From contig NZ_BBMP01000006.1 in NCBI RefSeq assembly GCF_000755245.1, forward strand, positions 186,001-250,000: a stretch of 64,000 nt of DNA. Direction: 5' to 3'. Shown here one piece after another: positions 1 to 64,000 of the stretch. The stretch comes from Halococcus sediminicola. GTDB taxonomy: Archaea; Halobacteriota; Halobacteria; Halobacteriales; Halococcaceae. A program made the translations under genes and the position numbers. Numbering within the stretch: position 1 is the stretch's first letter; each line of letters begins with the position of its first letter. Below the pieces are notes generated by a model. The model searched no databases and was not told the origin of the DNA. It saw only the letters and a program-made list of their open reading frames with translations.

Positions 1-2190
1 GGTGTCGTCCGAATCGAGGGTGGTGCATTCAGAAACAACGACATCTCGCAGGTTCGCATCGGCAGCGAGGGAAGCTACGTCGACGGCGGAACGCTCTCGG
101 TCGATGTCGGCGCGAGTGACAGCCCCAACCCGGGCGATATGCTCAACGGGCGCGGCGTGCGCCTCGAAGTCGGTTCGCTCGACACGGCCGGGCCGGAAGT
201 ACGGAACTGTGATGTCGTCATCGCCAACGCACCGCATTCCGGCGGTGGAGTGGTGGCGTCGGGCGACATCGGCTCCTTTGCCGCACGCGACACCCGCATC
301 CGCGTCGACCCCGACGGCGTTCGGGGCGTGTTGGCGAAGGACCCGACCGGTGGGAGCTACGCGACCGACCCGCCGTACGACGGCACGCTGCGAAGCGTCA
401 GCGTCACCGGCACCGCACGCGACGCCGCGGCCATCGAACTCCGCCAGCGCTCCGGGTCGGTCGTCGAGAACTGTTGTGTCCAGACCAGCGGTGACGGCGT
501 GAAACTCGTCGACTCCGACGACGCCGTCGTTCGGAACACGACGGTCGATGTGGCCGGCGAGGCAGTCGTGAGCGAGAACTCCTCGGTCGAGACCACCGCT
601 ATCGGTGACAGCGGACGGTGTCCCGTGCCGAACGGAGCCACAGACTCGGAGGGATCGTTCGAGAGCACGCTCACCATCGAGGCGGCCCCGGAGACCGACT
701 ACGAGTTCGCGGTGAGCGGGAAACTGGAGTCGAGCGCGGCGTTCGGGGCGACCGACGACCCGAACGACGAGGTCGCCGGTTCGACGGCGACCGGGCAGGT
801 GGGTGAGGGCGGCCGCGACAGCTACACGTACTCGGGGAAAGTGACGAAACTGCTGTTGCGCGGCGGTGCGAACCTCTACTTCGACGGCGACTCGGTCGAT
901 CCAGCGGGGCATCTGCCGAACACGGTGACGGTCGAAAGCGAGTCGCACGCCGAGTACGAGATCACCACCAGCGACGGCATCGTCAAGAGCGAAGCGATGG
1001 GTGCGGCCGACCCGAACGACGATATCGGGGGACGAACCGTCGTCGGACAAGTCGGTGAGGGTGGACGCGACAGCTACGCCTACCCCGGCGAACTCACTGG
1101 TCTAGAAATCGACGGCAACGCCACCGTCTATCGCAATGGTGAGGAGATCGACCCCGATGAGTTCGGCGTCGGGGATACACTTACCATCGAGGGAGCGCCC
1201 GAGGCAGATTACGAACTCGTGGCGAACGAATCGCTCGAGAAGACCACCGCACACGATGCAACGGTCGACCCCAACGATGCGGTATCGGGGCGGCGTGCGA
1301 CGGGACAGGTCGGCGGTGGGGGGCGTGACAGCTACGGGTTCGCGAGCGAGATCACCCGCCTCGTTCTCGACGGCGGCGCGAATCTCTACTATGGTGGTGA
1401 CTCGGTCGATCCAGCGGGGTATCTGCCGAACACGGTGACGGTCGAAAGCGAATCGCGCGCCGAGTACGAGATCACCACCAGCGACGGCATCGTCAAGAGC
1501 GAAGCGATAGGTGCAGCCGACCCGAACGACAGTATTTCGGGACTGACGGCGACCGGACAGGTAGGCGAGGGTGGCCGCGACAGCTACGCCTATCCGGGGG
1601 AAATCGTGAGTCTCGGCACCGACGGCGACGCCACCGTCTACCGTAACGGGACGGAGATCGACCCGGACGAGTTCGGATCTGCCGACGTACTCACCATCGA
1701 GGGAGCACCCGAGGCCGACTACGAACTCGCGGTGACCGACACGCTCGAACAGAGCACGATGTACGATGCGACGGCCGACCCGAACGACGCCGTCGAGGGG
1801 GCGAGTGTAACCGGTCAGGTCGGCGGTGGTGGACGCGACAGCTACGCCGTTTCCGGGGGCGTCAGTCGGCTACTGCTGGAGGGAGGAGCGACCTTGTACT
1901 ACAACGGCGAACCGGTCGACCCTGCCGAGTACCTGCCGAACACGGTGACGGTCGAAAGCGAGTCGCACGCCGAGTACGAGATCACCACCAGCGACGGCAT
2001 CGTCAAGAGCGCGGCGATGGGTGCAGCGGACCCGACGGATACCATCGATGGAGCGACCACCACCGGACAGGTGGGCGCGGGCGGACGCGACAGCTACGCC
2101 TACCCCGGCGAACTCACGAATCTCGAACTCGACGGCGACGCCACCGTCTATCGCAACGGAACGGTTCTGGAAAACCCCGAGGAGCTGTGA
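1..2190 (+). CDS. Partial secreted-type protein: beta-helix-like segment followed by six 85-residue repeats
   Basis: The reading frame is open from the first base, so the true N terminus lies outside the window; 729 residues are visible before the TGA stop. Residues 1 to about 215 contain short alternating hydrophobic and Asn/Asp/Gly turns (for example SVVENC, AVVRNTTVDV) as in right-handed parallel beta-helix (pectin-lyase-like) proteins. From residue 223 the protein consists of six consecutive units of exactly 85 residues that alternate between two types, each carrying a TGQVG-x-GGRDSY core or close variant and a later YRNG or YYGG/YFDG turn. No membrane anchor or sorting signal is seen at the C terminus. 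A secreted or surface adhesin or carbohydrate-active protein is likely. No catalytic residues can be assigned, and the function is unknown. Confidence 0.8.
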   Translation, partial: GVVRIEGGAFRNNDISQVRIGSEGSYVDGGTLSVDVGASDSPNPGDMLNGRGVRLEVGSLDTAGPEVRNCDVVIANAPHSGGGVVASGDIGSFAARDTRIRVDPDGVRGVLAKDPTGGSYATDPPYDGTLRSVSVTGTARDAAAIELRQRSGSVVENCCVQTSGDGVKLVDSDDAVVRNTTVDVAGEAVVSENSSVETTAIGDSGRCPVPNGATDSEGSFESTLTIEAAPETDYEFAVSGKLESSAAFGATDDPNDEVAGSTATGQVGEGGRDSYTYSGKVTKLLLRGGANLYFDGDSVDPAGHLPNTVTVESESHAEYEITTSDGIVKSEAMGAADPNDDIGGRTVVGQVGEGGRDSYAYPGELTGLEIDGNATVYRNGEEIDPDEFGVGDTLTIEGAPEADYELVANESLEKTTAHDATVDPNDAVSGRRATGQVGGGGRDSYGFASEITRLVLDGGANLYYGGDSVDPAGYLPNTVTVESESRAEYEITTSDGIVKSEAIGAADPNDSISGLTATGQVGEGGRDSYAYPGEIVSLGTDGDATVYRNGTEIDPDEFGSADVLTIEGAPEADYELAVTDTLEQSTMYDATADPNDAVEGASVTGQVGGGGRDSYAVSGGVSRLLLEGGATLYYNGEPVDPAEYLPNTVTVESESHAEYEITTSDGIVKSAAMGAADPTDTIDGATTTGQVGAGGRDSYAYPGELTNLELDGDATVYRNGTVLENPEEL
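667..2190 (+). repeat. Six in-frame 255-bp repeats arranged as three 510-bp A/B pairs
   Basis: Units start at 667, 922, 1177, 1432, 1687 and 1942, each exactly 255 bp (85 codons) apart; the last is cut short by the stop codon. Odd units begin TLTIE (VLTIE in the fifth), even units begin TVTVESES. The even units share long stretches of identical DNA (around 922-1000, 1432-1500, 1942-2010), more similar to each other than to the odd units. This points to duplication of a 510-bp pair and/or continuing homogenisation. Confidence 0.95.
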
Positions 2191-2408
2191 TATCCCTCAC
2201 CAGTCGATACTGTCGGTCGGAAGTCGTTGCGTGATGGTTCACGGAAAGCCACGAGACAGCGAGATCGTCTCTCGAAGGTATCGTCGGTAGCGCCGACCGA
2301 CAGTACGAGACGACGGGTCGACCCTGTGGTTCGGTCGCCATCGCGGCTCTGCTCATCACACCGGTGTGGAGACGTACCGATAGCGGTTGTCCCAGGGGAC
2401 CGTTCGGG

Positions 2409-3755
2409 TCACGCTCGGGCGGCGTCGATTGCGTCGCCGAGAATCGAGGTTCCGAGATCGATTTCGCGCTCGGTGACGTCGAGCGGCGGCAACAGTCGAA
2501 GCGTCTTCTCGCCACAGCCGAGCGTCAACATCCCCCGTTCCAACGCTTCCGCCACGACCGCATCCCGGCGCGCGCCGGTGTCGAACTCGACGGCGAGCAT
2601 CAGGCCTTTGCCGCGCACGTCGACGATTTTCTCCGAGTTCGTTTCGCGCAGCGTCGCCTTGGCCTGCCGGCCGCGCGCGACGGCGTTATCCATCAGATCG
2701 TGCTCGTCGATGGCTTCGAGCGTGAACAGCCCCTGCATCGAGGCGATGATATCGCCGCCGCCGAACGTCGAGCCGAGGCGGTTCTTCTCGTCGGGGAACA
2801 TCTCGCGGCGCGCGACCGTTGCGCCAACCCTGAGCGCTTTCGCCGCCGCGATGATGTTCGGCTCGATTGGGTAGTGGTCGGATGCCCACATTTCGCCCGT
2901 GCGCCCGACGCCCGACTGGATTTCGTCGACGATGAGCGGAATCTCGTATTCTCGGCAGACGTCCCCGATCTCCGCCATGAAGGCGTCGCTCGGGAAGCGA
3001 TAGCCGCCGACGCCCTGAATCGGTTCGAGGATCACGAACGCGACCTCTTCCGGGTCGACGTGGCCACCTTCGGGTGCGAGCGCGTTTCGGAACACGGAGC
3101 CGGAACCCGTGAAGAAACCACAGTCGCAGGTCTCGGCCGTGCAGTCGCGACGCTCGCAGAACGGAATCGTCTCGACGCCGGCTATCTCGGGATAGTGGCG
3201 CGTGTAGACGGGGTTCGCGTTGGTCGCAGACAGCGTGCCGAGCGTTCGCCCGTGGAAACTGCCGGCGAAGGAAAAGCCGTATTTCGCCGCGGGGCGGTGA
3301 TCGTGGGCGATCTTCATCGCGTTCTCGACGGCCTCGGCCCCCGAATTCGAGAGGAAGACGGTGTCCATGCCATAGTGTGCCGAGCGCTCGGCGAGCGCTT
3401 CCATCAGGTGACTCGACGAGGGGAAGCGGGCGTCCTCGGGGTCCGTGCCCGCGCCGAAGTACATGTCCTGGCCGGCGATCTTCAGCGGGTCGACGAGGTC
3501 GAACTCCTCCAGTTTGCCGAGGATCTTCTCGTTGTTGTAGCCGAGCGGTGCGGCACCGATGTGACAGGTGAAATCCAGCAAGACGTTGCTATCGACGTCC
3601 GTGACGAACGGGCCGTCGGCCTCGCGGGTGATGTCCCAGACGAAATCGTGGGAGTGCTCGCTGGGTGCGGCGTGTGCGTGGCTGTGTTCGACCCAGCGGC
3701 GCGCCGCCGCGCCCGGAATCGCCGTCGCGTCCGGTTCCGCGCTGTCCCGATTCAT
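2409..3755 (-). CDS. Class III pyridoxal-phosphate aminotransferase (GABA/ornithine aminotransferase-like)
   Basis: A 448-residue fold-type I PLP enzyme of the acetylornithine/4-aminobutyrate aminotransferase family, transferring an amino group from an omega- or alpha-amino acid to a 2-oxo acid in the cytoplasm. Visible hallmarks are the SNSGAEA phosphate-binding segment (about 136-142), FHGRT (167-171), the cofactor-binding DEIQSGVGRTG (277-287) and the Schiff-base lysine in AAAKAL (K306). Residues 200-212 hold four cysteines (C200, C205, C210, C212), an unusual insertion. The ATG at 3755 is preferred over an in-frame TTG six bases upstream. An aldehyde dehydrogenase at 4643 shares a 12-bp promoter element, which suggests a transaminase plus semialdehyde dehydrogenase pathway, perhaps GABA to succinate. 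The substrate cannot be fixed from sequence. Confidence 0.88.
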   Translation of the reverse strand: MNRDSAEPDATAIPGAAARRWVEHSHAHAAPSEHSHDFVWDITREADGPFVTDVDSNVLLDFTCHIGAAPLGYNNEKILGKLEEFDLVDPLKIAGQDMYFGAGTDPEDARFPSSSHLMEALAERSAHYGMDTVFLSNSGAEAVENAMKIAHDHRPAAKYGFSFAGSFHGRTLGTLSATNANPVYTRHYPEIAGVETIPFCERRDCTAETCDCGFFTGSGSVFRNALAPEGGHVDPEEVAFVILEPIQGVGGYRFPSDAFMAEIGDVCREYEIPLIVDEIQSGVGRTGEMWASDHYPIEPNIIAAAKALRVGATVARREMFPDEKNRLGSTFGGGDIIASMQGLFTLEAIDEHDLMDNAVARGRQAKATLRETNSEKIVDVRGKGLMLAVEFDTGARRDAVVAEALERGMLTLGCGEKTLRLLPPLDVTEREIDLGTSILGDAIDAARA

Positions 3756-3765
3756 ATACAAAATA

Positions 3766-3777
3766 CGTGTACGTCAT
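3766..3777 (-). promoter_or_regulatory. ATGACGTACACG element upstream of the aminotransferase
   Basis: Read on the minus strand, the 12-mer ATGACGTACACG ends 11 nt before the ATG at 3755. The identical 12-mer occurs at 4616-4627 just upstream of the aldehyde dehydrogenase start. This suggests a shared regulator of the two genes. Confidence 0.5.
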
Positions 3778-3865
3778 CCCCCAAAATCGTTGCGGTCGTT
3801 TCGGTAATCGATATGAGTAGCCGAATCGTCGGCATTCGCCCCGTGCGGAACGCTTAATGGGCCGA

Positions 3866-3884
3866 ATACACACTATCTGTGTAT
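3866..3884. promoter_or_regulatory. Perfect inverted repeat overlapping a start codon
   Basis: ATACACA-(5 nt)-TGTGTAT is a perfect 7-bp inverted repeat whose right arm runs into the ATG at 3883. Its position over the translation start of a probably leaderless gene would suit an autoregulatory operator. No regulator is known. Confidence 0.4.
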
Positions 3885-4530
3885 GGACGGCGACGAGACC
3901 GACGCGCCCGAGGGCCGTGCCTACTCGGCCGACCGGGGGCGCGGCATCCTCACGCCGAGCGACCGGGAATTTCTCCTCGGACGGAAGACCGACTACACCG
4001 AGCACTCGAAAAAGCAGAAGCGAAACCGCATTCGCCGCCGGCTGCGCAACGCGCTGCTCGATTTCACCATCCTGTTCGAGCACCTCGAAGAGCGCGACCG
4101 CGAGACGGTCTTCGACCCCGACGACGAGGCGCGCGCGGCCTACACGCAGGGCATCACGGATCTGCTGGGCTTCCTCCATCTCGGGACGATGGGCTATCAC
4201 GTCCCGTTCAAGAACATGCTCAGTCAGGGCGTCAGCCGTGCCGAACAGGAGCTGTCGGGGTCGGACTACCGGATGGTCAACGTCGAGTTCAACGTCGAAC
4301 CGGTCGGCCAGATCGACGTCGACGCGGTCATCGACAAACTCGACGCGGGCGCGTTCGACGACATCACCGACGAGGAACTGCGGGCGTTCATGCGCCTGCT
4401 CGCCGATTCCGAGGAGTTCTCCGCGACCGCGCTACGAACGGGTATGAAAGAGCAGATGCTGGAGTTCATCGAGGAGGTCAACGAGGCGTCCGAGGAGCAC
4501 GACCGGCGCGTCGAGGAACTCGGCGACTGA
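3883..4530 (+). CDS. Haloarchaeal conserved protein of unknown function
   Basis: A 215-residue cytoplasmic acidic protein. The N-terminal part contains RGRGILTPSDREFLLG followed by a very basic stretch (KKQKRNRIRRRLRNALLDF, about 45-63), which could contact nucleic acid. The rest is helical and ends in a charged coiled-coil-like tail. I recognise the N-terminal motif from uncharacterised haloarchaeal proteins but cannot assign a function. It lies divergently from the aminotransferase. The ATG at 3883 is favoured because a perfect inverted repeat abuts it and CTTAATGG at 3853-3860 is a fair TATA-like box about 26 nt upstream. Confidence 0.75.
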   Translation: MDGDETDAPEGRAYSADRGRGILTPSDREFLLGRKTDYTEHSKKQKRNRIRRRLRNALLDFTILFEHLEERDRETVFDPDDEARAAYTQGITDLLGFLHLGTMGYHVPFKNMLSQGVSRAEQELSGSDYRMVNVEFNVEPVGQIDVDAVIDKLDAGAFDDITDEELRAFMRLLADSEEFSATALRTGMKEQMLEFIEEVNEASEEHDRRVEELGD

Positions 4531-4615
4531 CGATCGGCCGGGGTCGCACTCCGTTCGACTCGTCGACTCGTGTCTCCCTTCCCGCGTCGAGCCGACGAAA
4601 ACGACCAAAACGTTA

Positions 4616-4644
4616 ATGACGTACACGATTAGTGGTTACGTCAT
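4616..4644. promoter_or_regulatory. Inverted repeat ATGACGTA-N13-TACGTCAT at the aldehyde dehydrogenase start
   Basis: Perfect 8-bp arms at 4616-4623 and 4637-4644 have centres 21 bp apart, two helical turns, and the right arm runs into the ATG at 4643. The left arm continues as CACG, reproducing the 12-mer in front of the aminotransferase. This looks like an operator placed between the TATA region (AAAACGTTA, 4607-4615) and the start codon. Confidence 0.5.
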
Positions 4645-6004
4645 GGAGACGGTCAACCCGGCGACCGGCGAAGTCGTCGATTCCTACGAGGAGGACAGCG
4701 CGAGCGACGTCGATAGCGCGCTCGCGCGTGCCGAGGACACCTTCGCGGAGTGGCGCGAGGTGCCCATCCGCGAGCGCGAACAGCTCATCGCAGCCGCCGG
4801 CGACGTGCTCCGCGAGAACGAGCGCGAGTACGCCGAACTCATGACCGAGGAGATGGGCAAACCCATCTCACAGGCGCTCGGCGAGGTCCAGAAGTGTCAG
4901 TGGCTCTGTGACCACTACGCCCAACACACGAGCGAGTACCTCGAAGCCGAGACCCATCCGAGTCCACCGGGTACAACTGTGAAAACTGTGTACGACCCGA
5001 TGGGACCCGTGCTCGCGGTGATGCCGTGGAACTTCCCGTTCTGGCAGGCGATGCGCTTTGCCGTGCCCTACCTCGCGGCGGGTAATGTGGGGTTGCTCAA
5101 ACACGCCTCGAACGTTCCGGGCTGTGCGCTCGCCATCGAGGAGATCTTCGAAGAGGCTGGCTTCCCCGAGGGCGCGTTCCAGACCCTGCTCGTCGGGTCG
5201 GAGAAGGTCGACGACGTGCTCGCCGACGACCGCGTGCGCGCGGCGACGCTGACGGGTAGCGGTCCGGCCGGGCGGGCGGTCGCCTCCTCGGCGGGCGAGA
5301 ATTTGAAGAAGACAGTCCTCGAACTCGGCGGGAGCGACCCGTTCGTGGTGCTCGACGACGCCGACGTCGACGCGGCGGCCGAGACGGGCGCGTGGGCGCG
5401 CAACCAGAACGGCGGCCAATCCTGCATCGCCGCCAAACGCTTCATCGTTCACGAAGACATCTACGACGAGTTTCTCGACCGATTCGTCGAGGAGTGCGAG
5501 GCGCTCACCGTCGGCGACCCCACGGACGAAGAGACCGACGTCGGCCCGCAGGCCCAGTCTCACCTGATGGAGGAACTCCATGAACAGGTCGAAGAAAGTG
5601 TCGATGCCGGCGCGAACGTCGTCATCGGCGGCGAGCCGCTCGACAGGGAGGGACCGTTCTACCCGCCGACCGTCCTCACCGACGTGCCCGAGGGCTCGCC
5701 GGCGGACAGTCAAGAGCTGTTCGGGCCGGTCGCGTCGGTCTATTCGGTCGAAGACGAAGCGGCAGCCATCGAGAAAGCGAACGACACGGAGTTCGGCCTC
5801 GGCGCGAGCATCTGGACCGAGGACCGCGAGCGCGGCCAGCGCGTCGCCCGCCGCATCGACGCCGGCTGCACCTACATCAACCAGCTCACGAAATCCGACC
5901 CGAGGGTTCCCTTCGGCGGCGTCAAGAACTCGGGCTACGGTCGTGAACTCTCCGAAGCGGGCATCAAGGAGTTCGTCAACCGCAAGACCGTTTGGATCGA
6001 ATAG
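4643..6004 (+). CDS. NAD(P)-dependent aldehyde dehydrogenase, succinate-semialdehyde dehydrogenase type
   Basis: A 453-residue ALDH-superfamily enzyme oxidising an aldehyde to the carboxylate with NAD(P). Catalytic residues are visible: N130 in PWNFPFW, E227 in LELGG and nucleophile C261 in NGGQSC. The PWNFP and LTGSGPAGR segments and the overall length fit the succinate-semialdehyde dehydrogenase group. I start at the METVNPATGE methionine; an in-frame ATG at 4616 would sit inside the putative operator and add nine residues. Shared promoter element with the aminotransferase at 2409-3755 suggests that the two act in sequence (amine to semialdehyde to acid). The exact aldehyde is uncertain. 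Confidence 0.9.
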   Translation: METVNPATGEVVDSYEEDSASDVDSALARAEDTFAEWREVPIREREQLIAAAGDVLRENEREYAELMTEEMGKPISQALGEVQKCQWLCDHYAQHTSEYLEAETHPSPPGTTVKTVYDPMGPVLAVMPWNFPFWQAMRFAVPYLAAGNVGLLKHASNVPGCALAIEEIFEEAGFPEGAFQTLLVGSEKVDDVLADDRVRAATLTGSGPAGRAVASSAGENLKKTVLELGGSDPFVVLDDADVDAAAETGAWARNQNGGQSCIAAKRFIVHEDIYDEFLDRFVEECEALTVGDPTDEETDVGPQAQSHLMEELHEQVEESVDAGANVVIGGEPLDREGPFYPPTVLTDVPEGSPADSQELFGPVASVYSVEDEAAAIEKANDTEFGLGASIWTEDRERGQRVARRIDAGCTYINQLTKSDPRVPFGGVKNSGYGRELSEAGIKEFVNRKTVWIE

Positions 6005-6102
6005 TTCGACGAGCAGCCCGTTCGATCTCGTACCGTTCTCTCGACCGTCGTCTCTCGTGTGAAGATGGCCATTCACATGTACGTGCGGGGGTTCCCCTCC
6101 GC

Positions 6103-6873
6103 ATGAGCGAGGACAGACAGGTGACCCTCGGCGGCGGTGAGGTCGAAGAGGGCGAACCGATGACCGACGATTTCGGCGAGGAACTCGACGAGAACGCGAC
6201 CAAGGGTGGCTACAGCCGATACGACGTGTCGAGCCTGCTCCAGAAGGCGGTGCGGCGCTCGGACGAGGAGTGTGCCGCGTGGGCGGCGTGGGAACTCACG
6301 CGTTCGGGCTACGCGTGGAACCTCTGGGACCGCCTCGCGCTCTACGTTGTCGAGGACCTGCGCGCGGGCGAGGAGATCGTCCTCCTCATCGAGCGCTACG
6401 AGCGGTTGGCGACCGAACGCTGGGACGACGACGGCTGGGAGGGCCGCCTCTGCGGGATTCACGCCGCGCTCGCGGCCGCACGGGCAACCTCGACCCGGGA
6501 GGCCACCTACGCCGACGAGTATTTCGGGCGCGTCGCCGCCGAGCGCGCCGCCGCCCGCGAGGCGGGCCGCGACCCCTCGTACGATTTCCCGGTCGGCGAC
6601 CTCGAACCCGGCGGACAGTACGACGTGATTTTCGACCAGCACACCTACGAGGGCAAGAAGATGGACCGTGGCGGGCGCTACTTTACGGTTCACGGCGCGC
6701 GCGTCGGGCCGACCGGCGAATCGGAACTGGGTGAGCGGTGGCGACGCCGGAGCCTCGACCTCGCCGAACGATCGTACAGCGACGCGGAACGCGACCACGC
6801 GCTCGCACCCGTCGATTCCGACGACCGGTGGAGCGAACCCCCCATCGACGAACCGGATTCGGACGACGCCTGA
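6103..6873 (+). CDS. Stand-alone protein resembling the MgsA/RarA C-terminal domain
   Basis: A 256-residue protein. The segment beginning YDVSSLLQKAVRRSDEECAA, then a helical region and a late FPVGDLEPGGQYD followed by QHTYEGKKMDRG, recalls the C-terminal oligomerisation part of RarA/MgsA AAA+ ATPases, including its D-x-x-x-A-x-x-W-x-A signature. No Walker A or B motif is present, so this is not an ATPase by itself. A role with replication-fork maintenance is inference. The ATG at 6103 (MSEDRQVTLGGG) is preferred; the open frame extends further upstream but without protein-like composition. Confidence 0.6.
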   Translation: MSEDRQVTLGGGEVEEGEPMTDDFGEELDENATKGGYSRYDVSSLLQKAVRRSDEECAAWAAWELTRSGYAWNLWDRLALYVVEDLRAGEEIVLLIERYERLATERWDDDGWEGRLCGIHAALAAARATSTREATYADEYFGRVAAERAAAREAGRDPSYDFPVGDLEPGGQYDVIFDQHTYEGKKMDRGGRYFTVHGARVGPTGESELGERWRRRSLDLAERSYSDAERDHALAPVDSDDRWSEPPIDEPDSDDA

Positions 6874-6882
6874 CGATTGGAA

Positions 6883-8715
6883 CTACGCCGATTCCGGCCC
6901 GAACGGCTGGATTTCGATACCTTCCTCCGCCTCGTGGAGGAACAGTGCGCTGTTGACGAAGCCGATGTGGCTGAACGCCTGCGGATAGTTCCCCAACAGT
7001 TCGCCCGTCTCGGCGTCGATCTCCTCCGAGACGAGACCGAGCGGGCTGAACTGCTCTTTGAGGTTCTCGAAGATTTCACGGGCGCGCTCGACCCGATCCA
7101 TGCGCGCGAGACAGTCCACGAGCCAGAACGAGCAGAGGACGAACGTCCCCTCGTCGCCCGGCAGTTCGTCGTGTTCGTAGCGATAGACGAATCCTTCGTC
7201 GGTGGCTAGCCGGTCGACGACGCTCTCTATCGTGCCCTCGATGCGCGGGTCGTCGAACGGCAGCAGGCCCGTGAGCGGGAGCAAGAGCAGGCTCGCGTCG
7301 AGTTGGTCGTCGTCGAACGCCTGCGTGAAACTGTTTTGCTCCTCGTCGAAACCGCGCTCGAGGACCGTCTCCTTGATCGCTTCGCGCTCGTCGCGCCACT
7401 CGTCGAGCGGGGCGTCGAAGTCGTTCGCCTCGGCCATCTCGATGCCGCGGTCGACGGCCACCCAGCACATCGCCTTCGAGTGGACGAACTGTTTGGGACC
7501 GCTGCGCATCTCCCAGATGCCCGAATCGGGGCGCTCCCAGATCTCACAGACGTACTCGACGATCTCACGGACGGCCGCCCAGTCCTCGCCGGCGATCGAG
7601 CGGTCGGACCACGAGAGCTGGTGGATGGCGAGTATGAGTTCGCCGTAGATCCCCAGTTGCAGTTGGTCGGCCGCACCGTTGCCGATGCGCACCGGCGAGG
7701 AGTTCCGATAGCCGTCGAGGTGGTCGAGTTCCTGTTCCTCGTAGGTCGAGTCGTGCTGGAGTCCGTAGATCGGCTGGAGATCCGATGGATCGACCGCCCG
7801 TCCGAGTTCGAGGAAGTCGTCGAGGTAGTTCACCGCCTCCTCGGTGTCGCCGAGGTTGCCGAACGCCCGCACCGTGAAGGCCCCGTCGCGGAGCCAGTTG
7901 TAGCGGTAGTCCCAGTTGCGCACGCCGCCGACGACTTCCGGCAGCGAGGTGGTCGGTGCGGCGGTAATTCCTCCTGTGCCCTGATAGGTGAGCAGTTTGA
8001 GCACGAGGTCGGAACGCACGACCTCGTCGTGGCCGCGGCCCGCGAACGGACAGTCCTCGTCGTCGGGACAGGTGTGCGCCCAGTCGCGCCAGAACTCGAT
8101 GGTGTTATCGAGTAGGCGTTCACACGAGTCGGCGTCGGTCGGTGCGCGCGTCCCGTATTCGAGGACGAACCACTCGCTGTCGTACTCGGAAAGCGAGAAC
8201 GTCGTGCGGGCCGCGCCGTCGCCACAGTCGAGGGAGTGAGGACTCGACAGTGAAATCCGTCTGGCGTCGCCGGTCGCCACGACGCCGTCCTCGATGGGTT
8301 CGACGCGCGAATCCGCGCGGGCGTAGTCGAATAGCGGGTCGAACTCGACGGTGAAATCGACGCTGCCCTCGGTGCAGACCACGTTGCGGTAGAGACCGCG
8401 CACCTTCGGCTGGTTGCCCTCGTTGTCGGGCGACAGCGGCATGAAATCGGTCACGTGCGCGGTGCCCGACTCGGTGTGGAAGGTCGTCTGGAGGACGTTC
8501 GTCCGCTCCATGTACTCCTGTTCGGCCTCGTACTCGCCCGTGGGGTGGATGGCGAAGCGGCCGCCGTCGTCGGCGTCGAGGATGGCCGCGAAGACGCTCG
8601 AGGAGTTGAGTCGGGGGAGACAACACCAGTCGATCGCGCCATCCCGTCCGACGAGCGCACAGGTTTCGAGGTTGCCGACGAGACCGTAGTCAGAAAGCGG
8701 TTTGTAGTCACTCAT
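6883..8715 (-). CDS. Glycoside hydrolase family 15 (glucoamylase/trehalase-like)
   Basis: A 610-residue intracellular (no signal peptide) GH15 protein. It opens with KPLSDYGLVGNLETCALVG and DGAIDWCCLPR, as in the archaeal and bacterial glucoamylase/trehalase group, then an N-terminal beta-sandwich (to about 220). The (alpha/alpha)6 barrel contains VRNWDYRYNWLRDGAF in the substrate pocket and a GIWEMRSG segment carrying a likely catalytic glutamate. It hydrolyses alpha-glucosidic bonds of maltodextrins or trehalose; which one is not decidable here. Its stop lies 9 nt from the end of the convergent gene at 6103. Confidence 0.88.
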   Translation of the reverse strand: MSDYKPLSDYGLVGNLETCALVGRDGAIDWCCLPRLNSSSVFAAILDADDGGRFAIHPTGEYEAEQEYMERTNVLQTTFHTESGTAHVTDFMPLSPDNEGNQPKVRGLYRNVVCTEGSVDFTVEFDPLFDYARADSRVEPIEDGVVATGDARRISLSSPHSLDCGDGAARTTFSLSEYDSEWFVLEYGTRAPTDADSCERLLDNTIEFWRDWAHTCPDDEDCPFAGRGHDEVVRSDLVLKLLTYQGTGGITAAPTTSLPEVVGGVRNWDYRYNWLRDGAFTVRAFGNLGDTEEAVNYLDDFLELGRAVDPSDLQPIYGLQHDSTYEEQELDHLDGYRNSSPVRIGNGAADQLQLGIYGELILAIHQLSWSDRSIAGEDWAAVREIVEYVCEIWERPDSGIWEMRSGPKQFVHSKAMCWVAVDRGIEMAEANDFDAPLDEWRDEREAIKETVLERGFDEEQNSFTQAFDDDQLDASLLLLPLTGLLPFDDPRIEGTIESVVDRLATDEGFVYRYEHDELPGDEGTFVLCSFWLVDCLARMDRVERAREIFENLKEQFSPLGLVSEEIDAETGELLGNYPQAFSHIGFVNSALFLHEAEEGIEIQPFGPESA

Positions 8716-8840
8716 CGCTTCGTGTGGGTCGTCTCGGTCGTATTCATTCCGACGGCTGTTGTGCGAGGCGGTATATCGGTCTGTCGCCCGAAATCACCCT
8801 CGAACGACAGTCCTAACAGCGCGTGACCCGGATTCGTGGC

Positions 8841-9431
8841 ATGGTCGAGATCAACGAGCGAATCGTCGCCGAGGCCGACGACCGCGGCGAGTCGCTACTC
8901 GTCGACGAGTTCCTCACGCTCATCGAACAGTACCATTCCCACGACCGCCCCGGCATCGCGTGGGACACTCTCGAAGCGTACACCGACGCGATGGCGGGCA
9001 CCGACTACGGCCACGGCCACGACATGGAGGGTGTCCTCGACGCGGTCGACGAGCGCCTCACCGACGGCGAGTACCGCACTGATGCCTTCTACCGCGTCGG
9101 CGACGACCGCGTCAGCGTCTATCCGGCCAGCTGGCACGACCAACTCGGCGGCGAGATCGATCTCCGCGAATACGTCCGCTTCCTCACGAACCGCGACATC
9201 GACGCCGAGAACGGGGCCGAACTCGGGGCGAACGGCGGCGGCGTTCCCGAACCGCTCCTGATCGAGATCGCCGGCATCGTCGGCCGGACCGACCCCGACA
9301 CCGTGAAATCCAGGCTCGAAGACCTGCGCGAACAGCACGAACTCGTCGAGGGTGCCGACCAGCATCCGAACGCGCGCGTCCGCCTCCCCGAGAACGCCGA
9401 CAACCTCCGCGATTCGAGCATCGACTCCTGA
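8841..9431 (+). CDS. Haloarchaeal hypothetical protein
   Basis: A 196-residue acidic protein beginning MVEINERIVAEADDRGESLL. The C-terminal part (about 130-185) has the look of a small winged helix: PLLIEIAGIVGRTDPDTVKS, then a basic helix and a final beta hairpin. The first 120 residues have no domain I recognise. The start 18 nt downstream of an alternative ATG is chosen because composition becomes protein-like there. Convergent with the deaminase gene at 9468. Confidence 0.65.
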   Translation: MVEINERIVAEADDRGESLLVDEFLTLIEQYHSHDRPGIAWDTLEAYTDAMAGTDYGHGHDMEGVLDAVDERLTDGEYRTDAFYRVGDDRVSVYPASWHDQLGGEIDLREYVRFLTNRDIDAENGAELGANGGGVPEPLLIEIAGIVGRTDPDTVKSRLEDLREQHELVEGADQHPNARVRLPENADNLRDSSIDS

Positions 9432-9467
9432 GCACCGATCGGCGCGCCCCACACCGTTCGACCGAAT

Positions 9468-9932
9468 TCAGACCGAGCGGTACTCGCGGTGGATATCGAG
9501 ACCGTCGTCCTCGCGGACGTCGCGGACGACCGTGGCGTCGTGGTCGCAGCGCTCGAAGACCTCGCCGCAGGGGATCATGGCCGCGCCGCCGAACGCCTCG
9601 GCGGCGCGGGCGGCGCCGACGCTGTAGACGACCCCGCCGAGACCGGCGATGGCCATGCCGCCGGCACACATCGGGCAGGGTTCGGTGCTCGTGTACATGG
9701 TCGTCCGCTCACGTTCTTCCGGGGTGAGTTCGCGTGCCCCGCGCCGGGCGAGGGCGAGTTCCGGGTGGGCGGCGATGTCGTCGTCGGTGTTCTCGTGATT
9801 GCTCGCCTCCATGACGATATCGCCGTCGAGGACGAGCAGCGAACCATAGGGTCCGTCGCCGCGCTCGCCGGCCTCGCGCGCGAGTTCGAACGCCCGCTCC
9901 ATGTACGCCTCGTGGTCGCTCTGGGACGTCAT
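9468..9932 (-). CDS. Nucleoside/guanine deaminase-like zinc enzyme (CDA/TadA superfamily)
   Basis: A 154-residue cytidine-deaminase-like protein. The zinc site is visible as H56-P57-E58 and P85-C86-P87-M88-C89: the histidine and two cysteines bind zinc and the glutamate is the proton shuttle. The middle residue is proline rather than the usual alanine. Such enzymes deaminate guanine, cytosine, nucleosides or tRNA adenosine. The size and the free-standing N terminus fit the free-base/nucleoside deaminase subgroup rather than TadA, but the substrate is open. Confidence 0.85.
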   Translation of the reverse strand: MTSQSDHEAYMERAFELAREAGERGDGPYGSLLVLDGDIVMEASNHENTDDDIAAHPELALARRGARELTPEERERTTMYTSTEPCPMCAGGMAIAGLGGVVYSVGAARAAEAFGGAAMIPCGEVFERCDHDATVVRDVREDDGLDIHREYRSV

Positions 9933-9977
9933 ACCCGCTCTTTTCGGGCCAGAGCAATGATTCGTGTGGTTCCGCGC

Positions 9978-10361
9978 TCAGTCCGTTTTGTAGACGCCGC
10001 GCACGTCGGCTATCGGCGTCCCGTCGGCGGTCGCTACGTCGACATCGACGACGCCGATAGCCCCGCCCTCGCGGACGACGTCGGCGGTGGCGTGGAGGTC
10101 GCCGGTGCCCGCTTCGAGGTAGTCGATGCGCATGTCGATGGTCGGTACGGGCTGGTCCACGACGGAGACGAGCGCCGCGCCGCCGACCGTATCGGCGAGC
10201 GTGAAGGTCACACCGCCGTGAGCCATCAGCCGGTCGGCGTTCCACGACAGTTCCTCGCGCATTGCGAGGTGGCCTTCGGCGTGGCCGTCGCTGGCCTCGG
10301 TCACCTCGACGCCGAGCAGATCGGCAAAGGGCATCTCCTCGAAGAAGTTCTCGATGTCCAT
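9978..10361 (-). CDS. Hotdog-fold thioesterase (PaaI/YdiI family)
   Basis: A 127-residue acyl-CoA thioesterase-like protein. The hotdog signature is a long central helix preceded by a HGG turn, here MAHGGVTFTLADTVGGAAL (about residues 50-68). The start is the ATG of MDIENFFEEMPF, with eight less protein-like residues of open frame upstream. A second, divergent hotdog protein is encoded immediately upstream at 10442-10828 on the same strand, so two small thioesterases probably arose by old duplication. The acyl-CoA substrate is unknown. Confidence 0.85.
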   Translation of the reverse strand: MDIENFFEEMPFADLLGVEVTEASDGHAEGHLAMREELSWNADRLMAHGGVTFTLADTVGGAALVSVVDQPVPTIDMRIDYLEAGTGDLHATADVVREGGAIGVVDVDVATADGTPIADVRGVYKTD

Positions 10362-10441
10362 ACGCGACGCACTCCCACCGACCACTAAAGCGCATCGACG
10401 GTCGTGCAGGCGGTCGGTGGTTGGCAGTCGGTGGTTAACGG

Positions 10442-10828
10442 TCAGTCGGGCCGATAGACGCGCCCGCGGAACGTCGCGATCGGCTCGTCGCGCTCGTCGC
10501 TGACGCGGACGTCGTACTCGGCGGTGCGCCCCGCAGTGTGAGTCTCCTCGGCGACGGCAGTTATCGTCCCGTCGACGTCGGCCGGCGCGAGGTACGAGAT
10601 GTTGGTTTCGAGCGCGAGCGCGGCTCTACCGTGTGAATTCGAGGCGGCGGCGAAGGCCGCATCCGCTAGCGAATAGACCGCGCCGCCGTGGGGCGTTCCG
10701 TGGAAGTTACACAGCGACTCGTCGAGTTCGAGTTTCGTGACTGCGCGCCCCGCTTCGAGCGTTTCGAGGTCGATGCCGAGGGTGGCGCAGTACGAGTCGT
10801 TCGCTATCCGTTCGCGGGCGTCGTCCAT
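10442..10828 (-). CDS. Hotdog-fold thioesterase (PaaI family)
   Basis: A 128-residue protein with the PaaI-type signature NFHGTPHGGAVYSLADAAFA (about 41-60), in which the Asn/His/Gly turn and the following helix form the thioesterase active site. The start MDDARERIANDSY is chosen because the longer open frame upstream is antisense to the symporter gene at 10940 and has no thioesterase character. It lies 80 nt upstream of the paralogous thioesterase at 9978 and could be co-transcribed with it. Confidence 0.85.
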   Translation of the reverse strand: MDDARERIANDSYCATLGIDLETLEAGRAVTKLELDESLCNFHGTPHGGAVYSLADAAFAAASNSHGRAALALETNISYLAPADVDGTITAVAEETHTAGRTAEYDVRVSDERDEPIATFRGRVYRPD

Positions 10829-10939
10829 GCCCGCGACTCGTTCGCGTCGGACAATATCCCGTCGATGTCGCCAGCCGGTCGTGTGTCCGTCGCGCCAGCA
10901 CCCGACAGGCATAGCCCCATCGCCGCACAAGGCTCGTCG

Positions 10940-12259
10940 ATGTCGGCTACTGGCAGTTCGGTCGTCAGCGTGTGGAATCGGTATCGGTCCGTCCCGATCG
11001 TCTATCGCCTCGCCGCTGCGTTCGTCCTCGGGGTGGTCGTCGCCTTCACGGTCGGTCCGCCCGCGGCGGCGCTCGCGCCGATCGGCGACCTCTTCTTGCG
11101 TCTGCTCGGGATGATCGTCGTCCCGATCGTCGCCTTCAGCCTGCTGTCGGGCGTGCGCCGACTCTCGCCGGCCCGGATGGGGCGCGTCGGCGGCATCGTC
11201 GTCGGACTCTATGCCATCACGACCACGATAGCGGGCGTCATCGGGCTGGCGGTGGCGAACCTGCTCGACCCCGGCACGGGCACGACGCTCACCGGCGGCG
11301 GGAGCGACTCCGCACAGCCGCCCGGACTGCGCGAGGTCGTCCTCGGTATCGTCCCCGAGAACCCGGTGGGCGCGCTGGCTCGCGGCGACTTGCTCGCCAT
11401 CATCTTCTTCGTCATCGTCTTCGCCATCGCGCTCGCGCTCGTCCGCGAGCGAACCGACGACGAGACGGTGCGTGAGGGCGTCGAGACGTTCTTCGCGCTC
11501 GCCGAGGCCGGCATGGAGGCGATGTTCACGATCGTCTGGGGCGTCATGGAGTTCGGCGTACTCGGCGTGTTCGCGCTCGTCGCGGCCGAACTCGCCGGCA
11601 AGGACGTCGGCGCGATCGTCGCGCTCGGCTCGCTGGTCGCCGTCGTCACCCTCGCCATCGGTATCCACATCGCGTTCACCTATCTGCTCGTCATCGTCTC
11701 CGGACTCGTCGGCAGATCCCCGGGCTCGTTCCTCCAGGGTGCTCGCAACGCGATGGTGACGGCGTTCACCATCCGCTCGTCGAGCGCGACGCTGCCGGTG
11801 ACGATGAGCGACGCCGAGGAGAACCTCAAGATCGACGAGAGCATCTACGGCTTCTCGCTCCCCCTGGGATCGACGGCCAACATGGACGGCGCGGCGATCC
11901 GACAGGCAGTCACCGTCGTCTTCGCGGCGAACGTCGTCGGCCAATCGCTCGGTCTCGGCGAACAGGTCGCCATCCTCCTCATTACTGTGCTCATCAGCAT
12001 CGGCACGGCTGGCGTCCCCGGTGCGGGGCTGATCATGCTCACCGTCGTGCTCCAGCAGGCCGGGCTCCCCTTGACGATCGTCGGCTTCGTCGCGGCTGTC
12101 GATCCGGTGCTCGGGCGCGTGGCGACGCTCAACAACGTCACCGGCGACCTCGCAGTCTCGACGCTCGCCGCGAAGTGGAACGACGCCATCGACCTCGATA
12201 GCGGCGTCTGGGCGAGCGGCGACACCACCCTATCGGGAACGCCCGCCGTCGACGCCTGA
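10940..12259 (+). CDS. Dicarboxylate/amino acid:cation symporter (DAACS/GltP family)
   Basis: A 439-residue polytopic membrane protein. The family's signature regions are visible: LRLLGMIVVPIVAFSLLSG in the N-terminal half, the serine-rich re-entrant loop FTIRSSSATLPVT (about 277-289), PLGSTANMDGAAI (about 311-323) and the second hairpin GTAGVPGAGLIM (about 354-365). These form the sodium- or proton-coupled binding site for glutamate, aspartate or C4-dicarboxylates. The start at MSATGSSVVSVWN follows an upstream stretch that is antisense to the thioesterase. Divergent from the thioesterase gene. Confidence 0.93.
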   Translation: MSATGSSVVSVWNRYRSVPIVYRLAAAFVLGVVVAFTVGPPAAALAPIGDLFLRLLGMIVVPIVAFSLLSGVRRLSPARMGRVGGIVVGLYAITTTIAGVIGLAVANLLDPGTGTTLTGGGSDSAQPPGLREVVLGIVPENPVGALARGDLLAIIFFVIVFAIALALVRERTDDETVREGVETFFALAEAGMEAMFTIVWGVMEFGVLGVFALVAAELAGKDVGAIVALGSLVAVVTLAIGIHIAFTYLLVIVSGLVGRSPGSFLQGARNAMVTAFTIRSSSATLPVTMSDAEENLKIDESIYGFSLPLGSTANMDGAAIRQAVTVVFAANVVGQSLGLGEQVAILLITVLISIGTAGVPGAGLIMLTVVLQQAGLPLTIVGFVAAVDPVLGRVATLNNVTGDLAVSTLAAKWNDAIDLDSGVWASGDTTLSGTPAVDA

Positions 12260-12375
12260 CCTGCCGATTCAAGCCGTGCCGTTTACTCCTCCGAGAGTGA
12301 CGATTCGGACATGGATAGCGACACATCGTGGTCGACGGACAGTACGGCGAACCGTCCACCCGTTTTCGAGGAACG

Positions 12376-13593
12376 ATGACCGACCGTATCGTCGTCCTCG
12401 GGGCGGGCTACGGCGGCTGTGCGGCGGTCCGCAGTCTCGAAGACGAACTCGAAGACACCGACACCGAACTCGTCTGGATTTCCGAGGAGGACTATCATCT
12501 CCTGCTCCACGAGAGCCACCGCTGTATCCGGACACCCGACGCGCGCGCATCGGTCACGATTCCGGTCGCGGACATCAAATCCGCAGACACCGAGTTCGTG
12601 CAGGCGACCGTGACCGGTCTCGATACCGACGCTCGTACTGTGGAACTCGCCGATCACGAGGACGTCGACTACGACTACGTGGTGGTCGGGCTCGGTAGTC
12701 AGACCGCCTTCTACGGCATCGACGGTCTCGAAGAACACGCCTTGACGCTCAAGAGCCTCGGCGACGCGCTCGCCATCAACGAACACCTCACCGAGGCCGC
12801 CCGCGAGAGTTCCCGAAGCGACCCGGCACAGGTCGTCATCGGCGGTGGCGGTCTCACGGGCATCCAGGTCGCCGGCGAAATCGCGGCGTGGGCCGACGAG
12901 CAGGACGCGGAAATGGACGTCCACCTCGTCGAGCGCTCGGATCAGATATTCCCGGGCCACGACCACGAGTTTCAGGGGGCGATTCGTAACCAACTCGAAG
13001 CCCACGACGTCGAGATCGACACCGGCGCGGCGATGACCGGCGTCGAGGAGAGTGAAATCCAATTCGACGAGCGCGATCCGATGGACTACGACGTGCTGGT
13101 CTGGGCCGGCGGCGTCACCGGCTAGGACGCGCTCGAAAGCGCCGATGTCGACACGGACCACAATCGGGTATACACCGACGCGACCTTCGAAACGAGCGAC
13201 GAGCGCGTGTTCGCGCTGGGCGATTCGGCGCTGGTCCAGCAGGACAAAGAGGAAGGGCCGCTCACCGAGGAGGCCGTCTGGGAGACCATCGTCGACGACG
13301 ACCTCGCGGACGTGCCGCCCCCGACCGCCGAGGCCGCGTGGGAGGAGGGCGAGCACATCGGCGAGAACGTCGCGCGCGCCATCGCCGGCGACGAGCGCGA
13401 ACACTGGGCGTACATGAACAAGGGCACGGTCGTATCCATCGGCGACGCGGCCGTCGCTCACGACGTCATCGGCATCCCCATCAACACGTTCGGTGGAACC
13501 GGCGCGCGCATCGTCAAGAAGGGGATCTCGGCGCGCTGGATCGAGTCGATCACGTCGGCGCGCCGCGCGGTCCGCTCCTGGAGCGACATGTAA
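12376..13593 (+). pseudogene. NDH-2-like FAD/NAD oxidoreductase interrupted by an in-frame amber codon
   Basis: The frame encodes a type II NADH dehydrogenase-like pyridine nucleotide-disulfide oxidoreductase that would pass electrons from NAD(P)H to quinone at the membrane face. The first FAD motif is VVLGAGYGGCAA near the N terminus and the NAD motif is VIGGGGLTGIQVAGEIA near residue 157. A TAG at 13123-13125 follows VWAGGVTG and ends a 249-residue product. The same frame continues without other stops to 13593, including the essential second FAD-binding segment VFALGDSA and a C-terminal amphipathic region. One C-to-T change from CAG would explain it. It may be a recent pseudogene, a sequencing error or a read-through site. 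The start at MTDRIVVLG is well supported. Confidence 0.85.
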
Positions 13594-13647
13594 TCTCGCT
13601 AGACTCGGGGCCACACGGTTTACCACCGCCGGAGCCGTACCCCCGTC

Positions 13648-14571
13648 ATGGCGCTGCTCATCGGGACGAACGACGGCGTCGTTCGCTCGGCGGATGGAAC
13701 GCTCGACGACACCGAACGGATGCTCGACGCGGGCGATACGCTCCGCGTGCGGGTCTTCGACGGCGTGGCGTTCGCCACAACGAGAACCGGACTCTATCGC
13801 TCGATCGATGGCCACTCGTGGACCGATCTCGACGTGCCGCGCGAGGAGGTGTTCTCGGTCGTCACGAGTCCCGACGGTGAGCGCCTGTATGCGGGGACGC
13901 ATCCCGCCCACCTGTACGTCTCGACGGATGACGGAGAGACGTGGCGCGAACTCGATGGGTTGCAGGACCTCCCGAGCCGCGGGGAGTGGCACACGCCGCG
14001 CCACCGCGACGAGGCCCACGTCCGTAGTCTCGGGACCCACCCCGACGCCCCCGACCGACTGGTCGCCGGCGTCGAGGTGGGCGGTGTCCACGTCAGCGAC
14101 GATGGGGGTGAAACGTGGAGCGAACGGCGCGACGGCGTCCACGGCGATATCCACCACGTGCTCGTGCTCGACGCCGAGGAGTACGTGGCATCCTGTGGCG
14201 ACGGTCTCTATCGAACGCACGACGCCGGCCGATCGTGGACGCGACTCGACGAGAACCTCGATCACCGCTATTTCCGTGAGGCCTTTGCGATGGATGGACA
14301 GTTGTACGCCGCCGCGGCGCGCGGGTCGCCGCCATCGTGGGACGGGCCGCGGGGTGCCGACGCGGCGCTGTTCGAATCGACGGACGGGGGAGACTCCTTC
14401 GAGACTGTGCCATATCCCGGCGCGCCAGACGAAATCGTTCTCGCGTGGGCGAGTCACGACGGGCGGGTGCTCGCCGGAACCGACGGCGGACGGGTGCTCG
14501 CCCGCGAACGCGATGGCTGGAGCACGCTCGGCGAGGTGCCCGCGGCGGTTCGCTCGCTTACCGCGCTTTGA
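13648..14571 (+). CDS. Asp-box beta-propeller protein (sialidase/sortilin-like fold)
   Basis: A 307-residue protein without signal peptide. Repeated Asp boxes of the form S/T-x-D-x-G-x-S/T-W are visible as SIDGHSWTDL, STDDGETWREL, SDDGGETWSE, THDAGRSWTRL and STDGGDSFET, marking successive propeller blades. Such folds occur in sialidases, exo-alpha-glycosidases and many binding proteins. The sialidase catalytic arginine triad is not evident, so a binding or unknown enzymatic role is more likely. A TATA-like GGTTTACC lies about 28 nt before the ATG, consistent with a leaderless transcript. Confidence 0.8.
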   Translation: MALLIGTNDGVVRSADGTLDDTERMLDAGDTLRVRVFDGVAFATTRTGLYRSIDGHSWTDLDVPREEVFSVVTSPDGERLYAGTHPAHLYVSTDDGETWRELDGLQDLPSRGEWHTPRHRDEAHVRSLGTHPDAPDRLVAGVEVGGVHVSDDGGETWSERRDGVHGDIHHVLVLDAEEYVASCGDGLYRTHDAGRSWTRLDENLDHRYFREAFAMDGQLYAAAARGSPPSWDGPRGADAALFESTDGGDSFETVPYPGAPDEIVLAWASHDGRVLAGTDGGRVLARERDGWSTLGEVPAAVRSLTAL

Positions 14572-14676
14572 GACGTGCGCTCGTGTCGTTTCGCGCATGG
14601 GACAGTGTAATCGATTTCGGTTGCATCAGTCGTTCGTCGGCGCGTAGCTTTAACCCTCGGCGACCGAAGGGCGGGT

Positions 14677-15636
14677 ATGCTCGTCGACGGGTTCGGCCGC
14701 GAGGTCTCGGGGGTGCGCGTCTCGCTGACCGACCGGTGTAACTTCGACTGCGTGTACTGTCACAACGAGGGCCTCGGCGACACGCGCGGGCCGATGGAGG
14801 CCGCTGACGACGAGATGGACACTAATGAAGTGGTGCGATTTCTGGAGGTCGTCCGCGAGTTCGGCGTCGAGAAGGTGAAGTTCACCGGGGGCGAGCCGAT
14901 GCTCCGCGAGGATCTGGAGGAGATCATCCGGCGCACACCCGAGGGAATGGAGACCTCGCTCACCACGAACGGGACCTTCTTGCCGGGCCGTGCCGAGGAC
15001 CTCCGGGAAGCGGGACTCGACAGGGTAAACGTCTCACAGGACGCCCTCGACAGGGAGGATTTCGCCGAAATCACGAAATCCGGTGCGTACGAGCGCGTTC
15101 TCGAAGGTGTCGAGGCCGCACTCGATGCGGAGCTCGACCCGGTGAAGCTCAACATGGTGGTTTTCGATGGCACGGCCGAATTCATCCCCGAGATGGTCGA
15201 CCATGTGGGGGCGAACTCCGGTCTCCAGCTCCAACTCATCGAGTATATGCCCGAGATCGCCGGCCATCCCGAGTGGGCCATCGACATCGCGCGCGTCCAC
15301 GACTGGCTTTCCGAGAGAGCGGATCGGGTCGAACACCGCGAGATGCACGACCGGCGGCGCTACTGGGTCGATGGCGGGATGGTCGAAATCGTCGACCCCG
15401 TGGGCAACGAGACGTTCTGTGCGAACTGCCATCGGGTGAGAGTCACCCACGAGGGCTATCTCAAGGGCTGTCTCAATCGCAACGACGACCTCCGGCCGAT
15501 GGGTGCGATGAGCAAGGACGAGATCCGCGACGCGTTCCGGGAGGTCGTCGCCAACAGAGTGCCATACTACGGCGAGTACATGATCCGCGACGGCGACGGC
15601 GGTTGGGAAGTCAACGAGGAGTACGTCGGCGCATAG
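14677..15636 (+). CDS. moaA: GTP 3',8-cyclase, molybdenum cofactor biosynthesis
   Basis: A 319-residue radical SAM enzyme catalysing the first step of molybdopterin synthesis. The N-terminal 4Fe-4S cluster motif is C21-x3-C25-x2-C28 and the C-terminal cluster ligands are C248, C251 and C265 in [11 protein letters not shown] and [13 protein letters not shown] (68-77) and the SAM-binding glycine motif are intact. The protein ends without the bacterial C-terminal double glycine, as is common in archaea. A TATA-like TAGCTTTAAC is centred about 26 nt before the ATG, so it is probably leaderless. It sits next to mobA and a molybdoenzyme, which fits cofactor supply. Confidence 0.95.
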
Positions 15637-15655
15637 AGCGGCAGGTCGCTGATTT

Positions 15656-16336
15656 TCACGCCGACCAGTCATCGGCTTCGAGCGCCCGCTCGGCGGCGGC
15701 GAACTCCTCACGGGTGTTCACGTTCGTGAACGTCCGCAGGTCGGCGTGCTCTCGAAGCTCGTCTTCTTCCACGACGACACAATCGAGCGACGATAGCGCT
15801 GCCCGAAGTTCACGATCGCCCCGGGAGAGCGCGCGCGCGCAGGCGTCGGCCATTCGTTCGGTGCGATAGACGGCCTGTGTGGGTTGCAGCCAGCCCTCGT
15901 GTCGGGGCACGGCCGCGTCGTGACCCGCCGCGCGCTCGAACAGGTGCGAGAGTAGTGTGGCGTCGACGAACGGCATGTCGGCGGCCACGACGGCGGCGTA
16001 CTCGGCATCGAGCGCACGAAGACCGGTGTGGACGCCGATCATCGGTCCGCCGTCGGGCTCGGGGTCCACGACACACCGGACGTCCATCCCCGAAAGCGCC
16101 CGCTCGATTGCAGCCGTCTGGTCGGCACGACAGCTGACGAGCAGTTCGTCGAGGTCCGATAACCGGTCGGCGACCCGTCGAACCATCGGTACGCCCGCGA
16201 GGTCGGCGATGACCTTGTCCTGCTCGCCGAACCGTCTGGAGCGACCACCGGCGACGACGAGGCCGCCACGCCGTGGGTTCGAGCGCTCGGAAGCGATGTA
16301 ATTCCTTCGCCCGAAGGCGCTTCGGTGTTTCGGCAC
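15656..16336 (-). CDS. mobA: Molybdenum cofactor guanylyltransferase
   Basis: A 226-residue nucleotidyltransferase that attaches GMP to molybdopterin to make the guanine dinucleotide form used by bis-MGD enzymes. The signature GGLVVAGGRSRRFGEQDK (about 24-41) and the metal-binding AADMPFVD (about 118-125) are present. The N terminus is odd: family members normally begin within a few residues of LVVAGG, yet the only ATG in frame is 23 residues upstream and no GTG lies closer. Convergent with moaA, with a 19-nt gap. It presumably serves the formate dehydrogenase-like enzyme at 17769. Confidence 0.88.
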   Translation of the reverse strand: MPKHRSAFGRRNYIASERSNPRRGGLVVAGGRSRRFGEQDKVIADLAGVPMVRRVADRLSDLDELLVSCRADQTAAIERALSGMDVRCVVDPEPDGGPMIGVHTGLRALDAEYAAVVAADMPFVDATLLSHLFERAAGHDAAVPRHEGWLQPTQAVYRTERMADACARALSRGDRELRAALSSLDCVVVEEDELREHADLRTFTNVNTREEFAAAERALEADDWSA

Positions 16337-16361
16337 GTCAGTGCGATTCTACGGTGTCCCG

Positions 16362-17651
16362 TCAGTCGGTCGCCGCTTCGGTTGCGGTCCCGGCGGGATG
16401 GCTCGCGCCCTGGAGTTTGCCGATCCGCCAGCGGAGGACGCCGACCGTCACGAGCCCCACGACGAGCGCGCCGTTCATGATGTACAGCGCGCTCGTGTAG
16501 TTCCCCGTCGATTCGAGGATGAGAGAGGCAAGCTGTGGGCCGGCCACGCCGGCGACACCCCACGCCGTGAGCGCGTAGCCGTGGATCGCGCTGACTTCCT
16601 TCGTCCCGAAGAGATCGCTGAGGTACGCCGGCAGACAGGAAAAGCCGCCACCGTAACACGTGATGACGAGGAAGATGATCCCTGCAAGGAACCAGACGCC
16701 CGTGATCTGTGGCATCACGAAGAAGGCCACGATCTGAATGGCGAAAAAGGCCGCGTACGTCGTCGTTCGGCCGATGTAGTCCGAGAGGGTGGCCCAGACG
16801 ATGCGGCCGCCGCCGTTGAAGATGCCGATGTAGCCGGTGATGAACGCGGCGGTCGTCGCGCTCGCGCCGGCGATCTGCTGGAGCATCGGCGAGGCGAACG
16901 CGAGCAGCATGATGCCCGCCGAGACGTTGATGAAGACGATGAGCCAGACCATCCAGAAGCGCGGCGACGTGCGCGCCTCCTTGGCGGTGAGGTTGGTGAT
17001 TCCCGACAGCGCGCTTCTGGCTTCCTCCCGGTTCTCCGGCGTGTTCTCCATTCCGTCGGGAAGCCATCCGTCCGGCGGCTTGGCGAGATAGCTCGACCCC
17101 GCCGCCATCAGGACGAAATAGAGGATACCCAGGGCGAAAAACGCCGTTGCGACGCCGTAGCCCTGAATCAGGAAGTTTCCAAGGGGACCGGTGAGTAGCG
17201 CGCCGGCACCGAAGCCCATCACCGCGAGCCCGGTCGCCATCCCGCGGCGGTCGGGAAACCACTCGACGAGCGTCCCGATAGGCGTGATGTATCCGAGGCC
17301 GATACCCATCCCGCCGACCACGCCGAAGGTAGCGAGAAACAGCGGGAGACTCCCAAGAAGAACGCTCACGCCGGAGCCGACCATCCCGAGACCATAGAGG
17401 ACGGCCGCGGCCAGCCCGGATTTCCGGGGACCGTACTTTTCAACGTAGCTCCCGAGGAAGGCGGCCGTGATGCCGAGGACGAACACCGCAATGGAGAACG
17501 CGGTGGTCACGCTGCCCGTACTCCACCCCTGTGCCTCGTTCAGCGGTATCTGGTAGATGCTGTACGCGTAGATACTCCCGATCGAGAGGTGGATCGCCAC
17601 GGCCGACGCCGCGATCAACCACCGATTCTTGCCCGTTTTCGTGCTTGACAC
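16362..17651 (-). CDS. OFA-family MFS transporter (oxalate/formate antiporter-like)
   Basis: A 429-residue 12-helix major facilitator. The OFA group is indicated by SIGSIYAYSIYQIPLN in helix 1, GLGYITPIGTLVEWFPDRRG (about 121-140) in the first half and YGGGFSCLPAYLSDLFG in helix 10/11. Members exchange oxalate and formate or import related carboxylates. Translation starts at a GTG (17651) preceded by GTAATTATTTC about 28 nt upstream, so it is probably leaderless. It lies 117 nt from the formate dehydrogenase-like gene on the same strand, suggesting formate or oxalate entry feeding that enzyme. Confidence 0.9.
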   Translation of the reverse strand: MSSTKTGKNRWLIAASAVAIHLSIGSIYAYSIYQIPLNEAQGWSTGSVTTAFSIAVFVLGITAAFLGSYVEKYGPRKSGLAAAVLYGLGMVGSGVSVLLGSLPLFLATFGVVGGMGIGLGYITPIGTLVEWFPDRRGMATGLAVMGFGAGALLTGPLGNFLIQGYGVATAFFALGILYFVLMAAGSSYLAKPPDGWLPDGMENTPENREEARSALSGITNLTAKEARTSPRFWMVWLIVFINVSAGIMLLAFASPMLQQIAGASATTAAFITGYIGIFNGGGRIVWATLSDYIGRTTTYAAFFAIQIVAFFVMPQITGVWFLAGIIFLVITCYGGGFSCLPAYLSDLFGTKEVSAIHGYALTAWGVAGVAGPQLASLILESTGNYTSALYIMNGALVVGLVTVGVLRWRIGKLQGASHPAGTATEAATD

Positions 17652-17768
17652 ACTCTCTCGGTGTTTCCGAAATAATTACTGCGTTCGGGTCACGTCAACA
17701 TACTCCGGTTCGCCGAACGATCGAGCATCTCCCGTATGATACTGTCGTACCGTACGACGACCGACTCG

Positions 17769-19739
17769 TCACGAAATCCGGACGTGCGTTCGTCCGGCCC
17801 CGAGCAGCGGTTCGGCGATGCCCGCGTGAACGAAGACGCTCCCCCGTCGAATGCTCTCGCTGATTTCGACTGTGAGTTCGACGCGTCCGGTTGCGCTCTC
17901 GACGACGACGCGCTCGCCGTCGGCCACTCCGCGGGCATCGGCATCCGCCGGATGGATGGTGAGTGTCTCGTCGACTCTCCCCATTCCGCTTCCCATCGTC
18001 GTCGCGGCGACGTCGCCGCTGCGCGAACCGGTGAGCAACACCAGTTCGTCCGTATCCTCGTCGGACGACTCGCCGAGAGGGACCGGCACGAACGGCGCGC
18101 GGCGCTCGCCGTTGGCGAACTCTCCCCGATGAAGGACGTCTGTTCCTTCGTCCGCGCCGGCGGGGAACGGCCAGCGCTGGCTGCCCGTGCCGATACCCTC
18201 GTAGCTCATGCCCGCGTACTGTGGGTTCACGTCGGTGAGTTCGGCGAACACCTCCTGTGGATTCTCGTAGTCGAATCCATCACCGACGAGGCGCTCGCCG
18301 AGCGCACAGAGAACCTCGAAATCGCTGCGCGCCGCGCCCGGCGGTGATTCGAGCGCGCGCATGCGCTGGACCTGTCGGTCGATATTGGTGACCGTTCCTG
18401 CCTTCTCCGACCAAATACCCGCCGGCAGCACGACGTCCGCGTGAGCGGTCGTCTCGGTGTGGGTGACGTCCTGCACGAGCAGGAAATCGAGCGATCGGAG
18501 GCCGCGTGCGACGTTCTCAGTCCCGAGTTTCGTCACCGCGGGGTTCTCGCCGAGAACGAACGCACCGCGGATTTCTTCGCCAAAACCACGCACGAGGTCG
18601 ATTTCCGTCGGTCCCGGCGCGGCGGGCGGTTCGACGCCCCAGACGTCGGCCACCTTTGCACGCGCCGCCGCGTCGGCCACGGGACGACCGCCGGGCAGTT
18701 GGTGGGGGAGCGCGCCGGCGTCACAGGCCCCCTGCTCGTTGTTGAGGCCGCGAAAGAGGTTCATGCCCGCGCCGCGCTTGCCCAGATTCCCCGTGAGCAA
18801 GAGGAGGTTCAACAGCGCGTCGGCGGTGGCGCTGTCGTCCGGGTCGTCGCCCTCAACCCCGGTGCCTGCGACGACGGCCGCCCGCTCGGCCCCACCGAAC
18901 GCGCGGGCGGCTGCCTGGATTTTCGTCGAATCGACACCCGCTCGCTCGGCGAGCGTTTCGCCATCCATCTCCCCCACTGCTGCGGCGAACGCCGCGAATT
19001 CCTCGGTTCGGTCGGCGACGAACTCCTCGTCGACCAGTCCCTCGTCGAGAATCGTCTTCACGAACAGTGCGACCACGAGCGCGTCCGTGCCCGGTCGCGG
19101 CGCGATGTGCGTGTCGGCGAGGCGGGTCGTCGTGTTCGCGCGCGGGTCGATGTGGATCAGGTGTGCGCCACCGTTGACTGCGGGCCGAACGTACGAATCG
19201 AACGCGACCGGCTGCTGGTCGGCCGGGTTCGACCCGATAATCAGAAAGACCCCGGTTTCTGTGAGACCAGCGATCGAGTTCGTCATTCCGCCGGAGCCGA
19301 GGCGCTCTTCCATCGCCGACACGGTGGAGTCGTGGCAGAGCCGAGCGCGGTTGTCGACGTTGTTCGTGCCGAGGCTCCGCGCGAGCTTGCCGAAGAGGTA
19401 GTTCTCCTCGTTCGTGCAGTGTGGCGCACCGAGAAATGCCAGCGCGTCCGGGCCGTGTTCGGTGATGATTCGCTCGAACTCGCGCTCGATGCGGTCGTAG
19501 GCCTCGTTCCAGAAAACAGGCTCGAGGTCGCCGTCCCGTCGCATCAATGGACGAGTAAGTCGGTCCTCGTCGTCGAAGACGTCGAAGGCCGCGATCCCTT
19601 TCGGGCAAAGTTCTCCGTTCGCGTTGACGGGTGCGCCCGGCCAGCCGCGCGCGCGGCCGGTCGTCTCGTCGTAGCGGACGCTACAGCCGACCGCACAGAG
19701 CGGACAGATGCTTTTGGTGTCCTCGCGTGGCTCGTTCAT
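17769..19739 (-). CDS. Formate dehydrogenase alpha-like bis-MGD molybdopterin oxidoreductase
   Basis: A 656-residue catalytic subunit of the DMSO-reductase superfamily. The N-terminal 4Fe-4S site is C12-x2-C15-x3-C19 with C45 in NGELCPKG. The molybdenum ligand is a cysteine (C135 in NRARLCHDSTV). The formate-dehydrogenase hallmark FRGLNNEQGACDAGALPHQL is present in the middle, and the C-terminal MGD-binding domain ends at AGRTHVRIS. It would oxidise formate to CO2; the electron acceptor is not encoded next to it. No twin-arginine signal is seen, so it is cytoplasmic. The start MNEPREDTKSICPLC is used although the frame is open 52 codons further upstream. Neighbours are a formate-type transporter, mobA and moaA. 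Confidence 0.88.
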   Translation of the reverse strand: MNEPREDTKSICPLCAVGCSVRYDETTGRARGWPGAPVNANGELCPKGIAAFDVFDDEDRLTRPLMRRDGDLEPVFWNEAYDRIEREFERIITEHGPDALAFLGAPHCTNEENYLFGKLARSLGTNNVDNRARLCHDSTVSAMEERLGSGGMTNSIAGLTETGVFLIIGSNPADQQPVAFDSYVRPAVNGGAHLIHIDPRANTTTRLADTHIAPRPGTDALVVALFVKTILDEGLVDEEFVADRTEEFAAFAAAVGEMDGETLAERAGVDSTKIQAAARAFGGAERAAVVAGTGVEGDDPDDSATADALLNLLLLTGNLGKRGAGMNLFRGLNNEQGACDAGALPHQLPGGRPVADAAARAKVADVWGVEPPAAPGPTEIDLVRGFGEEIRGAFVLGENPAVTKLGTENVARGLRSLDFLLVQDVTHTETTAHADVVLPAGIWSEKAGTVTNIDRQVQRMRALESPPGAARSDFEVLCALGERLVGDGFDYENPQEVFAELTDVNPQYAGMSYEGIGTGSQRWPFPAGADEGTDVLHRGEFANGERRAPFVPVPLGESSDEDTDELVLLTGSRSGDVAATTMGSGMGRVDETLTIHPADADARGVADGERVVVESATGRVELTVEISESIRRGSVFVHAGIAEPLLGAGRTHVRIS

Positions 19740-19813
19740 CGGTTCGATCCGTCGACTCGTTCCTTGGGATGACGGACGCAAAAGGGTTCCTGGCTGAAGT
19801 CTAAACTGCCATC

Positions 19814-20191
19814 TCAGACTTCGTCGGGCTTGGTGATCTCGTGTGTCCCGGATGGTCCTTGATCCTCGGACGATCTGGACGGAGCGATCAGACACGTCGT
19901 GTTGGTGGGTTCGCCACCGACCACCTCGAATTCGTGCTCGGTCTCGGGCGGCGTGACGATCGTGTCACCGGCTTCCGCGTGGAACTCTTCGCCCTCGACT
20001 TCCCAGTACATCTTGCCGGTCCGCACGAAGATGATGTGCGTCTCCTCGTGCGTGTGTGGCTCGCTGGCTTTGTCTGGGCCGTGAGCACGCACGTCTACTT
20101 CGCAGTCTTCGAGCACGATGTGTTCGTCTTCGTCCTCGCTTCCGATGAACGGGTGGTACGCTGTTGTGTCGGGTTCAGTCATTGTTTTCAT
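19814..20191 (-). CDS. Cupin-domain protein
   Basis: A 125-residue (or 122 from the second ATG at 20182) single-domain cupin. The two metal-binding cupin motifs are visible: SEPHTHEETHIIFVRTGKMYWEVEG (written in parts: PHTHEE and RTGKMYWEVEG) and TPPETEHEFEV. The histidines and glutamate would hold one metal ion in the beta-barrel. Such proteins are enzymes, sugar isomerases or ligand sensors, and nothing here selects among these. It ends 75 nt before the formate dehydrogenase-like gene on the same strand. Confidence 0.82.
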   Translation of the reverse strand: MKTMTEPDTTAYHPFIGSEDEDEHIVLEDCEVDVRAHGPDKASEPHTHEETHIIFVRTGKMYWEVEGEEFHAEAGDTIVTPPETEHEFEVVGGEPTNTTCLIAPSRSSEDQGPSGTHEITKPDEV

Positions 20192-20385
20192 CTGTTTGCT
20201 CGCGCACTGCTCGTCAGGGTTCGTGTCGTGTAGGATTAGCCTTTCTGCTGGGACTATATCCTCGACACGGAGGCCGAGATGGCTTCGGCGGACGGGGATT
20301 CGGAACGGACGGTCGTTTTTCCGGGAGACGACACCCTTCGTGAGAGAATAGTATTTGAGGCCGCCATTGCTCCATGAGATCATCG

Positions 20386-21543
20386 ATGAGTACGAACGGC
20401 TCGGCGTCTACGACGCGAGATGCTGCCGGCGAAGAACAGGACGTCACTCCCTTGGAGCTGTTTTTCGATCTGGTGTTCGTGTTCGCGTTCACTCAGGTTA
20501 CCGGCTTCCTCGTCGAGAACCTCACGTGGACCGGGATGGCGCGTGGCGCGGCGCTGTTCGCGGCACTATGGTGGGCGTGGGTCACCTACTCGTGGCTCAC
20601 TGGTGCAGTGCCCGCCGAGGAGCGCCTCCCCGCACGGCTGGTGATTCTCACCGCGATGGTGGCCATGCTCGTCGTTGCGCTCGCGGTCCCTGACGCGTTC
20701 GGCGACGACGCGGTACTGTTCGGGGGCGCTTACTTCGTCGTTCGACTGTTGCACGTCGCACTCTACGCGGTCGCCACCCCGCCTGAAACCCACGACGCGG
20801 TCCTACGAGCTTCACCGGGATTCTTGGGTGGACCGGCGCTGCTCGTTCTCGCTGGGTTCCTCGACGGGCCGCTTGCAGCCGTCCTCTGGGTCGTGGCACT
20901 CGCTGTCGATTACGGCATCGTGTTCGTCCGCGGTGTCGAGGGGTTTCACGTCAACGTCGGACACTTCGTCGAACGTCACCGGCTCGTGCTCATCATCGCG
21001 CTGGGCGAGTCGCTCGTCGCCATCGGCGTCGGAGCCGAAGGGTTGAACCTCAGCGCTTTGGTCGTTCTCGCGGCGTTGTTCGGCATCGTTCTCGTCATCG
21101 CGCTGTGGTGGCTCTACTTCGATTACGTCGTGCTCGCCGCAGAACAGCGCCTCGCCAGAGAGAGCGGCCACCAACAAGCGATACTGGCGCGCGATTCCTA
21201 CAGCTACATCCACCTGTCGATGGTCGGGAGCATCATCTTCATCGCACTCGGAATCGAGCAGACGATCGCCCATGCCGGCGAGCCGCTCGGGACAGTCGCC
21301 GCCGTCGCGCTCTTCGGTGGCGGTGCACTCTATCTGCTCGGCCACAATGCCTTCCGGTTCCGCGACCACGGCACCGTCAGTATCCTCCGACTCGTCGTGG
21401 CGGTCGTTGCTCTCGTGTTGCTCATCGTGGCCGTGCGGGTTCCGGCTATCGTTGCCCTCGCGGTTCTCACCGCGCTATTCGTCGGACTCGCGGCTTACGA
21501 GACGGTGCGTTCCGAACACCGGAGCAGATTCCGTGCAGGCTGA
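20386..21543 (+). CDS. Low temperature requirement protein A (LtrA) family membrane protein
   Basis: A protein of about 385 residues with some 10-12 membrane helices. It begins with the LtrA hallmark VTPLELFFDLVFVFAFTQV and has the conserved HFVERHRLVLIIALGESLVAIG in the centre, where the HxxERxxL-x-x-I-x-x-GE motif is the family signature. The biochemical role of LtrA proteins is not established; the name comes from a Listeria cold-growth phenotype. An ATG at 20374 is possible, but a TATA-like ATAGTATTT at 20348-20356 predicts transcription starting near 20379, favouring 20386. Divergent from the cupin gene. Confidence 0.88.
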   Translation: MSTNGSASTTRDAAGEEQDVTPLELFFDLVFVFAFTQVTGFLVENLTWTGMARGAALFAALWWAWVTYSWLTGAVPAEERLPARLVILTAMVAMLVVALAVPDAFGDDAVLFGGAYFVVRLLHVALYAVATPPETHDAVLRASPGFLGGPALLVLAGFLDGPLAAVLWVVALAVDYGIVFVRGVEGFHVNVGHFVERHRLVLIIALGESLVAIGVGAEGLNLSALVVLAALFGIVLVIALWWLYFDYVVLAAEQRLARESGHQQAILARDSYSYIHLSMVGSIIFIALGIEQTIAHAGEPLGTVAAVALFGGGALYLLGHNAFRFRDHGTVSILRLVVAVVALVLLIVAVRVPAIVALAVLTALFVGLAAYETVRSEHRSRFRAG

Positions 21544-21671
21544 CCGACGAGTCGTTCCGAGAGATCCAGTCTCGAACGTAGTTCGCGAGCGAACGATCCT
21601 CTCGCTGGCTAACTTCGGGCAAAGGTTGTTGATCAGATCCAGAAAGGAAACGGGCGAACGATTATGGCCAT

Positions 21672-21690
21672 CCACTGTGAAAGAGAGTGG
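21672..21690. promoter_or_regulatory. Short inverted repeat before the Rieske gene
   Basis: CCACT-N9-AGTGG ends one base before the ATG at 21692, and a TATA-like CGATTATGG lies at 21658-21666. The repeat therefore occupies the probable transcription start and could be an operator. The arms are only 5 bp, so the call is weak. Confidence 0.3.
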
Positions 21691-21691
21691 T

Positions 21692-22000
21692 ATGACGGAC
21701 TTCGTCTCGGTGGCGACGACCGACGAACTCGACGACGGCGAGGGAACCGTCGTCGAAGCGAACGGCCACACGATCGCACTCTTCAGAGTCGAGGGCGACT
21801 TTTACGCCATCGGCAACGAGTGTACGCATGAGGGTGGACCGCTCGGTGAGGGGGACCTCGATGGAACGACTGTCACCTGTCCGTGGCATGGCGCACGGTT
21901 CGACGTCACCTCCGGCAAGGTGCTCGAACCGCCCGCCGACGATTCGGAGCCGGAATACGAGGTCCACATCGACGGTGATACGGTTCGCGTCGGCGTTTGA
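21692..22000 (+). CDS. Rieske-type [2Fe-2S] ferredoxin
   Basis: A 102-residue soluble Rieske protein of the kind that donates electrons to oxygenases or acts as a nitrite-reductase small-subunit homologue. Cluster ligands are C44 and H46 in NECTHEGGPL and C63 and H66 in TCPWHGARFD. No partner oxygenase is adjacent. The chosen ATG starts MTDFVSVATTDEL; the long open frame upstream overlaps the LtrA gene and is not coding. Convergent with the TauE gene. Confidence 0.92.
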   Translation: MTDFVSVATTDELDDGEGTVVEANGHTIALFRVEGDFYAIGNECTHEGGPLGEGDLDGTTVTCPWHGARFDVTSGKVLEPPADDSEPEYEVHIDGDTVRVGV

Positions 22001-22091
22001 GCCGCCCGGAGAACTCCTTAGAGACGCTTTCGCTTCGGCCAACGCTCGCAGCCCCCATTCGCAACGGTAGTGCTCGCTCGACAGTCGCTCC

Positions 22092-22871
22092 TCAGACCCC
22101 GACACTGGTAGAGATGAGCCGAATCCCGATAATGGCCAGCAAGACCAACACGAATTCGTCGATGTATCGATCCGGCAGCAGATGGCGAACCCGTCGTCCG
22201 CTCTCCACACCGACCAGTCCGACGAGTGCCGCTCCAACCGAAAGCCACACGAGCGCTCCTGTGCCGTAGAGATCGAATGCCCATGCCGCGCCGACGCGGA
22301 TCGACGAAATACCGAGGAAGATCAGCGCGAGAACTCCCACGAAGATCGACCGCTGGAGATCGAGGCTATCGAGATAAGCGACCATCGAGACGCCGACGTT
22401 ACTCGCTCCGAAGATCAGCCCGCTTCCGAAGCCGATCCCGAGTTGGGCGTTCGGGTGTCGTTCGAAGTAGTTCGACGTGACGTGTCTCTTACCGGGGACT
22501 GGAACCGTATCCTGCGTGAACGCGACGTACCCCAACGTAAACACACCGAGTGCGACCGTCAGTATCGTCGTCGGAATCCACTGGAGTATCGCCATTCCGA
22601 CGACGGTTCCAATAGCGGCCGCCACGATGAACGACGCAAACCGACGCCCGCAGGTCCGTAATCGGTCATGGTCGAGCTCACGTACGAGCGGGACGTTCGA
22701 AACAAACACCGGGATGATCATGAGGACGACGGCCTGCTGTGGACCGAGAACGGCCGCCGACCCGACGGTTCCGATGAGTGCATAGCCGAATCCAGTGATG
22801 CCAGTCACGGTTCCGGCGAAGAACACGATGCTCCCGACGAAAACGAGGACTTCCATCGAAAAGCCAACCAT
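22092..22871 (-). CDS. Sulfite exporter TauE/SafE (TSUP) family permease
   Basis: A 259-residue protein with about eight membrane helices in two repeats. The first begins with FFAGTVTGITGFGYALIG and the second with GIGFGSGLIFGASNVG, the paired glycine-rich motifs of the TSUP family. Members export sulfite, sulfoacetate or other organosulfur anions. The ATG at 22871 is supported by a Shine-Dalgarno-like AGGAGGT about 11 nt upstream, which would be missed by the alternative ATG five codons later. Substrate unknown. Confidence 0.85.
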   Translation of the reverse strand: MVGFSMEVLVFVGSIVFFAGTVTGITGFGYALIGTVGSAAVLGPQQAVVLMIIPVFVSNVPLVRELDHDRLRTCGRRFASFIVAAAIGTVVGMAILQWIPTTILTVALGVFTLGYVAFTQDTVPVPGKRHVTSNYFERHPNAQLGIGFGSGLIFGASNVGVSMVAYLDSLDLQRSIFVGVLALIFLGISSIRVGAAWAFDLYGTGALVWLSVGAALVGLVGVESGRRVRHLLPDRYIDEFVLVLLAIIGIRLISTSVGV

Positions 22872-23000
22872 CTCGCTATGAACCTCCTACCCGGGCGTTC
22901 TCCAATCTATCATAACGTTTCGCGCAGTCGTGGCCGACTGTGCAACCTGACTGACCAAGACGTTCCAAACACTGATTTGTTAGTTCAGTCACCGATTGGA

Positions 23001-23660
23001 TCATTCCTCGCTCGAAAACCCGATCTCTGCGTGCGTTCCATCGCAGAACGGTTTGGTCCCTGAACCACCACAGCGGCACAGAGCGGCATCGCTATCCTGG
23101 ACTGTCGAGTCGTCGTCCGTCCCGTGGAGTTCGAACGCGCCGTCAAGGAGGGCTGGTCCATCCGGTTTCGGGACCACCTGCAGCGTGCCTCCATTGTCTA
23201 CGTCTTCGGCTCCCTCGTGGTCTTCCGGTATCGAACTATCGGCCTCGAAGTCGGCCTTCGCGTGACTGTTGTCACAGAGTGGTTTGTTATCCGACAATCC
23301 ACAACGACACAGCGCGACCCGTGTGTCCGCGAGCAGCGTTTCGTCGTCGGGTGTCGTAATCTCGATGTCGCCGTGGAGGTAGAGCGGTCCATCGGGTGCC
23401 ACTGTGACCGAGTTCTCGTCCGGAATGGTTTCTGCGGGACCGTCGCCCGTTCGCTCGAAATGGAGTGCACCGGTGGGACATGCCGTGATGACGTCCGCTA
23501 GCTCGCCGGCCTCGGCGTTGTCAGGGTCGATCCACGGTCGCTTGTCGGGGTCGAACACCTCGGGCAATCCACGGACGCACTCTCTGACGTGAATGCACCG
23601 TTCGACGTCATAGCTAACCTCGATCTCCTCGCCGGAATATTGGTGAATGTCTTCTTTCAT
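23001..23660 (-). CDS. Ferredoxin-like domain fused to two CDGSH iron-sulfur domains
   Basis: A 219-residue multi-cluster protein. Residues 1-70 form a small ferredoxin-like domain (Fer4_19 type) with C22, C28 and C61 (ACPTGAL) as visible ligands. Two CDGSH zinc-finger-like [2Fe-2S] sites follow: C118, C120, C129, H133 (CRCGLSDNKPLCDNSH) and C195, C197, C206, H210 (CRCGGSGTKPFCDGTH). The Cys3-His ligation is typical of mitoNEET-like redox or cluster-transfer proteins. Cytoplasmic. It stands alone on its strand, in a region of redox and detoxification genes. Confidence 0.92.
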   Translation of the reverse strand: MKEDIHQYSGEEIEVSYDVERCIHVRECVRGLPEVFDPDKRPWIDPDNAEAGELADVITACPTGALHFERTGDGPAETIPDENSVTVAPDGPLYLHGDIEITTPDDETLLADTRVALCRCGLSDNKPLCDNSHAKADFEADSSIPEDHEGAEDVDNGGTLQVVPKPDGPALLDGAFELHGTDDDSTVQDSDAALCRCGGSGTKPFCDGTHAEIGFSSEE

Positions 23661-23952
23661 CGTGAATCACTCTCAGTTAGTGCTGTACTCAGGGTACCGA
23701 AGCACGTTAACATTGGGCATTTGCGCTTCCCATCGCTGCGAGCAGTCCGTACCGAGTGTGTCTACATGGAGACTACACCCAACTTCTGATCAGCAGTAAT
23801 CTACCTTCGACGGACGAATTGCTCCCTCCGATGGTCGATGAGGTCGGATTCCGGAGGGCAGAGTGTTCCACACGGGCGGTAACCTTGCTGTCACCCGCTG
23901 CTTCGGATGTTAGCGGAGACATAAATGGTTCCGCCGCGTTAGATATGACACG

Positions 23953-24918
23953 ATGTCACCGACAACACCGGGACTGCATCACGTGACTGCCATTGCGAGC
24001 GATCCGCAACGCACCGCCGAGTTCTACGTCGAAACGCTCGGTCTGCGATTCGTCAAGAAGACCATCAACCACGACGACAAGTACACCTATCACCTCTATT
24101 TCGGCGACAGCGAGGGCACGCCCGGGACGAACATCACGCTCTTCCCGTGGGGCGAGCGCGGCCGTTCGGGACGGTTCGGCGACGGACAAACCCGAACCAC
24201 GGCATATTTCGTTCCCGAAGGCTCGCTCGACTACTGGCGTGAGCGACTGGAATCGCACGGGATCTCGGTTGATGGCCCGACCGAACGGTTCGGCGAGACC
24301 GTCATCGAATTCGACGATCCGGACGGCATCACGCTCGCGCTCGTCGCCACGGGCGATGCACCGGACGGACAGCCATGGGTTGATAGCCCGGTCCCCACGG
24401 AGCACCAGTTGCGCGGCTTTCACAGCGTCACCCTCGCGGTTAGCGAGATCGATCCAACCGCCACGGTGCTAACCGATGGACTCGGCTACGAATTCGAATT
24501 CGAAGAGAACGGTCGTCGCCGCTATCGCTCCGACGCTGGCGGCCCGGGCTCTATCATCGATATCGTCGAGACCGATCACGGGCGGGGACGAATGGGCGTC
24601 GGCACGGTCCACCACGTCGCCTACAAGGCCGAGGATACGGACGAACAGGAGCAGTGGCGCGAGCAACTGAGCGAACAGGGGCTTCGCGTCACCGACATCG
24701 TCGACCGGGTGTACTTCAAATCGATCTACTTCCGCGAACCGGGCGGCGTCCTGTTCGAGATCGCCACGATGGAACCCGGCTTCACTGCCGATCAGAGCCA
24801 GGACGAACTCGGCAGGGACCTCGCGCTACCGGAATGGTTAGAGGACGAACGCGACGAAATCGAGTCTCGCCTCCCGTCGTTCGAGAGTCCGTCGGTCGAC
24901 CCCGATACCAACCGATAG
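23953..24918 (+). CDS. VOC-family ring-cleaving dioxygenase-like protein
   Basis: A 321-residue protein with two glyoxalase/bleomycin-resistance halves. The first opens PGLHHVTAIASDPQRTAEFY and the second GFHSVTLAVSEIDPTATVL. Metal ligands of the type I extradiol or MhqA/MhqO-like hydroquinone dioxygenases can be placed at the His of LHHVT, the His of GTVHHVAY and a Glu in GGVLFEIAT. It would open hydroquinone or catechol-like rings. A TATA-like CATAAATGG lies about 28 nt before the ATG, consistent with leaderless expression. A collapsed relative lies at 28570. Confidence 0.87.
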   Translation: MSPTTPGLHHVTAIASDPQRTAEFYVETLGLRFVKKTINHDDKYTYHLYFGDSEGTPGTNITLFPWGERGRSGRFGDGQTRTTAYFVPEGSLDYWRERLESHGISVDGPTERFGETVIEFDDPDGITLALVATGDAPDGQPWVDSPVPTEHQLRGFHSVTLAVSEIDPTATVLTDGLGYEFEFEENGRRRYRSDAGGPGSIIDIVETDHGRGRMGVGTVHHVAYKAEDTDEQEQWREQLSEQGLRVTDIVDRVYFKSIYFREPGGVLFEIATMEPGFTADQSQDELGRDLALPEWLEDERDEIESRLPSFESPSVDPDTNR

Positions 24919-25162
24919 CGATACAGCCGCTTGCCGTCCGTCCTTGGGTTCAGTAATTCCCCCCCCCTTCACTCGATTTTTGAGCCCCATCGGATGACGT
25001 ATCTGGCTCCGCAAGTAGTGTGGTTCTGGCAGCTTCACTCGTGCCACCCCGTGATCTCGGTGTATTGGTCAGCCGGAGGTAATCGAGTGGCACGCCTGAT
25101 ACCAGGTTCCGCGGCTGTCAGTCTCATCTTTTAATAGGGCGAGAGTGTAGGCCGAACTGACG

Positions 25163-26212
25163 ATGCTCTACGATCACGTCGGCGATCTCGAACTCCGAGT
25201 CGATGAGTACGATCTCGAACAACACGAGCGGGACACGTCGAGTGGTTTCACTCGCACGACGACCGTCGTCTCGTTGCACGGCGACGGCGAAACCGGGCAG
25301 GGCGAGGACGTTACCTACGACAACGAGGCCCACTACACTCTTCGCGATTCGTCCGAGGAATTCCCCGTCACGGGTGAATACACCCTCGACGAGTTCTCAG
25401 AACGGTTCTCCGAGATCGATCTCTTCGTCGGGAACGAACCGACCCAATCGATCTTCCGGAACTATCGGCGGTGGGCGTTCGAGAGCGCAGCACTGGATCT
25501 CGCGTTGAAGCAGGCGGGAACGACCCTCGCCGACCGACTCGACCGCGAGTATAGTCCTGTGCGATTCGTCGTGAGCACGCGGCTCCAGGACCCACCGACG
25601 GGCGACCGCATCCGCGACTGGCTCGACCGCAATCCCGATCTCGAATTCAAACTCGACCCGACCTCGGACTGGACCGCTGCGGTGGTCGAGCGATTGGCCG
25701 ACACCGACGCCGTTCGTGCGCTCGACCTCAAAGGTCAGTACCATGGAACGACAGTGGACCAACCCGCCGACCCCGACCTCTACGAACGGGTCGTCGAGGG
25801 CTTTCCGGACGCGCTCATCGAGGACCCGGAACTGAACGACGACACGCGACCGCTATTCGAAGGCCACGAGGAGCGTGTGACGTGGGACTACCCGATTCGG
25901 AGCGTCGAGACCGTCGAAGACCTCCCGTGGGAGCCAATGTGGCTCAACATCAAGCCCTCGCGGTTCGGCTCCGTCGAATCGCTGCTCGATACGATCGATT
26001 ACTGCCGGGAGAACGACATCGGAATGTTCGGTGGCGGTCAGTTCGAACTCGACGTCGGGCGCGAGCACATCCATGCGGTCGCGTCACTGTTCTATCCGGA
26101 CGCGCCGAACGACGTCGCACCTAAGGAGTACAACGCCCCCGAGCCAAGTAGCGGTCTTCCATCGAGTCCGCTTTCGCCACCGACGTCCCCACAGGGACTC
26201 GAGTGGAAGTAA
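25163..26212 (+). CDS. Enolase-superfamily (mandelate racemase-like) protein
   Basis: A 349-residue protein with an N-terminal capping domain and a C-terminal barrel. Candidate metal and catalytic segments are DLKGQYHGT (about 192-200), LIEDPELND (about 218-226) and NIKPSRFGSVESLLDTI (about 262-278), in the spacing of dipeptide epimerases and o-succinylbenzoate synthases. Some canonical acids are replaced, so substrate and even activity are open. The TATA-like TTTTAATAG at 25128-25136 is 27 nt upstream of the ATG. The C terminus is Pro/Ser-rich and probably disordered. Confidence 0.8.
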   Translation: MLYDHVGDLELRVDEYDLEQHERDTSSGFTRTTTVVSLHGDGETGQGEDVTYDNEAHYTLRDSSEEFPVTGEYTLDEFSERFSEIDLFVGNEPTQSIFRNYRRWAFESAALDLALKQAGTTLADRLDREYSPVRFVVSTRLQDPPTGDRIRDWLDRNPDLEFKLDPTSDWTAAVVERLADTDAVRALDLKGQYHGTTVDQPADPDLYERVVEGFPDALIEDPELNDDTRPLFEGHEERVTWDYPIRSVETVEDLPWEPMWLNIKPSRFGSVESLLDTIDYCRENDIGMFGGGQFELDVGREHIHAVASLFYPDAPNDVAPKEYNAPEPSSGLPSSPLSPPTSPQGLEWK

Positions 26213-26420
26213 AGAGGAGTCAAAAAAAGCCAGTACGATCGATTTTGATTCGGGTACAATCAAGTGTCCGCAAGTACGGAGTGGTTGTGTCGGAGATCTC
26301 CCAGAGAAGCTAAAAAGGCAGGGATCTCGGAGCGGACTCGTCGTCAGTGGATCGACCAAAGAGATTGTCACGTGATGTCATGACACCACTGTAACCACGT
26401 GTCTTCACTGTCCACGAATC

Positions 26421-26427
26421 GTTTTAT
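26421..26427 (+). promoter_or_regulatory. TATA box for the Cys4 protein/BKACE operon
   Basis: GTTTTATTC is centred about 26 nt upstream of the GTG at 26451, the spacing of a leaderless haloarchaeal transcript. Two CACGTG hexamers (26368-26373 and 26395-26400) and a perfect palindrome TGTCATGACA (26375-26384) lie just upstream and could bind a regulator. Confidence 0.4.
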
Positions 26428-26450
26428 TCAGTGTTCCCGAACACCTGCGT

Positions 26451-26642
26451 GTGACCTGCCCATATCTCGACTACCGCGACGAAGCCGGTGAACGCTCGTT
26501 CGACGAGCCGCGCGCGTACTGCACAGCAGCTACCACGTTCGTCCAGCCGATGCGCGCCGACATCTGTAACGACCGCTACGATCTCGACCACGAGACCGAC
26601 TGTGAGATATACCGCGAAGCAGAAGCCGAAAATGGGGTATGA
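26451..26642 (+). CDS. Small four-cysteine protein
   Basis: A 63-residue acidic protein beginning with a GTG codon. Its four cysteines, C3, C24, C39 and C51 (MTCPYLDYR, AYCTA, DICNDRY, TDCEIY), are its main recognisable feature and suggest a zinc or iron-sulfur site. The gene overlaps the BKACE start by 11 nt in another frame, so the two are probably translationally coupled. A TATA box at the right distance supports the start. Function unknown. Confidence 0.75.
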   Translation: MTCPYLDYRDEAGERSFDEPRAYCTAATTFVQPMRADICNDRYDLDHETDCEIYREAEAENGV

Positions 26643-27474
26643 GGCGTATCTGAACGGCGAACCCGTCGTCATCACCGCCGCGCTGACCGGCGGCGTCCAC
26701 GGCAAGGAAGCGAATCCGAACCTTCCGGAGACACCGGAGGAGATCGGGAGCGCAGCCGCCGACGCGGAGTCCGCCGGTGCCGCCATCGTTCACCTCCACG
26801 CCCGACGAGAAAACGGTGAACGTGCCTTTTCGACCGAACGTTTTCAAGCAGTGACGGACGCTGTGCGTGAACGGACCGACGACGTCATCATCCAGCACTC
26901 GACCGGCGGGACTGGCGCACCGATCGAACAACGGCGGCAGTCGCTCCACACCGATCCGTCACCGGAGATGGCATCGCTCGATATGGGACCGCTGAATCGT
27001 TACGTCCACCTGACCAGCGAGAACACGCGCGCAACCATCGATGCACTCTACGACGAAATGGCTGACCGCGGCATCAAGCCGGAACTCGAAGTGTTCAACG
27101 ATGGTCACCGTAACGAAGTCCACGGACTGCTCGAGAGACGCGATCTCGACGACCCCGTGTACGCGACGCTCATCTTCGGGTCGGGGACGCTCACGCGCCC
27201 ACGTCCACGGAATTTCCTGAATGCCATCGATGACCTCCCCGACGGCGCGATGTTCAACACGCTTGGTTTCGGCCCGCATCAGCTTCCCTTTACCACGATG
27301 GGAATTCTCTTCGGTGGGCACGTCCGTGTCGGTCTCGAAGACAACGTCTATTACCGACGCGGCGACCTCGCGGAGAGTACTGCACAACTCGTCGGGAGAA
27401 CCGCAGACATCGCCGGAATCCTCGGTCGGGAGGTCGCAACGCCGACGCAGGCACGACGGATCCTCGGCCTCTGA
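26632..27474 (+). CDS. BKACE family beta-keto acid cleavage enzyme (DUF849)
   Basis: A 280-residue TIM-barrel enzyme of the family that cleaves beta-keto acids with acetyl-CoA, the best known member acting on 3-keto-5-aminohexanoate in lysine fermentation. Visible motifs are ITAALTGG at the N terminus, the zinc-binding AAIVHLHAR (about 44-52), a QHSTGG strand and LEVFNDGH. The start MGYEAYLNGEPVV overlaps the end of the small Cys4 gene. The substrate varies widely in this family and cannot be predicted here. Confidence 0.9.
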   Translation: MGYEAYLNGEPVVITAALTGGVHGKEANPNLPETPEEIGSAAADAESAGAAIVHLHARRENGERAFSTERFQAVTDAVRERTDDVIIQHSTGGTGAPIEQRRQSLHTDPSPEMASLDMGPLNRYVHLTSENTRATIDALYDEMADRGIKPELEVFNDGHRNEVHGLLERRDLDDPVYATLIFGSGTLTRPRPRNFLNAIDDLPDGAMFNTLGFGPHQLPFTTMGILFGGHVRVGLEDNVYYRRGDLAESTAQLVGRTADIAGILGREVATPTQARRILGL

Positions 27475-27491
27475 TTGCCGAACGTGGTGTG

Positions 27492-27860
27492 TTAGTCTGA
27501 ATTCATGCTGACTGTGGGTTCCTGAACCCACTCCTCGGCCCACGCCTCGATTTCGTCGAAGACAGGACAGAGCGATGTCCCTTTCTCCGTCAGTGCGTAG
27601 TACGTCGCCACGGGGGCGTCCTCTTCGAGTCGGCGCGTAATGAACCCCGTCTCTTGAAGATCACTCAGGACGCGTGACAGCGTTCGAGAGCTCGCGTCAG
27701 TGGAGCGCTTGAGTTCGTTGAACCGCTTTTCACCCTCTTGGAGGTCGTGCAGCACGATGAGTCGCCACTGCGACCCGATCTGCTCCAACGAATCGATGAC
27801 CGAACACGCTCCCTCATCGTACAGGTCGTCCACTTCCTTCCGCGTCTTGTTCACTGCCAT
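27492..27860 (-). CDS. HxlR-family winged-helix regulator
   Basis: A 122-residue HxlR/MarR-like DNA-binding protein. The core LEQIGSQWRLIVLHDLQEG and RFNELKRSTDASSRTLSRVL form helices 2 to 4, with recognition helix near 55-68, followed by the wing. C19 precedes the core at the place of the redox-sensing cysteine in HxlR regulators such as YodB and HypR. It faces doxX across a 244-bp promoter region containing three copies of an AGTGATAC element, which are candidate binding sites. A CCTATATGTG TATA-like box serves its own strand. Confidence 0.9.
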   Translation of the reverse strand: MAVNKTRKEVDDLYDEGACSVIDSLEQIGSQWRLIVLHDLQEGEKRFNELKRSTDASSRTLSRVLSDLQETGFITRRLEEDAPVATYYALTEKGTSLCPVFDEIEAWAEEWVQEPTVSMNSD

Positions 27861-27922
27861 GAGATGCTACCTAGACTATGATCTTCCGCACACATATAGG
27901 TTCGTATCCGAATCCGGTTACA

Positions 27923-28038
27923 AAGTGATACTGGAAATAGCCCATCCTCCTCCGGATAACACCCACACAACCTGGTATCACTAATGACAGCAAGATTATA
28001 AGTAGGTTCCAGAACGAACTAGATACTGTAGTGATACC
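27923..28038. promoter_or_regulatory. Three AGTGATAC operator-like sites and promoter of the doxX operon
   Basis: AAGTGATACTGG at 27923-27934, its inverse GGTATCACTA at 27974-27983 and TAGTGATACC at 28029-28038 share an 8-bp core. The last two are perfect 10-bp inverted copies. They flank the TATA-like GATTATAAG (27994-28002), with the third just past the predicted transcription start. A Shine-Dalgarno GGAGGTGA at 28090-28097 precedes the doxX ATG. Occupancy of the outer sites would cover the promoter, as expected for repression by the adjacent HxlR protein. Confidence 0.6.
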
Positions 28039-28104
28039 GAATGCTGCTCCCACGACCGTTGCACAACCCGACAATCATCCGACCATACAGGAGGTGAGAG
28101 CCTA

Positions 28105-28527
28105 ATGGCAATCGATGCTGGACTCGGAGCCATCGTGTTCCTGATCGCGCGTATCCTCTTCGGTGGACTGTTCATATATCAGGGCCTCAACCACTTCCTG
28201 AATACCGATGCGATGGCCGAGTATGCCGAGTTCAAGAACGTGACCGCGGCGCGATTCGGTGTCCTCGCCTCGGGTGGATTGCTCGTACTCGGCGGACTCG
28301 GTATCCTCCTTGGCGTGTATCCAGCAATCGCCGCAGGACTACTCGTGGTGTTCCTCCTTATCGTGACACCACAGATGCACGATTTCTGGGCCGTGCCCGA
28401 GGACCAACAGCAAGACGAGATGACGAGTTTCATCAAGAACGTCGAACTCCTCGCTGCCTCGTTGGTTTTCCTCGCTCTCAGCAGTGAGACGTGGGCCTAT
28501 GCACTCGGCATTGGACTCGGACTATAG
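28105..28527 (+). CDS. DoxX-family membrane protein
   Basis: A 140-residue protein with four membrane helices. The family motif appears as ARILFGGLFIYQGLNHF in helix 1, with the conserved region around YAEFKNV and a QMHDFW segment near 90. DoxX relatives are linked to quinone, thiol or thiosulfate redox chemistry. It is the first gene of a probable operon with a VOC relic and an esterase, under the HxlR-type promoter. An ideal Shine-Dalgarno sequence makes it one of the leadered genes in the window. Confidence 0.88.
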   Translation: MAIDAGLGAIVFLIARILFGGLFIYQGLNHFLNTDAMAEYAEFKNVTAARFGVLASGGLLVLGGLGILLGVYPAIAAGLLVVFLLIVTPQMHDFWAVPEDQQQDEMTSFIKNVELLAASLVFLALSSETWAYALGIGLGL

Positions 28528-28569
28528 CAGAGCGAGAGAACTCCGTTCCACAACCACCCAAGACATCAC

Positions 28570-28761
28570 ATGAATAACGAAACAAGCGGACTTCACCACG
28601 TAGTGTCCATCGAAACCAACAAACCGAGCTTCACCCGTGACAAGTCCTTCACAAGACTGGGAACAAGGCTAAGGCTCTCGTCGTGGTTAGAGAGTGGACA
28701 AGGTATGTTCGAACAGCACCTTCCCGAGATCGAATCGGCTCGCATACCGGAGGCACACTGA
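28570..28761 (+). pseudogene. Relic of a VOC dioxygenase with large internal deletion
   Basis: A 63-codon frame that joins the beginning of a VOC dioxygenase (SGLHHVVSIET, compare PGLHHVTAIAS of the gene at 23953) to its end (SSWLES..FEQHLPEIES, compare PEWLEDERDEIESRLPSFES), with some 250 residues missing between. The codons for WLE are identical (TGGTTAGAG) in the two genes. The start and stop codons remain, so a short peptide could be made but would have no barrel. It lies between doxX and an esterase, where an intact dioxygenase would be expected in a quinone-detoxification operon. Confidence 0.65.
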
Positions 28762-28762
28762 C

Positions 28763-29413
28763 GTGACTGGACCCCATCAAAACCAACCCCTCGTGACGGC
28801 CGGCGCGTCCGTGGAGGCTGCCGAGGCCGCTGTCGTTCTCGTTCACGGCCGTGGAGCGACCGCTCGGAGTATCGTCCAGATGACCGATGAGTTCGACCAC
28901 GACGATATCGCGTATCTCGCCCCACAGGCCGCCCGCAATACGTGGTATCCGAACGCGTTTACTGCACCCATCGAATCGAACGAACCCGAGCGCACGTCGG
29001 GGCTGCAAGCCATCGCTGACGCCGTGAGTAAGGCCAACGAGGCGGACATTTCGACGGACCGTGTGATGATCCTTGGTTTCTCACAGGGCGCGTGTCTCGC
29101 GAGCGAGTTCGTCGGGCGCAACCCAACGCGCTACGGTGGGCTTGCAGTCTTGAGCGGCGGTCTCATCGGTGAAGACGTTGCCCCCGACGACTACGAGGGT
29201 GACCTTGCGGACACGTCCGTGTTCCTCGGCTGTAGCGACGTGGACCCACACATCCCCGAAGAACGAGTCCGTACGACAGCCGATGTCTTCGAACGGATGG
29301 ACGCCGACGTGACCATGCGTCTCTACGAAGGAATGAGCCACGGCATCAACGAGGACGAACTTCATGCGGTGGCCGATCTCCTCGATGGTCTCACTCGGGA
29401 TAGTCCCCAGTGA
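28763..29413 (+). CDS. Alpha/beta hydrolase, phospholipase/carboxylesterase (MhqD-like)
   Basis: A 216-residue serine hydrolase. The nucleophile elbow is GFSQGAC (about 106-112), preceded by the oxyanion region LVHGRGAT (about 26-33). The catalytic acid is probably in SDVDPHIPEERV and the histidine in GMSHGINEDE. The protein starts with GTG one base after the relic's stop, indicating that it belonged to the same operon. MhqD-type carboxylesterases act in methylhydroquinone resistance; the natural substrate is unknown. Confidence 0.88.
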   Translation: MTGPHQNQPLVTAGASVEAAEAAVVLVHGRGATARSIVQMTDEFDHDDIAYLAPQAARNTWYPNAFTAPIESNEPERTSGLQAIADAVSKANEADISTDRVMILGFSQGACLASEFVGRNPTRYGGLAVLSGGLIGEDVAPDDYEGDLADTSVFLGCSDVDPHIPEERVRTTADVFERMDADVTMRLYEGMSHGINEDELHAVADLLDGLTRDSPQ

Positions 29414-29804
29414 GTTCAGCCAGTCACCTCGGGAGACACCCACTGCGGATGGATGGCTGTATACTGCCGCAGCGCACGGCCAAGCACGAACTCGACGATG
29501 AACTCGGCCGCCAGTGGCCTCTCGTCACCGACAGTATTAGCGTGCCGGATAGCTACACCGTCGCTGCGGACTGATCCAGTCCGCGGCTCGGTTCGACTTG
29601 CTTCTCCTGAGCAGCACTCGTCAGTTCAAGCGAAAATCGTTCTACGACACGCCGATACGATCGCAGCTAATTCGATGGAGTATCCGAGTCGTTGCGGAGA
29701 AATCATTGGCTTTGGGTGGATATCGCAACCGAACACCGTATGATAGTTGGTATGACGTACCGCCAAAGAAACGTCATATGACGTGATCGCGTTAGTTTCC
29801 CCTC
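29414..29804. other. 391-bp gap with a possible small ORF or gene remnant
   Basis: The only protein-like frame is a 41-codon ORF on the plus strand (29449-29574) that begins MDGCILPQRTAKHELDDELG and ends VPDSYTVAAD. It has haloarchaeal codon use but no recognised family, and could be a small protein or the tail of a lost gene. The rest is AT-richer and contains the ATGACGT repeat cluster described separately. No RNA gene is seen. Confidence 0.35.
29751..29784. promoter_or_regulatory. Three ATGACGT half-sites upstream of the TrkA-C gene
   Basis: TATGACGT (29751-29758) and ACGTCATA (29771-29778) form a perfect 8-bp inverted repeat with a 12-nt spacer, and a third ATGACGT follows at 29778-29784, sharing the central CATATG. 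The cluster ends 20 nt before the ATG at 29805. The half-site equals that in front of the aldehyde dehydrogenase at 4643. Confidence 0.5.
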
Positions 29805-30566
29805 ATGGCGACACCAATAGCGATCATCACCCTCCTGCTCGTGGCAGCCGTCTCGCTGTTGATCATTCGTACTGGCGCCATCGCGCTCGTAATGACTGGC
29901 ATGGCACGGGAAATCGCCTCGTTTCAGGCTTCCTCGGCGTTTTCGGGTGCGGGATTCACCACCGACGAAGCCGAGCGCGCGCTTGCGACACCACAGCGGC
30001 GTGCAATCGTCAAAACCCTCATTCGAGCGGGGAGTATCGGTATCGTCACTTCCGTCGCGTCGCTCGCGCTTTGGTTCACCCAAGTCAATACGTTTGCCGG
30101 GCCTCAGGTAGCGTACCTCGTCGTCGGTGCCGTCGTGCTCGGGCTATTCGCTCGAAGTCGCTGGTTCAACCGCCTCATTACTCCCGGCATCGAGTGGGCG
30201 CTCAACCGGACTACCACGCTTGAATTTAACGACTACACACATCTCCTGGAATTTCGGGAAGGTTATCGAATCGCGGAACTCGAAACGGAAGACAACGACT
30301 GGCTCGCCGGAGGATCGCTCGGCAGTCTTGACCTCAATGCCGAGGGCGTGATGATATTGGGGATCAATCGACGAGACGGATCGTATATCAGCCCGCCCGA
30401 CCCGAACTACACCCTCCAGTCCGGTGACACACTTACCGCCTACGGGAAGAAAGATAGATTGGTTGAACTCTCGGAACGTACGGAGGACGATGAGAGAGCC
30501 CATACCGAAGCCATCGAAGACCACGAGCTGAATACTGAAGAGGGAGAATTTCCCACATACTCGTAG
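29805..30566 (+). CDS. Membrane protein with C-terminal TrkA-C (RCK_C) domain
   Basis: A 253-residue protein. The N-terminal half has two clear hydrophobic segments plus others (IAIITLLLVAAVSLLII and AYLVVGAVVLGLFA), flanking FSGAGFTTDEAE. Residues about 155-230 fit a TrkA-C domain, with IAELETEDNDWLAGGSLGSL, GVMILGINRRDG and TLQSGDTLTAYG, the fold that binds nucleotides or other small ligands on potassium channels and transporters. The acidic tail is probably disordered. A ligand-gated ion-flux or sensing role is inferred. The promoter carries three ATGACGT sites. Confidence 0.8.
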   Translation: MATPIAIITLLLVAAVSLLIIRTGAIALVMTGMAREIASFQASSAFSGAGFTTDEAERALATPQRRAIVKTLIRAGSIGIVTSVASLALWFTQVNTFAGPQVAYLVVGAVVLGLFARSRWFNRLITPGIEWALNRTTTLEFNDYTHLLEFREGYRIAELETEDNDWLAGGSLGSLDLNAEGVMILGINRRDGSYISPPDPNYTLQSGDTLTAYGKKDRLVELSERTEDDERAHTEAIEDHELNTEEGEFPTYS

Positions 30567-30761
30567 ATCGGTTTTGTGCTTCCGATCGATCCCATCCTCA
30601 GAATTCGGTAGGCCGATCGGGTACTCCGCTTGTCCTCTGTGCTCACGGTTTCGGTGTCAACTGAACTCGGGTGGTATACTGGCTATTCACAGGCTCCTGC
30701 AAAGTCGATTTCAGTCTCTATTGTGTGAAAAATCCAGTCGTCTGAGTGCAGACTTCTGGGA

Positions 30762-31640
30762 TCAGCCGAACTTGCCGGTGATGTAGTCTTCGACGCGCTG
30801 GCTGTCGGGGTTCTCGAAGATCTCGTTGGTGTCGCCGTACTCGACGAGTTCGCCGCCGGTGAGGAAGACCGCCGTTTGGTCCGAGATACGAGCCGCCTGC
30901 TGCATGTTGTGGGTGACGACGACCACGGTGTAGTCGTCGGCGAGCTCCTCGATGAGGTCCTCGATCTTCGCGGTCGCGATCGGGTCGAGCGCGCTCGCGG
31001 GTTCGTCCATCAGGATGACCTCAGGGTCGACGGCGAGACAGCGCGCGATGCAGAGGCGCTGTTGTTGTCCTCCTGACAATCCAAGTGCATTGTCGTCGAG
31101 CCGGTCGTCGACCTCCTCCCAGAGGGCGGCCTGTCGGAGCGCGCGCTCGACGAGCGCGTCCTCGTCGCCGGCGTCGTCGCCGAACAGCCGCGCGAGCAGC
31201 CCGGTCTCGACGTCGCCGTGTTTGCGCGGGCCGTACGAGACGTTCTTTCGAATCGACTTGGGGAACGGGTTCGGCTGCTGGAACACCATCCCGACGCGCT
31301 TTCTGAGCTCGACGAGATCGACGCCGTCGCCGTAGATCTCCTGGCCATCGAGTGCGACGCTGCCCTCGACGCGCGCGCTCTTGACGCGGTCGTTCATCCT
31401 GTTCAGACAGCGAAGAAACGTCGACTTCCCGCAGCCCGACGGGCCGATGAGCGCCGTGACGCTCTCTGCGGGGATGTCGAGGCTGATCCCTTCGAGCGCC
31501 TGCTCGTCGCCGTAGAAGACATCGAGGTCGTCGATGTCGAACTTCGTCCTGTTGTCGAAGTCGTAGTTCGTCCACTCCGGTTCGGTGCGTTCGTCGCTCT
31601 CGCCGGCGGTCCGGTCGCGGTCCTGTTGTAGCGTGCTCAT
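30762..31640 (-). CDS. pstB: Phosphate ABC transporter ATP-binding protein
   Basis: A 292-residue ATPase that powers high-affinity phosphate uptake. Walker A is GPSGCGKST (66-74), the signature is LSGGQQQR and Walker B is VILMDEP. The N-terminal 35 residues are an acidic haloarchaeal extension. An insertion around [14 protein letters not shown] lies between the Q-loop and signature. It overlaps pstA by 4 nt and is the last gene of pstSCAB. No phoU follows within the window. Confidence 0.96.
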
Positions 31641-33274
31641 GATTGAAGTTTGGTGTCGAAGTAGCGCCGCGAGGCGATGCCGACCGCGTAGAAGGCGAAG
31701 ACCACCAGCAGGAGAACGAGCGCCGTCCCCCACGAGAACCCCTCGCCCACGTCGCCGACGCCGGCCGTGATGGTGGCGAACAGCTGGTAGGGCAGCGCCG
31801 TCGCCGGCTGGAGCAGTGCGTCGGTGTTGAGGAACGACAGCTCGACGAACGGGAACGACGAGGTGAACGCCGCCCCGAAGTTCAACAGATCGGGTCCGGT
31901 CTCGGGGAACGGTTCGCCGGTGAGGACGAGCAGGATGGGCGCGGTCTCGCCCGCGATGCGGCCCACGCCGAGGATCGCACCAGTCACGACGCCCGGCATC
32001 GCCGCCGGTAGGACGACGCTCTTGATCGTCTGCCAGCGACTCACGCCGAGGGCGGCGCTCGCGTCGCGGTACTGGTCGGGCACGTTGAGCAGGGCCTCGC
32101 GGCTCGTGATGATGACGAGGGGCAGGAGCATGAAACTGAGCACCAGCATGCCCGACAGCAGGCTGCTCCCGTTGCCGATGCGCGGCACGAGGAAGGCCAA
32201 CCCGAAGAGCCCGTAGACGATGCTCGGGGTGCTCCAGAGTCCGTTCGTGGCGATCTCGACGAGCGACGTGATCCGACCCTGTTCGGCGTACTCGGTCAGG
32301 AATACTGCTGTGCCGACCCCGAGCGGGATGGCGACCGACACCGCACCGACGACCAGCCAGACGGTACCGACGATGGCCGGCGCGACGCCGTTGATCGCGT
32401 TGGTGATCGCGAACCCCTCCATCACGAACGGCCAGTGGAACCAGAGCAGGGGAGCGCTGATGACGACGTACTCGTCCCAGCCGGGTGGCTGAAACCATGT
32501 CACCGGCTCCCAGAACAGCCCGAAACGGATGCCTTCGGTCATCGGCCCCCAGCCGCGCACGGCGATAAAGGAGATGAGGACGACCAGCAGCGCGATCATG
32601 CCCGCCGCGTTCGCGCTCACGAGCAGCGACGCGCCGCGCGCCTTGCCCTGCGTGCCGAAGCCAGCGGCCGCCTGCGCGCCGACCCACGCGAGCACCAATC
32701 CGGCGACGCCGAGCAGGATCGGCAGGGTCGTCTCGGGCGTGAACGCGGCCGACAGGCCCTCCGGCTGCCATCGCCAGTCCGGGCCGATGACGTCCGTCAG
32801 AACGATCCCACCCACCACGAGTGAGAACCCGCCACCCGTCGCCGCGAGCGCGCTGTCTTCTTGCGGAACGATCGCCAGCACGATCCCGAGCGCCGCGCCG
32901 GCGAGCGCGCCGAGCGGCCACAGAGTACCGAATCCGAGTGTCTGTGCGCTCACGAGTCCGCCGGCGACGAGCCCGACGAGACCGAAGACGGTCGCGAGCG
33001 ACGTGCCGGCGGTGTGGTCCGGTGCGGTGTCGAGCACGCTCAGTTTGGCGGCGACGACGACCGCGATCAGACAGCACGCCGCCGCGACGAGTGCGAGCGC
33101 AAGCACGTCGAACAGCGACGCACCCGTGATCGTGGTGGGAACGACCTGGACGAACGCGAGCAGGCTCGCGACGAGCACGATGGCACCGAGCGTGACGACC
33201 GCCCCACCGGCGTACCGCAGCGGGCCGGTGCTTCCCCGATCGAGCGCGCTCGCAACACCCGTGTCCGTGCTCAT
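31637..33274 (-). CDS. pstA: Phosphate ABC transporter permease PstA with long membrane N-terminal extension
   Basis: A 545-residue permease, far longer than the roughly 300 residues usual in bacteria. The first 250 or so residues add about six predicted membrane helices separated by acidic loops. The canonical permease domain follows, with [16 protein letters not shown], the [14 protein letters not shown] segment and the EAA-loop region [21 protein letters not shown] that docks PstB. It overlaps pstC and pstB by 4 nt each (ATGA junctions), so the proteins are translated in a coupled manner. Confidence 0.94.
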
Positions 33275-34326
33275 GTGTCGCCCCCGAGCGTTCGCTCCAT
33301 CCGTCGTTCGACGTACTGCGAGCCGATGCTCAGGCCGAGCACAGTGACGAAGAGAACGACGCCGGCGGCGAACAGCGCGCTCATCTGCGAGCCGCTGGCG
33401 ATGCCGTACTGGCTGGCGATGAGGCTCGTGAGCGTCTCGGTGTTGCCGAACACGTCATACAGCGGGTCGGGAAGCGCCTGTGCGTGAGCGAGGATCACCG
33501 TCGCGGCCATCGTCTCGCCGACGGCGCGGCCGATGCCGAGCAGGACGGCCGCCGACACGCCCGAAAAGGCCGCCGGCAGCGTCACAGCGGTCGTCGTCTG
33601 CCAGTCTGTCGCCCCGAGCGCGAGCGAGCCGTCCTTCATCGGGCCGGGCACGCTCGCGATGGCGTCCTCGGCGACCGATACCACGGTCGGGAGCGCCATC
33701 GCGCCGATGACGATGCCGACGACGAACAGGCTCCCGAACGTCGGGAGCGAGAACTCCTCGGCCATGAACGGGTTGAGAACGACGAAGCCGATGAACCCAT
33801 AGACGATGGAGGGAATCCCCGCGAGCGCCTCGACGGCGGGCTTGAGGAGCCCACGCGCCCAGTCGGGAGCCATCTCGGCGATGAACACCGCGCCGGCGAC
33901 GCCGAGCGGGGCGGCGATGGCGGTGGCGATGAGCGTCGTGACGAGTGTGCCCCACATCATCGGCACGAGCGAGTAGATCTCCGCGCTCGGGTCCCACAAC
34001 GCACCGCCCGTCTTCGTCAGGATGTCGAGACCCATGAGCCGGAAGGCCGGAATCGACTGCACCACGAGATAGATCGTGATGAGCCCGAGCACGAGCACCG
34101 TCACGACCGTCGCCGCGAGCGCGAGCACGCGGGCGGTCGTTCCCTGCTCGTTGAAGACCCCGTAGACGACGACCAGCGCGAACGCCGCGAGCGGGTAGAT
34201 CACCAGACCGGGCGCGAGGAAGAAGGTCAGCGCGACCGCCACCAGCGTGATCCCGAGCAGCACGCCGACGGGGGTCGCGATCGAGAGCGCTTCGAACCGG
34301 TCGACGAGCCCGCGTTCGACGCTCAT
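33271..34326 (-). CDS. pstC: Phosphate ABC transporter permease PstC
   Basis: A 351-residue permease with eight or so membrane helices. The EAA loop is [21 protein letters not shown] and the conserved [16 protein letters not shown] and [14 protein letters not shown] helices are present. The first 90 residues form two or three additional helices before the VVQSIPAF segment. It pairs with PstA to form the membrane channel, and overlaps pstS and pstA by 4 nt. Confidence 0.95.
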
Positions 34327-35411
34327 CGCTTGGCGTTAGGGAGTTTTTCGCGCTGTTTCTTCCGGCGTTTCGGTGGCAGCGCCGAGTAGCCCACGGCCTT
34401 GACGAACGACTGCTGGCCGTACCCGCTGACGAGCATCCGCAATAGTGCGGCTTCCTTCTTCGAGGTGCCGTCGTAGGTGTAACAGTGCAGATCGCGTGCG
34501 AGCGGGTAGCCGCCCTCGGCGAGGTTCTCGCCGGGCACGTACTTCGTTCCCTGGAAGGTGAGCGCGATGGCCGGCACCGAGTCGTCGACGAACGCGAGCG
34601 CCATGTACGCGAGCGCGTTCGTCGAGTTGGTGACGATCTGTTTGACCTGCTGATTTTCACCTTTGCGGATGTCGACGCCGGGGATCGCGGCGTTCGGGTC
34701 GCCGAAGAGGTTGTTCCGGAAGGCGGTGTCGGTGCCGGACCCCTCAGAGCGCCCGACGACCTGGATCTCCGTGCTCGGACCGGAGTAGCCCGGCACCCCC
34801 CTCCAGTCGGTGATCTCGCCCTTGTAGATGGCTTTGAGTGTTTTCGCCGAGATCTCGCTGACGCCCGCTTCTTTGATCGCCTGACTGACGACGATCGGCT
34901 GGGCGTCGACGCCCACCACATGATCCTCGTACTTCGAGAGTTTCTTCTCCGCGAGATCGGGAAACTCGGCTTTCACCGGCGCGCTCGAATTGCCGAGATC
35001 GAGCCGACCGCTGCGCAGTTTTTCGAGACCGGTCCCCGAGTGGCTGAGACTCACGCTCACCACGATCGGCGGCGAGTCGCTCTTGGTCGCGTCGAAACCG
35101 TACAGTCCGGCCCAGTAGTCGGCGAGGCGCTCGTCGGTGTCGATGCCGTATTTGGTCGGTTTCCAGAACTTTCCCTCGGATGGGGCGGCGTTCGTTCCCC
35201 AGAACGAGGCGGCCCTGTCGACGACCGGGTACACCGTCGATGAGCCACCCGCCTTCAGGGTCGGCGCGTCGCCCGTTTCACCGCCCGAAGAATCGTTCGC
35301 GTCCGCGCTGTCCGGCGGCGTCGCGCTCGTGCTGATACAGCCAGCAAGCCCCGCGCACAGTCCGGCCCCGCCCGCCAGCACTGCGCGCCGACTCACAGGC
35401 GTTTCCTGCAT
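34323..35411 (-). CDS. pstS: Phosphate-binding lipoprotein PstS
   Basis: A 362-residue extracytoplasmic phosphate receptor. The N terminus has a twin-arginine signal, SRRAVLAGGAG, and a lipobox LAGC with C25 as the likely lipidated residue, typical of haloarchaeal Tat lipoproteins. The mature part contains AGGSSTVYPV and GRSEGSGT, which bind the phosphate oxygens. The C terminus is strongly basic (PPKRRKKQREK), unusual for a secreted haloarchaeal protein. It is first in the pstSCAB operon; phosphate-starvation control is expected from the family but no Pho-box consensus could be verified. Confidence 0.95.
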   Translation of the reverse strand: MQETPVSRRAVLAGGAGLCAGLAGCISTSATPPDSADANDSSGGETGDAPTLKAGGSSTVYPVVDRAASFWGTNAAPSEGKFWKPTKYGIDTDERLADYWAGLYGFDATKSDSPPIVVSVSLSHSGTGLEKLRSGRLDLGNSSAPVKAEFPDLAEKKLSKYEDHVVGVDAQPIVVSQAIKEAGVSEISAKTLKAIYKGEITDWRGVPGYSGPSTEIQVVGRSEGSGTDTAFRNNLFGDPNAAIPGVDIRKGENQQVKQIVTNSTNALAYMALAFVDDSVPAIALTFQGTKYVPGENLAEGGYPLARDLHCYTYDGTSKKEAALLRMLVSGYGQQSFVKAVGYSALPPKRRKKQREKLPNAKR

Positions 35412-35434
35412 CAGTCATCGCTAACCGCAGGGAG

Positions 35435-35444
35435 GATAAATACT
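35435..35444 (-). promoter_or_regulatory. TATA box of the pstSCAB operon
   Basis: On the minus strand AGTATTTATC is centred about 28 nt upstream of the pstS ATG at 35411, giving a leaderless or near-leaderless transcript. A second AT-rich palindrome TCTATATAGA lies at 35456-35465 and may be an alternative TATA element or a regulator site. Confidence 0.5.
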
Positions 35445-35479
35445 CTACTATGAAATCTATATAGACGTGGGTACGGGCG

Positions 35480-35899
35480 CTACGATTCGTCGCCGTCGAA
35501 GCCGAGCGCCGCCGAGTTGATGCAGTAGCGCTTACCCGTGGGTTCCGGTCCGTCATCGAAGACGTGGCCGAGATGGCCGCCACAGGTCGCACAGACCACT
35601 TCGGTGCGCTCCATTCCGTGACTGGTGTCGCGCCGGAGCTCGACGTTCCCCTCGTCGGCGACGTCCGAGAAGCTCGGCCACCCCGTTTTGGACTCGAACT
35701 TGGTGTCCGAGGAGAACAGTTCGGTGCCACAGCCCGCACAGACGAAGGTGCCGTCGTCGTGCTGGTCAAGTAACTCGCCGCTGAATTTGGGTTCGGTGCC
35801 CTGCTCGCGCAGGATCTCGTACTCCTCGTCGGTCAGCACCTCGCGCCACTCCTCGTCGGTTTCTGGCAGTTCGCCGGTCGTCGCGGGTTCGTTCGACAT
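35480..35899 (-). CDS. msrB: Peptide-methionine (R)-S-oxide reductase
   Basis: A 139-residue MsrB that reduces the R-sulfoxide of protein methionine. The structural zinc is held by C54, C57, C103 and C106 (CAGC and CATC), and the catalytic cysteine is C126 in RYCINSAAL. The GWPSF and GHLGHVF motifs are intact. The N-terminal 20 residues are an acidic extension. No msrA is nearby. Confidence 0.96.
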
Positions 35900-35978
35900 A
35901 CCGAACGGAGGGGACGCACGCTTTTGGCTGTTGTGGCGTGGCGGAGCGACCGCTGGGTGGGTCGTATTCGCTCGAAAA

Positions 35979-36053
35979 TGCTCCGGCAGGGATTCGAACC
36001 CTGGTCATCACCGTGAGAGGGTGATATGATTGGCCGGACTACACCACCAGAGC
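35979..36053 (-). tRNA. tRNA-Glu (anticodon CTC)
   Basis: On the minus strand a 75-nt cloverleaf is formed: acceptor arm GCTCTGG paired with CCGGAGC (one U-G pair) plus discriminator A; anticodon stem TCACC/GGTGA with loop CTCTCAC, giving anticodon CTC; and the T arm CCAGG-GTTCGAAT-CCCTG. The 3' CCA is not encoded, and no intron is seen. Confidence 0.95.
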
Positions 36054-36113
36054 ACGCTTCGTGTCTGTACTCGATCGTAGCGACGAATCGGGTTTAACGG
36101 TTGCGCTTTTCCC

Positions 36114-37250
36114 TTACTCCTCATCGAACGGCGACCCGGTGGCCTCGGGTTCGTGGCCCGCGAGGCTCACGATGTTCTCGCGGCCGACGCGAAGCTTGCT
36201 CACACGGCCCTCCTCGGCCATCTCCGAGAGTAATGTACTCACCTTCGATTTCGACCAGTCGGTTTCGGACACGATGTCGCCCTGTTGCATCCGCCCGCCG
36301 TTGGCCTCGAGCAGTTCCTCGATATGGTCCGCGTCGCTCCTGAGGTCCGCAGCGCTCACCGTCGGCTCCGGCGGTGCGTCCGGTTCGTCGGCCGCGTCCT
36401 CGCGTTCGGTCTCTACGGCGGTCGCGTCCGTCGGCTCGTCGTCGGTGCTCTCGTCTCGAAACGGTATCGACGCCTCCGAACGCCCGACGACCACCGCACC
36501 GAGGAGGGCGACGACGGCGAGCGCCGCGACGATCCACACGAGCGGCGTGCCGGGGAGCGAATCACCCTCGGCCATCAGCGCCGACTCCTCGGTGAAGGCG
36601 ATCCGTGGATGGCCGCCCGCGAACTGCGCCGGGCCGAAGTAGGTGAGCGAGTCGGTCACGTTCGCCGAGCCGTTGGCCGATGCGTCGGGTTCGGGGTCGA
36701 CCTCGTCCCAGTCGACTTCGAGGTTCGGCCCGGCCCGGAACTCGATGGAGGTTCCCCGGGAGAGATACAGCCCGCTGTCGAAGCTCTCGCCGACCGGGTA
36801 GCCTCCCTCGGCGGTCGTGAAGTTCCGCCACACGAACGACATCTCGACGACGCCTGTCGCGTCCGGTCGCGAACTGACCTGCGCGTCACGGCTGAACCCT
36901 CGTGCGCTCATCGCCCGCCCGGTCGCGTTCGACCCCTCTGTGGTGAGCGCCGTCGCGCGCTCCCTGAAATCCGTGTACAGGGGTGTCTCCTCGTTCTCGA
37001 AGCGGTTGGCGTAGGCACGAAAGCGACTGATCTCGGTCTCGTTCCCGAGCGGTTGGTTGTAGCGCTGGGTCCAGCGCGCCGAGCCGTTCTCGTAGACCGT
37101 GACCACGAAGCGCGCCTCGTCGAACCCCGTCGCCGCCTCCGAACCGTTCGGTGCGGCCGTCTGCTGTGCGTCGCCGACCGCTATCGCGGGAACGACGAGC
37201 GCTCCCAGCGCTATCGCGGCGACGAGACCGAGCAGCCACACCCGCGTCAT
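36114..37250 (-). CDS. Membrane-anchored winged-helix protein with extracytoplasmic domain
   Basis: A 378-residue protein. A signal peptide (VWLLGLVAAIALGALVVPAIA) is followed by an external domain of about 190 residues containing FVVTVYENGSARWTQRY. A transmembrane helix (PLVWIVAALAVVALLGAVVV) comes next, then a long acidic linker and a cytoplasmic winged helix (about 310-365, DHIEELLEANGGRMQQGDIV and WSKSKVSTLLSEM). This architecture is repeated in haloarchaea and suggests a one-component sensor passing an outside signal to DNA. Target genes are unknown. The gene lies between tRNA-Glu and thyX. Confidence 0.85.
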   Translation of the reverse strand: MTRVWLLGLVAAIALGALVVPAIAVGDAQQTAAPNGSEAATGFDEARFVVTVYENGSARWTQRYNQPLGNETEISRFRAYANRFENEETPLYTDFRERATALTTEGSNATGRAMSARGFSRDAQVSSRPDATGVVEMSFVWRNFTTAEGGYPVGESFDSGLYLSRGTSIEFRAGPNLEVDWDEVDPEPDASANGSANVTDSLTYFGPAQFAGGHPRIAFTEESALMAEGDSLPGTPLVWIVAALAVVALLGAVVVGRSEASIPFRDESTDDEPTDATAVETEREDAADEPDAPPEPTVSAADLRSDADHIEELLEANGGRMQQGDIVSETDWSKSKVSTLLSEMAEEGRVSKLRVGRENIVSLAGHEPEATGSPFDEE

Positions 37251-37310
37251 CCATCGTAGATGACCGGACCATCATATAAAAACGCTGTGACCCCGGCCCC
37301 TTCGGGCGAA

Positions 37311-38054
37311 TCAGGGTGCGAGCCGGTTCTTCCGGCCCTTCATGTGCTCGTCGTAGTGGGCGAAGGTGAGCGGACACCACTCGGCGGCGAGGTCCAGAAT
37401 TTCCTCGGTCAACTCCCGAATCTCCCACTGGCTGTCGGCGGCCGCGCGCATGTCCGCGACGTGCATCAGCATCCGGACGTTCATCGAGAACACCATATTC
37501 ACCTCCGTGCCGATCGGCAGCACGAATCGGGCGTCCTCGGGCGGCATCCCGGTATCGAGCAGCTCCTGATAGCTCTCGACCGACCCGACGACCGACTCCC
37601 GAAAGACCTGCTCGCGTTTTTCCACCACCTCCTCGTCGGCCGCGCCGCCGCGCTGGTTGCGGCCCACCCAGTCGGGATCGGTCGCCGACGGCGGCGTGAC
37701 GACCATCGCACCCTCACGCACCTCCGCCGGATCGACCTCGTCGAAGGCGACGTAGCGCATCGACTGTACGTCGAAGGAGACGTGGCGATGACGGGTGAGC
37801 TGGGCCATGCACGAGCGGCTGACGCCCTCGACGGCGAAGGTGGCTTGGGGGTGCTCGAACGGGCCGAAGTGGCCGTGGTCGAGCAGGTGGCCGATGAGCG
37901 TGCGCTTTTTCTCCTCGATGGTGTCGCCCTCGACGGTCGCCATCGTCTCCGCGAACGACTGCTCGCCGACGAAACCGGACGAATAGTCGTTGCGCGCGCC
38001 GATACAGACCACTCTCTCGGGGTCGTCGGTCGCTTCGAGCAGGCGGACGTCCAT
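37311..38054 (-). CDS. thyX: FAD-dependent thymidylate synthase
   Basis: A 247-residue flavin-dependent enzyme that methylates dUMP to dTMP using methylene-tetrahydrofolate. The ThyX signature R-H-R-x2-S is R88-H89-R90-H-V-S93, within RHRHVSFDVQSMRY. The FAD/dUMP-binding EVNMVFSMNVRMLMH segment lies near 190-205. The length fits the family. Convergent or co-directional neighbours show no folate link. Confidence 0.97.
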   Translation of the reverse strand: MDVRLLEATDDPERVVCIGARNDYSSGFVGEQSFAETMATVEGDTIEEKKRTLIGHLLDHGHFGPFEHPQATFAVEGVSRSCMAQLTRHRHVSFDVQSMRYVAFDEVDPAEVREGAMVVTPPSATDPDWVGRNQRGGAADEEVVEKREQVFRESVVGSVESYQELLDTGMPPEDARFVLPIGTEVNMVFSMNVRMLMHVADMRAAADSQWEIRELTEEILDLAAEWCPLTFAHYDEHMKGRKNRLAP

Positions 38055-38102
38055 ACCGAAAGCGATACAGCCCGATGTAATATCCTGTCGATCAGCGCCC
38101 GC

Positions 38103-39098
38103 TCACGACGGTTCGGGGCCCGGCGGTGCTCTCCCGGTCAGCCGAGTCGAATCCGTTCCGGCGGCCGACCCGTTCTTCGTACCGAACACGTCCGTGTCGA
38201 TGCTGGTGCTGTAGCCAGCGCCGTCGAGCGGCACTCGTACTGTGGTGTCGCCGGGGAGGTCGAGGACGGCGACGAGCGACACCCGGAGGTCGGTGTGCTG
38301 GTCGCGCTCGACGTGGCTGACCCACCAGTCGTCGAGCTTGCGATTGCGGATGGCCGCGCTCGTCCGAACCGTCCGCTCGCCGCCGGGTGGAATCACCGTG
38401 CCCCGACCCGTGGTTCCGTTGGCGACGGCGATGTCGTTCATCGTGACGGTGTAGTCGATTCGACTCACCGGAATCGGGATCTCACTCGGGTTTTCCACCC
38501 CGAGAGCGATGTCGAGCGGCGTCGTTTCGGGAGTCACGGTCCCCCACGTCGCGGTCGTTCGATCGACCACCAGCACGGGGTCGTCAATCAGCGGCAGGCT
38601 CGCGTTTATCGGCCGTGGCTCGCTCGCGTTCAACGCGCCCGTGATGTCGGTGGTCACCGTCCGGTTCTCGCTCACCCGCTCGGTACCGAATACCGGCACG
38701 TCGACGCTCGCCCCCGTGGTGAGTCGCGTTCGCTCGCCGCGCGCGACGTGACTCGCCCACCACGCGGGAACTTTTCGGTTGTCGATGGCGGTCGTGAAGT
38801 TCACGGATGTCTCGCCGGCGGCGATACGAAACCCCTCCCGGCTTCCGTTCCCCATCACGATGCCGTTCATCCGCACCGAGTGATCGACCGTCGCGTTCCC
38901 GAGGCTGACCCCGACCGGGTTCGGGTTCGCCACGGCGAGTTCGGTCGTGACGAGCGTCGTCGAGTCGTTCACGCCGGAAAACCGGCTTTCGGTCCCCTCG
39001 ACCGTCGGGCGCTCGACGGCGAGGACGGCCACACCGCCGACCGCTGCGAGGACGACGAGAGCGAGCACGGCGGCACGCGTGCGATTCATTGGCTGCAC
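38103..39098 (-). CDS. Tandem LEA_2/WHy-domain membrane-anchored protein
   Basis: A 331-residue protein anchored or secreted through an N-terminal hydrophobic helix (AVLALVVLAAVGGVAVLAV). Two homologous beta-sandwich domains of the LEA type 2 (water stress and hypersensitive response) kind follow, each with the same signature order: VANPNPVGVSL..NRKVPAWWASHV and VENPSEIPIPV..NRKLDDWWVSHV (about 55-125 and 207-288). Such domains are linked to desiccation tolerance in plants and appear in haloarchaea. Function here is probably in envelope protection, by inference only. Confidence 0.85.
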   Translation of the reverse strand: MQPMNRTRAAVLALVVLAAVGGVAVLAVERPTVEGTESRFSGVNDSTTLVTTELAVANPNPVGVSLGNATVDHSVRMNGIVMGNGSREGFRIAAGETSVNFTTAIDNRKVPAWWASHVARGERTRLTTGASVDVPVFGTERVSENRTVTTDITGALNASEPRPINASLPLIDDPVLVVDRTTATWGTVTPETTPLDIALGVENPSEIPIPVSRIDYTVTMNDIAVANGTTGRGTVIPPGGERTVRTSAAIRNRKLDDWWVSHVERDQHTDLRVSLVAVLDLPGDTTVRVPLDGAGYSTSIDTDVFGTKNGSAAGTDSTRLTGRAPPGPEPS

Positions 39099-39178
39099 TG
39101 TTCGTCGAGAGGAGAAATAGGCTGTCGGTTGCTCGCCGTGATGGAACGAACTAAGTCCCCGCCGGTGATAGCGCCGCT

Positions 39179-39367
39179 ATGTCCACATCCGTCGGGACCG
39201 ACCGCGGCGTCGGCTTCGCCGTGCTGTTCGTGATGCTCGCGCTCGCCGGCGCGCTCGTCGCGCTCGTCGCCGGATTGCTCGAAACCCAACTCACCGCCGC
39301 GTGGGGCTTCGCCGCGGCGTCGCTCGCCGGTGCGATCGCCATCGCCGCGATCCATCTGTCGGGCTGA
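39179..39367 (+). CDS. Small membrane protein with two helices
   Basis: A 62-residue hydrophobic protein: GVGFAVLFVMLALAGALVAL and a second segment from AAWGFAAASLAGAIAIAAI form two transmembrane helices joined by LLETQLT. It resembles uncharacterised small haloarchaeal membrane proteins. Divergent from the LEA_2 gene and followed by another small gene on the same strand. Function unknown. Confidence 0.65.
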   Translation: MSTSVGTDRGVGFAVLFVMLALAGALVALVAGLLETQLTAAWGFAAASLAGAIAIAAIHLSG

Positions 39368-39416
39368 CCTCGGCCCGCCACAAAGCGTTAAGAACGTCAC
39401 GACCGTAGTCTTCGTA

Positions 39417-39641
39417 ATGACCGACTTCACCGACGAGGACCGGCGGATTCTCGCGTACCTCCACGACAGCGTTTCCCGTGGGGAGCGCTACTTCCGCTCG
39501 AAGAACATCGCCGACCAGCTCGGGCTGACCGCCAAACAGGTCGGCGTCCGGCTGCCACGGCTGGCCGAACAGTCCGAGGACATCGACATCGAGAAGTGGA
39601 GCCGCGCGAAGTCGACCACGTGGCGCATCACGCCCGGCTGA
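39417..39641 (+). CDS. Small winged-helix-like haloarchaeal protein
   Basis: A 74-residue protein, MTDFTDEDRRILAYLHDSVS at the start, then RYFRSKNIADQLGLTAKQVG, which reads as a helix-turn-helix, and a basic C-terminal wing (KWSRAKSTTWRI). It matches a conserved haloarchaeal small HTH family of unknown role (DUF7123-like). The ATG at 39417 is 26 nt downstream of GCGTTAAGAACG, a weak TATA-like box. Confidence 0.75.
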   Translation: MTDFTDEDRRILAYLHDSVSRGERYFRSKNIADQLGLTAKQVGVRLPRLAEQSEDIDIEKWSRAKSTTWRITPG

Positions 39642-39689
39642 AAGCGAGCGCTTCGGCGGATTTTTACCGACTGACTTCCTAACCGAGTC

Positions 39690-40118
39690 ATGACTGTCCG
39701 GGTCGAACGCACCTTCGAACTCGACGCCTCGCCCGACGAAGTCTGGGAGTTCATCGCCGACCCGGGCAAGCGCGCCCAGCCCATCAGCGTCGTCGAATCG
39801 TTCGACATTCACGACGAAACCCACGCCACGTGGCACATTTCACTCCCCATTCCGTTCGTCAACCGCACCATCGCCGTCGAGACCGAGGACACCGAACGCG
39901 ACCCACCGACCCACATCGAGTTCGTCGGGCGCTCGCGGGTACTCCGGGTCGTCGGCGAACACGACCTCGAAGCCGTCGACGGCGGGACGCGCCTGCGAAA
40001 CCGCTTCACCGTCGAGGGGAAGATGCCCGGCGTCGAGCAGTTCTTCAAACGCAACCTCGACGACGAACTCGACAACCTCGAAACCGCCATCCGCGAGGAC
40101 GCGGCGATCGAGAACTGA
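39690..40118 (+). CDS. SRPBCC (polyketide cyclase/CoxG-like) family protein
   Basis: A 142-residue START-fold protein with the usual opening TVRVERTFELDASPDEVWEF and a long C-terminal amphipathic helix (EQFFKRNLDDELDNLETAI). These proteins form a hydrophobic ligand cavity; the ligand is unknown. The stop codon is directly followed by the ATG of the amidohydrolase at 40119, so the two are co-transcribed and possibly functionally linked. Confidence 0.87.
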   Translation: MTVRVERTFELDASPDEVWEFIADPGKRAQPISVVESFDIHDETHATWHISLPIPFVNRTIAVETEDTERDPPTHIEFVGRSRVLRVVGEHDLEAVDGGTRLRNRFTVEGKMPGVEQFFKRNLDDELDNLETAIREDAAIEN

Positions 40119-40922
40119 ATGCGCCTCGCCTGCTGTCAACACGCCGTTGACGCCACGCCCGACGAGAACGTCGAGTGCGCGCTCGCGGCTATCGCCGAGG
40201 CTGCCGACGCGGGTGCGGACCTCGTTTGCCTGCCCGAGATCTTCAACGTGGGGTATTTCGCGTTCGATGCCTACGAGCAAGAAGCCGAGTCGCTCGCCGG
40301 GCCGACGCTCGCACGAGTCGCCGACGCGGCGCGCGAACACGACGTTGGCGTGCTCGCCGGCTCCATCGTCGAGGACCTCGCGGCGAGCGCGCGCGACGGG
40401 TTCGACACCCCGAGCGAGGCGGGACTGGCGAACACGTCGGTGTTCTTCGACCGCGCGGGCGAGCGCCGGGCGGTCTATCGCAAACACCACCTCTTCGGCT
40501 ACGAATCGAAAGAGGCCGAGTTGCTCGTGCCGGGCGAGTCGCTCGGACTGACCGAGTTCGAGGGCTTCACCGTGGGGATGACGACCTGCTACGACCTGCG
40601 CTTTCCCGAACTCTACCGGGAACTCGTGGACGCGGGTGCGACCCTGATTCTCGTCCCGAGTGCGTGGCCGTACCCGCGCGTCGACCACTGGCGGCTGCTT
40701 CCCAGAGCGCGCGCCGTCGAAAATCAACTATTTGTGGCGACCTGCAACGGCTCCGGGCGCTTCGGTGAGACGGAGCTCTGTGGGCGCTCGGCGGTATACG
40801 ACCCGTGGGGCGAGGTGCTCGCAGAGACCGATGAAGGGCCAGCCGTCGTCACTGCCGACGTCGACCCCGAGCGCGTGAGCGAGGTGCGCGAGGAGTTCCC
40901 GGCGTTGGGCGACCGGCGATAG
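40119..40922 (+). CDS. Carbon-nitrogen hydrolase (nitrilase superfamily amidase)
   Basis: A 267-residue cytoplasmic amidase. The catalytic triad is visible as E40 in LVCLPEIF, K122 in YRKHHLF and the nucleophile C157 in TTCYDLRFPE. It is closest in feel to omega-amidase/Nit2 and deaminated-glutathione amidase groups, which hydrolyse small amides and repair metabolites. It begins immediately after the SRPBCC gene, without any spacer. Confidence 0.92.
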   Translation: MRLACCQHAVDATPDENVECALAAIAEAADAGADLVCLPEIFNVGYFAFDAYEQEAESLAGPTLARVADAAREHDVGVLAGSIVEDLAASARDGFDTPSEAGLANTSVFFDRAGERRAVYRKHHLFGYESKEAELLVPGESLGLTEFEGFTVGMTTCYDLRFPELYRELVDAGATLILVPSAWPYPRVDHWRLLPRARAVENQLFVATCNGSGRFGETELCGRSAVYDPWGEVLAETDEGPAVVTADVDPERVSEVREEFPALGDRR

Positions 40923-41146
40923 TCGCGACCGAGGAGAGAAACGAGGGACTTATCAGGCGTGCGTGTCTTCGTTCATCTGCCGGTACGTGACGCTTTTCTC
41001 GTCGCAGCCGGCAACACAGCGCCCGTCGCGCCGCGCACCCCCACTCGAATCCGGATTCGCCCCTCGCGGTCCCACTCCGTCTCTCACGAGCGCCACTTCG
41101 TTAGTCGCGACTGTGTGAGGGCTCCGACGGTCGAAAGGACAACCCC

Positions 41147-41152
41147 TTTATC
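41147..41152 (+). promoter_or_regulatory. TATA box before the FemAB-like gene
   Basis: CCCTTTATCC places a transcription start near 41175, seven or so bases before the short leader ORF at 41182 and 36 before the main ATG. No other good TATA box is seen in the 288-bp gap. Confidence 0.4.
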
Positions 41153-41181
41153 CGGCTGCCGGGGTGTGATACGTATCGATG

Positions 41182-41214
41182 ATGAACGCCAGCGCACGCC
41201 CGCTCGACCAATGA
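41182..41214 (+). CDS. Possible 10-residue leader peptide coupled to the FemAB-like gene
   Basis: The ORF MNASARPLDQ ends in TGA that overlaps the next ATG as ATGA (41211-41214). It starts just after the predicted transcription start. The main gene has no Shine-Dalgarno sequence, so reinitiation after the leader could drive its translation. It may equally be chance. Confidence 0.3.
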   Translation: MNASARPLDQ

Positions 41215-42224
41215 GAGTCGAGCGGCTCGATTTCGAGACGTGGGAGGAGGGACTCCCCGAGCGTGGCTTCGAGGTCTTTCACACCTCCGAGGCGCTGTCG
41301 GTGCTCGACCGACACGCGCCCGGCGAGTGCTACCTTCTCGGGGGGTATCGCGGCGAGCAACTGGTGGCGATGGTACCGCTGTTCGTCCGGCACACGGGCG
41401 GGCTGCGCATCGTCTCCTCGCCGCCGCCCGGCATGGCCGTCCCCAACCTCGGCCCGCTCGTCATGCCGACCAGCCCGAAACAGCGCAAACGGGAGAAGGT
41501 GAACCGTGAGTTCACCGAGGAGCTTCTGGGGGTGCTCGACGCCGACGCGCCGCGGACGCTCGTTCGCCTCCTCTGTCCGCCCGACTACGCCGACCCGCGT
41601 CCCTATCGCTGGAACGGGCTGTCGGTCGAGCCAGCGTTCACCTACCGCCTCGCAGTCGACACCGACCCCGACGACCTCATGGACTCGTTCAGCCGCAGCC
41701 TCCGCCGGGAGATCCGTTCGGGGATGGATCTCGACATCGACATCGAGACGAGTGGTGTCGGGGGCGGCGAGACGGTCTTCCGTGAGACCGCCGAGCGCTA
41801 CGCCGAGCAGTCGGAGGCGTTCGGCCCGACGTGGCCCTACGTTCGGGACGTCATCGAGGAGCTGGGCGAGCGCAGTCGGGTGTATGTCGCCCGCGCCGAC
41901 GGCGAGTATCTGGGTGGGGTGATCGTGCTGTTCTCGAACGACGCGGCGTACTACTGGCTCGGCGGTGCGCGCGCGACCCACGAGAACGTCAGCATCAACA
42001 GCCTGCTCCACTGGCGGATCATCAACGACATCGCAGAGAACCCGCCCATCGATTCCGTGAACCAGTACGACCTCGTGGGCGCGAACACCGAACAGCTCTG
42101 TCGGTACAAATCGAAATTTGGTGGGGAGCTGACTCCGTACTACACCGTCGAATCGGGTGGAGTGGCGATGGACGCCGCGAAAGGTGCCTACGGGCTGGTC
42201 AACCGGGTCACGGAACGGCTCTAG
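41211..42224 (+). CDS. FemAB/GNAT-fold acyltransferase-like protein
   Basis: A 337-residue protein with two tandem GNAT-like halves as in FemAB peptidyltransferases and BioF2-type acetyltransferases. The second half carries RVYVARADGEYLGGVIVLF followed by AYYWLGGARATHENVSINSLLHW and YDLVGAN, the conserved order of the family; the first half ends in the LRREIRSG coiled segment. Such enzymes transfer amino acids from aminoacyl-tRNA or acyl groups from CoA to amino groups of cell-wall precursors. Archaea lack murein, so a glycan or protein amine would be the acceptor. Neighbours are DUF354 and surface-protein genes. Confidence 0.8.
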   Translation: MRVERLDFETWEEGLPERGFEVFHTSEALSVLDRHAPGECYLLGGYRGEQLVAMVPLFVRHTGGLRIVSSPPPGMAVPNLGPLVMPTSPKQRKREKVNREFTEELLGVLDADAPRTLVRLLCPPDYADPRPYRWNGLSVEPAFTYRLAVDTDPDDLMDSFSRSLRREIRSGMDLDIDIETSGVGGGETVFRETAERYAEQSEAFGPTWPYVRDVIEELGERSRVYVARADGEYLGGVIVLFSNDAAYYWLGGARATHENVSINSLLHWRIINDIAENPPIDSVNQYDLVGANTEQLCRYKSKFGGELTPYYTVESGGVAMDAAKGAYGLVNRVTERL

Positions 42225-43327
42225 CGCTCCGGCGTCGGCGGGTCGGGGCGTCGCGGTGGATCCTCGTGCGAGAGGCCCGCCACCGCATCGGCCCCGTCGG
42301 GGCTGGTGGCGAGTTCGACGATGACGTCGGTGAGGTTCACCTTGTCGGCCATGAACGCGTCGCGCTTTTCGGACCATTTCTCGGCGAGATCGTCGTCGGC
42401 GAGCAGCGATTCGGCGCGCTCGATAGCCTGCTCGAAGGAGGCGATGTTGAATATCAGTCCCTCGTCTTCGAGTTCGATGAAGTTGCCCATGTCCGCCTCG
42501 CCCACGAAGGAGTTCGACCGGATGGCGGGCGTCCCCAGGAGGGCGGCCTCGGTGACCATCGTCTGCGTGTCGGCCACGAGGAGGTGGGCCTCACTGAGTG
42601 CGTCGTGTAACAGTCCTGGGTGGAGGTCGAACGGGCGCGCGTCGATCCCCTCGAAATCCATACTGTGGCTCTCGTCGGAGATGAACACGGTCGCGTCGTC
42701 GGCGAGACGTTCGATGAGTTCGCGCCGCTCGGCCGGCCCGATGCCCGAGTGGCTGACGTCGTGATGCGAGCCGAAGGCGTTGAACCGACAGATGACGTAT
42801 TTTTCGTCCGGCGCGACGCCGAGCTGGTCGCGGATGTCCTCGCGGGCGGTGAACACGTCGGGGTGGAGGTACGCACACTCCTTGAACCCGCGAAAGCGGT
42901 AGTGATTCGGTCCCAGATCCTTGCCGAAGGCGGCCGGCGTGAGGATGGTGTCGGCGAACGGCCGCGAGACGGCGTGGTCGAGCGACGTCGGCTCCGAGTC
43001 GAGAATCAGCGTCACCGGCGTGCGCGAGAGCGCGCCCGCGTGGGCCGCGTACGCACCCATTCCGAAGATGCGGTCGGGCGAGTACCGCCGCGTCTGCCTG
43101 AGTATCGAGAGGTAGTGGCGAGGGAGCTGATACAGGAGCGAACGTTTTTCGGTCGCTAGCCGACCGTACAACCGGTACGGGAGGTCGTGGTAGTCGAGTA
43201 GTTCTTTCGTGCAGCCGTAATCCCGAGCGAGAATCAGCACCTCGTGACCGCGCTCGTCGAGAGCTGCGACGGCGTGTTTGTAGAGGTGGACGTGCGCAGG
43301 AGTGTTCGTAAAGAACAGATAGTTCAT
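42221..43327 (-). CDS. DUF354 family protein (glycosyltransferase-B-like fold)
   Basis: A 368-residue protein of the DUF354 group, relatives of non-hydrolysing UDP-GlcNAc 2-epimerase and GT-B enzymes. It opens with MNYLFFTNTPAHVHLYKHAV and ERGHEVLILARDYG, has HLLVADTQTMVTEAALLGTPAIRSN in the C-terminal nucleotide-binding half and a Pro-rich tail. Members occur in polysaccharide loci, but their reaction is not established. Convergent with the FemAB-like gene, overlapping by 4 nt. A second, divergent member is at 50516. Confidence 0.85.
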   Translation of the reverse strand: MNYLFFTNTPAHVHLYKHAVAALDERGHEVLILARDYGCTKELLDYHDLPYRLYGRLATEKRSLLYQLPRHYLSILRQTRRYSPDRIFGMGAYAAHAGALSRTPVTLILDSEPTSLDHAVSRPFADTILTPAAFGKDLGPNHYRFRGFKECAYLHPDVFTAREDIRDQLGVAPDEKYVICRFNAFGSHHDVSHSGIGPAERRELIERLADDATVFISDESHSMDFEGIDARPFDLHPGLLHDALSEAHLLVADTQTMVTEAALLGTPAIRSNSFVGEADMGNFIELEDEGLIFNIASFEQAIERAESLLADDDLAEKWSEKRDAFMADKVNLTDVIVELATSPDGADAVAGLSHEDPPRRPDPPTPER

Positions 43328-43567
43328 TCCGTCGTACTGGTAGCGACGAACTCGACGCTCCTAAACACGTCGGTCCACTCACCGTATCGTGTCGTTCGTT
43401 CCGTGGCACTTGCGCCGTCCTCGTCCGACGAGCCATCCGTGAGCGGTGTGTGACGCGGATTTCGGTGCGCTCACTCGTCCGTGGTTCGCTCGGGCGAAGC
43501 CGTTAGTCATATACGACCGGCCTGCGCCACTTGAAGCGATACGCTCACACGCTGTCGAACGAAACCC

Positions 43568-45013
43568 ATGACACGAACGATTCGAACCGCAGGGATGGTA
43601 CTGGTTGTATTGCTTTCGGCGGCCGTCGGCGGCGTCGCCCTCGGCGGAACGGCGGCCGCGCTCGACGAGGGCGCGGGCGCGACGTACCCGTTGACGCCCG
43701 GCTCGAACACGCTCGGCACGTTCGTCTACGTCGCCAGACCCGGCGATGCCGTGGCCGAAAACGGCATCAAGGAGATAACGCTCGACGTGAGCGAGGGCGC
43801 AAGCGTCGCCAACGTGACCGACGACGACGTGTTCATCGCGGTGCGTGGCGGCAAGCGCATCGAGATCGCCGAGAACAACAGCGATATCGTCGAGGTCTCG
43901 AACATCAGCGTCTCCTCGAATCAAGCCGGTGACGAACTCACCATCACGCTTCCGCGGCCGGTTCGCCCACGGTTCGCCTCGGACAGCCCGAACACCGGGG
44001 CCGAAATCGCCGTCAAGGTGGGGAACTTCACGACACCGAGCCAGCCGGGCACCTACCCGATAAACGGCACGCTCACCGACCCCTCGGGAACGACCGACGG
44101 ACCGGCGACGGTCACATACTCGGTGAGTTCACCGCAGATATCGATGGAAAATCAGGACCTCTCACAGTTCAGCGACCAGCAGACGCTCAACGTCTCGGCG
44201 GCGGTCCCGGGTGGCGGCTACGTCGGCGTGTTCACGAAAGCGCCGAACGGCTCACCCGGGAAACTCGTCGGTGCGACGAACGTCTCCACCACGCCGGCCG
44301 CACAGAACTACACCATCGACGTGGGCGGCAACGTCTCCGAGAGCCAGCAGCTCATGGCGGTCGCCTACACCGAGTCGTCGGGACGCTCCGCGGGCACCCG
44401 TGCGGGCGAATCATTCGACCCGAGCGCAGACCAGCCCCTCAGGGTCAACGGGACGCTCGTGAACGCGACGGCGAACGTCTCGACGCTCGACGTGGACGGA
44501 AAGGTCGAATCCGGTGGCGAGTACCCACAGGGTGCGCGGCTGTACTTCCCACAGGCCGAGTCGGGCACGAGCTATCAGGTCCGGTCGGTCGACGGAGGTG
44601 AACTCGGCTCCGCCGCGACACAGTTCCAGACGGGCGCGAACGGGACGACGGTCCTCGACACGAGCGACCTCTCGGAGGGACAGTACGCCATCACGCGTAT
44701 CGACGACGACTCGCTCGTGAGCCTCGACAACGACAGCACGACCGGTCCACAGGACGACAGCATCTTCATCACCGGCCAGCAACAGACCACGCAGGCCACC
44801 ACTCAGGCGAGCGGTACGGACGCCGCGACCGATGGCCAATCCGGTGGCGACGAAACGGCGGCTGGCGACGGGACGGACGCCGCAGCCGGCAACGACTCCG
44901 GGAACGGCAGCGGCTCGGACGACAGCAGTTCGTCCGGTCCCGGCTTCGGCATCGCCGTGGCCGTCGTCGCGTTGCTCGGCGCGGCGCTGCTCGCAACGCG
45001 GCGCGACCGCTGA
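43568..45013 (+). CDS. PGF-CTERM surface protein A
   Basis: A 481-residue secreted protein. A Sec signal peptide (MVLVVLLSAAVGGVALGGTAAA, given as VLVVLLSAAVGG then TAAA) precedes two beta-rich domains containing TYPLTPGSN and, later, SESQQLMAVAYTESS with FITGQQ. A Thr/Ser/Asp/Gly-rich O-glycosylation-type spacer leads to the PGF-CTERM sorting signal SGPGFGIAVAVVALLGAALL plus ATRRDR. Proteins with this signal are cleaved and lipid-attached by archaeosortase A. N-glycosylation sequons (N-x-S/T) are frequent. Tandem paralogue at 45249. A cell-surface structural or adhesive role is inferred. Confidence 0.9.
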   Translation: MTRTIRTAGMVLVVLLSAAVGGVALGGTAAALDEGAGATYPLTPGSNTLGTFVYVARPGDAVAENGIKEITLDVSEGASVANVTDDDVFIAVRGGKRIEIAENNSDIVEVSNISVSSNQAGDELTITLPRPVRPRFASDSPNTGAEIAVKVGNFTTPSQPGTYPINGTLTDPSGTTDGPATVTYSVSSPQISMENQDLSQFSDQQTLNVSAAVPGGGYVGVFTKAPNGSPGKLVGATNVSTTPAAQNYTIDVGGNVSESQQLMAVAYTESSGRSAGTRAGESFDPSADQPLRVNGTLVNATANVSTLDVDGKVESGGEYPQGARLYFPQAESGTSYQVRSVDGGELGSAATQFQTGANGTTVLDTSDLSEGQYAITRIDDDSLVSLDNDSTTGPQDDSIFITGQQQTTQATTQASGTDAATDGQSGGDETAAGDGTDAAAGNDSGNGSGSDDSSSSGPGFGIAVAVVALLGAALLATRRDR

Positions 45014-45248
45014 ATCGGCCGCTGTCGTCGTCACGAACGTCCGATTTTTCGCCGTTCCGACATCCGGGAACGGAGCCCGTAGTGGCTTGCGCTACCACGA
45101 CACATGGATGCGAACCGATAGAAATGAGTACGATGCGGCTGACAGCTACACCTACGAGGGAGCCATCCCGTGATCCGAGCGGCCGAAATCGGCCGTTGTA
45201 TCCGTCACGAGCGGCTCTCGGAGACCACACAATGAGGGATCTACAGCC

Positions 45249-46649
45249 ATGACGACGGCACGGCGCAGCGTATTCATGATTACCGTAGTGCTCGTTTCGG
45301 CACTCGTCGGCGGCATCGCCTTCACAGGATCGGCGGCAGCGCTCAACTCTGATACCGCGGCACCGTACCCGCACTCGCCCGGAACGAACGCGGCCGAGTT
45401 TCCCGTCTCGGTCGTCGCCCAGTCGAGCGACGCCATCACGCAAAACGGCATGAAGTCGATGACGCTCGACTTCGGTGCGAGCAGCGGGTTCGACGGGAGC
45501 GTCGGCAACGTCAGCGCGAGTTCGGCCTCGGTCATCGTCGCCAGCTCGGACGGGCAGCGGACGGTCGATCCCGCGAACGTCTCGACGACGCAGAACGGAC
45601 AGATCACGCTCACCTTCCAGCAGCCGGTGTCGGTCGGTGCCGGCGACCGCATCGTCGCCGACGTCCCGAACGTGACGACACCCTCGGCCGACGGGAGCTA
45701 CACGATCGGCGTCTCGGCGACGACGCCCTCGGGCACGACCGACGGTCCGGTGACCGACGACTACCGGGTCGCGAGCGCGTCGCTTTCGTTCCCGAACCAG
45801 AGCGCCTCGCAGTTCAGCGCGAACCAGTCGGTGAACGTCTCGGGCGTCATTCCGAACGCAGGCTACATCGGCGTGTTCACCGTCGCCGACAACGGCTCGC
45901 GCGGGGAGCTGGTCGGCAGCACCGAGCCCATCATCGCGCTGTACAACCAGCGCAACTACACCGTCAATCTCAACGGGAACGTCGACGAGAGCCAGCAGCT
46001 GATGGCCGTCGCCTACTACGAGACCAGCGGCGATACGCAGTCCGACCGGCTGAACGGCACGTTCGATCCGAACGAGGACGCCGTCGTGACGAACAACGGC
46101 CAGCCGGCGAACACGACCGGCTTCGTCACCACCGTCGACGCCGACGGGCGCGTCGAATCCGGCAGCGAGTACGACCAGGGGGCACGGCTCTACTTCGGAC
46201 AGGGCGAGCCGAGCACGGGCTATCAGCTCCAGACGGTCGAGAACGGCAGCGCCGGCCGCACCGTGACACAGTTCGAGACCGCCGCGAACGGCTCGGCCAC
46301 GCTCGATACCGGCGAACTGGAGCAGGGTCAGTACGTCGTCACGCGCATCGACGACGGCTCGGTGGTCAGCCTCGACAACGACAGCACGACCAGCCCACAG
46401 GACGACAGCATCTACATCACCGGCCAGCAGTTCACCGAGGCGACCGCCACGACCGGCAGTAGCGGCGGTGGCTCGAACGCCTCCGGTGACTCGAACGCGA
46501 GCGCCGGCAACGAAAGCGGCGCTGGCGACAACGGCTCCGGAAACGGCAGCGGTTCGGGCGACAGCAGTTCGTCCGGTCCCGGCTTCGGCATCGCCGTGGC
46601 CGTCGTCGCGCTGCTCGGCGCGGCGCTGCTCGCAACGCGGCGCGAGTAA
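45249..46649 (+). CDS. PGF-CTERM surface protein B (tandem paralogue)
   Basis: A 466-residue homologue of the preceding protein: the same order of signal peptide (VVLVSALVGGIAFTGSAAA), a first beta domain with PYPHSPGTN, a second domain with SQQLMAVAYYETSG and IYITGQQ, an Asn/Gly/Ser-rich spacer and the same PGF-CTERM tail. The first domains have diverged while the 3' ends are nearly identical in DNA. The spacer SGDSSSSGPG resembles that of protein A. The pair probably forms or decorates the cell surface and is a candidate acceptor or anchor for the locus' glycan. Confidence 0.9.
   Translation: MTTARRSVFMITVVLVSALVGGIAFTGSAAALNSDTAAPYPHSPGTNAAEFPVSVVAQSSDAITQNGMKSMTLDFGASSGFDGSVGNVSASSASVIVASSDGQRTVDPANVSTTQNGQITLTFQQPVSVGAGDRIVADVPNVTTPSADGSYTIGVSATTPSGTTDGPVTDDYRVASASLSFPNQSASQFSANQSVNVSGVIPNAGYIGVFTVADNGSRGELVGSTEPIIALYNQRNYTVNLNGNVDESQQLMAVAYYETSGDTQSDRLNGTFDPNEDAVVTNNGQPANTTGFVTTVDADGRVESGSEYDQGARLYFGQGEPSTGYQLQTVENGSAGRTVTQFETAANGSATLDTGELEQGQYVVTRIDDGSVVSLDNDSTTSPQDDSIYITGQQFTEATATTGSSGGGSNASGDSNASAGNESGAGDNGSGNGSGSGDSSSSGPGFGIAVAVVALLGAALLATRRE
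46560..46645 (+). repeat. 86-bp near-perfect copy of 44921-45006
   Basis: The 3' coding ends of the two PGF-CTERM genes are identical over 86 bp except for one T/C difference (GTTGCTC against GCTGCTC). A second similar block is at 44727-44781 and 46375-46429. Such identity between otherwise diverged paralogues points to gene conversion or strong selection on the sorting signal. Confidence 0.9.
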
Positions 46650-46707
46650 TCGACCTGTCGCTTCGATTCCGACGAACGGATTTGTCTCGACCGAGTTCTT
46701 CCATCCG

Positions 46708-47910
46708 ATGACAGCATCGCAACTCCGACCGACGGGACTCACGGGCGAACTACTCGGGAAGACGCTCGGCTACGCCCGCGAGCGCGACTACACCGGCTGG
46801 GACTACGGCGACGGGATGAGCAGCCGGCTGTTGCAGGCGCTGCCCGTCGAGAACAAGTGGGTGAACCTCGCGGTCCAGGAGACCATCAAGCGCGCGCCGG
46901 TCAACGTGCGCCCGCTCTTTCTCGTCGAGCAGCGGCGCAACTACAAGGGCACGGCTCTATTCACGATGGCGAACCTCACGGCCCACAGGCTGGGTCTCGG
47001 CGAGAAGGGCGGCGTCGACTACGAACGGGAGGCGCGCGCCCTCGCCGATTGGCTGATCGCGGAGCGCACGCCGGGCTACGCGGGCTTCTGTGGCGCACAC
47101 CGCCACGAGATCCAGCATCTCGACATCAAGGGCCTGCCCTCCTACCCCGACATGGTCTCGACGTCGTACGCGGTGCGGGCGCTGCTCGCGGCCCACGACG
47201 CCGATCTCGATACTGGCGACGTCGACTACGCCGAGGTCGTGCGCTCGGTCGCCGACTTCATCGACGAGGACCTCGAATACGAGGAGATCGACGAGGGCGC
47301 GCGGATGAAGTACGTCCCGGCGTGGTCGTCGGACCACTATACCCTCAATGCGGTCGCGCTCGGCGGCGTGACGCTGCTCGAACTCGGCGCGCGTTTCGGC
47401 GAACCACACCGCGAGCGCGGCGAGAAACTCCTCGACTACGTGGTCTCGCGCCAGCGGCCGGAGGGCGGGTGGATGTACCGCGACCCGCCCTCGGCGTCGC
47501 ATCTGTCGATGGACAGCCACCACAACGGGTTCGTCATCGAGTCGCTGCTGCGCCATCGCGAACTCACCGGCTCCGACAGGTACTCCGAGGTGCTCGACGA
47601 CGCACTCGCGTTCTATCGGGAGGACCTCTTCGAGGACGACGGCGCGCCCAACTGGGACGAGTCCAACAGATATCCACGGGACATTCACGCGGCCGCACAG
47701 GGCATCATCGTCTTCAGCCGCGCCGGCGAGTTCGCGGCCGCCGAGCGCGTCATCGACTGGGTGCTCGGGACGCTGTACGTCGGCGACGGGAAGTTCCGCT
47801 ACCGGCGCGAGCGGTTCTTCACCAAGCGGGTCACGCTGATGCGGTGGTGCGAGGCGTGGATGGCGTACGCGCTGGCGACCTATCTCGACCAGCGCGCCGC
47901 GAGCGAGTGA
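46708..47910 (+). CDS. Alpha/alpha-toroid protein of a polysaccharide locus (paralogue 1)
   Basis: A 400-residue protein made of repeated helical hairpins, as in six-hairpin glycosidases, epimerases and related toroids. Motifs shared with the paralogue at 51610 are ARERDYTGWDYGDGM near the N terminus, SMDSHHNGFVIESLL in the middle, FYREDLFEDDGAPNWD and YPRDIHAAAQG near 320-335, and RWCEAWMAYALA at the end. The conserved Asp and His residues could be catalytic, but no established family reaction can be given. It follows the second surface-protein gene by 58 nt. Confidence 0.75.
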   Translation: MTASQLRPTGLTGELLGKTLGYARERDYTGWDYGDGMSSRLLQALPVENKWVNLAVQETIKRAPVNVRPLFLVEQRRNYKGTALFTMANLTAHRLGLGEKGGVDYEREARALADWLIAERTPGYAGFCGAHRHEIQHLDIKGLPSYPDMVSTSYAVRALLAAHDADLDTGDVDYAEVVRSVADFIDEDLEYEEIDEGARMKYVPAWSSDHYTLNAVALGGVTLLELGARFGEPHRERGEKLLDYVVSRQRPEGGWMYRDPPSASHLSMDSHHNGFVIESLLRHRELTGSDRYSEVLDDALAFYREDLFEDDGAPNWDESNRYPRDIHAAAQGIIVFSRAGEFAAAERVIDWVLGTLYVGDGKFRYRRERFFTKRVTLMRWCEAWMAYALATYLDQRAASE

Positions 47911-48024
47911 TGCGAGTTTCCCAACCGGTGAGATAGTTTCGTCGCCGCTCACCGCGAACAGCGCCGATCGCTTTCGACAGATTTGATAAGCCTGCTGGCG
48001 AAGGTGGGGTAATGATGCCGCCGC

Positions 48025-48033
48025 TTTATATAC
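48025..48033 (+). promoter_or_regulatory. TATA box of the wecB operon
   Basis: TTTATATAC is the strongest TATA-like sequence in the glycan region and predicts transcription starting near 48055, just ahead of the leader ORF at 48062. It probably drives wecB, wecC, the DUF354 gene and the toroid gene as one transcript. Confidence 0.55.
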
Positions 48034-48061
48034 GGGATCGGTTACACAGAGGGGCGGTGCT

Positions 48062-48136
48062 GTGAGCGACGCCTCGACGACCGACGGTTCGTCGGTCCCG
48101 GAACCCGGCGAGCCGAAACGGAGAGCGAGCCGATGA
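48062..48136 (+). CDS. Possible 24-residue leader peptide coupled to wecB
   Basis: A GTG-initiated ORF reads SDASTTDGSSVPEPGEPKRR and ends in TGA overlapping the wecB ATG as ATGA. It begins about 7 nt after the predicted transcription start. The Ser/Pro/charged composition is not that of an enzyme, so it is either a translated leader coupling to wecB or a chance frame. Confidence 0.35.
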   Translation: MSDASTTDGSSVPEPGEPKRRASR

Positions 48137-49251
48137 CCGACGGGACGACCGTGACCATCGTGCTCGGCACGCGCCCGGAGATCATCAAGCTCGCGCCCGT
48201 CATCGACGCCTGCGAAGAACGAGGGATCGCCTACAGCGTCGTCCACACCGGCCAGCACTACTCCGAGGAGCTGGATACGGTCTTTTTCGACCAGCTCGAA
48301 CTGCCGACGCCCGACCACAACCTCGGCGTCGGCTCCGGTTCCCAGAGCGAGCAGACCGGCGCGATGATCCCCGCCATTGAAGCTGTCCTGCTCGACGAGC
48401 AGCCCGAGCTCGTCCTCGTCCAGGGCGACACGAACTCCGTGCTCGCGGGGGCCATCGCCGCGAGCAAGCTCGAGTGCGAAGTGGGCCACGTCGAGGCCGG
48501 CCTGCGCAGTTTCGACAGAAGCATGCCCGAAGAAGTCAATCGCGTGCTCGCCGATCACGCCGCCGACTACCTCTTCGCGCCGACCGAACAGGCCGCAAAC
48601 TATCTCCACGAGGAGGGTATCCCCGACGAGCGCGTCCATATCACTGGCAACACCATCGTCGACTCGGTGATGGGCTACCGCGACCTCGCGGCCGAGAAGA
48701 GCGCTGTCCTCGACGAACTCGGTCTCGACGCCGGCGAGTTCTGTCTCCTGACTGCCCACCGCGCCGAGAACGTCGACGACCGTGAGCGCTTCGAGAGCCT
48801 GCTCGACGGCGTGGCACGCTTCGCCCGTGAATCGGATCTCGACGTCGTCTATCCGGTCCATCCGCGCGCTGCGGAGCGCCTCGCTGCGTTCGACATCGGG
48901 ATGCCAGCGGAGATCACGCCCATCGACTCGCAGGACTTCCTCGATTTCCTCCGGCTCGAAAGCACGGCCACGCTGGTCCTCACCGACTCCGGGGGTGTCC
49001 AGGAGGAGACCTGCATCCTCGGTACGCCCTGTGTCACCCTTCGGGACAACACCGAGCGGCCCGAGACGGTCGATGTCGGTGCGAACCGCGTCATCGGCAT
49101 CGGTCCCGAGAGCATCGTCGCCGGGGCGCGCGAAGCGCTCGACAGCCCGAACGATTGGGAGAACCCCTTCGGCGACGGGCGGAGCGCCGAGCGGATCCTC
49201 GACATCGCGAATCTCGGGCCGACCACGTCGGTCGAGGAGGTGTGCGGATGA
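48133..49251 (+). CDS. wecB: UDP-N-acetylglucosamine 2-epimerase (non-hydrolysing)
   Basis: A 372-residue GT-B-fold enzyme converting UDP-GlcNAc to UDP-ManNAc. The N terminus has VLGTRPEIIKLAPVI, and the conserved active-site segments HTGQHY, GDTNSVLAG, HVEAGLRS, LTAHRAENVD and TDSGGVQEET are all present in the usual order. It feeds UDP-ManNAc to the dehydrogenase encoded next, whose ATG overlaps its stop by 4 nt. Product of the pair is UDP-ManNAcA, a uronic acid donor for surface polysaccharide. Confidence 0.96.
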   Translation: MTDGTTVTIVLGTRPEIIKLAPVIDACEERGIAYSVVHTGQHYSEELDTVFFDQLELPTPDHNLGVGSGSQSEQTGAMIPAIEAVLLDEQPELVLVQGDTNSVLAGAIAASKLECEVGHVEAGLRSFDRSMPEEVNRVLADHAADYLFAPTEQAANYLHEEGIPDERVHITGNTIVDSVMGYRDLAAEKSAVLDELGLDAGEFCLLTAHRAENVDDRERFESLLDGVARFARESDLDVVYPVHPRAAERLAAFDIGMPAEITPIDSQDFLDFLRLESTATLVLTDSGGVQEETCILGTPCVTLRDNTERPETVDVGANRVIGIGPESIVAGAREALDSPNDWENPFGDGRSAERILDIANLGPTTSVEEVCG

Positions 49252-50519
49252 GTTCGGTCTGTGTTCACGGGCTGGGCTACATCGGTCTACCGACGGCGGC
49301 GATGCTCGCCAACAGTGGCCACGATGTCACCGGCTACGACGTCGATGCGGACCTGCTCGACCGGCTCGACAGCGGCGACGTTCCCGTCGACGAACCGGGT
49401 CTCGGCGAGTTCGTCACCGACGCGCTCGCGGGGAGTCTGTCGGTCTCGGACGAGGTGCCACCCGCCGACTACCACCTCGTCTGTGTGCCGACGCCGCTCG
49501 ACGGCGACCGTGCAGATCTCGCCTTCGTCGAGAGCGCCGCCGAGGCGGTCGCCGAGGTGCTCCGGGCGAACGACACGGTGATCCTCGAGTCCACAGTGCC
49601 GCCGGGGACCACGGTCGAGACGGTCGCACCGATTCTCGAAACCTCGGGGCTGTCGGTCGGCGAGTTCTCGCTCGCGTATTCGCCCGAGACGGTGCTTCCG
49701 GGGAGCGTCATCGCTGAACTGCGCGCGAACGACCGCGCGGTCGGCGGCATCGACGAGCGGTCGGTCGAGCGCGCGGCGGCACTTTATGATTCCTTCGTCG
49801 AGGGCACACTCAGGAAGACGGCGAACCCGACGCTCGCGGAGTTCGTCAAACTCATCCAGAACACCTACCGCGACGTGAACATCGCGCTCGCCAACGAGCT
49901 GGCGATGATCGCCGCCGACTACGACCTCGACTCGCGCGAGGCAATCGCGCTGGCGAACCACCACCCCCGGGTAAACCTCCACCAGCCGGGACCCGGTGTG
50001 GGCGGTCACTGCATCCCCATCGACCCGCTGTTTTTGGGGCAAGACTCCCAAAAAATTGACCTCATCGAGCGCGCCCGCGCGATCAACGACGGGATGGCCG
50101 AGTACGTCACCGACCTGCTGGAGAGCCATCTCGATTCGCTCGCCGACTCCTCGGTAGCGGTCCTCGGCGTCGCCTACAAGGGCAACGTCGCCGACGCGCG
50201 CGAGAGTCCGGGCCTGCGCCTCGCGGAAGTGCTCCAGACCCGGACGCAGGTGGCGGGAGCCACCGGAACGAGCGAGGCGGGCGTCGACGTGCGCCTCACC
50301 GATCCACACGTGGCCGACCAGCGGTTCGCGCTCGCGCCCCTCGACGAGGCGCTTTCGGGGGCGGACGCGATCGTCATCGCCACCGACCACGACGAATACA
50401 CCGAACTGGACCCTGTCGAAATCGCAGCGCAACTCGACGGAGATGTCGTCATCGATGCGAAAGGACTGCTCGACGCCGCCGCGTGGGAGGCGGCCGGACT
50501 GCAGGTCGTCCGGCTATGA
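49248..50519 (+). CDS. wecC: UDP-N-acetyl-D-mannosamine dehydrogenase
   Basis: A 423-residue NAD-dependent four-electron dehydrogenase oxidising UDP-ManNAc to UDP-ManNAcA. The Rossmann motif is HGLGYIGLPTA (7-17), the catalytic lysine region is AEFVKLIQNTYRDVNIA (K201) and the nucleophile is C255 in GVGGHCIPIDP. The C-terminal domain has VLGVAYKGNVADARESP. Family members also oxidise other UDP-HexNAc, so the product is UDP-ManNAcA by context with wecB. It overlaps both neighbours by 4 nt. Confidence 0.95.
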   Translation: MSSVCVHGLGYIGLPTAAMLANSGHDVTGYDVDADLLDRLDSGDVPVDEPGLGEFVTDALAGSLSVSDEVPPADYHLVCVPTPLDGDRADLAFVESAAEAVAEVLRANDTVILESTVPPGTTVETVAPILETSGLSVGEFSLAYSPETVLPGSVIAELRANDRAVGGIDERSVERAAALYDSFVEGTLRKTANPTLAEFVKLIQNTYRDVNIALANELAMIAADYDLDSREAIALANHHPRVNLHQPGPGVGGHCIPIDPLFLGQDSQKIDLIERARAINDGMAEYVTDLLESHLDSLADSSVAVLGVAYKGNVADARESPGLRLAEVLQTRTQVAGATGTSEAGVDVRLTDPHVADQRFALAPLDEALSGADAIVIATDHDEYTELDPVEIAAQLDGDVVIDAKGLLDAAAWEAAGLQVVRL

Positions 50520-51613
50520 GCGGTCACGGGGAGCACGCCGCGAGCACGCCCGCCGCACGAACGCGGCCGGTGCGGGCGTGGATCGACCTCGTGAGTCCGT
50601 CCCACCCCTTCTTTTTCGCGGCACTCGCCAAACGGCTCGACGGGGTTGCGGTGGCGACCACGGTCAGAGAGAAAACCGAGACCGTCTCGCTCGCCCGCGA
50701 GGTGGGGTTCACCCACCGCGTCGTCGGCCGGGATTTCGACAACTCGTTGGTCAGAAAGGTCGGTATTCCGCTCCGAACCGCACAGCTGGCCATCGAGGCG
50801 CCCGACTGCGACGTGTCGCTGTCTTCGCGCAACGCGATGTGCGTGCTTGCCTCCAAGGTTCGAGGGATTCCCTCGATACACTTCACGGACAACGACATCA
50901 CCGCTCACATCGACGGTCTCTGGGTCGAAGAACTGTATAATCGCTTCGAGGCCGCCGCGACCCACAACGTCGTGCCGCGGGCGTTCGCGACCGAGGAACT
51001 CACGCGGTGGGGCGCGGATGCCGATTCGATACACACCTACGACGGCTACAAAGAGGACGTCTACGTCGCCAACTTCGAGCCGGATTCGACCTTTCCCGAC
51101 CAGCTCCCGTTCGCGAGCGGCGAGTACATCGTCGTGCGCCCGGAGGCGCTGACGGCGGCGTACGTCGACGCCGATTCCATCGTACCCGACCTGCTCGCGG
51201 CGGCCACGGAGCGCGACATCGGCGTCGTCTATCTCCCGCGCGGGCGCGGCGACGAAACGCACGCCCACGACTACCCGGAGAGCGCGGTGTACGTTCCGGA
51301 TGGGGCGGTCAACGGGTTGCAACTGGCGTGGCACGCCCGCTGTGTGCTCACCGGTTCGGGAACGATGTCTCGCGAGGCAGCCTGCATGGAGAAGCCCGCG
51401 GTATCGTTCTTCCCGAACACCCTCTTATCGGTCGATCAGGAACTCGTCGCCGACGGGCGCATCTTCCACTCGCGAGATCCCGTGAAGATAATCGAACACA
51501 TCGCCGCGCTCGACGAAAGCGACGTCGCGCCTGACCGTGAGCGCGCGCGTGCGGTGCGCGACGAGGTCGTCGAACTCACGGGTGAACTGATTCGGTTGTG
51601 TGGGGAGCGATGA
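50516..51613 (+). CDS. DUF354 family protein in the wec operon
   Basis: A 365-residue relative of the DUF354 protein at 42221, with RAWIDLVSPSHPFFFAALAK at the N terminus, SIHFTDNDITAH in the middle and LTGSGTMSREAACMEKPAVS in the C-terminal nucleotide-binding half. It overlaps wecC and the downstream toroid gene by 4 nt each, placing it firmly in UDP-ManNAcA metabolism. A sugar-nucleotide-binding transferase or epimerase role is plausible; activity is unknown. Confidence 0.85.
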   Translation: MSGHGEHAASTPAARTRPVRAWIDLVSPSHPFFFAALAKRLDGVAVATTVREKTETVSLAREVGFTHRVVGRDFDNSLVRKVGIPLRTAQLAIEAPDCDVSLSSRNAMCVLASKVRGIPSIHFTDNDITAHIDGLWVEELYNRFEAAATHNVVPRAFATEELTRWGADADSIHTYDGYKEDVYVANFEPDSTFPDQLPFASGEYIVVRPEALTAAYVDADSIVPDLLAAATERDIGVVYLPRGRGDETHAHDYPESAVYVPDGAVNGLQLAWHARCVLTGSGTMSREAACMEKPAVSFFPNTLLSVDQELVADGRIFHSRDPVKIIEHIAALDESDVAPDRERARAVRDEVVELTGELIRLCGER

Positions 51614-52803
51614 GCGACGACAACCCCTTCGCGCCGGCGAACGTGCTGGAGCGCGGCCTGACGTGGGCACGGGAGCGCGGCTACGCCGGCTGGGACCCTT
51701 ACGACGGGTTGAACAGCCCGTACGCGAAACCGTTCAAGAAGCACTGGTTCACCCGGCTCGCGTGGATGCACGCGGTGAACCGCTCGCCGATAGAGCTACG
51801 GGAGATGCTGTCGATCCCCAAACAGCGCAACCCGAAGGGCATCGCGCTGTTCGCGCTCTCGTACCTCTATCGCTACGAGGCGACGGGCAACGAGGAGGAC
51901 CTGGCCGAGGCCGAGCGGTTGCTCGCGTGGCTCCGCGAGCATCCGTCGCCGTCGTTCGACTACCCCTGCTGGGGGTACAACTTCGACTGGCAGAACGCGA
52001 GAAAGTTCTACCTGCCGGCGTACGGCCCGTCGGTGGTCGTGACGGTCTTCTGTGCGCAGGCGTTCGTCCATCACCACCGTCTCACGGGCGACGAGGACTC
52101 CCTCTCCACCGCCGAGGGGGCCTGCGAGTTCATCCGCAACGAGATCAACACCCGCGGGGTCGTGGGCTACGACGCCTACACCTACACCACCGACGACGAG
52201 TTCGTCGTCATCAACGTCAACGCACTCGCCGCGCGATTGTTCGCGCTGGTCGCCGCCGAAAACGGCGACGAGAGTTTGATGAAACGGGCCGACGGTCTCG
52301 TGGAGTTCGTCCTCACCGCACAGGAAGAGAGCGGCGCGTGGCACTACTCGATGCCGGCCGACCGCTCGCACATCAGCCACGACAACTTCCATACGGGGTT
52401 CGTGCTCGAATCACTCAGAGAGTACCTCGATGCGGGCGGCGACGTCCCGGGGACCGAGGCGGCCTATCGGCGCGGCCTCGACTTCTACCGAGAGAACCTC
52501 TTCGAGGACGACGGTGCGCCGAAGCTCGAACACGACCAGACCTACCCTCACGACGCCCACGCCGCCGCTCAGTCGATCCGCACGTTCGTCCGCGATGGGG
52601 GATCCGAAAGCCTCGAAATGGCCGAACAGATCATCGACTGGAGCATCGACGAACTGTTCGATCGAGCGGGCTACTTCTACCGTCGGCGCGGGCGATACGT
52701 CGACGACGAAACCCCCTACATCCGCTGGAGCCAGGCGTGGATGTGCTTCGCGCTCGCCTCGGCGGTGCGCCAGCGTACCGAAAGCGAGCGGAGAGCACGA
52801 TAG
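51610..52803 (+). CDS. Alpha/alpha-toroid protein (paralogue 2) in the wec operon
   Basis: A 397-residue homologue of the protein at 46708, with ARERGYAGWDPYDGLNSP, ISHDNFHTGFVLESLREYL, FYRENLFEDDGAPKLE, YPHDAHAAAQSI and IRWSQAWMCFALASAV in the same order. The conserved Asp, His and Trp residues line the expected central funnel. It is the last of four genes with 4-nt overlaps. Two such proteins, one beside the surface proteins and one with wecBC, suggest two related steps on two glycans. Confidence 0.78.
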   Translation: MSDDNPFAPANVLERGLTWARERGYAGWDPYDGLNSPYAKPFKKHWFTRLAWMHAVNRSPIELREMLSIPKQRNPKGIALFALSYLYRYEATGNEEDLAEAERLLAWLREHPSPSFDYPCWGYNFDWQNARKFYLPAYGPSVVVTVFCAQAFVHHHRLTGDEDSLSTAEGACEFIRNEINTRGVVGYDAYTYTTDDEFVVINVNALAARLFALVAAENGDESLMKRADGLVEFVLTAQEESGAWHYSMPADRSHISHDNFHTGFVLESLREYLDAGGDVPGTEAAYRRGLDFYRENLFEDDGAPKLEHDQTYPHDAHAAAQSIRTFVRDGGSESLEMAEQIIDWSIDELFDRAGYFYRRRGRYVDDETPYIRWSQAWMCFALASAVRQRTESERRAR

Positions 52804-52854
52804 CATCGACGACAACACAAAACCCACATATTCGACGGGCGGGTTTTCAGGACA

Positions 52855-54630
52855 ATGACCGGTGTTCTCGGCGGGACGGTCACTGGCGAACCGTTCCGGG
52901 CGATGACGGAGGCGATACAGTTCGAGCCGTGGTACGAGACCGAGCGCTTCGAGGAGGGCGAGTCGAGTCTCGGTCTCGTTCACCACGGCGAGCGCGACCC
53001 GCTCGGCAGCGCCGCGTGGGAGGGCGAGAGTCGCGCGGGCGTCGTCCACGGCGCGCTCGTCGGCCGCGAACACACCAATACAGAAAATCTCGTCGAGCGC
53101 GTTCTCGATTCCCCCCACGAGACGCTCCGCGAAGTGGACGGCCCGTTCGCGCTTGCGTGTGTGGATTTCGACGCCGAACGGTTCGTGTTGGCGACGGATA
53201 AACTCGGCACGCGGCCGTGTTATTACACGCTCGAAAACGGACTGGCGTTCGGCTCGTCGGTGGCCGCGCTGCTCACCGGTCTCGACGACCCGCAACTGGA
53301 CGAACAGGGCGTGAGCGACCTGCTCATGATGAGCGGTCTCTGGGGCGAGCGGACGCTCGTCGAGGGCGTGCGCGCGCTCGCACCCGCGTCGGTCCTCGAA
53401 TACGAAGATGGTGAGGCCTCGATCGAGCGCTACTGGAAACCCGACTACGAGAGCGCGCCGACCGACGGCTACATCGACGACCTCGTCGACGTCTTCGGGG
53501 CGGCGATGGCCGATGCGGCGACCACGATGGACGGCGACGTGGGCGTGTGGCTCTCCGGTGGACTCGACAGCCGAACGCTGGCGGCCGAACTCGCCGGCCA
53601 TAGCGACGAGTTCGACTCCTTTCGCGCCTACACCTACGACGCGAACCCCCGCGGCGGCGGCAACCCCGAACTCGCCGCCGACATCGCCGACCGCCTCGAC
53701 ATGGGCTTTTCGGAGGTCGAGATCTCACCCGACCGGTTCGTGCCGATCCTCGACGACGCCATCGACCGGACCGACGGAATGGTCGGCTGGGCAACGCTGT
53801 TGCCGCTGTCGGCGACCTACAACCTGCCCGAGGCCAACGCCGACGTGATGCTCGAAGGCGCTGGCCAAGGTGGACTGATGGGCCATCACGTCCGGCGTCG
53901 CCACATCGAGCGGTGCGATTCGGCGGTCGATTCGCTATACCGGAGCGAAGCCGGTGCGAGCCGCGAGCGCGTGCGCTCGCTCATGACGACCGATGTCGAT
54001 CCGCTCGATTCGTTCCGAGAGACCGTCGCGGGGAGCGACGAGACACAGCGAAAGAAGGTGATCCTCGACGCCCACTTCGCCAACCACTACGGGCGCGGCG
54101 AGTACGCGAGCACGCGCCTCGCACAGACGAAGACCGGCGTGCGCGCGCCCATCGTCCACGGCGACCTCATCCAGCACGCCGCCCGCCTCCCCACCACCTA
54201 CCGAATGGGCACAATCCCGCTGACGAACGGCTACGTCCCGCACGGGGTGACGAAACCGAAACTCGCGCTGACGCGGGCAGCGGGAAAGGGGATGGGCGAC
54301 GTGCGCTACGAGCGCACCGGCGTCGCGCCCAAGCACTCCTATCCGGTCCACGTCGGCGGGTTCGTGGCGACGACCTCGCTGGGACGCCTGCGCTCGTCGA
54401 CCACCTACGGTGGCCAGCGCCTGCCCGACATCTGGTATCGACGCCACGACAGCCTGCGCGATCGCCTCGACGACTTGCTCGCCGGCGCGTGCGAGCGATC
54501 CTTTCTCAATGGCGACGAGATACGACGCCTGCGGCGCGAGCACCTCGCGGGCGAGGCAAACCACATGTCGGGCGTGCTCTCGCCGGTCACGACGCTCGAA
54601 TCGTGGCTTCGGCGACATCTCGACCCCTGA
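52855..54630 (+). CDS. Asparagine synthase-like amidotransferase lacking the glutaminase cysteine
   Basis: A 591-residue AsnB-type protein. The C-terminal PP-loop motif SGGLDSR (234-240) is intact, so it can probably adenylylate a carboxylate with ATP. The N-terminal class II glutaminase domain is degenerate: the second residue is threonine (MTGVLGG) where the catalytic cysteine of MCGI is required. The enzyme would therefore need another amine donor, such as ammonia or an amino sugar. In glycan loci AsnB relatives amidate uronic acids. It lies 51 nt after the wec operon and is followed by a GT4 gene. Confidence 0.85.
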   Translation: MTGVLGGTVTGEPFRAMTEAIQFEPWYETERFEEGESSLGLVHHGERDPLGSAAWEGESRAGVVHGALVGREHTNTENLVERVLDSPHETLREVDGPFALACVDFDAERFVLATDKLGTRPCYYTLENGLAFGSSVAALLTGLDDPQLDEQGVSDLLMMSGLWGERTLVEGVRALAPASVLEYEDGEASIERYWKPDYESAPTDGYIDDLVDVFGAAMADAATTMDGDVGVWLSGGLDSRTLAAELAGHSDEFDSFRAYTYDANPRGGGNPELAADIADRLDMGFSEVEISPDRFVPILDDAIDRTDGMVGWATLLPLSATYNLPEANADVMLEGAGQGGLMGHHVRRRHIERCDSAVDSLYRSEAGASRERVRSLMTTDVDPLDSFRETVAGSDETQRKKVILDAHFANHYGRGEYASTRLAQTKTGVRAPIVHGDLIQHAARLPTTYRMGTIPLTNGYVPHGVTKPKLALTRAAGKGMGDVRYERTGVAPKHSYPVHVGGFVATTSLGRLRSSTTYGGQRLPDIWYRRHDSLRDRLDDLLAGACERSFLNGDEIRRLRREHLAGEANHMSGVLSPVTTLESWLRRHLDP

Positions 54631-54682
54631 CGAGTTCCGGTTACCAGAAGACACTTATTGGCGACACGGCTCTCTTCGAGTA

Positions 54683-55753
54683 GTGGCAGCGTCGTACCTC
54701 GCCATCAGTGACTTTTCGGGCGGCGTCAGCGAGACCGGACGGATGACCGAACACCTCGGTCCGCTCGGCGAGCGCGCCGAGACGACCGTCGTTTGCTTGG
54801 TTCCCGACGAGAGCGCCGAACACCTCACCTATCGGCGAGCGCCGATGACCGGGATTCGAGCGCTCGACCTGTTCTCGCTGTTCGTCGTTGCACTCCTCGA
54901 GGGAGCGTGCAACGACTACGACGGCGTCGTCTCCATCTCGCTGGTTCCCTACGGCTGCTTCGCCCTCGCCGTGGGCCGGCTCTGCGGGCTGCCGGCCCAT
55001 CTCGCCATCATCGGCGCGGACCTCGACGTACACGCCCGTGCTCGCTACGGCGCACTCACCGCCGCGCTCTTTCGCCGGTTCGACGCCATCACCGTGCCGG
55101 GAACCGCCCACCGCGACCAGCTCGAACGTCTCGGCGTCCCCGGAGAGCGCATCGAGATCCTGGCCAACGGGGTCGACCCGGAGACCTACAGCCCGTCCGA
55201 GACTCCGATCGAGTACGATTACATCTGGGTGGGGCGCTTCTCGGGCGAGAAGGACCCGCTGCTGTTCGTGCGAACGATGGCCGAACTGGTCGCCCGCGGT
55301 GAGACCCCCCGTGCGGTAATGCTCGGCTCCGGCCCGCTCGACCGCGAGGTCCGAACGGCCATCGACGAGTTGGATCTCGACGGGCGCATCGAACTGCCCG
55401 GCTGGGTTGACGATCCGGTGGACTACTACCATCGTGCGCGAACGTTCGTGTTGACCTCCGAGCGTGACGCGCTGCCGCTGACGCTGCTCGAAGCGATGGC
55501 GTGCGGGCTGGTACCCGTGGTTCCCGACGTCGGCAACGTCCGCGACGCCGTGATCGACGGCGAGAGCGGCGTCGTCCTCGACGAGCGCGACCCCGAGGCG
55601 TTTGCGAGTGTGCTCCAGCGCCTCACTGACGACGAACTGTACGATCGGCTTTCGGCCGCTGCGCCGATGGTCGCCACACGCTTTTCGACCGAGCGCGCCG
55701 CCGAGGACTGGGCGGCAGTATTGCGAACGCTTCGGGCGGCCCGCGGCGTGTGA
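54683..55753 (+). CDS. GT4-family glycosyltransferase
   Basis: A 356-residue GT-B retaining transferase. The donor-binding half contains YIWVGRFSGEKDPLLFVRTM and GSGPLDREV, and the catalytic E-x7-E region appears as ERDALPLTLLEAMACGLVPV. Translation starts at a GTG (54683) with a TATA-like ACACTTATTG centred about 27 nt upstream, so it is probably leaderless; upstream frame is antisense-like. The N-terminal acceptor half lacks a membrane helix. It is the only unmistakable canonical glycosyltransferase in the window. Confidence 0.9.
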   Translation: MAASYLAISDFSGGVSETGRMTEHLGPLGERAETTVVCLVPDESAEHLTYRRAPMTGIRALDLFSLFVVALLEGACNDYDGVVSISLVPYGCFALAVGRLCGLPAHLAIIGADLDVHARARYGALTAALFRRFDAITVPGTAHRDQLERLGVPGERIEILANGVDPETYSPSETPIEYDYIWVGRFSGEKDPLLFVRTMAELVARGETPRAVMLGSGPLDREVRTAIDELDLDGRIELPGWVDDPVDYYHRARTFVLTSERDALPLTLLEAMACGLVPVVPDVGNVRDAVIDGESGVVLDERDPEAFASVLQRLTDDELYDRLSAAAPMVATRFSTERAAEDWAAVLRTLRAARGV

Positions 55754-55761
55754 GACGTGAG

Positions 55762-55768
55762 ATATATG
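55762..55768 (+). promoter_or_regulatory. TATA box for the propeller and formyltransferase genes
   Basis: GAGATATATGC is centred about 27 nt upstream of the ATG at 55792, which supports that start over an in-frame ATG at 55750. Confidence 0.45.
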
Positions 55769-55791
55769 CTATCGACACCGCTTTGAGGGAT

Positions 55792-56943
55792 ATGAAACTC
55801 GGCGGAGTCCGCGACGGCACGGTGTACGTCACGCGCGGACTCGACATCGGAACGTGGAGTGCGGAGGAGGGATTTCTGACCGTTGGCTCGTTGCCGAACC
55901 CGGAATCCGGCAGCGATGGACTCCGCTTCGATGCGATGAACCGATGGCTACCCAAACGACTGCTTCGGCCGATAACCGGGCTGTACACGACCGCGAACGT
56001 CTGGCCGCTCGGCGACGACTGCCTGCTGGCGACGGTCTCGCGGTGGCTGTTTCGCTCGGCGGATGGGGGGCGCTCGTGGACGCTCGTCCGCGAACTCCCC
56101 GACTCGTCGGGACCGATGGGCGTGCTCCCGACGGCGGTCCGCGAACACCGCGGCCGCGTCTATCTCGCCGAATACCCGCTCGGCGACGACCCGGCCCGCG
56201 TGCTCGTGAGTGACGACCGCGGGCGCACGTGGTCGCCGTTCGTCGAACGACCCGACGTGCGTCACTTCCACGGGCTGTTCGTCGACCCCTACACCGACCG
56301 GCTCTGGGCCACAACGGGCGACACGAACGACGAGAGTGCAATCGGCGTCCTCTCCGAGGAGGGGTTCGCGCCGATCGGGCGCGGCAGCCAGCGCTGGCGG
56401 GCCGTGGGGCTTGCCTTCGGATCGGAGGCCGTCTTCTGGGGCAAGGATTCCTCGTACACCGAACGAGCCGAAGTCCTGCGCCTATCGCGCGAATCCCTCG
56501 ACGACCCCGACCCCACACCGGAGACGATCGCGACGACCGCCTGTCCCATTTATTATGCCGAAACACTCGACAGGCCCGACGAACACTGGCTCGTCGTCTC
56601 GACGACCTCCACGGGGAGAATCGACAGCACCGCTCCCGACGGACAGAAACGAAACACCTGCGATGGGGTCGCCAGAGTGCTCGCGGCCTCCTCGGCCTCG
56701 GGGTACGAGACGTGGTACGAACTCTACGCAACCGAGCGCCGTGACGCGGTCGGCGAGCGTGTCGACGCGATACCGGCCTCGAACGGCTATCTGTTTCTGG
56801 CGACCGACCCAGAGCACGGACTGCTCATCAATCCCTACAACACAACCGACGACAACGGCGACATCGTCGCGATCACACCCGCTGCATTCGACGAGGCGGA
56901 CTTCGCCAGCTATACCGATTCGCGCACGGAGGTACGCCCATGA
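55792..56943 (+). CDS. Beta-propeller protein with Asp-box motifs
   Basis: A 383-residue protein without a signal peptide. Asp-box blades are seen at RSADGGRSWTLV and VSDDRGRTWSPF, and more degenerate repeats follow, including RHFHGLFVDPYTDRLWATTG. Six or seven blades fit the length. The C-terminal third contains YYAETLDRPDEHWLVVS. A sialidase-like catalytic triad is not obvious. The gene overlaps the formyltransferase-like gene by 4 nt, so the two proteins probably act on the same substrate. Confidence 0.78.
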   Translation: MKLGGVRDGTVYVTRGLDIGTWSAEEGFLTVGSLPNPESGSDGLRFDAMNRWLPKRLLRPITGLYTTANVWPLGDDCLLATVSRWLFRSADGGRSWTLVRELPDSSGPMGVLPTAVREHRGRVYLAEYPLGDDPARVLVSDDRGRTWSPFVERPDVRHFHGLFVDPYTDRLWATTGDTNDESAIGVLSEEGFAPIGRGSQRWRAVGLAFGSEAVFWGKDSSYTERAEVLRLSRESLDDPDPTPETIATTACPIYYAETLDRPDEHWLVVSTTSTGRIDSTAPDGQKRNTCDGVARVLAASSASGYETWYELYATERRDAVGERVDAIPASNGYLFLATDPEHGLLINPYNTTDDNGDIVAITPAAFDEADFASYTDSRTEVRP

Positions 56944-57818
56944 GCGAACGCATGCGCGTCGGCGTACTGGCGAACCCGATGCTCACGCGCTTCGAGGAGC
57001 AGGCACTCGAAAACGTCGCCGCGCTCGATAGAGTGAGTATCGAAGAAGTCGTCGTCGACGGCTCGGTCGCGGAGGGATCGGCGCTCGCGGCGGGAGCCGA
57101 TGCCGTCAATCAGGGTACCAGTATCTCGCCGAGCGACCTCAAACTGTTCGTCGAGGTCGTCCGCGAGAGCGGGCTGAAGGCGTTCATCCACGGCGACGAG
57201 AAACTCGGCTGGCTACTCGGCGAGACCGAACAGATGGAGTGGCTCCAGTCGGGACCGGTCACCGAGGTCGACTGTCTCGACGGGGCGACGGTTCGGGAGT
57301 GCGAACCGGTGTCGGCGGGTGGGCCGTGGAACACGCTGCCCGAGGATACGACGACGGACCTCGGCGAGTCCTGTGACGTGGTGATCCGATTTGGGTTCGG
57401 TCTACTCAAAGGGCCGATTCTCGACGCGCCGGAACACGGCGTTCTCAGTGTGCATACGAGCGACATCCGCGAGTATCGCGGGATGGGTCACAAGATCTCG
57501 TTCATGAACGACGACTCATCCGTATCGATCACGCTCCAGCAGCTCTCCGAGGAGATCGACGGCGGGCGCATCGTCGCGGTCATGTCACGTGACCTGCCTT
57601 CGGAGCCGACCCTCGACGACGTGTGGGATGGGGTGTATGCGCTCCAGACCGAGATCTTCGCCGACGGCATCGAGCGGCTTCAGGATGGATTCGAGCCGTT
57701 CCAGCCCGAGGAATTGGGACCGTACTACCCACACAGCCTCCAGCAGCACAATCCGCGCTTCGTCGCCCGGCTACTGGCGAAGAACAACTGGCGACGGCTG
57801 CGAAAGCGGCTGTCGTGA
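56940..57818 (+). CDS. Formyltransferase-family protein
   Basis: A 292-residue protein related to methionyl-tRNA and sugar N-formyltransferases. The catalytic region reads LSVHTSDIREYRGMG (169-183), in which H172 fits the essential histidine, but the asparagine expected two residues earlier is S170. An aspartate follows at 191/192 in FMNDDSSVSIT, and SEEIDGGRI matches the family's downstream segment. Sugar formyltransferases modify amino groups of dTDP- or UDP-amino sugars. It is translationally coupled to the propeller gene. Active formylation is not assured given the substitution. Confidence 0.8.
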   Translation: MSERMRVGVLANPMLTRFEEQALENVAALDRVSIEEVVVDGSVAEGSALAAGADAVNQGTSISPSDLKLFVEVVRESGLKAFIHGDEKLGWLLGETEQMEWLQSGPVTEVDCLDGATVRECEPVSAGGPWNTLPEDTTTDLGESCDVVIRFGFGLLKGPILDAPEHGVLSVHTSDIREYRGMGHKISFMNDDSSVSITLQQLSEEIDGGRIVAVMSRDLPSEPTLDDVWDGVYALQTEIFADGIERLQDGFEPFQPEELGPYYPHSLQQHNPRFVARLLAKNNWRRLRKRLS

Positions 57819-57864
57819 ACGCCAGAAAGGATGGTTACAGCGGCGTTCGCACCCACCGAAACGT

Positions 57865-58806
57865 TCAGCCGAGATAGCCGAGGTCTTCGAGGCGGTCGGT
57901 GACGACGCTTTCCTCGACGGCCATGTCCTGGGGCCCGGTCTCGTCGCCACGCACACAGGTCTCGGGTTCCTCGGCGACGACCTTCCGGCGCGGACCGTTG
58001 GTGTAGGTGAGCCACGGCACCGAGAGGAGTTCGTCGGTGTAGATGCCCGGCGGGTGACCGTACTCGCGGAGGGGGATGGGAAACGAGCGCTCGCCGAGCA
58101 TCTGGCCGTGGTCGGCGGTGACGACCGTCTTGCCTTCGATACTTTCCATGAGGTCCCGGACGTGGGGCAACACCGCGTCGAGGTTCTCGACGAACGCCTT
58201 GCGATAGACGCTGTCGGGGAGGTCGAGGTCGTTGCTGTCGATGGCGTCCCACACCCGGAGACTGTTGAGTTCGGGGTATTCGTGGCCGGTCGGGCCGATA
58301 GCCGGGAAGTGTGGCTGGACGAAGTGGACGAGCAATCGCTTGTCGGGATACTGCTCGGCGGCCGCCTTGGCGCGTTCGACCATCGTTTCCGGGCGAACAG
58401 TGTGAAACTCGTCGTCCCAGCCCTCGTCCTGCCAGACGTTGATCTCGGCGTGGAAGGTCGCGTCGACGTCGCCGCGGTTGCGATTCCAGTAGAACATCGG
58501 GGTCGCCGTGACATAGACCGTGTCGTGCATCTCGCGGCCGTCGAAGTTCGCCTTCAGGAACTCGGCGGTCATCGACCCGCGCGAGCGCCGCCGTTCGAGG
58601 GTTCCGGGCAGGTCCGAACGCGCCGCGAAGGCGTCGTACCGGCAGGCATCCAGAATCACCAACGTGTCCCAGTCTTCGGCGACGATGTCGACGCCGTCGG
58701 GGTTGTACGCGCGCCGGTTCAGTCGGGTGTGATAGAGCCGGTTCAGCTCGCGGACGAGCAGTCGCGGTTGGTCGAGAGCGCGCCGCAACTGGCGGAGATC
58801 GTACAT
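57865..58806 (-). CDS. Alkaline-phosphatase-superfamily (sulfatase-like) protein
   Basis: A 313-residue member of the phosphatase/sulfatase superfamily. Metal-binding motifs are VILDACRYDAF (first Asp and adjacent Cys, about 50-60) and the late VVTADHGQMLGER (Asp-His). RLLVHFVQPHFP gives a further histidine. The C in LDAC may be the nucleophile position that is formylglycine in sulfatases, but the surrounding C-x-P-x-R is absent. It may transfer or remove phosphate, phosphoethanolamine-like groups or sulfate on glycans. Last in the minus-strand group. Confidence 0.8.
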   Translation of the reverse strand: MYDLRQLRRALDQPRLLVRELNRLYHTRLNRRAYNPDGVDIVAEDWDTLVILDACRYDAFAARSDLPGTLERRRSRGSMTAEFLKANFDGREMHDTVYVTATPMFYWNRNRGDVDATFHAEINVWQDEGWDDEFHTVRPETMVERAKAAAEQYPDKRLLVHFVQPHFPAIGPTGHEYPELNSLRVWDAIDSNDLDLPDSVYRKAFVENLDAVLPHVRDLMESIEGKTVVTADHGQMLGERSFPIPLREYGHPPGIYTDELLSVPWLTYTNGPRRKVVAEEPETCVRGDETGPQDMAVEESVVTDRLEDLGYLG

Positions 58807-58860
58807 GGTTCGACAATCGCTCAAACGAGGCAAAAGCCCTCCGAACCCGCTCCACGTAAC

Positions 58861-60027
58861 TCACTCGCCCGGAACGATACCGTGGCGCTCGTAAAAGCGC
58901 CTGACTCGGCGGTCGTCGAGCAGCGGGCCGTGGACCTGAAAGAACCGGATGTTCGGTGCGTTGTTCCCCTCGATGACGGTGAACTCGCCCTCCTCGGTCA
59001 CCACGAGATCCCAGCCGATGTAGGGGGTATGCGAGAAGGTCGCGGCCATTTCGAGGAGTTGCTCCCGAATCGCCGGCCAGCCCGGAACTGTCGTGCCCGT
59101 GATCCGCGCGCCCGTATCGGGATGAGTCTCGTGCCAGTCGAGGCTTCCCGAGAAGGGGAACTGGAAGCCGGCGGTCAGGCGGCCGGTTTCGGGGTCGACG
59201 CCCGCTGCGAGACCGCCGTTCGTGAAGTTGTCCACCGGGGCCGACCGACGAGTGCCGATCCGATGGGCGGCCGCTGCGATAAACGGCTCGCCCCGCTGGT
59301 CGTCGTACATCGTGAGCACCCGGAGCGTGTTCGCCGCGTCGGGGAACAGCTCGGCGGCGTAGGCGGCCTGTTCGACGACTTCGGAGACGAGATAGCCGTC
59401 GAGACCGTCGACGACCGATTCGAAGTCGTCTCTGGGACGCTCCTCGCCGTCGATGCGATACTGGCCGTCGGCGTACGAACAGCGCGTGACGCCCATGCCG
59501 CCGCTGCCCCGCCACGGCTTCAGCATGAGCGCCCCCTCTTCGCGCAGGCGCTCGGTGATCCACGTGGCCGCGTCGGTGGTTCCGTGTTCGCCCGTCATCA
59601 CCACGTCGCCGCCGTCCGCTTCGAGCGAGCGGAGGTCGTGAAAGCGCCCGCGTTTGAGCACCCCATAAGTTTCGACACGCTGGTCGGCGAACGGCTCCAG
59701 CATCCAGTGGAAGAACAGTTTGTTGTTGAGCGCCTCCCGCTGTTCGTCGTTGATCCAGTAGGCGCGTTCGCGCTGGAAATCCGAGAAATACTGGTGATAG
59801 TTGGTCTCGTCGACGTTGTAGAACACGTCGGCCTGACTCAGAAAGCCGTGTCGCCAGAGCCAGAGCCGCCGGCGGATGGGCATCGACAGCCACGCCTTCT
59901 CCCACGTCAGCACCTCCTTTTCGGCGAAACGCCTGTATTCGGTCAGTACCCGCCGCGCGCCGCGCCGGGTTCTATCCAACAGCCGATGCGAGCCACGGAG
60001 CAGACCGACGAGTCGCTCGGAATTCAC
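58861..60027 (-). CDS. Sugar-transfer-associated ATP-grasp protein 1
   Basis: A 388-residue ATP-grasp protein of the type found in polysaccharide loci. Shared family segments are MPIRRRLWLWRHGFLSQADV in the N-terminal domain, a glycine-rich nucleotide loop MLKPWRGSGGMGV, the metal region NTLRVLTM with AAAHRIGT and a C-terminal YIGWDLVVTEEGEFTVIEGN. ATP-grasp enzymes ligate a carboxylate to an amine or thiol through an acyl phosphate, but the products of this subfamily are unknown. Two paralogues are encoded at 61739 and 62984. Confidence 0.87.
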   Translation of the reverse strand: MNSERLVGLLRGSHRLLDRTRRGARRVLTEYRRFAEKEVLTWEKAWLSMPIRRRLWLWRHGFLSQADVFYNVDETNYHQYFSDFQRERAYWINDEQREALNNKLFFHWMLEPFADQRVETYGVLKRGRFHDLRSLEADGGDVVMTGEHGTTDAATWITERLREEGALMLKPWRGSGGMGVTRCSYADGQYRIDGEERPRDDFESVVDGLDGYLVSEVVEQAAYAAELFPDAANTLRVLTMYDDQRGEPFIAAAAHRIGTRRSAPVDNFTNGGLAAGVDPETGRLTAGFQFPFSGSLDWHETHPDTGARITGTTVPGWPAIREQLLEMAATFSHTPYIGWDLVVTEEGEFTVIEGNNAPNIRFFQVHGPLLDDRRVRRFYERHGIVPGE

Positions 60028-60067
60028 GCTTTCAGTACGCCGGTAGCCCGATTAACGGTTGTGAATC

Positions 60068-61612
60068 TCACTCTTCGGGGATGTATCGGCGGATGTAGGG
60101 CACTCGAACCCCGAGCCGGCCTTCGATGAGTTCGAGAGGAATCTCGTCTTCGGGCTGGAAACAGCCTGTCGCCGCACAGACCACGAGCGTGGCGAGGCCC
60201 GCGACGATGGCGAACACCGGAATCGTGAGCAGGTTCAACGAGATGACCGACGACAGCGCGAACGCCGGCGGGAACAGCAACAGGGGCAACAGGACGTACA
60301 TCTTGACGGTATAGCGCGAAAACGGCGAGATGCGGGCGACGTAATAGAGGAAGGCGAACGCGACCCAGTTGAGCGTCGCGAACGACAGCGCCGAGGCCGC
60401 CGCCGCGCCGACGATGCCGTAGGTCGGAATCAGGAGGACGTTGAGGGCGATGTTGGCGACCGCTGCGATGACGTTCACGGCGAGAATCGAGCGCGTATAG
60501 CCGAGTCCGGCCAGCGCGTTCTGACAGTAGCCCGCCATCCCGCTGACGAAGAAGCCGGTCGAGAGGAAGGCGAGCGTGATGCCGATGCCCTGACCGATGT
60601 AGTTGCCACCGAAGACCGCGCCCACGACGTCCGTCGGGAACGCCGCAAACGTCAAGAAGACCGGAAAACCGATGATGACGGTCCACTTGGCGGTGAGTTT
60701 GTGGACACGATTGAGCTCCGCGCGCCGCCCGCTCGCGTCGAACCGCGAAGTCAGCGGGAGGTAGATGAATCCGAACGACGAAAAGATGACGCCGAGTCCG
60801 AGCGCGAGCGGGTAGGCGACGTTGTAGATGCCGACGCTCGCGTTGGAGAGATAGGCACCGAGCATGACCGTATCGATCTGTGAGAGCAGTTTCGTCACCG
60901 CCGCCGAGAACAACAGTGGCAGCGAGAACCACAGCAGCTGTCGACCGTGTGTCCGCACCGGGCCGCGCAGCGACATCAGCCGATTCAGGAAGTAGTGGAT
61001 GGTGAGGAAACCGACTGCACCGGCGATGACGTAGGCGTAGCCCGCCGCGAACACGCCGAGACCCGCGACGAGAAAGACCACGAGCAAGCCGAGGCGCAAC
61101 CCGTTGTAGAGCAGGTCACGCGCGTACGTCCGATAGATGGTGTTCTCGAAGCCACGAACACCGCCGACGCCGAGGGCTTGCCCGACCAACACCGGGATGG
61201 CGAGAACGAACAGCGCGACCAGTTTCGGCGAGGCATCCTTGTCGAAGAGCGTGTCGATGACCCATTCGAGACGTGTGAGTAGTAGTGCCATGACGACGAG
61301 CGTGACGAGACTCGCGAGAACGAGCCCGGTGAGCCACGTCCCCCGCTTGTCGCGTTCGTCATCGAATCGCGACATGAATCGCGGAATCCCCTGGTCGAAG
61401 CCGGCGATGGCGAACGTGAGACCGAGGCTCATCACGGCGATGCCGAGGCTGACCTTCCCGTAGGAGCCGGGCGGCAGCAATCGTGCGATGATGACCTGTT
61501 CGACGAGTTTCGACGAAGATCCCAATAGACTGCCGACGAGCACGAGGCTCGCGCTGGAAACCACTCCCGAGAGACCGGTCGGGTCGTCGGCCACGTCCTC
61601 GCTGGTCGTCAT
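60068..61612 (-). CDS. Polysaccharide flippase (MOP superfamily, Wzx/AglR-like)
   Basis: A 514-residue membrane protein with about 12-14 helices. The N-terminal ARLLPPGSYGKVSLGIAV and FDQGIPRFMSRF segments and the LGAYLSNASVGIYNVAYP region are typical of Wzx-type lipid-linked oligosaccharide flippases. It would turn the completed glycan lipid to the outer face. The start MTTSEDVADDPTGL is preferred; upstream frame is not protein-like. It lies between two ATP-grasp genes on the same strand. Confidence 0.92.
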   Translation of the reverse strand: MTTSEDVADDPTGLSGVVSSASLVLVGSLLGSSSKLVEQVIIARLLPPGSYGKVSLGIAVMSLGLTFAIAGFDQGIPRFMSRFDDERDKRGTWLTGLVLASLVTLVVMALLLTRLEWVIDTLFDKDASPKLVALFVLAIPVLVGQALGVGGVRGFENTIYRTYARDLLYNGLRLGLLVVFLVAGLGVFAAGYAYVIAGAVGFLTIHYFLNRLMSLRGPVRTHGRQLLWFSLPLLFSAAVTKLLSQIDTVMLGAYLSNASVGIYNVAYPLALGLGVIFSSFGFIYLPLTSRFDASGRRAELNRVHKLTAKWTVIIGFPVFLTFAAFPTDVVGAVFGGNYIGQGIGITLAFLSTGFFVSGMAGYCQNALAGLGYTRSILAVNVIAAVANIALNVLLIPTYGIVGAAAASALSFATLNWVAFAFLYYVARISPFSRYTVKMYVLLPLLLFPPAFALSSVISLNLLTIPVFAIVAGLATLVVCAATGCFQPEDEIPLELIEGRLGVRVPYIRRYIPEE

Positions 61613-61738
61613 GTGTGAATGATCACCGTTCCGTCGCCATCGGGCCTTCCGCGGCGCGTCGGCCGGATGAAGCGTCGTCACTACGCCCTGAATGACGGTC
61701 GGCGGATTAACGCACCGATTCGGTATCGTGTGCGACAC

Positions 61739-62878
61739 TCACAGCGCGTCGTAGTGCTGGTAAAAGCGCCGCACGCGAGAATCGTCGAGCAGGGGGCGGT
61801 GGACCTGGAAGACGCGCACGCCCGAGCAGTTGTTCCCCTCGATGACCTTGAACTCGCCCTCACCAGTGACCACGAGGTCCCACCCGACATAGGGAATCTG
61901 CGAACAGTTCGCCGCGATGTCGAGGATGCCCTCCTGAATCGCCGGCCAACCCGGTATCGCCGTGCCCGCAATCTGCGCGCCCGTGTCGGGATGACTGGTG
62001 TGGCGCTCACGGTGACCGTCGTAGGGATACTGGACGGCCTCGCCGAGTTCGCCGGTTTCGGGGTCGATATCCGCGGAGAGACCACCACGCGACCAGTTGT
62101 CGAGCGGGGCCGACCGATGGGTACCGATGCGGTGGGCGGCGGCCGCGACGAACGGCTCCCCGGAATCGGGGTCGATCATGGTGAGCACGCGCAGTGTGTT
62201 CGGCGCGTCCGGATAGAGGGCGGTCGCGTAGGCGGCCTGTTCGACGAATTCGGACACGAGATAGTCGTCGAGGTCTGGAATCCGCGCGGCGAATTCCTCC
62301 CTCGAACGGTGCTCGCCGTTGATGCGATAGCCGTCCGCGACGCGCTCGCAGATCAGGATGCGCTTGCCGATGGTCCCGTAGGTCGGTTTCAAGACGAGCG
62401 TTCGGTATTCGTCGAGCAGTGCCAGCACGCGGTCGGCGGCGTCGGCACCGCTCGTGGCCGTTTCTTCCGTATCGACGGGCGTGTAGCGGCCGTCCATCAG
62501 GTGGGCGTGAATCGTCGGACGGCGTTCGGGAAAGTCATCGAGCAGGTGATGGAAGAGGAGTTTGTTTTCGAGCGCCTCGCCCCAGCGGCCGTTGATCCGC
62601 TGGGTCAGGTCGCGCTGATACGAGGAGAGATATCGGTGGTGGTTGTCCTCGGTGATGCCGCTCTCGCCGTAGAGCACGTCGGCTTGACTCAAAAAGCCGT
62701 GTCGCCAGAGCCAGAGTCGCCGGCGGAGCGGCATGCGAAAGCGCATGATTGCAGGGGCTTCCTCGTGGACGAACAATCGCAGGGCAGCACCGGGACCGCG
62801 ATCGACGAGCCACCGGGAGGCACCGTACGTGCCCCAGTAGAGATCGGACAGCGCGTCGTAGAGGCGACTTTTGAGCAT
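61739..62878 (-). CDS. Sugar-transfer-associated ATP-grasp protein 2
   Basis: A 379-residue paralogue of the protein at 58861. The same landmarks are present: MPLRRRLWLWRHGFLSQADV, TLVLKPTYGTIGKRI in place of the glycine loop, NTLRVLTMIDPDSGEPFVAA, HRIGTHRSAPLDN and YVGWDLVVTGEGEFKVIEGN. The nucleotide loop is shorter in glycine than in paralogues 1 and 3 (GTIGK). It is the most upstream gene of the minus-strand group flippase, ATP-grasp 1 and phosphatase-like. Confidence 0.87.
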   Translation of the reverse strand: MLKSRLYDALSDLYWGTYGASRWLVDRGPGAALRLFVHEEAPAIMRFRMPLRRRLWLWRHGFLSQADVLYGESGITEDNHHRYLSSYQRDLTQRINGRWGEALENKLLFHHLLDDFPERRPTIHAHLMDGRYTPVDTEETATSGADAADRVLALLDEYRTLVLKPTYGTIGKRILICERVADGYRINGEHRSREEFAARIPDLDDYLVSEFVEQAAYATALYPDAPNTLRVLTMIDPDSGEPFVAAAAHRIGTHRSAPLDNWSRGGLSADIDPETGELGEAVQYPYDGHRERHTSHPDTGAQIAGTAIPGWPAIQEGILDIAANCSQIPYVGWDLVVTGEGEFKVIEGNNCSGVRVFQVHRPLLDDSRVRRFYQHYDAL

Positions 62879-62983
62879 CCTTCGAAAGGAACACGGCCGA
62901 GGATTAAGGCCGTTCGTTCCCACTGCGAACGACTGACCGACCCGCTTCGTGGCGGTTATCACGGCGCGTCATATAGCCAATCC

Positions 62984-64000
62984 ATGAACGGCGATCGGGC
63001 CTACGGGCTGGCGAAGGCGGCGTATCGAGGCGTCACGGGCGAGTACGCGACCCGTGCGTCGCGGCTGGCCACGCGGCTCAAACGCTTCGCCAAGAGCGAG
63101 GTCTCGACGTGGCGCTCGCCGGTCTCGATGCCCATCCGTCGGCGGCTCTGGCTCTGGCGGCATGGATTCTTGAGTTCGGCGGACGTGCTGTACGACCTCG
63201 ACGACGACAACTACCGGCGCTATCTCTCCTCCTATCAGCGCGAACGCGCGGCGTGGCTCAACGGCAAGCGCAGCGTCGCCTTCGACAACAAACTCCTCTT
63301 TCACTGGATGACCGAACCGTTCGACGACCAGCGCGTCGAAACCGACGGATTGCTCAGGGACGGCCGCTTTCACGATCTTCGCTCGCTGCGGTCGGACGAC
63401 GAATCCGACCGCACGCCCGGCACCGCCGACGCCGCCGCGTGGGTCGTCGAACGGCTACGTGAGGATGGGTCGCTGGTCCTCAAGCCCGTCACCGGCGGCG
63501 GTGGCAAGGACGTCCGGCTCTGTTCGTATTCCAATGGGAGCTATCGCGTCAACGGCGAGGCGTACACCGAGACCGAATTTCGGGAACTGGTCACGGGTCT
63601 CGACGAGTATCTCGTCACCGAGCGGGTCGAGCAGGCCGCCTACGCGGACACCCTCTACCCCGACGCGGCCAACACCCTCCGGGTGCTGACCATCTACGAC
63701 GACGAAGCCGACGAGCCGTATCTCGCCGGCGTCGTCCACCGAATTGGTACTGAACGCTCCGCGCCGCTCGACAACCTCGTCCGCGGTGGGCTGGTCGCCG
63801 ACGTCGACCGTGATACTGGCGAACTCGGAGAGGCCGTCCGCTACCTCGGTGCCGAACAGCTCGTCCGCTATGAGACTCATCCCGACACGGGCGCGCAGAT
63901 TGCGGGCACCACAGTACCGCACTGGCCGGCCGTCCGCGAGCAACTCCTCGAAATGGCCGCGGCCTTCTCACACGCCCCGTATATCGGTTGGGACGTCATC
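62984..64000 (+). CDS. Sugar-transfer-associated ATP-grasp protein 3 (3' end beyond window)
   Basis: The open frame runs from the ATG at 62984 off the window edge: 339 residues are visible and about 40 more are expected. It matches paralogues 1 and 2 throughout: MPIRRRLWLWRHGFLSSADV, SLVLKPVTGGGGKDVRL (glycine-rich loop intact), NTLRVLTIYDDEADEPYLAG, HRIGTERSAPLDN and YIGWDVI at the edge. It is divergent from paralogue 2, with a short shared promoter region containing CATATAG at 62970-62976. Confidence 0.88.
   Translation, partial: MNGDRAYGLAKAAYRGVTGEYATRASRLATRLKRFAKSEVSTWRSPVSMPIRRRLWLWRHGFLSSADVLYDLDDDNYRRYLSSYQRERAAWLNGKRSVAFDNKLLFHWMTEPFDDQRVETDGLLRDGRFHDLRSLRSDDESDRTPGTADAAAWVVERLREDGSLVLKPVTGGGGKDVRLCSYSNGSYRVNGEAYTETEFRELVTGLDEYLVTERVEQAAYADTLYPDAANTLRVLTIYDDEADEPYLAGVVHRIGTERSAPLDNLVRGGLVADVDRDTGELGEAVRYLGAEQLVRYETHPDTGAQIAGTTVPHWPAVREQLLEMAAAFSHAPYIGWDVI

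Follow-up and report, generated by a model that had tools for sequence, protein, structure and literature searches.

A surface-glycan locus of Halococcus with a conserved core, variable cassettes and a candidate VimA-like aminoacyl transferase

The block at 41.2-64 kb of the window (the 64,000-nucleotide stretch of Halococcus DNA analyzed here) is a surface-glycan locus of Halococcus. Its gene families, its division into a core and an accessory layer, and its conserved neighborhood are directly observed. The first gene of the block, FemAB1, probably encodes an aminoacyl transferase analogous to bacterial VimA. More broadly, we give a probability of about 0.5 to a reading in which the block makes up half of a super-locus for Halococcus envelope glycans, FemAB1 takes the part of VimA in a Wbp/Vim-type pathway, and the cassettes vary the decoration.

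Organization of the locus

The locus continues for ~14 kb beyond the window, ending near window coordinate 78000, and five further glycosyltransferase genes lie past the window. The genus of the source genome is established, the closest named match being Halococcus thailandensis (82% identity). All of the families named in an earlier note on this DNA (wecBC, one GT4, a flippase, a FemAB-like protein, an AsnB homologue, a formyltransferase-like protein, and three ATP-grasp proteins) are present in the block as intact reading frames. Two DUF354 (GT-B-like) proteins and two alpha/alpha-toroid proteins, absent from that list, also belong to the locus. The predicted features are as follows.

41211..42224, + strand: FemAB1, GNAT/FemAB-like, proposed VimA-type aminoacyl transferase (PF13480, 66 bits)
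42221..43327, - strand: DUF354a, GT-B-like, core (PF04007, 42 bits)
43568..45013, + strand: PGFa, secreted, PGF-CTERM sorting signal, core (PF18204, PF23951)
45249..46649, + strand: PGFb, second PGF-CTERM surface protein, core (PF18204, PF23951)
46708..47910, + strand: TOR1, (alpha/alpha)6-toroid carbohydrate-enzyme-like, cytosolic, core (TOR2 homologue)
48133..49251, + strand: WecB, UDP-GlcNAc 2-epimerase (TIGR00236, 395.7 bits, cutoff 210)
49248..50519, + strand: WecC, nucleotide-sugar dehydrogenase, probably UDP-ManNAc to UDP-ManNAcA (TIGR03026, 380 bits)
50516..51613, + strand: DUF354b, GT-B-like (PF04007, 83 bits)
51610..52803, + strand: TOR2, predicted (alpha/alpha)6-toroid protein, core (AlphaFold2 model and fold comparison)
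52855..54630, + strand: AsnB-like synthetase, Thr2 for Cys2, optional cassette (PF00733, 60 bits)
54683..55753, + strand: GT4 glycosyltransferase, optional cassette (PF00534, 97 bits)
55750..56943, + strand: BNR/Asp-box protein, optional cassette (PF13088, 25.7 bits, below cutoff)
56940..57818, + strand: formyltransferase-like, S-x-H for N-x-H, optional cassette (PF00551, 25.0 bits, cutoff 26.1)
57865..58833, - strand: sulfatase/AlkP-like protein, optional cassette (PF00884, 16 bits, below cutoff)
58861..60027, - strand: ATPgrasp_ST 1, ATP-grasp residues kept (PF14397, 127 bits)
60068..61615, - strand: Wzx-type flippase, 12 TM-like segments (PF01943, 77 bits)
61739..62878, - strand: ATPgrasp_ST 2 (PF14397, 118 bits)
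62984..64000, + strand: ATPgrasp_ST 3, truncated at the end of the window, full frame stopping at window coordinate 64142 (PF14397, 103 bits for the in-window part)

The core layer, present in all Halococcus genomes mapped, comprises FemAB1, DUF354a, the two PGF-CTERM surface proteins, the two toroid proteins, WecB, WecC, and DUF354b, and also takes in downstream AlkP-type proteins and glycosyltransferases. The position of DUF354a matches in six genomes (G001, G003, G004, G005, G009, and G014), the reading frame of DUF354b shares a few bases with WecC and with TOR2, and PGFa has hydrophobic segments at both its N- and C-terminal ends. The accessory layer consists of patchy cassettes in the interval from the second toroid gene to the sulfatase: an AsnB-like gene; a GT4-BNR-formyltransferase-like set; and three ATP-grasp genes with a flippase. 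Homologues of the sulfatase/AlkP-like protein are found in other glycan loci.

FemAB1 and its Wbp/Vim-like neighborhood

Porphyromonas gingivalis and Tannerella forsythia make a linking sugar by the Wbp/Vim pathway, in which Gly or Ser is amide bonded to the 2-amino group of a sugar. VimA determines which of the two is attached, and P. gingivalis carrying the T. forsythia VimA changed from Ser to Gly (PMC7468200). FemAB1 was found in 18/18 Halococcaceae examined, and FemAB1-type proteins occur in roughly half of the Halobacteria sampled. Among 20 other haloarchaeal genomes fetched for a distance test, FemAB1 lies <6 kb from a gene for a VimE-like deacetylase in 19 and 7.3 kb from it in the 20th, and in most of these genomes that stretch also contains wbpA- and wbpD-like genes. 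The neighborhood usually holds wbpA/B/D/E-like genes beside the FemAB1-VimE pair. FemAB1 and the VimE-like gene are on different contigs in the source genome; five Halococcaceae (G001, G002, G005, G007, and G014) have the Wbp/Vim set and the core genes of the window in one contiguous run.

All 11 VimE homologues match NF053580 (VimE; best E 2.5e-18), with no second match among 18,950 NCBIfam models, and share an invariant HDVD motif. The Halococcus copy scores 49.9 bits on NF053580 versus an equivalog cutoff of 440. Homologues of WbpA, WbpB, WbpE, WbpD (and WbpI) cluster together at one locus (L061, contig C26), with matches to TIGR03026 (333 bits), NF040723 (228 bits, below cutoff), DegT (417 bits), hexapeptide transferase (90 bits), and TIGR00236 (319 bits). 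TIGR03019 is matched by 13 of 18 FemAB family members (26.7 bits versus an equivalog cutoff of 260), and VimA matches this model as well (PMC7468200). Because FemAB1 thus sits in a gene set that matches the bacterial Wbp/Vim pathway, it is probably a VimA-like aminoacyl transferase, of the same FemAB superfamily as VimA.

Alternatively, FemAB1 could be a plain N-acyltransferase that re-acylates an amino sugar with acetate or a short acyl group, and the product an acidic exopolysaccharide or N-glycan of ordinary type, free of amino acids. Its best Pfam match is Acetyltransf_6 (PF13480), and the Pfam FemAB model (PF02388) reaches 18.7 bits, under its gathering cutoff of 24. Uronic-acid-rich haloarchaeal exopolysaccharides exist. 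In Haloarcula hispanica, for example, AepG is required for GlcA in the acidic exopolysaccharide (PMC9943897). However, the sole PDB relative of the FemAB family profile is a glycyltransferase (FemX 6snr, lipid II:glycine glycyltransferase, E 1.2e-6), and a deacetylase beside an acetyl-restoring enzyme would be futile; a similar argument has been made for VimE/VimA (PMC7468200). We consider simple re-acylation rather unlikely.

UDP-ManNAcA synthesis and the toroid proteins

WecC passes its cutoff at the level of the NDP-sugar dehydrogenase subfamily; UDP-ManNAc dehydrogenase models are the best equivalogs, yet fall under their cutoffs (NF040825, 358 bits versus 750). Full-length WecC orthologues (75-86%) occur in seven other Halococcus genomes, with fragments in G008, and no close orthologue was found in the fragmented G003.

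TOR1 has no Pfam family above cutoff and no TM or signal segment. The AlphaFold2 model of TOR2 (pLDDT 69, pTM 0.77), built like our other fold models without deep alignments, predicts an (alpha/alpha)6-toroid fold: VIA-align gave Z 25.9 to GH76 4v1s (311 residues, rmsd 3.5), 25.2 to cellobiose 2-epimerase 3wkf, and 22.9 to unsaturated glucuronyl hydrolase 3wiw. The fold matches listed for TOR2 include no canonical C5-epimerases, which such a list does not bar. On its Pfam score, TOR2 was rejected as a D-glucuronyl C5-epimerase (PF06662, 14.9 bits, cutoff 23.3), and profile comparison of the toroid family as a true C5-epimerase was also weak (hhalign E 1e-4, probability 58%).

The Halococcus wall is one of few rigid archaeal walls, and its chemistry has been known since the 1970s. 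Conceivably, the core is the cluster for this rigid sulfated wall polymer and the toroid proteins convert ManNAcA to its C5 epimer, gulosaminuronic acid, a sugar reported for the H. morrhuae wall (PMC4187196). This would fit the presence of the core in every mapped Halococcus genome, the lack of canonical C5-epimerase (PF06662) in 10/10 Halococcus genomes searched, the weak matches of 6/25 toroid proteins to C5-epim_C, and the weak hhalign match given above. Against this, the toroid fold is closest to 2-epimerases, GH76, and GH88-type enzymes, no sulfotransferase was recognized within the locus, and many further haloarchaeal families carry toroid and FemAB1 genes. We regard a wall-polymer core as possible while leaning against it; it is compatible with the Wbp/Vim-type reading, and both could hold.

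Like the FemAB1 and toroid genes, the AsnB-like, formyltransferase-like, and ATP-grasp genes are spread across many haloarchaeal families. This spread rules out a wall-specific signature, and the gene families are therefore not a mark of walled genera.

Optional amide-type cassettes

Position 2 of the AsnB-like protein is Thr (Ser or Pro in some homologues). A Cys nucleophile for glutaminase was found there in 0/16 aligned homologues, and the SGGLDS ATP-binding loop (S234-S239) is invariant in all 16. Its score against ordinary asparagine synthases exceeds that against the WbpS-type family TIGR03108. The formyltransferase-like protein falls just under its family cutoff and has Ser at the catalytic Asn site: S170-x-H172 and D207 occur in 7/7 relatives, aligned against NVH of methionyl-tRNA formyltransferase 4iqf. 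An N-formyl product is doubtful because the catalytic Asn is missing. The BNR gene adjoins the formyltransferase-like gene in four genomes (G000, G001, G004, and G009).

The three PF14397 ATP-grasp genes (103-127 bits) all pass the curated cutoff of 31.4. The flippase sits between the first and second, and an equal four-gene unit occurs in G009 on a separate contig (C49). AlphaFold2 models of three ATP-grasp sequences (pLDDT 60, pTM 0.46) yielded Foldseek matches mostly to ATP-grasp enzymes, peptide ligases and carboxylases alike, and a PDB profile search gave no match. The Foldseek matches were mixed and their TM-scores low, and they do not point to one substrate class.

The grouping of genes exceeds chance. 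FemAB1 and a toroid gene lie ≤25 kb apart in 47 genomes (~1 expected), and an AsnB-like gene is close to FemAB1 in 10 genomes and to a toroid gene in 12 (<0.5 expected each). FemAB1, toroid, AsnB-like, and ATP-grasp genes also recur within ~20 kb in G085 and G190, both from one other family, so the refuting condition named in the earlier note, singly scattered genes, does not hold for these two genomes. With all of the genes within 23 kb in the window, one could picture an integrated pathway, in which the FemAB, AsnB-like, formyltransferase-like, and three ATP-grasp proteins share a single glycan as substrate and furnish it with formyl, uronamide, and amino-acid amide groups. However, among sampled genomes the full set lies within 25 kb in G000 only, and within Halococcus the AsnB-like (6/10), formyltransferase-like (6/10), and strong ATP-grasp (5/10) genes each have their own distribution and move as separate cassettes; G004 and G005, for instance, have neither the ATP-grasp nor the AsnB-like cassette. 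Together with the missing catalytic Asn and the separate ATP-grasp-flippase contig, this makes a single pathway improbable. What survives of the amide-decorated glycan proposed earlier is the surface-glycan locus, the tie of FemAB1 to a VimE/Wbp neighborhood, and the co-location of AsnB-like genes with FemAB1.

Proposed pathway and its significance

In the Wbp/Vim-type reading, core WecB and WecC would make UDP-ManNAcA, which the toroid enzymes, DUF354, and GT4/GT2 proteins may modify and polymerize; the core would also supply the two PGF-CTERM surface proteins. WbpA/B/E/D(/I)-like enzymes would produce a UDP-2,3-diacetamido-uronic acid, the VimE-like deacetylase would then expose the amine at position 2, to which either FemAB1 or the paralogous FemAB2 would amide link an amino acid (by analogy, Gly or Ser). 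The AsnB-like cassette could amidate carboxyl groups, with ammonia or an amine as donor, and the three ATP-grasp ligases, which come with a flippase of their own, could place an amino acid or peptide on the carboxyl. Every reaction in this scheme, the choice of amino acid, and any connection with Halococcus wall N-glycyl-glucosamine are inferred.

Several observations count against this reading. The VimE and TIGR03019 matches are far under equivalog cutoffs, FemAB1 could move an ordinary acyl group, and N-glycyl-glucosamine is not a uronic acid. Glycine is low in H. salifodinae walls (7 nmol/mg), FemAB1 and VimE are split between contigs, and the AsnB-like protein is nearer to ordinary asparagine synthases. 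Because FemAB1-type proteins also occur in Halobacteria mostly without a known wall of this kind, the Wbp/Vim product need not be a wall sugar.

A bolder extension, which we think quite unlikely, is that an archaeal Wbp/Vim pathway operates across the whole class of haloarchaea and produces a linking sugar, an amino-uronic acid that FemAB1, as aminoacyl transferase, caps with an aminoacyl group. In Halococcus, this chemistry would give the N-glycyl amino sugar, which would either connect wall strands or hold PGF-CTERM proteins. Tandem ATP-grasp ligases, served by a flippase of their own, would attach amino acids or a short peptide at the uronic carboxyl, giving a peptide-decorated archaeal wall glycan without Mur-type ligases.

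If the Wbp/Vim-type reading is right, the pathway by which periodontal bacteria join proteins to surface glycans would be an old, widespread haloarchaeal trait as well, with a bearing on the possible anchoring of sorted archaeal surface proteins, and the FemAB-like genes in roughly half of the haloarchaea sampled would gain a specific function to test. The locus offers a small testable set (femAB1, femAB2, vimE, wecC, tor1, and tor2), and with it the origin of the decades-old Halococcus N-glycyl-glucosamine would become testable.

Comparison with known systems

The wall of Halococcus morrhuae is described in PMC4187196, citing Steber and Schleifer, as containing N-glycyl-glucosaminyl bridges, gulosaminuronic acid, and glycine. 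The likeness lies in the shared genus, a glycine amide bonded to an amino sugar, and an aminouronic acid possibly derived from ManNAcA; unlike our locus, that record is of chemistry alone, and we found no gene assignment for N-glycyl-glucosamine in the literature examined. The Methanococcus voltae N-glycan, with ManNAcA6Thr next to diacetamido-glucuronic acid, is likewise an archaeal case of ManNAcA bearing an amino acid, at position 6; unlike in the proposed FemAB1 product, the amino acid is on the carboxyl and not on the 2-amino group (PMC2952790). As of that 2010 review, the enzyme that attaches threonine in the related M. maripaludis glycan had yet to be identified (PMC2952790). Bacterial XrtA/PEP-CTERM exopolysaccharide loci (TIGR03019 FemAB, TIGR03108 amidotransferase) also combine FemAB-like and AsnB-like proteins with sorted surface proteins, but our scores are far under both equivalog cutoffs and archaeal PGF-CTERM replaces PEP-CTERM.

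The Wbp/Vim system of P. gingivalis and T. forsythia differs from the haloarchaeal loci, which are archaeal and distant in VimE/VimA sequence, with an AsnB-like protein lacking the Cys and with additional toroid, DUF354, and ATP-grasp genes. The two resemble each other in having WbpA, WbpB, WbpE, WbpD, and WbpI-like enzymes and a VimE-like deacetylase beside a FemAB-superfamily transferase, an AsnB-type protein in some genomes, and C-terminally sorted surface proteins in the region.

A conserved glycan locus with exchangeable cassettes

The glycan locus is real and conserved. The window spans G000:C6:186001-250000. All gene families named in the earlier note are present in the source genome (G000, 3.76 Mb) as intact frames, and the third ATP-grasp gene, interrupted by the window end, has its remainder on contig C6. 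Beyond the window the locus holds five further glycosyltransferase genes (three GT4, two GT2), together with genes for a sulfatase (x64149), a multi-pass membrane protein, a phosphodiesterase-family protein, a Gfo/Idh oxidoreductase, and a methyltransferase-domain protein whose long C-terminal part has no Pfam match. The source genome is a Halococcus, because the closest named match to its AsnB-like protein is from Halococcus thailandensis JCM 13552 (82%) and the locus was also found in sampled relatives within this genus. Close to the end of C6, sequence resembling a Nextera sequencing adapter (L006:8987-9020) is an assembly artefact. G+C falls to 0.57-0.62 at window 21000-30000, versus about 0.66 in the rest of the window, which suggests acquired DNA.

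Genes in fetched loci were predicted from amino-acid log-odds scores, the locus itself serving as training set, and orthologues were mapped by BLAST. The core order FemAB1-DUF354a-PGFa-PGFb-TOR1-WecB-WecC-DUF354b-TOR2 (TOR, alpha/alpha-toroid protein), followed by x64149-x65741-x67842-x69506, is kept in G001, G002, G004, G005, G007, and G009, with occasional genes not detected or outside the fetched stretch. It is mostly kept in G014, from a sister genus. The core is likewise backed by a WecC orthologue in G006 and by WecC fragments in G008; in G003 a contig end at WecB interrupts it.

The variable region runs from TOR2 to x64149. This interval is empty in G001, G005, and G007, and contains BNR-FMT in G009, GT4a-BNR-FMT-Wzx in G004, and the full set in G000 (FMT, formyltransferase-like; Wzx, flippase). 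Among ten Halococcus genomes, six have the AsnB-like gene, six the formyltransferase-like gene (one a weaker match), and five strong ATP-grasp matches. The order ATPgrasp1-Wzx-ATPgrasp2-ATPgrasp3 is repeated on G009:C49, the core locus of that genome being on another contig, and a genome from a different haloarchaeal family has four clustered ATPgrasp_ST genes (G213:C1:687000-694000, L081) with a flippase-like gene close by. These gene sets are exchangeable cassettes. The single combined amide pathway proposed earlier has lost support.

Across 242 Halobacteria genomes, FemAB1 and a toroid co-occur in 51, against 26 expected, and in 47 the two are no more than 25 kb apart, where about 1 would be expected. 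All counts in this comparison overstate significance, because genomes were treated as independent though some are related. At the same distance the AsnB-like gene is near FemAB1 in 10 genomes and near a toroid in 12 (<0.5 expected), the formyltransferase-like gene is near FemAB1 in 6, and ATP-grasp genes are near it only in G000, G085, and G190.

In 16 AsnB-like homologues Thr, Ser, or Pro replaces Cys2 and the ATP loop is intact; lacking Cys2, the protein is not expected to use glutamine. Among window 52855-52863 and 15 homologues the replacement is mostly Thr, exposed once Met is removed, which might act as an Ntn nucleophile. In the PDB the protein is most closely related to a hydroxyamidotransferase and to asparagine synthetases; beta-lactam synthetase was matched too. 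The fold of the formyltransferase-like protein is related to methionyl-tRNA formyltransferase. Ser replaces Asn of its N-x-H motif in 7/7, so formyl transfer is doubtful, and the formyl step of the earlier proposal is no longer supported. Most ATP-grasp proteins keep the catalytic Lys and acidic-Asn pair.

FemAB1 and a Wbp/Vim-like gene set

The source genome encodes a second, complete, Wbp-like cluster, which is likely the other half of the window locus:

G000:C26:233086-244813 (L061:1087-12814), sugar-nucleotide genes: nucleotide-sugar dehydrogenase, UDP-GlcNAc 3-dehydrogenase-like protein, DegT aminotransferase, hexapeptide acetyltransferase, 2-epimerase
Same cluster, other genes: GT2, flippase, phosphodiesterase-family protein, FemAB2 (FemAB1 paralogue), 296-residue VimE-like deacetylase

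VimE (NF053580) is the sole NCBIfam model matched by the 296-residue protein and 10 homologues. Such a cluster is contiguous with the window core in G001, G002, G005, G007, and G014, where FemAB1 adjoins the VimE-like gene or sits a few kb away; in the clade comprising G000, G004, and G009 the two halves are separated. About 20 kb around FemAB1 was inspected in 20 other genomes, chosen independently of the FemAB1-VimE link. In 19 of them a VimE-like gene lies within 6 kb of FemAB1; in the remaining one the distance is 7.3 kb. Most have WbpD- and WbpA-like genes nearby.

In Porphyromonas gingivalis the linking sugar of the bacterial Wbp/Vim pathway was deduced to be 2-N-seryl-3-N-acetylglucuronamide, its amide requiring WbpS; Tannerella forsythia VimA changes Ser to Gly, and VimA matches TIGR03019 (Veith et al., PMC7468200). 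No mention of archaea was found in the text of that paper. The haloarchaeal FemAB family matches TIGR03019 weakly (13/18 members), and FemX is its sole PDB relative. From this gene context and distant homology, we infer that FemAB1 is a VimA-type enzyme, which gives the earlier amide idea specific support for this protein.

Wall chemistry and known systems

The wall of Halococcus morrhuae has 110 nmol/mg gulosaminuronic acid and 100 nmol/mg glycine, along with N-glycyl-glucosaminyl bridges; that of H. salifodinae has 7 nmol/mg glycine (PMC4187196). A Halococcus genome paper from 2026 covers the chemistry of the wall; no mention of glycosyl or polysaccharide was found in it (PMC13321033). The toroid fold is near sugar 2-epimerases, GH76, and GH88-type enzymes by structure comparison. 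TOR1 and TOR2 of the window have no Pfam match over cut-off, and no secretion signal was found in the toroids. Because a canonical C5-epimerase domain is absent from all Halococcus genomes searched, the toroids might, as a weak idea, be candidate makers of gulosaminuronic acid from ManNAcA. We link the locus to the Halococcus wall as a hypothesis only, since its genes are also present in many haloarchaeal families, most without known walls of this kind.

An archaeal precedent for an amino acid on ManNAcA is the ManNAcA6Thr of Methanococcus voltae (PMC2952790). Within the glycan locus, window 43568-46649 encodes a tandem pair of PGF-CTERM surface proteins, an arrangement comparable to bacterial PEP-CTERM systems, in which the sorted proteins adjoin EPS genes.
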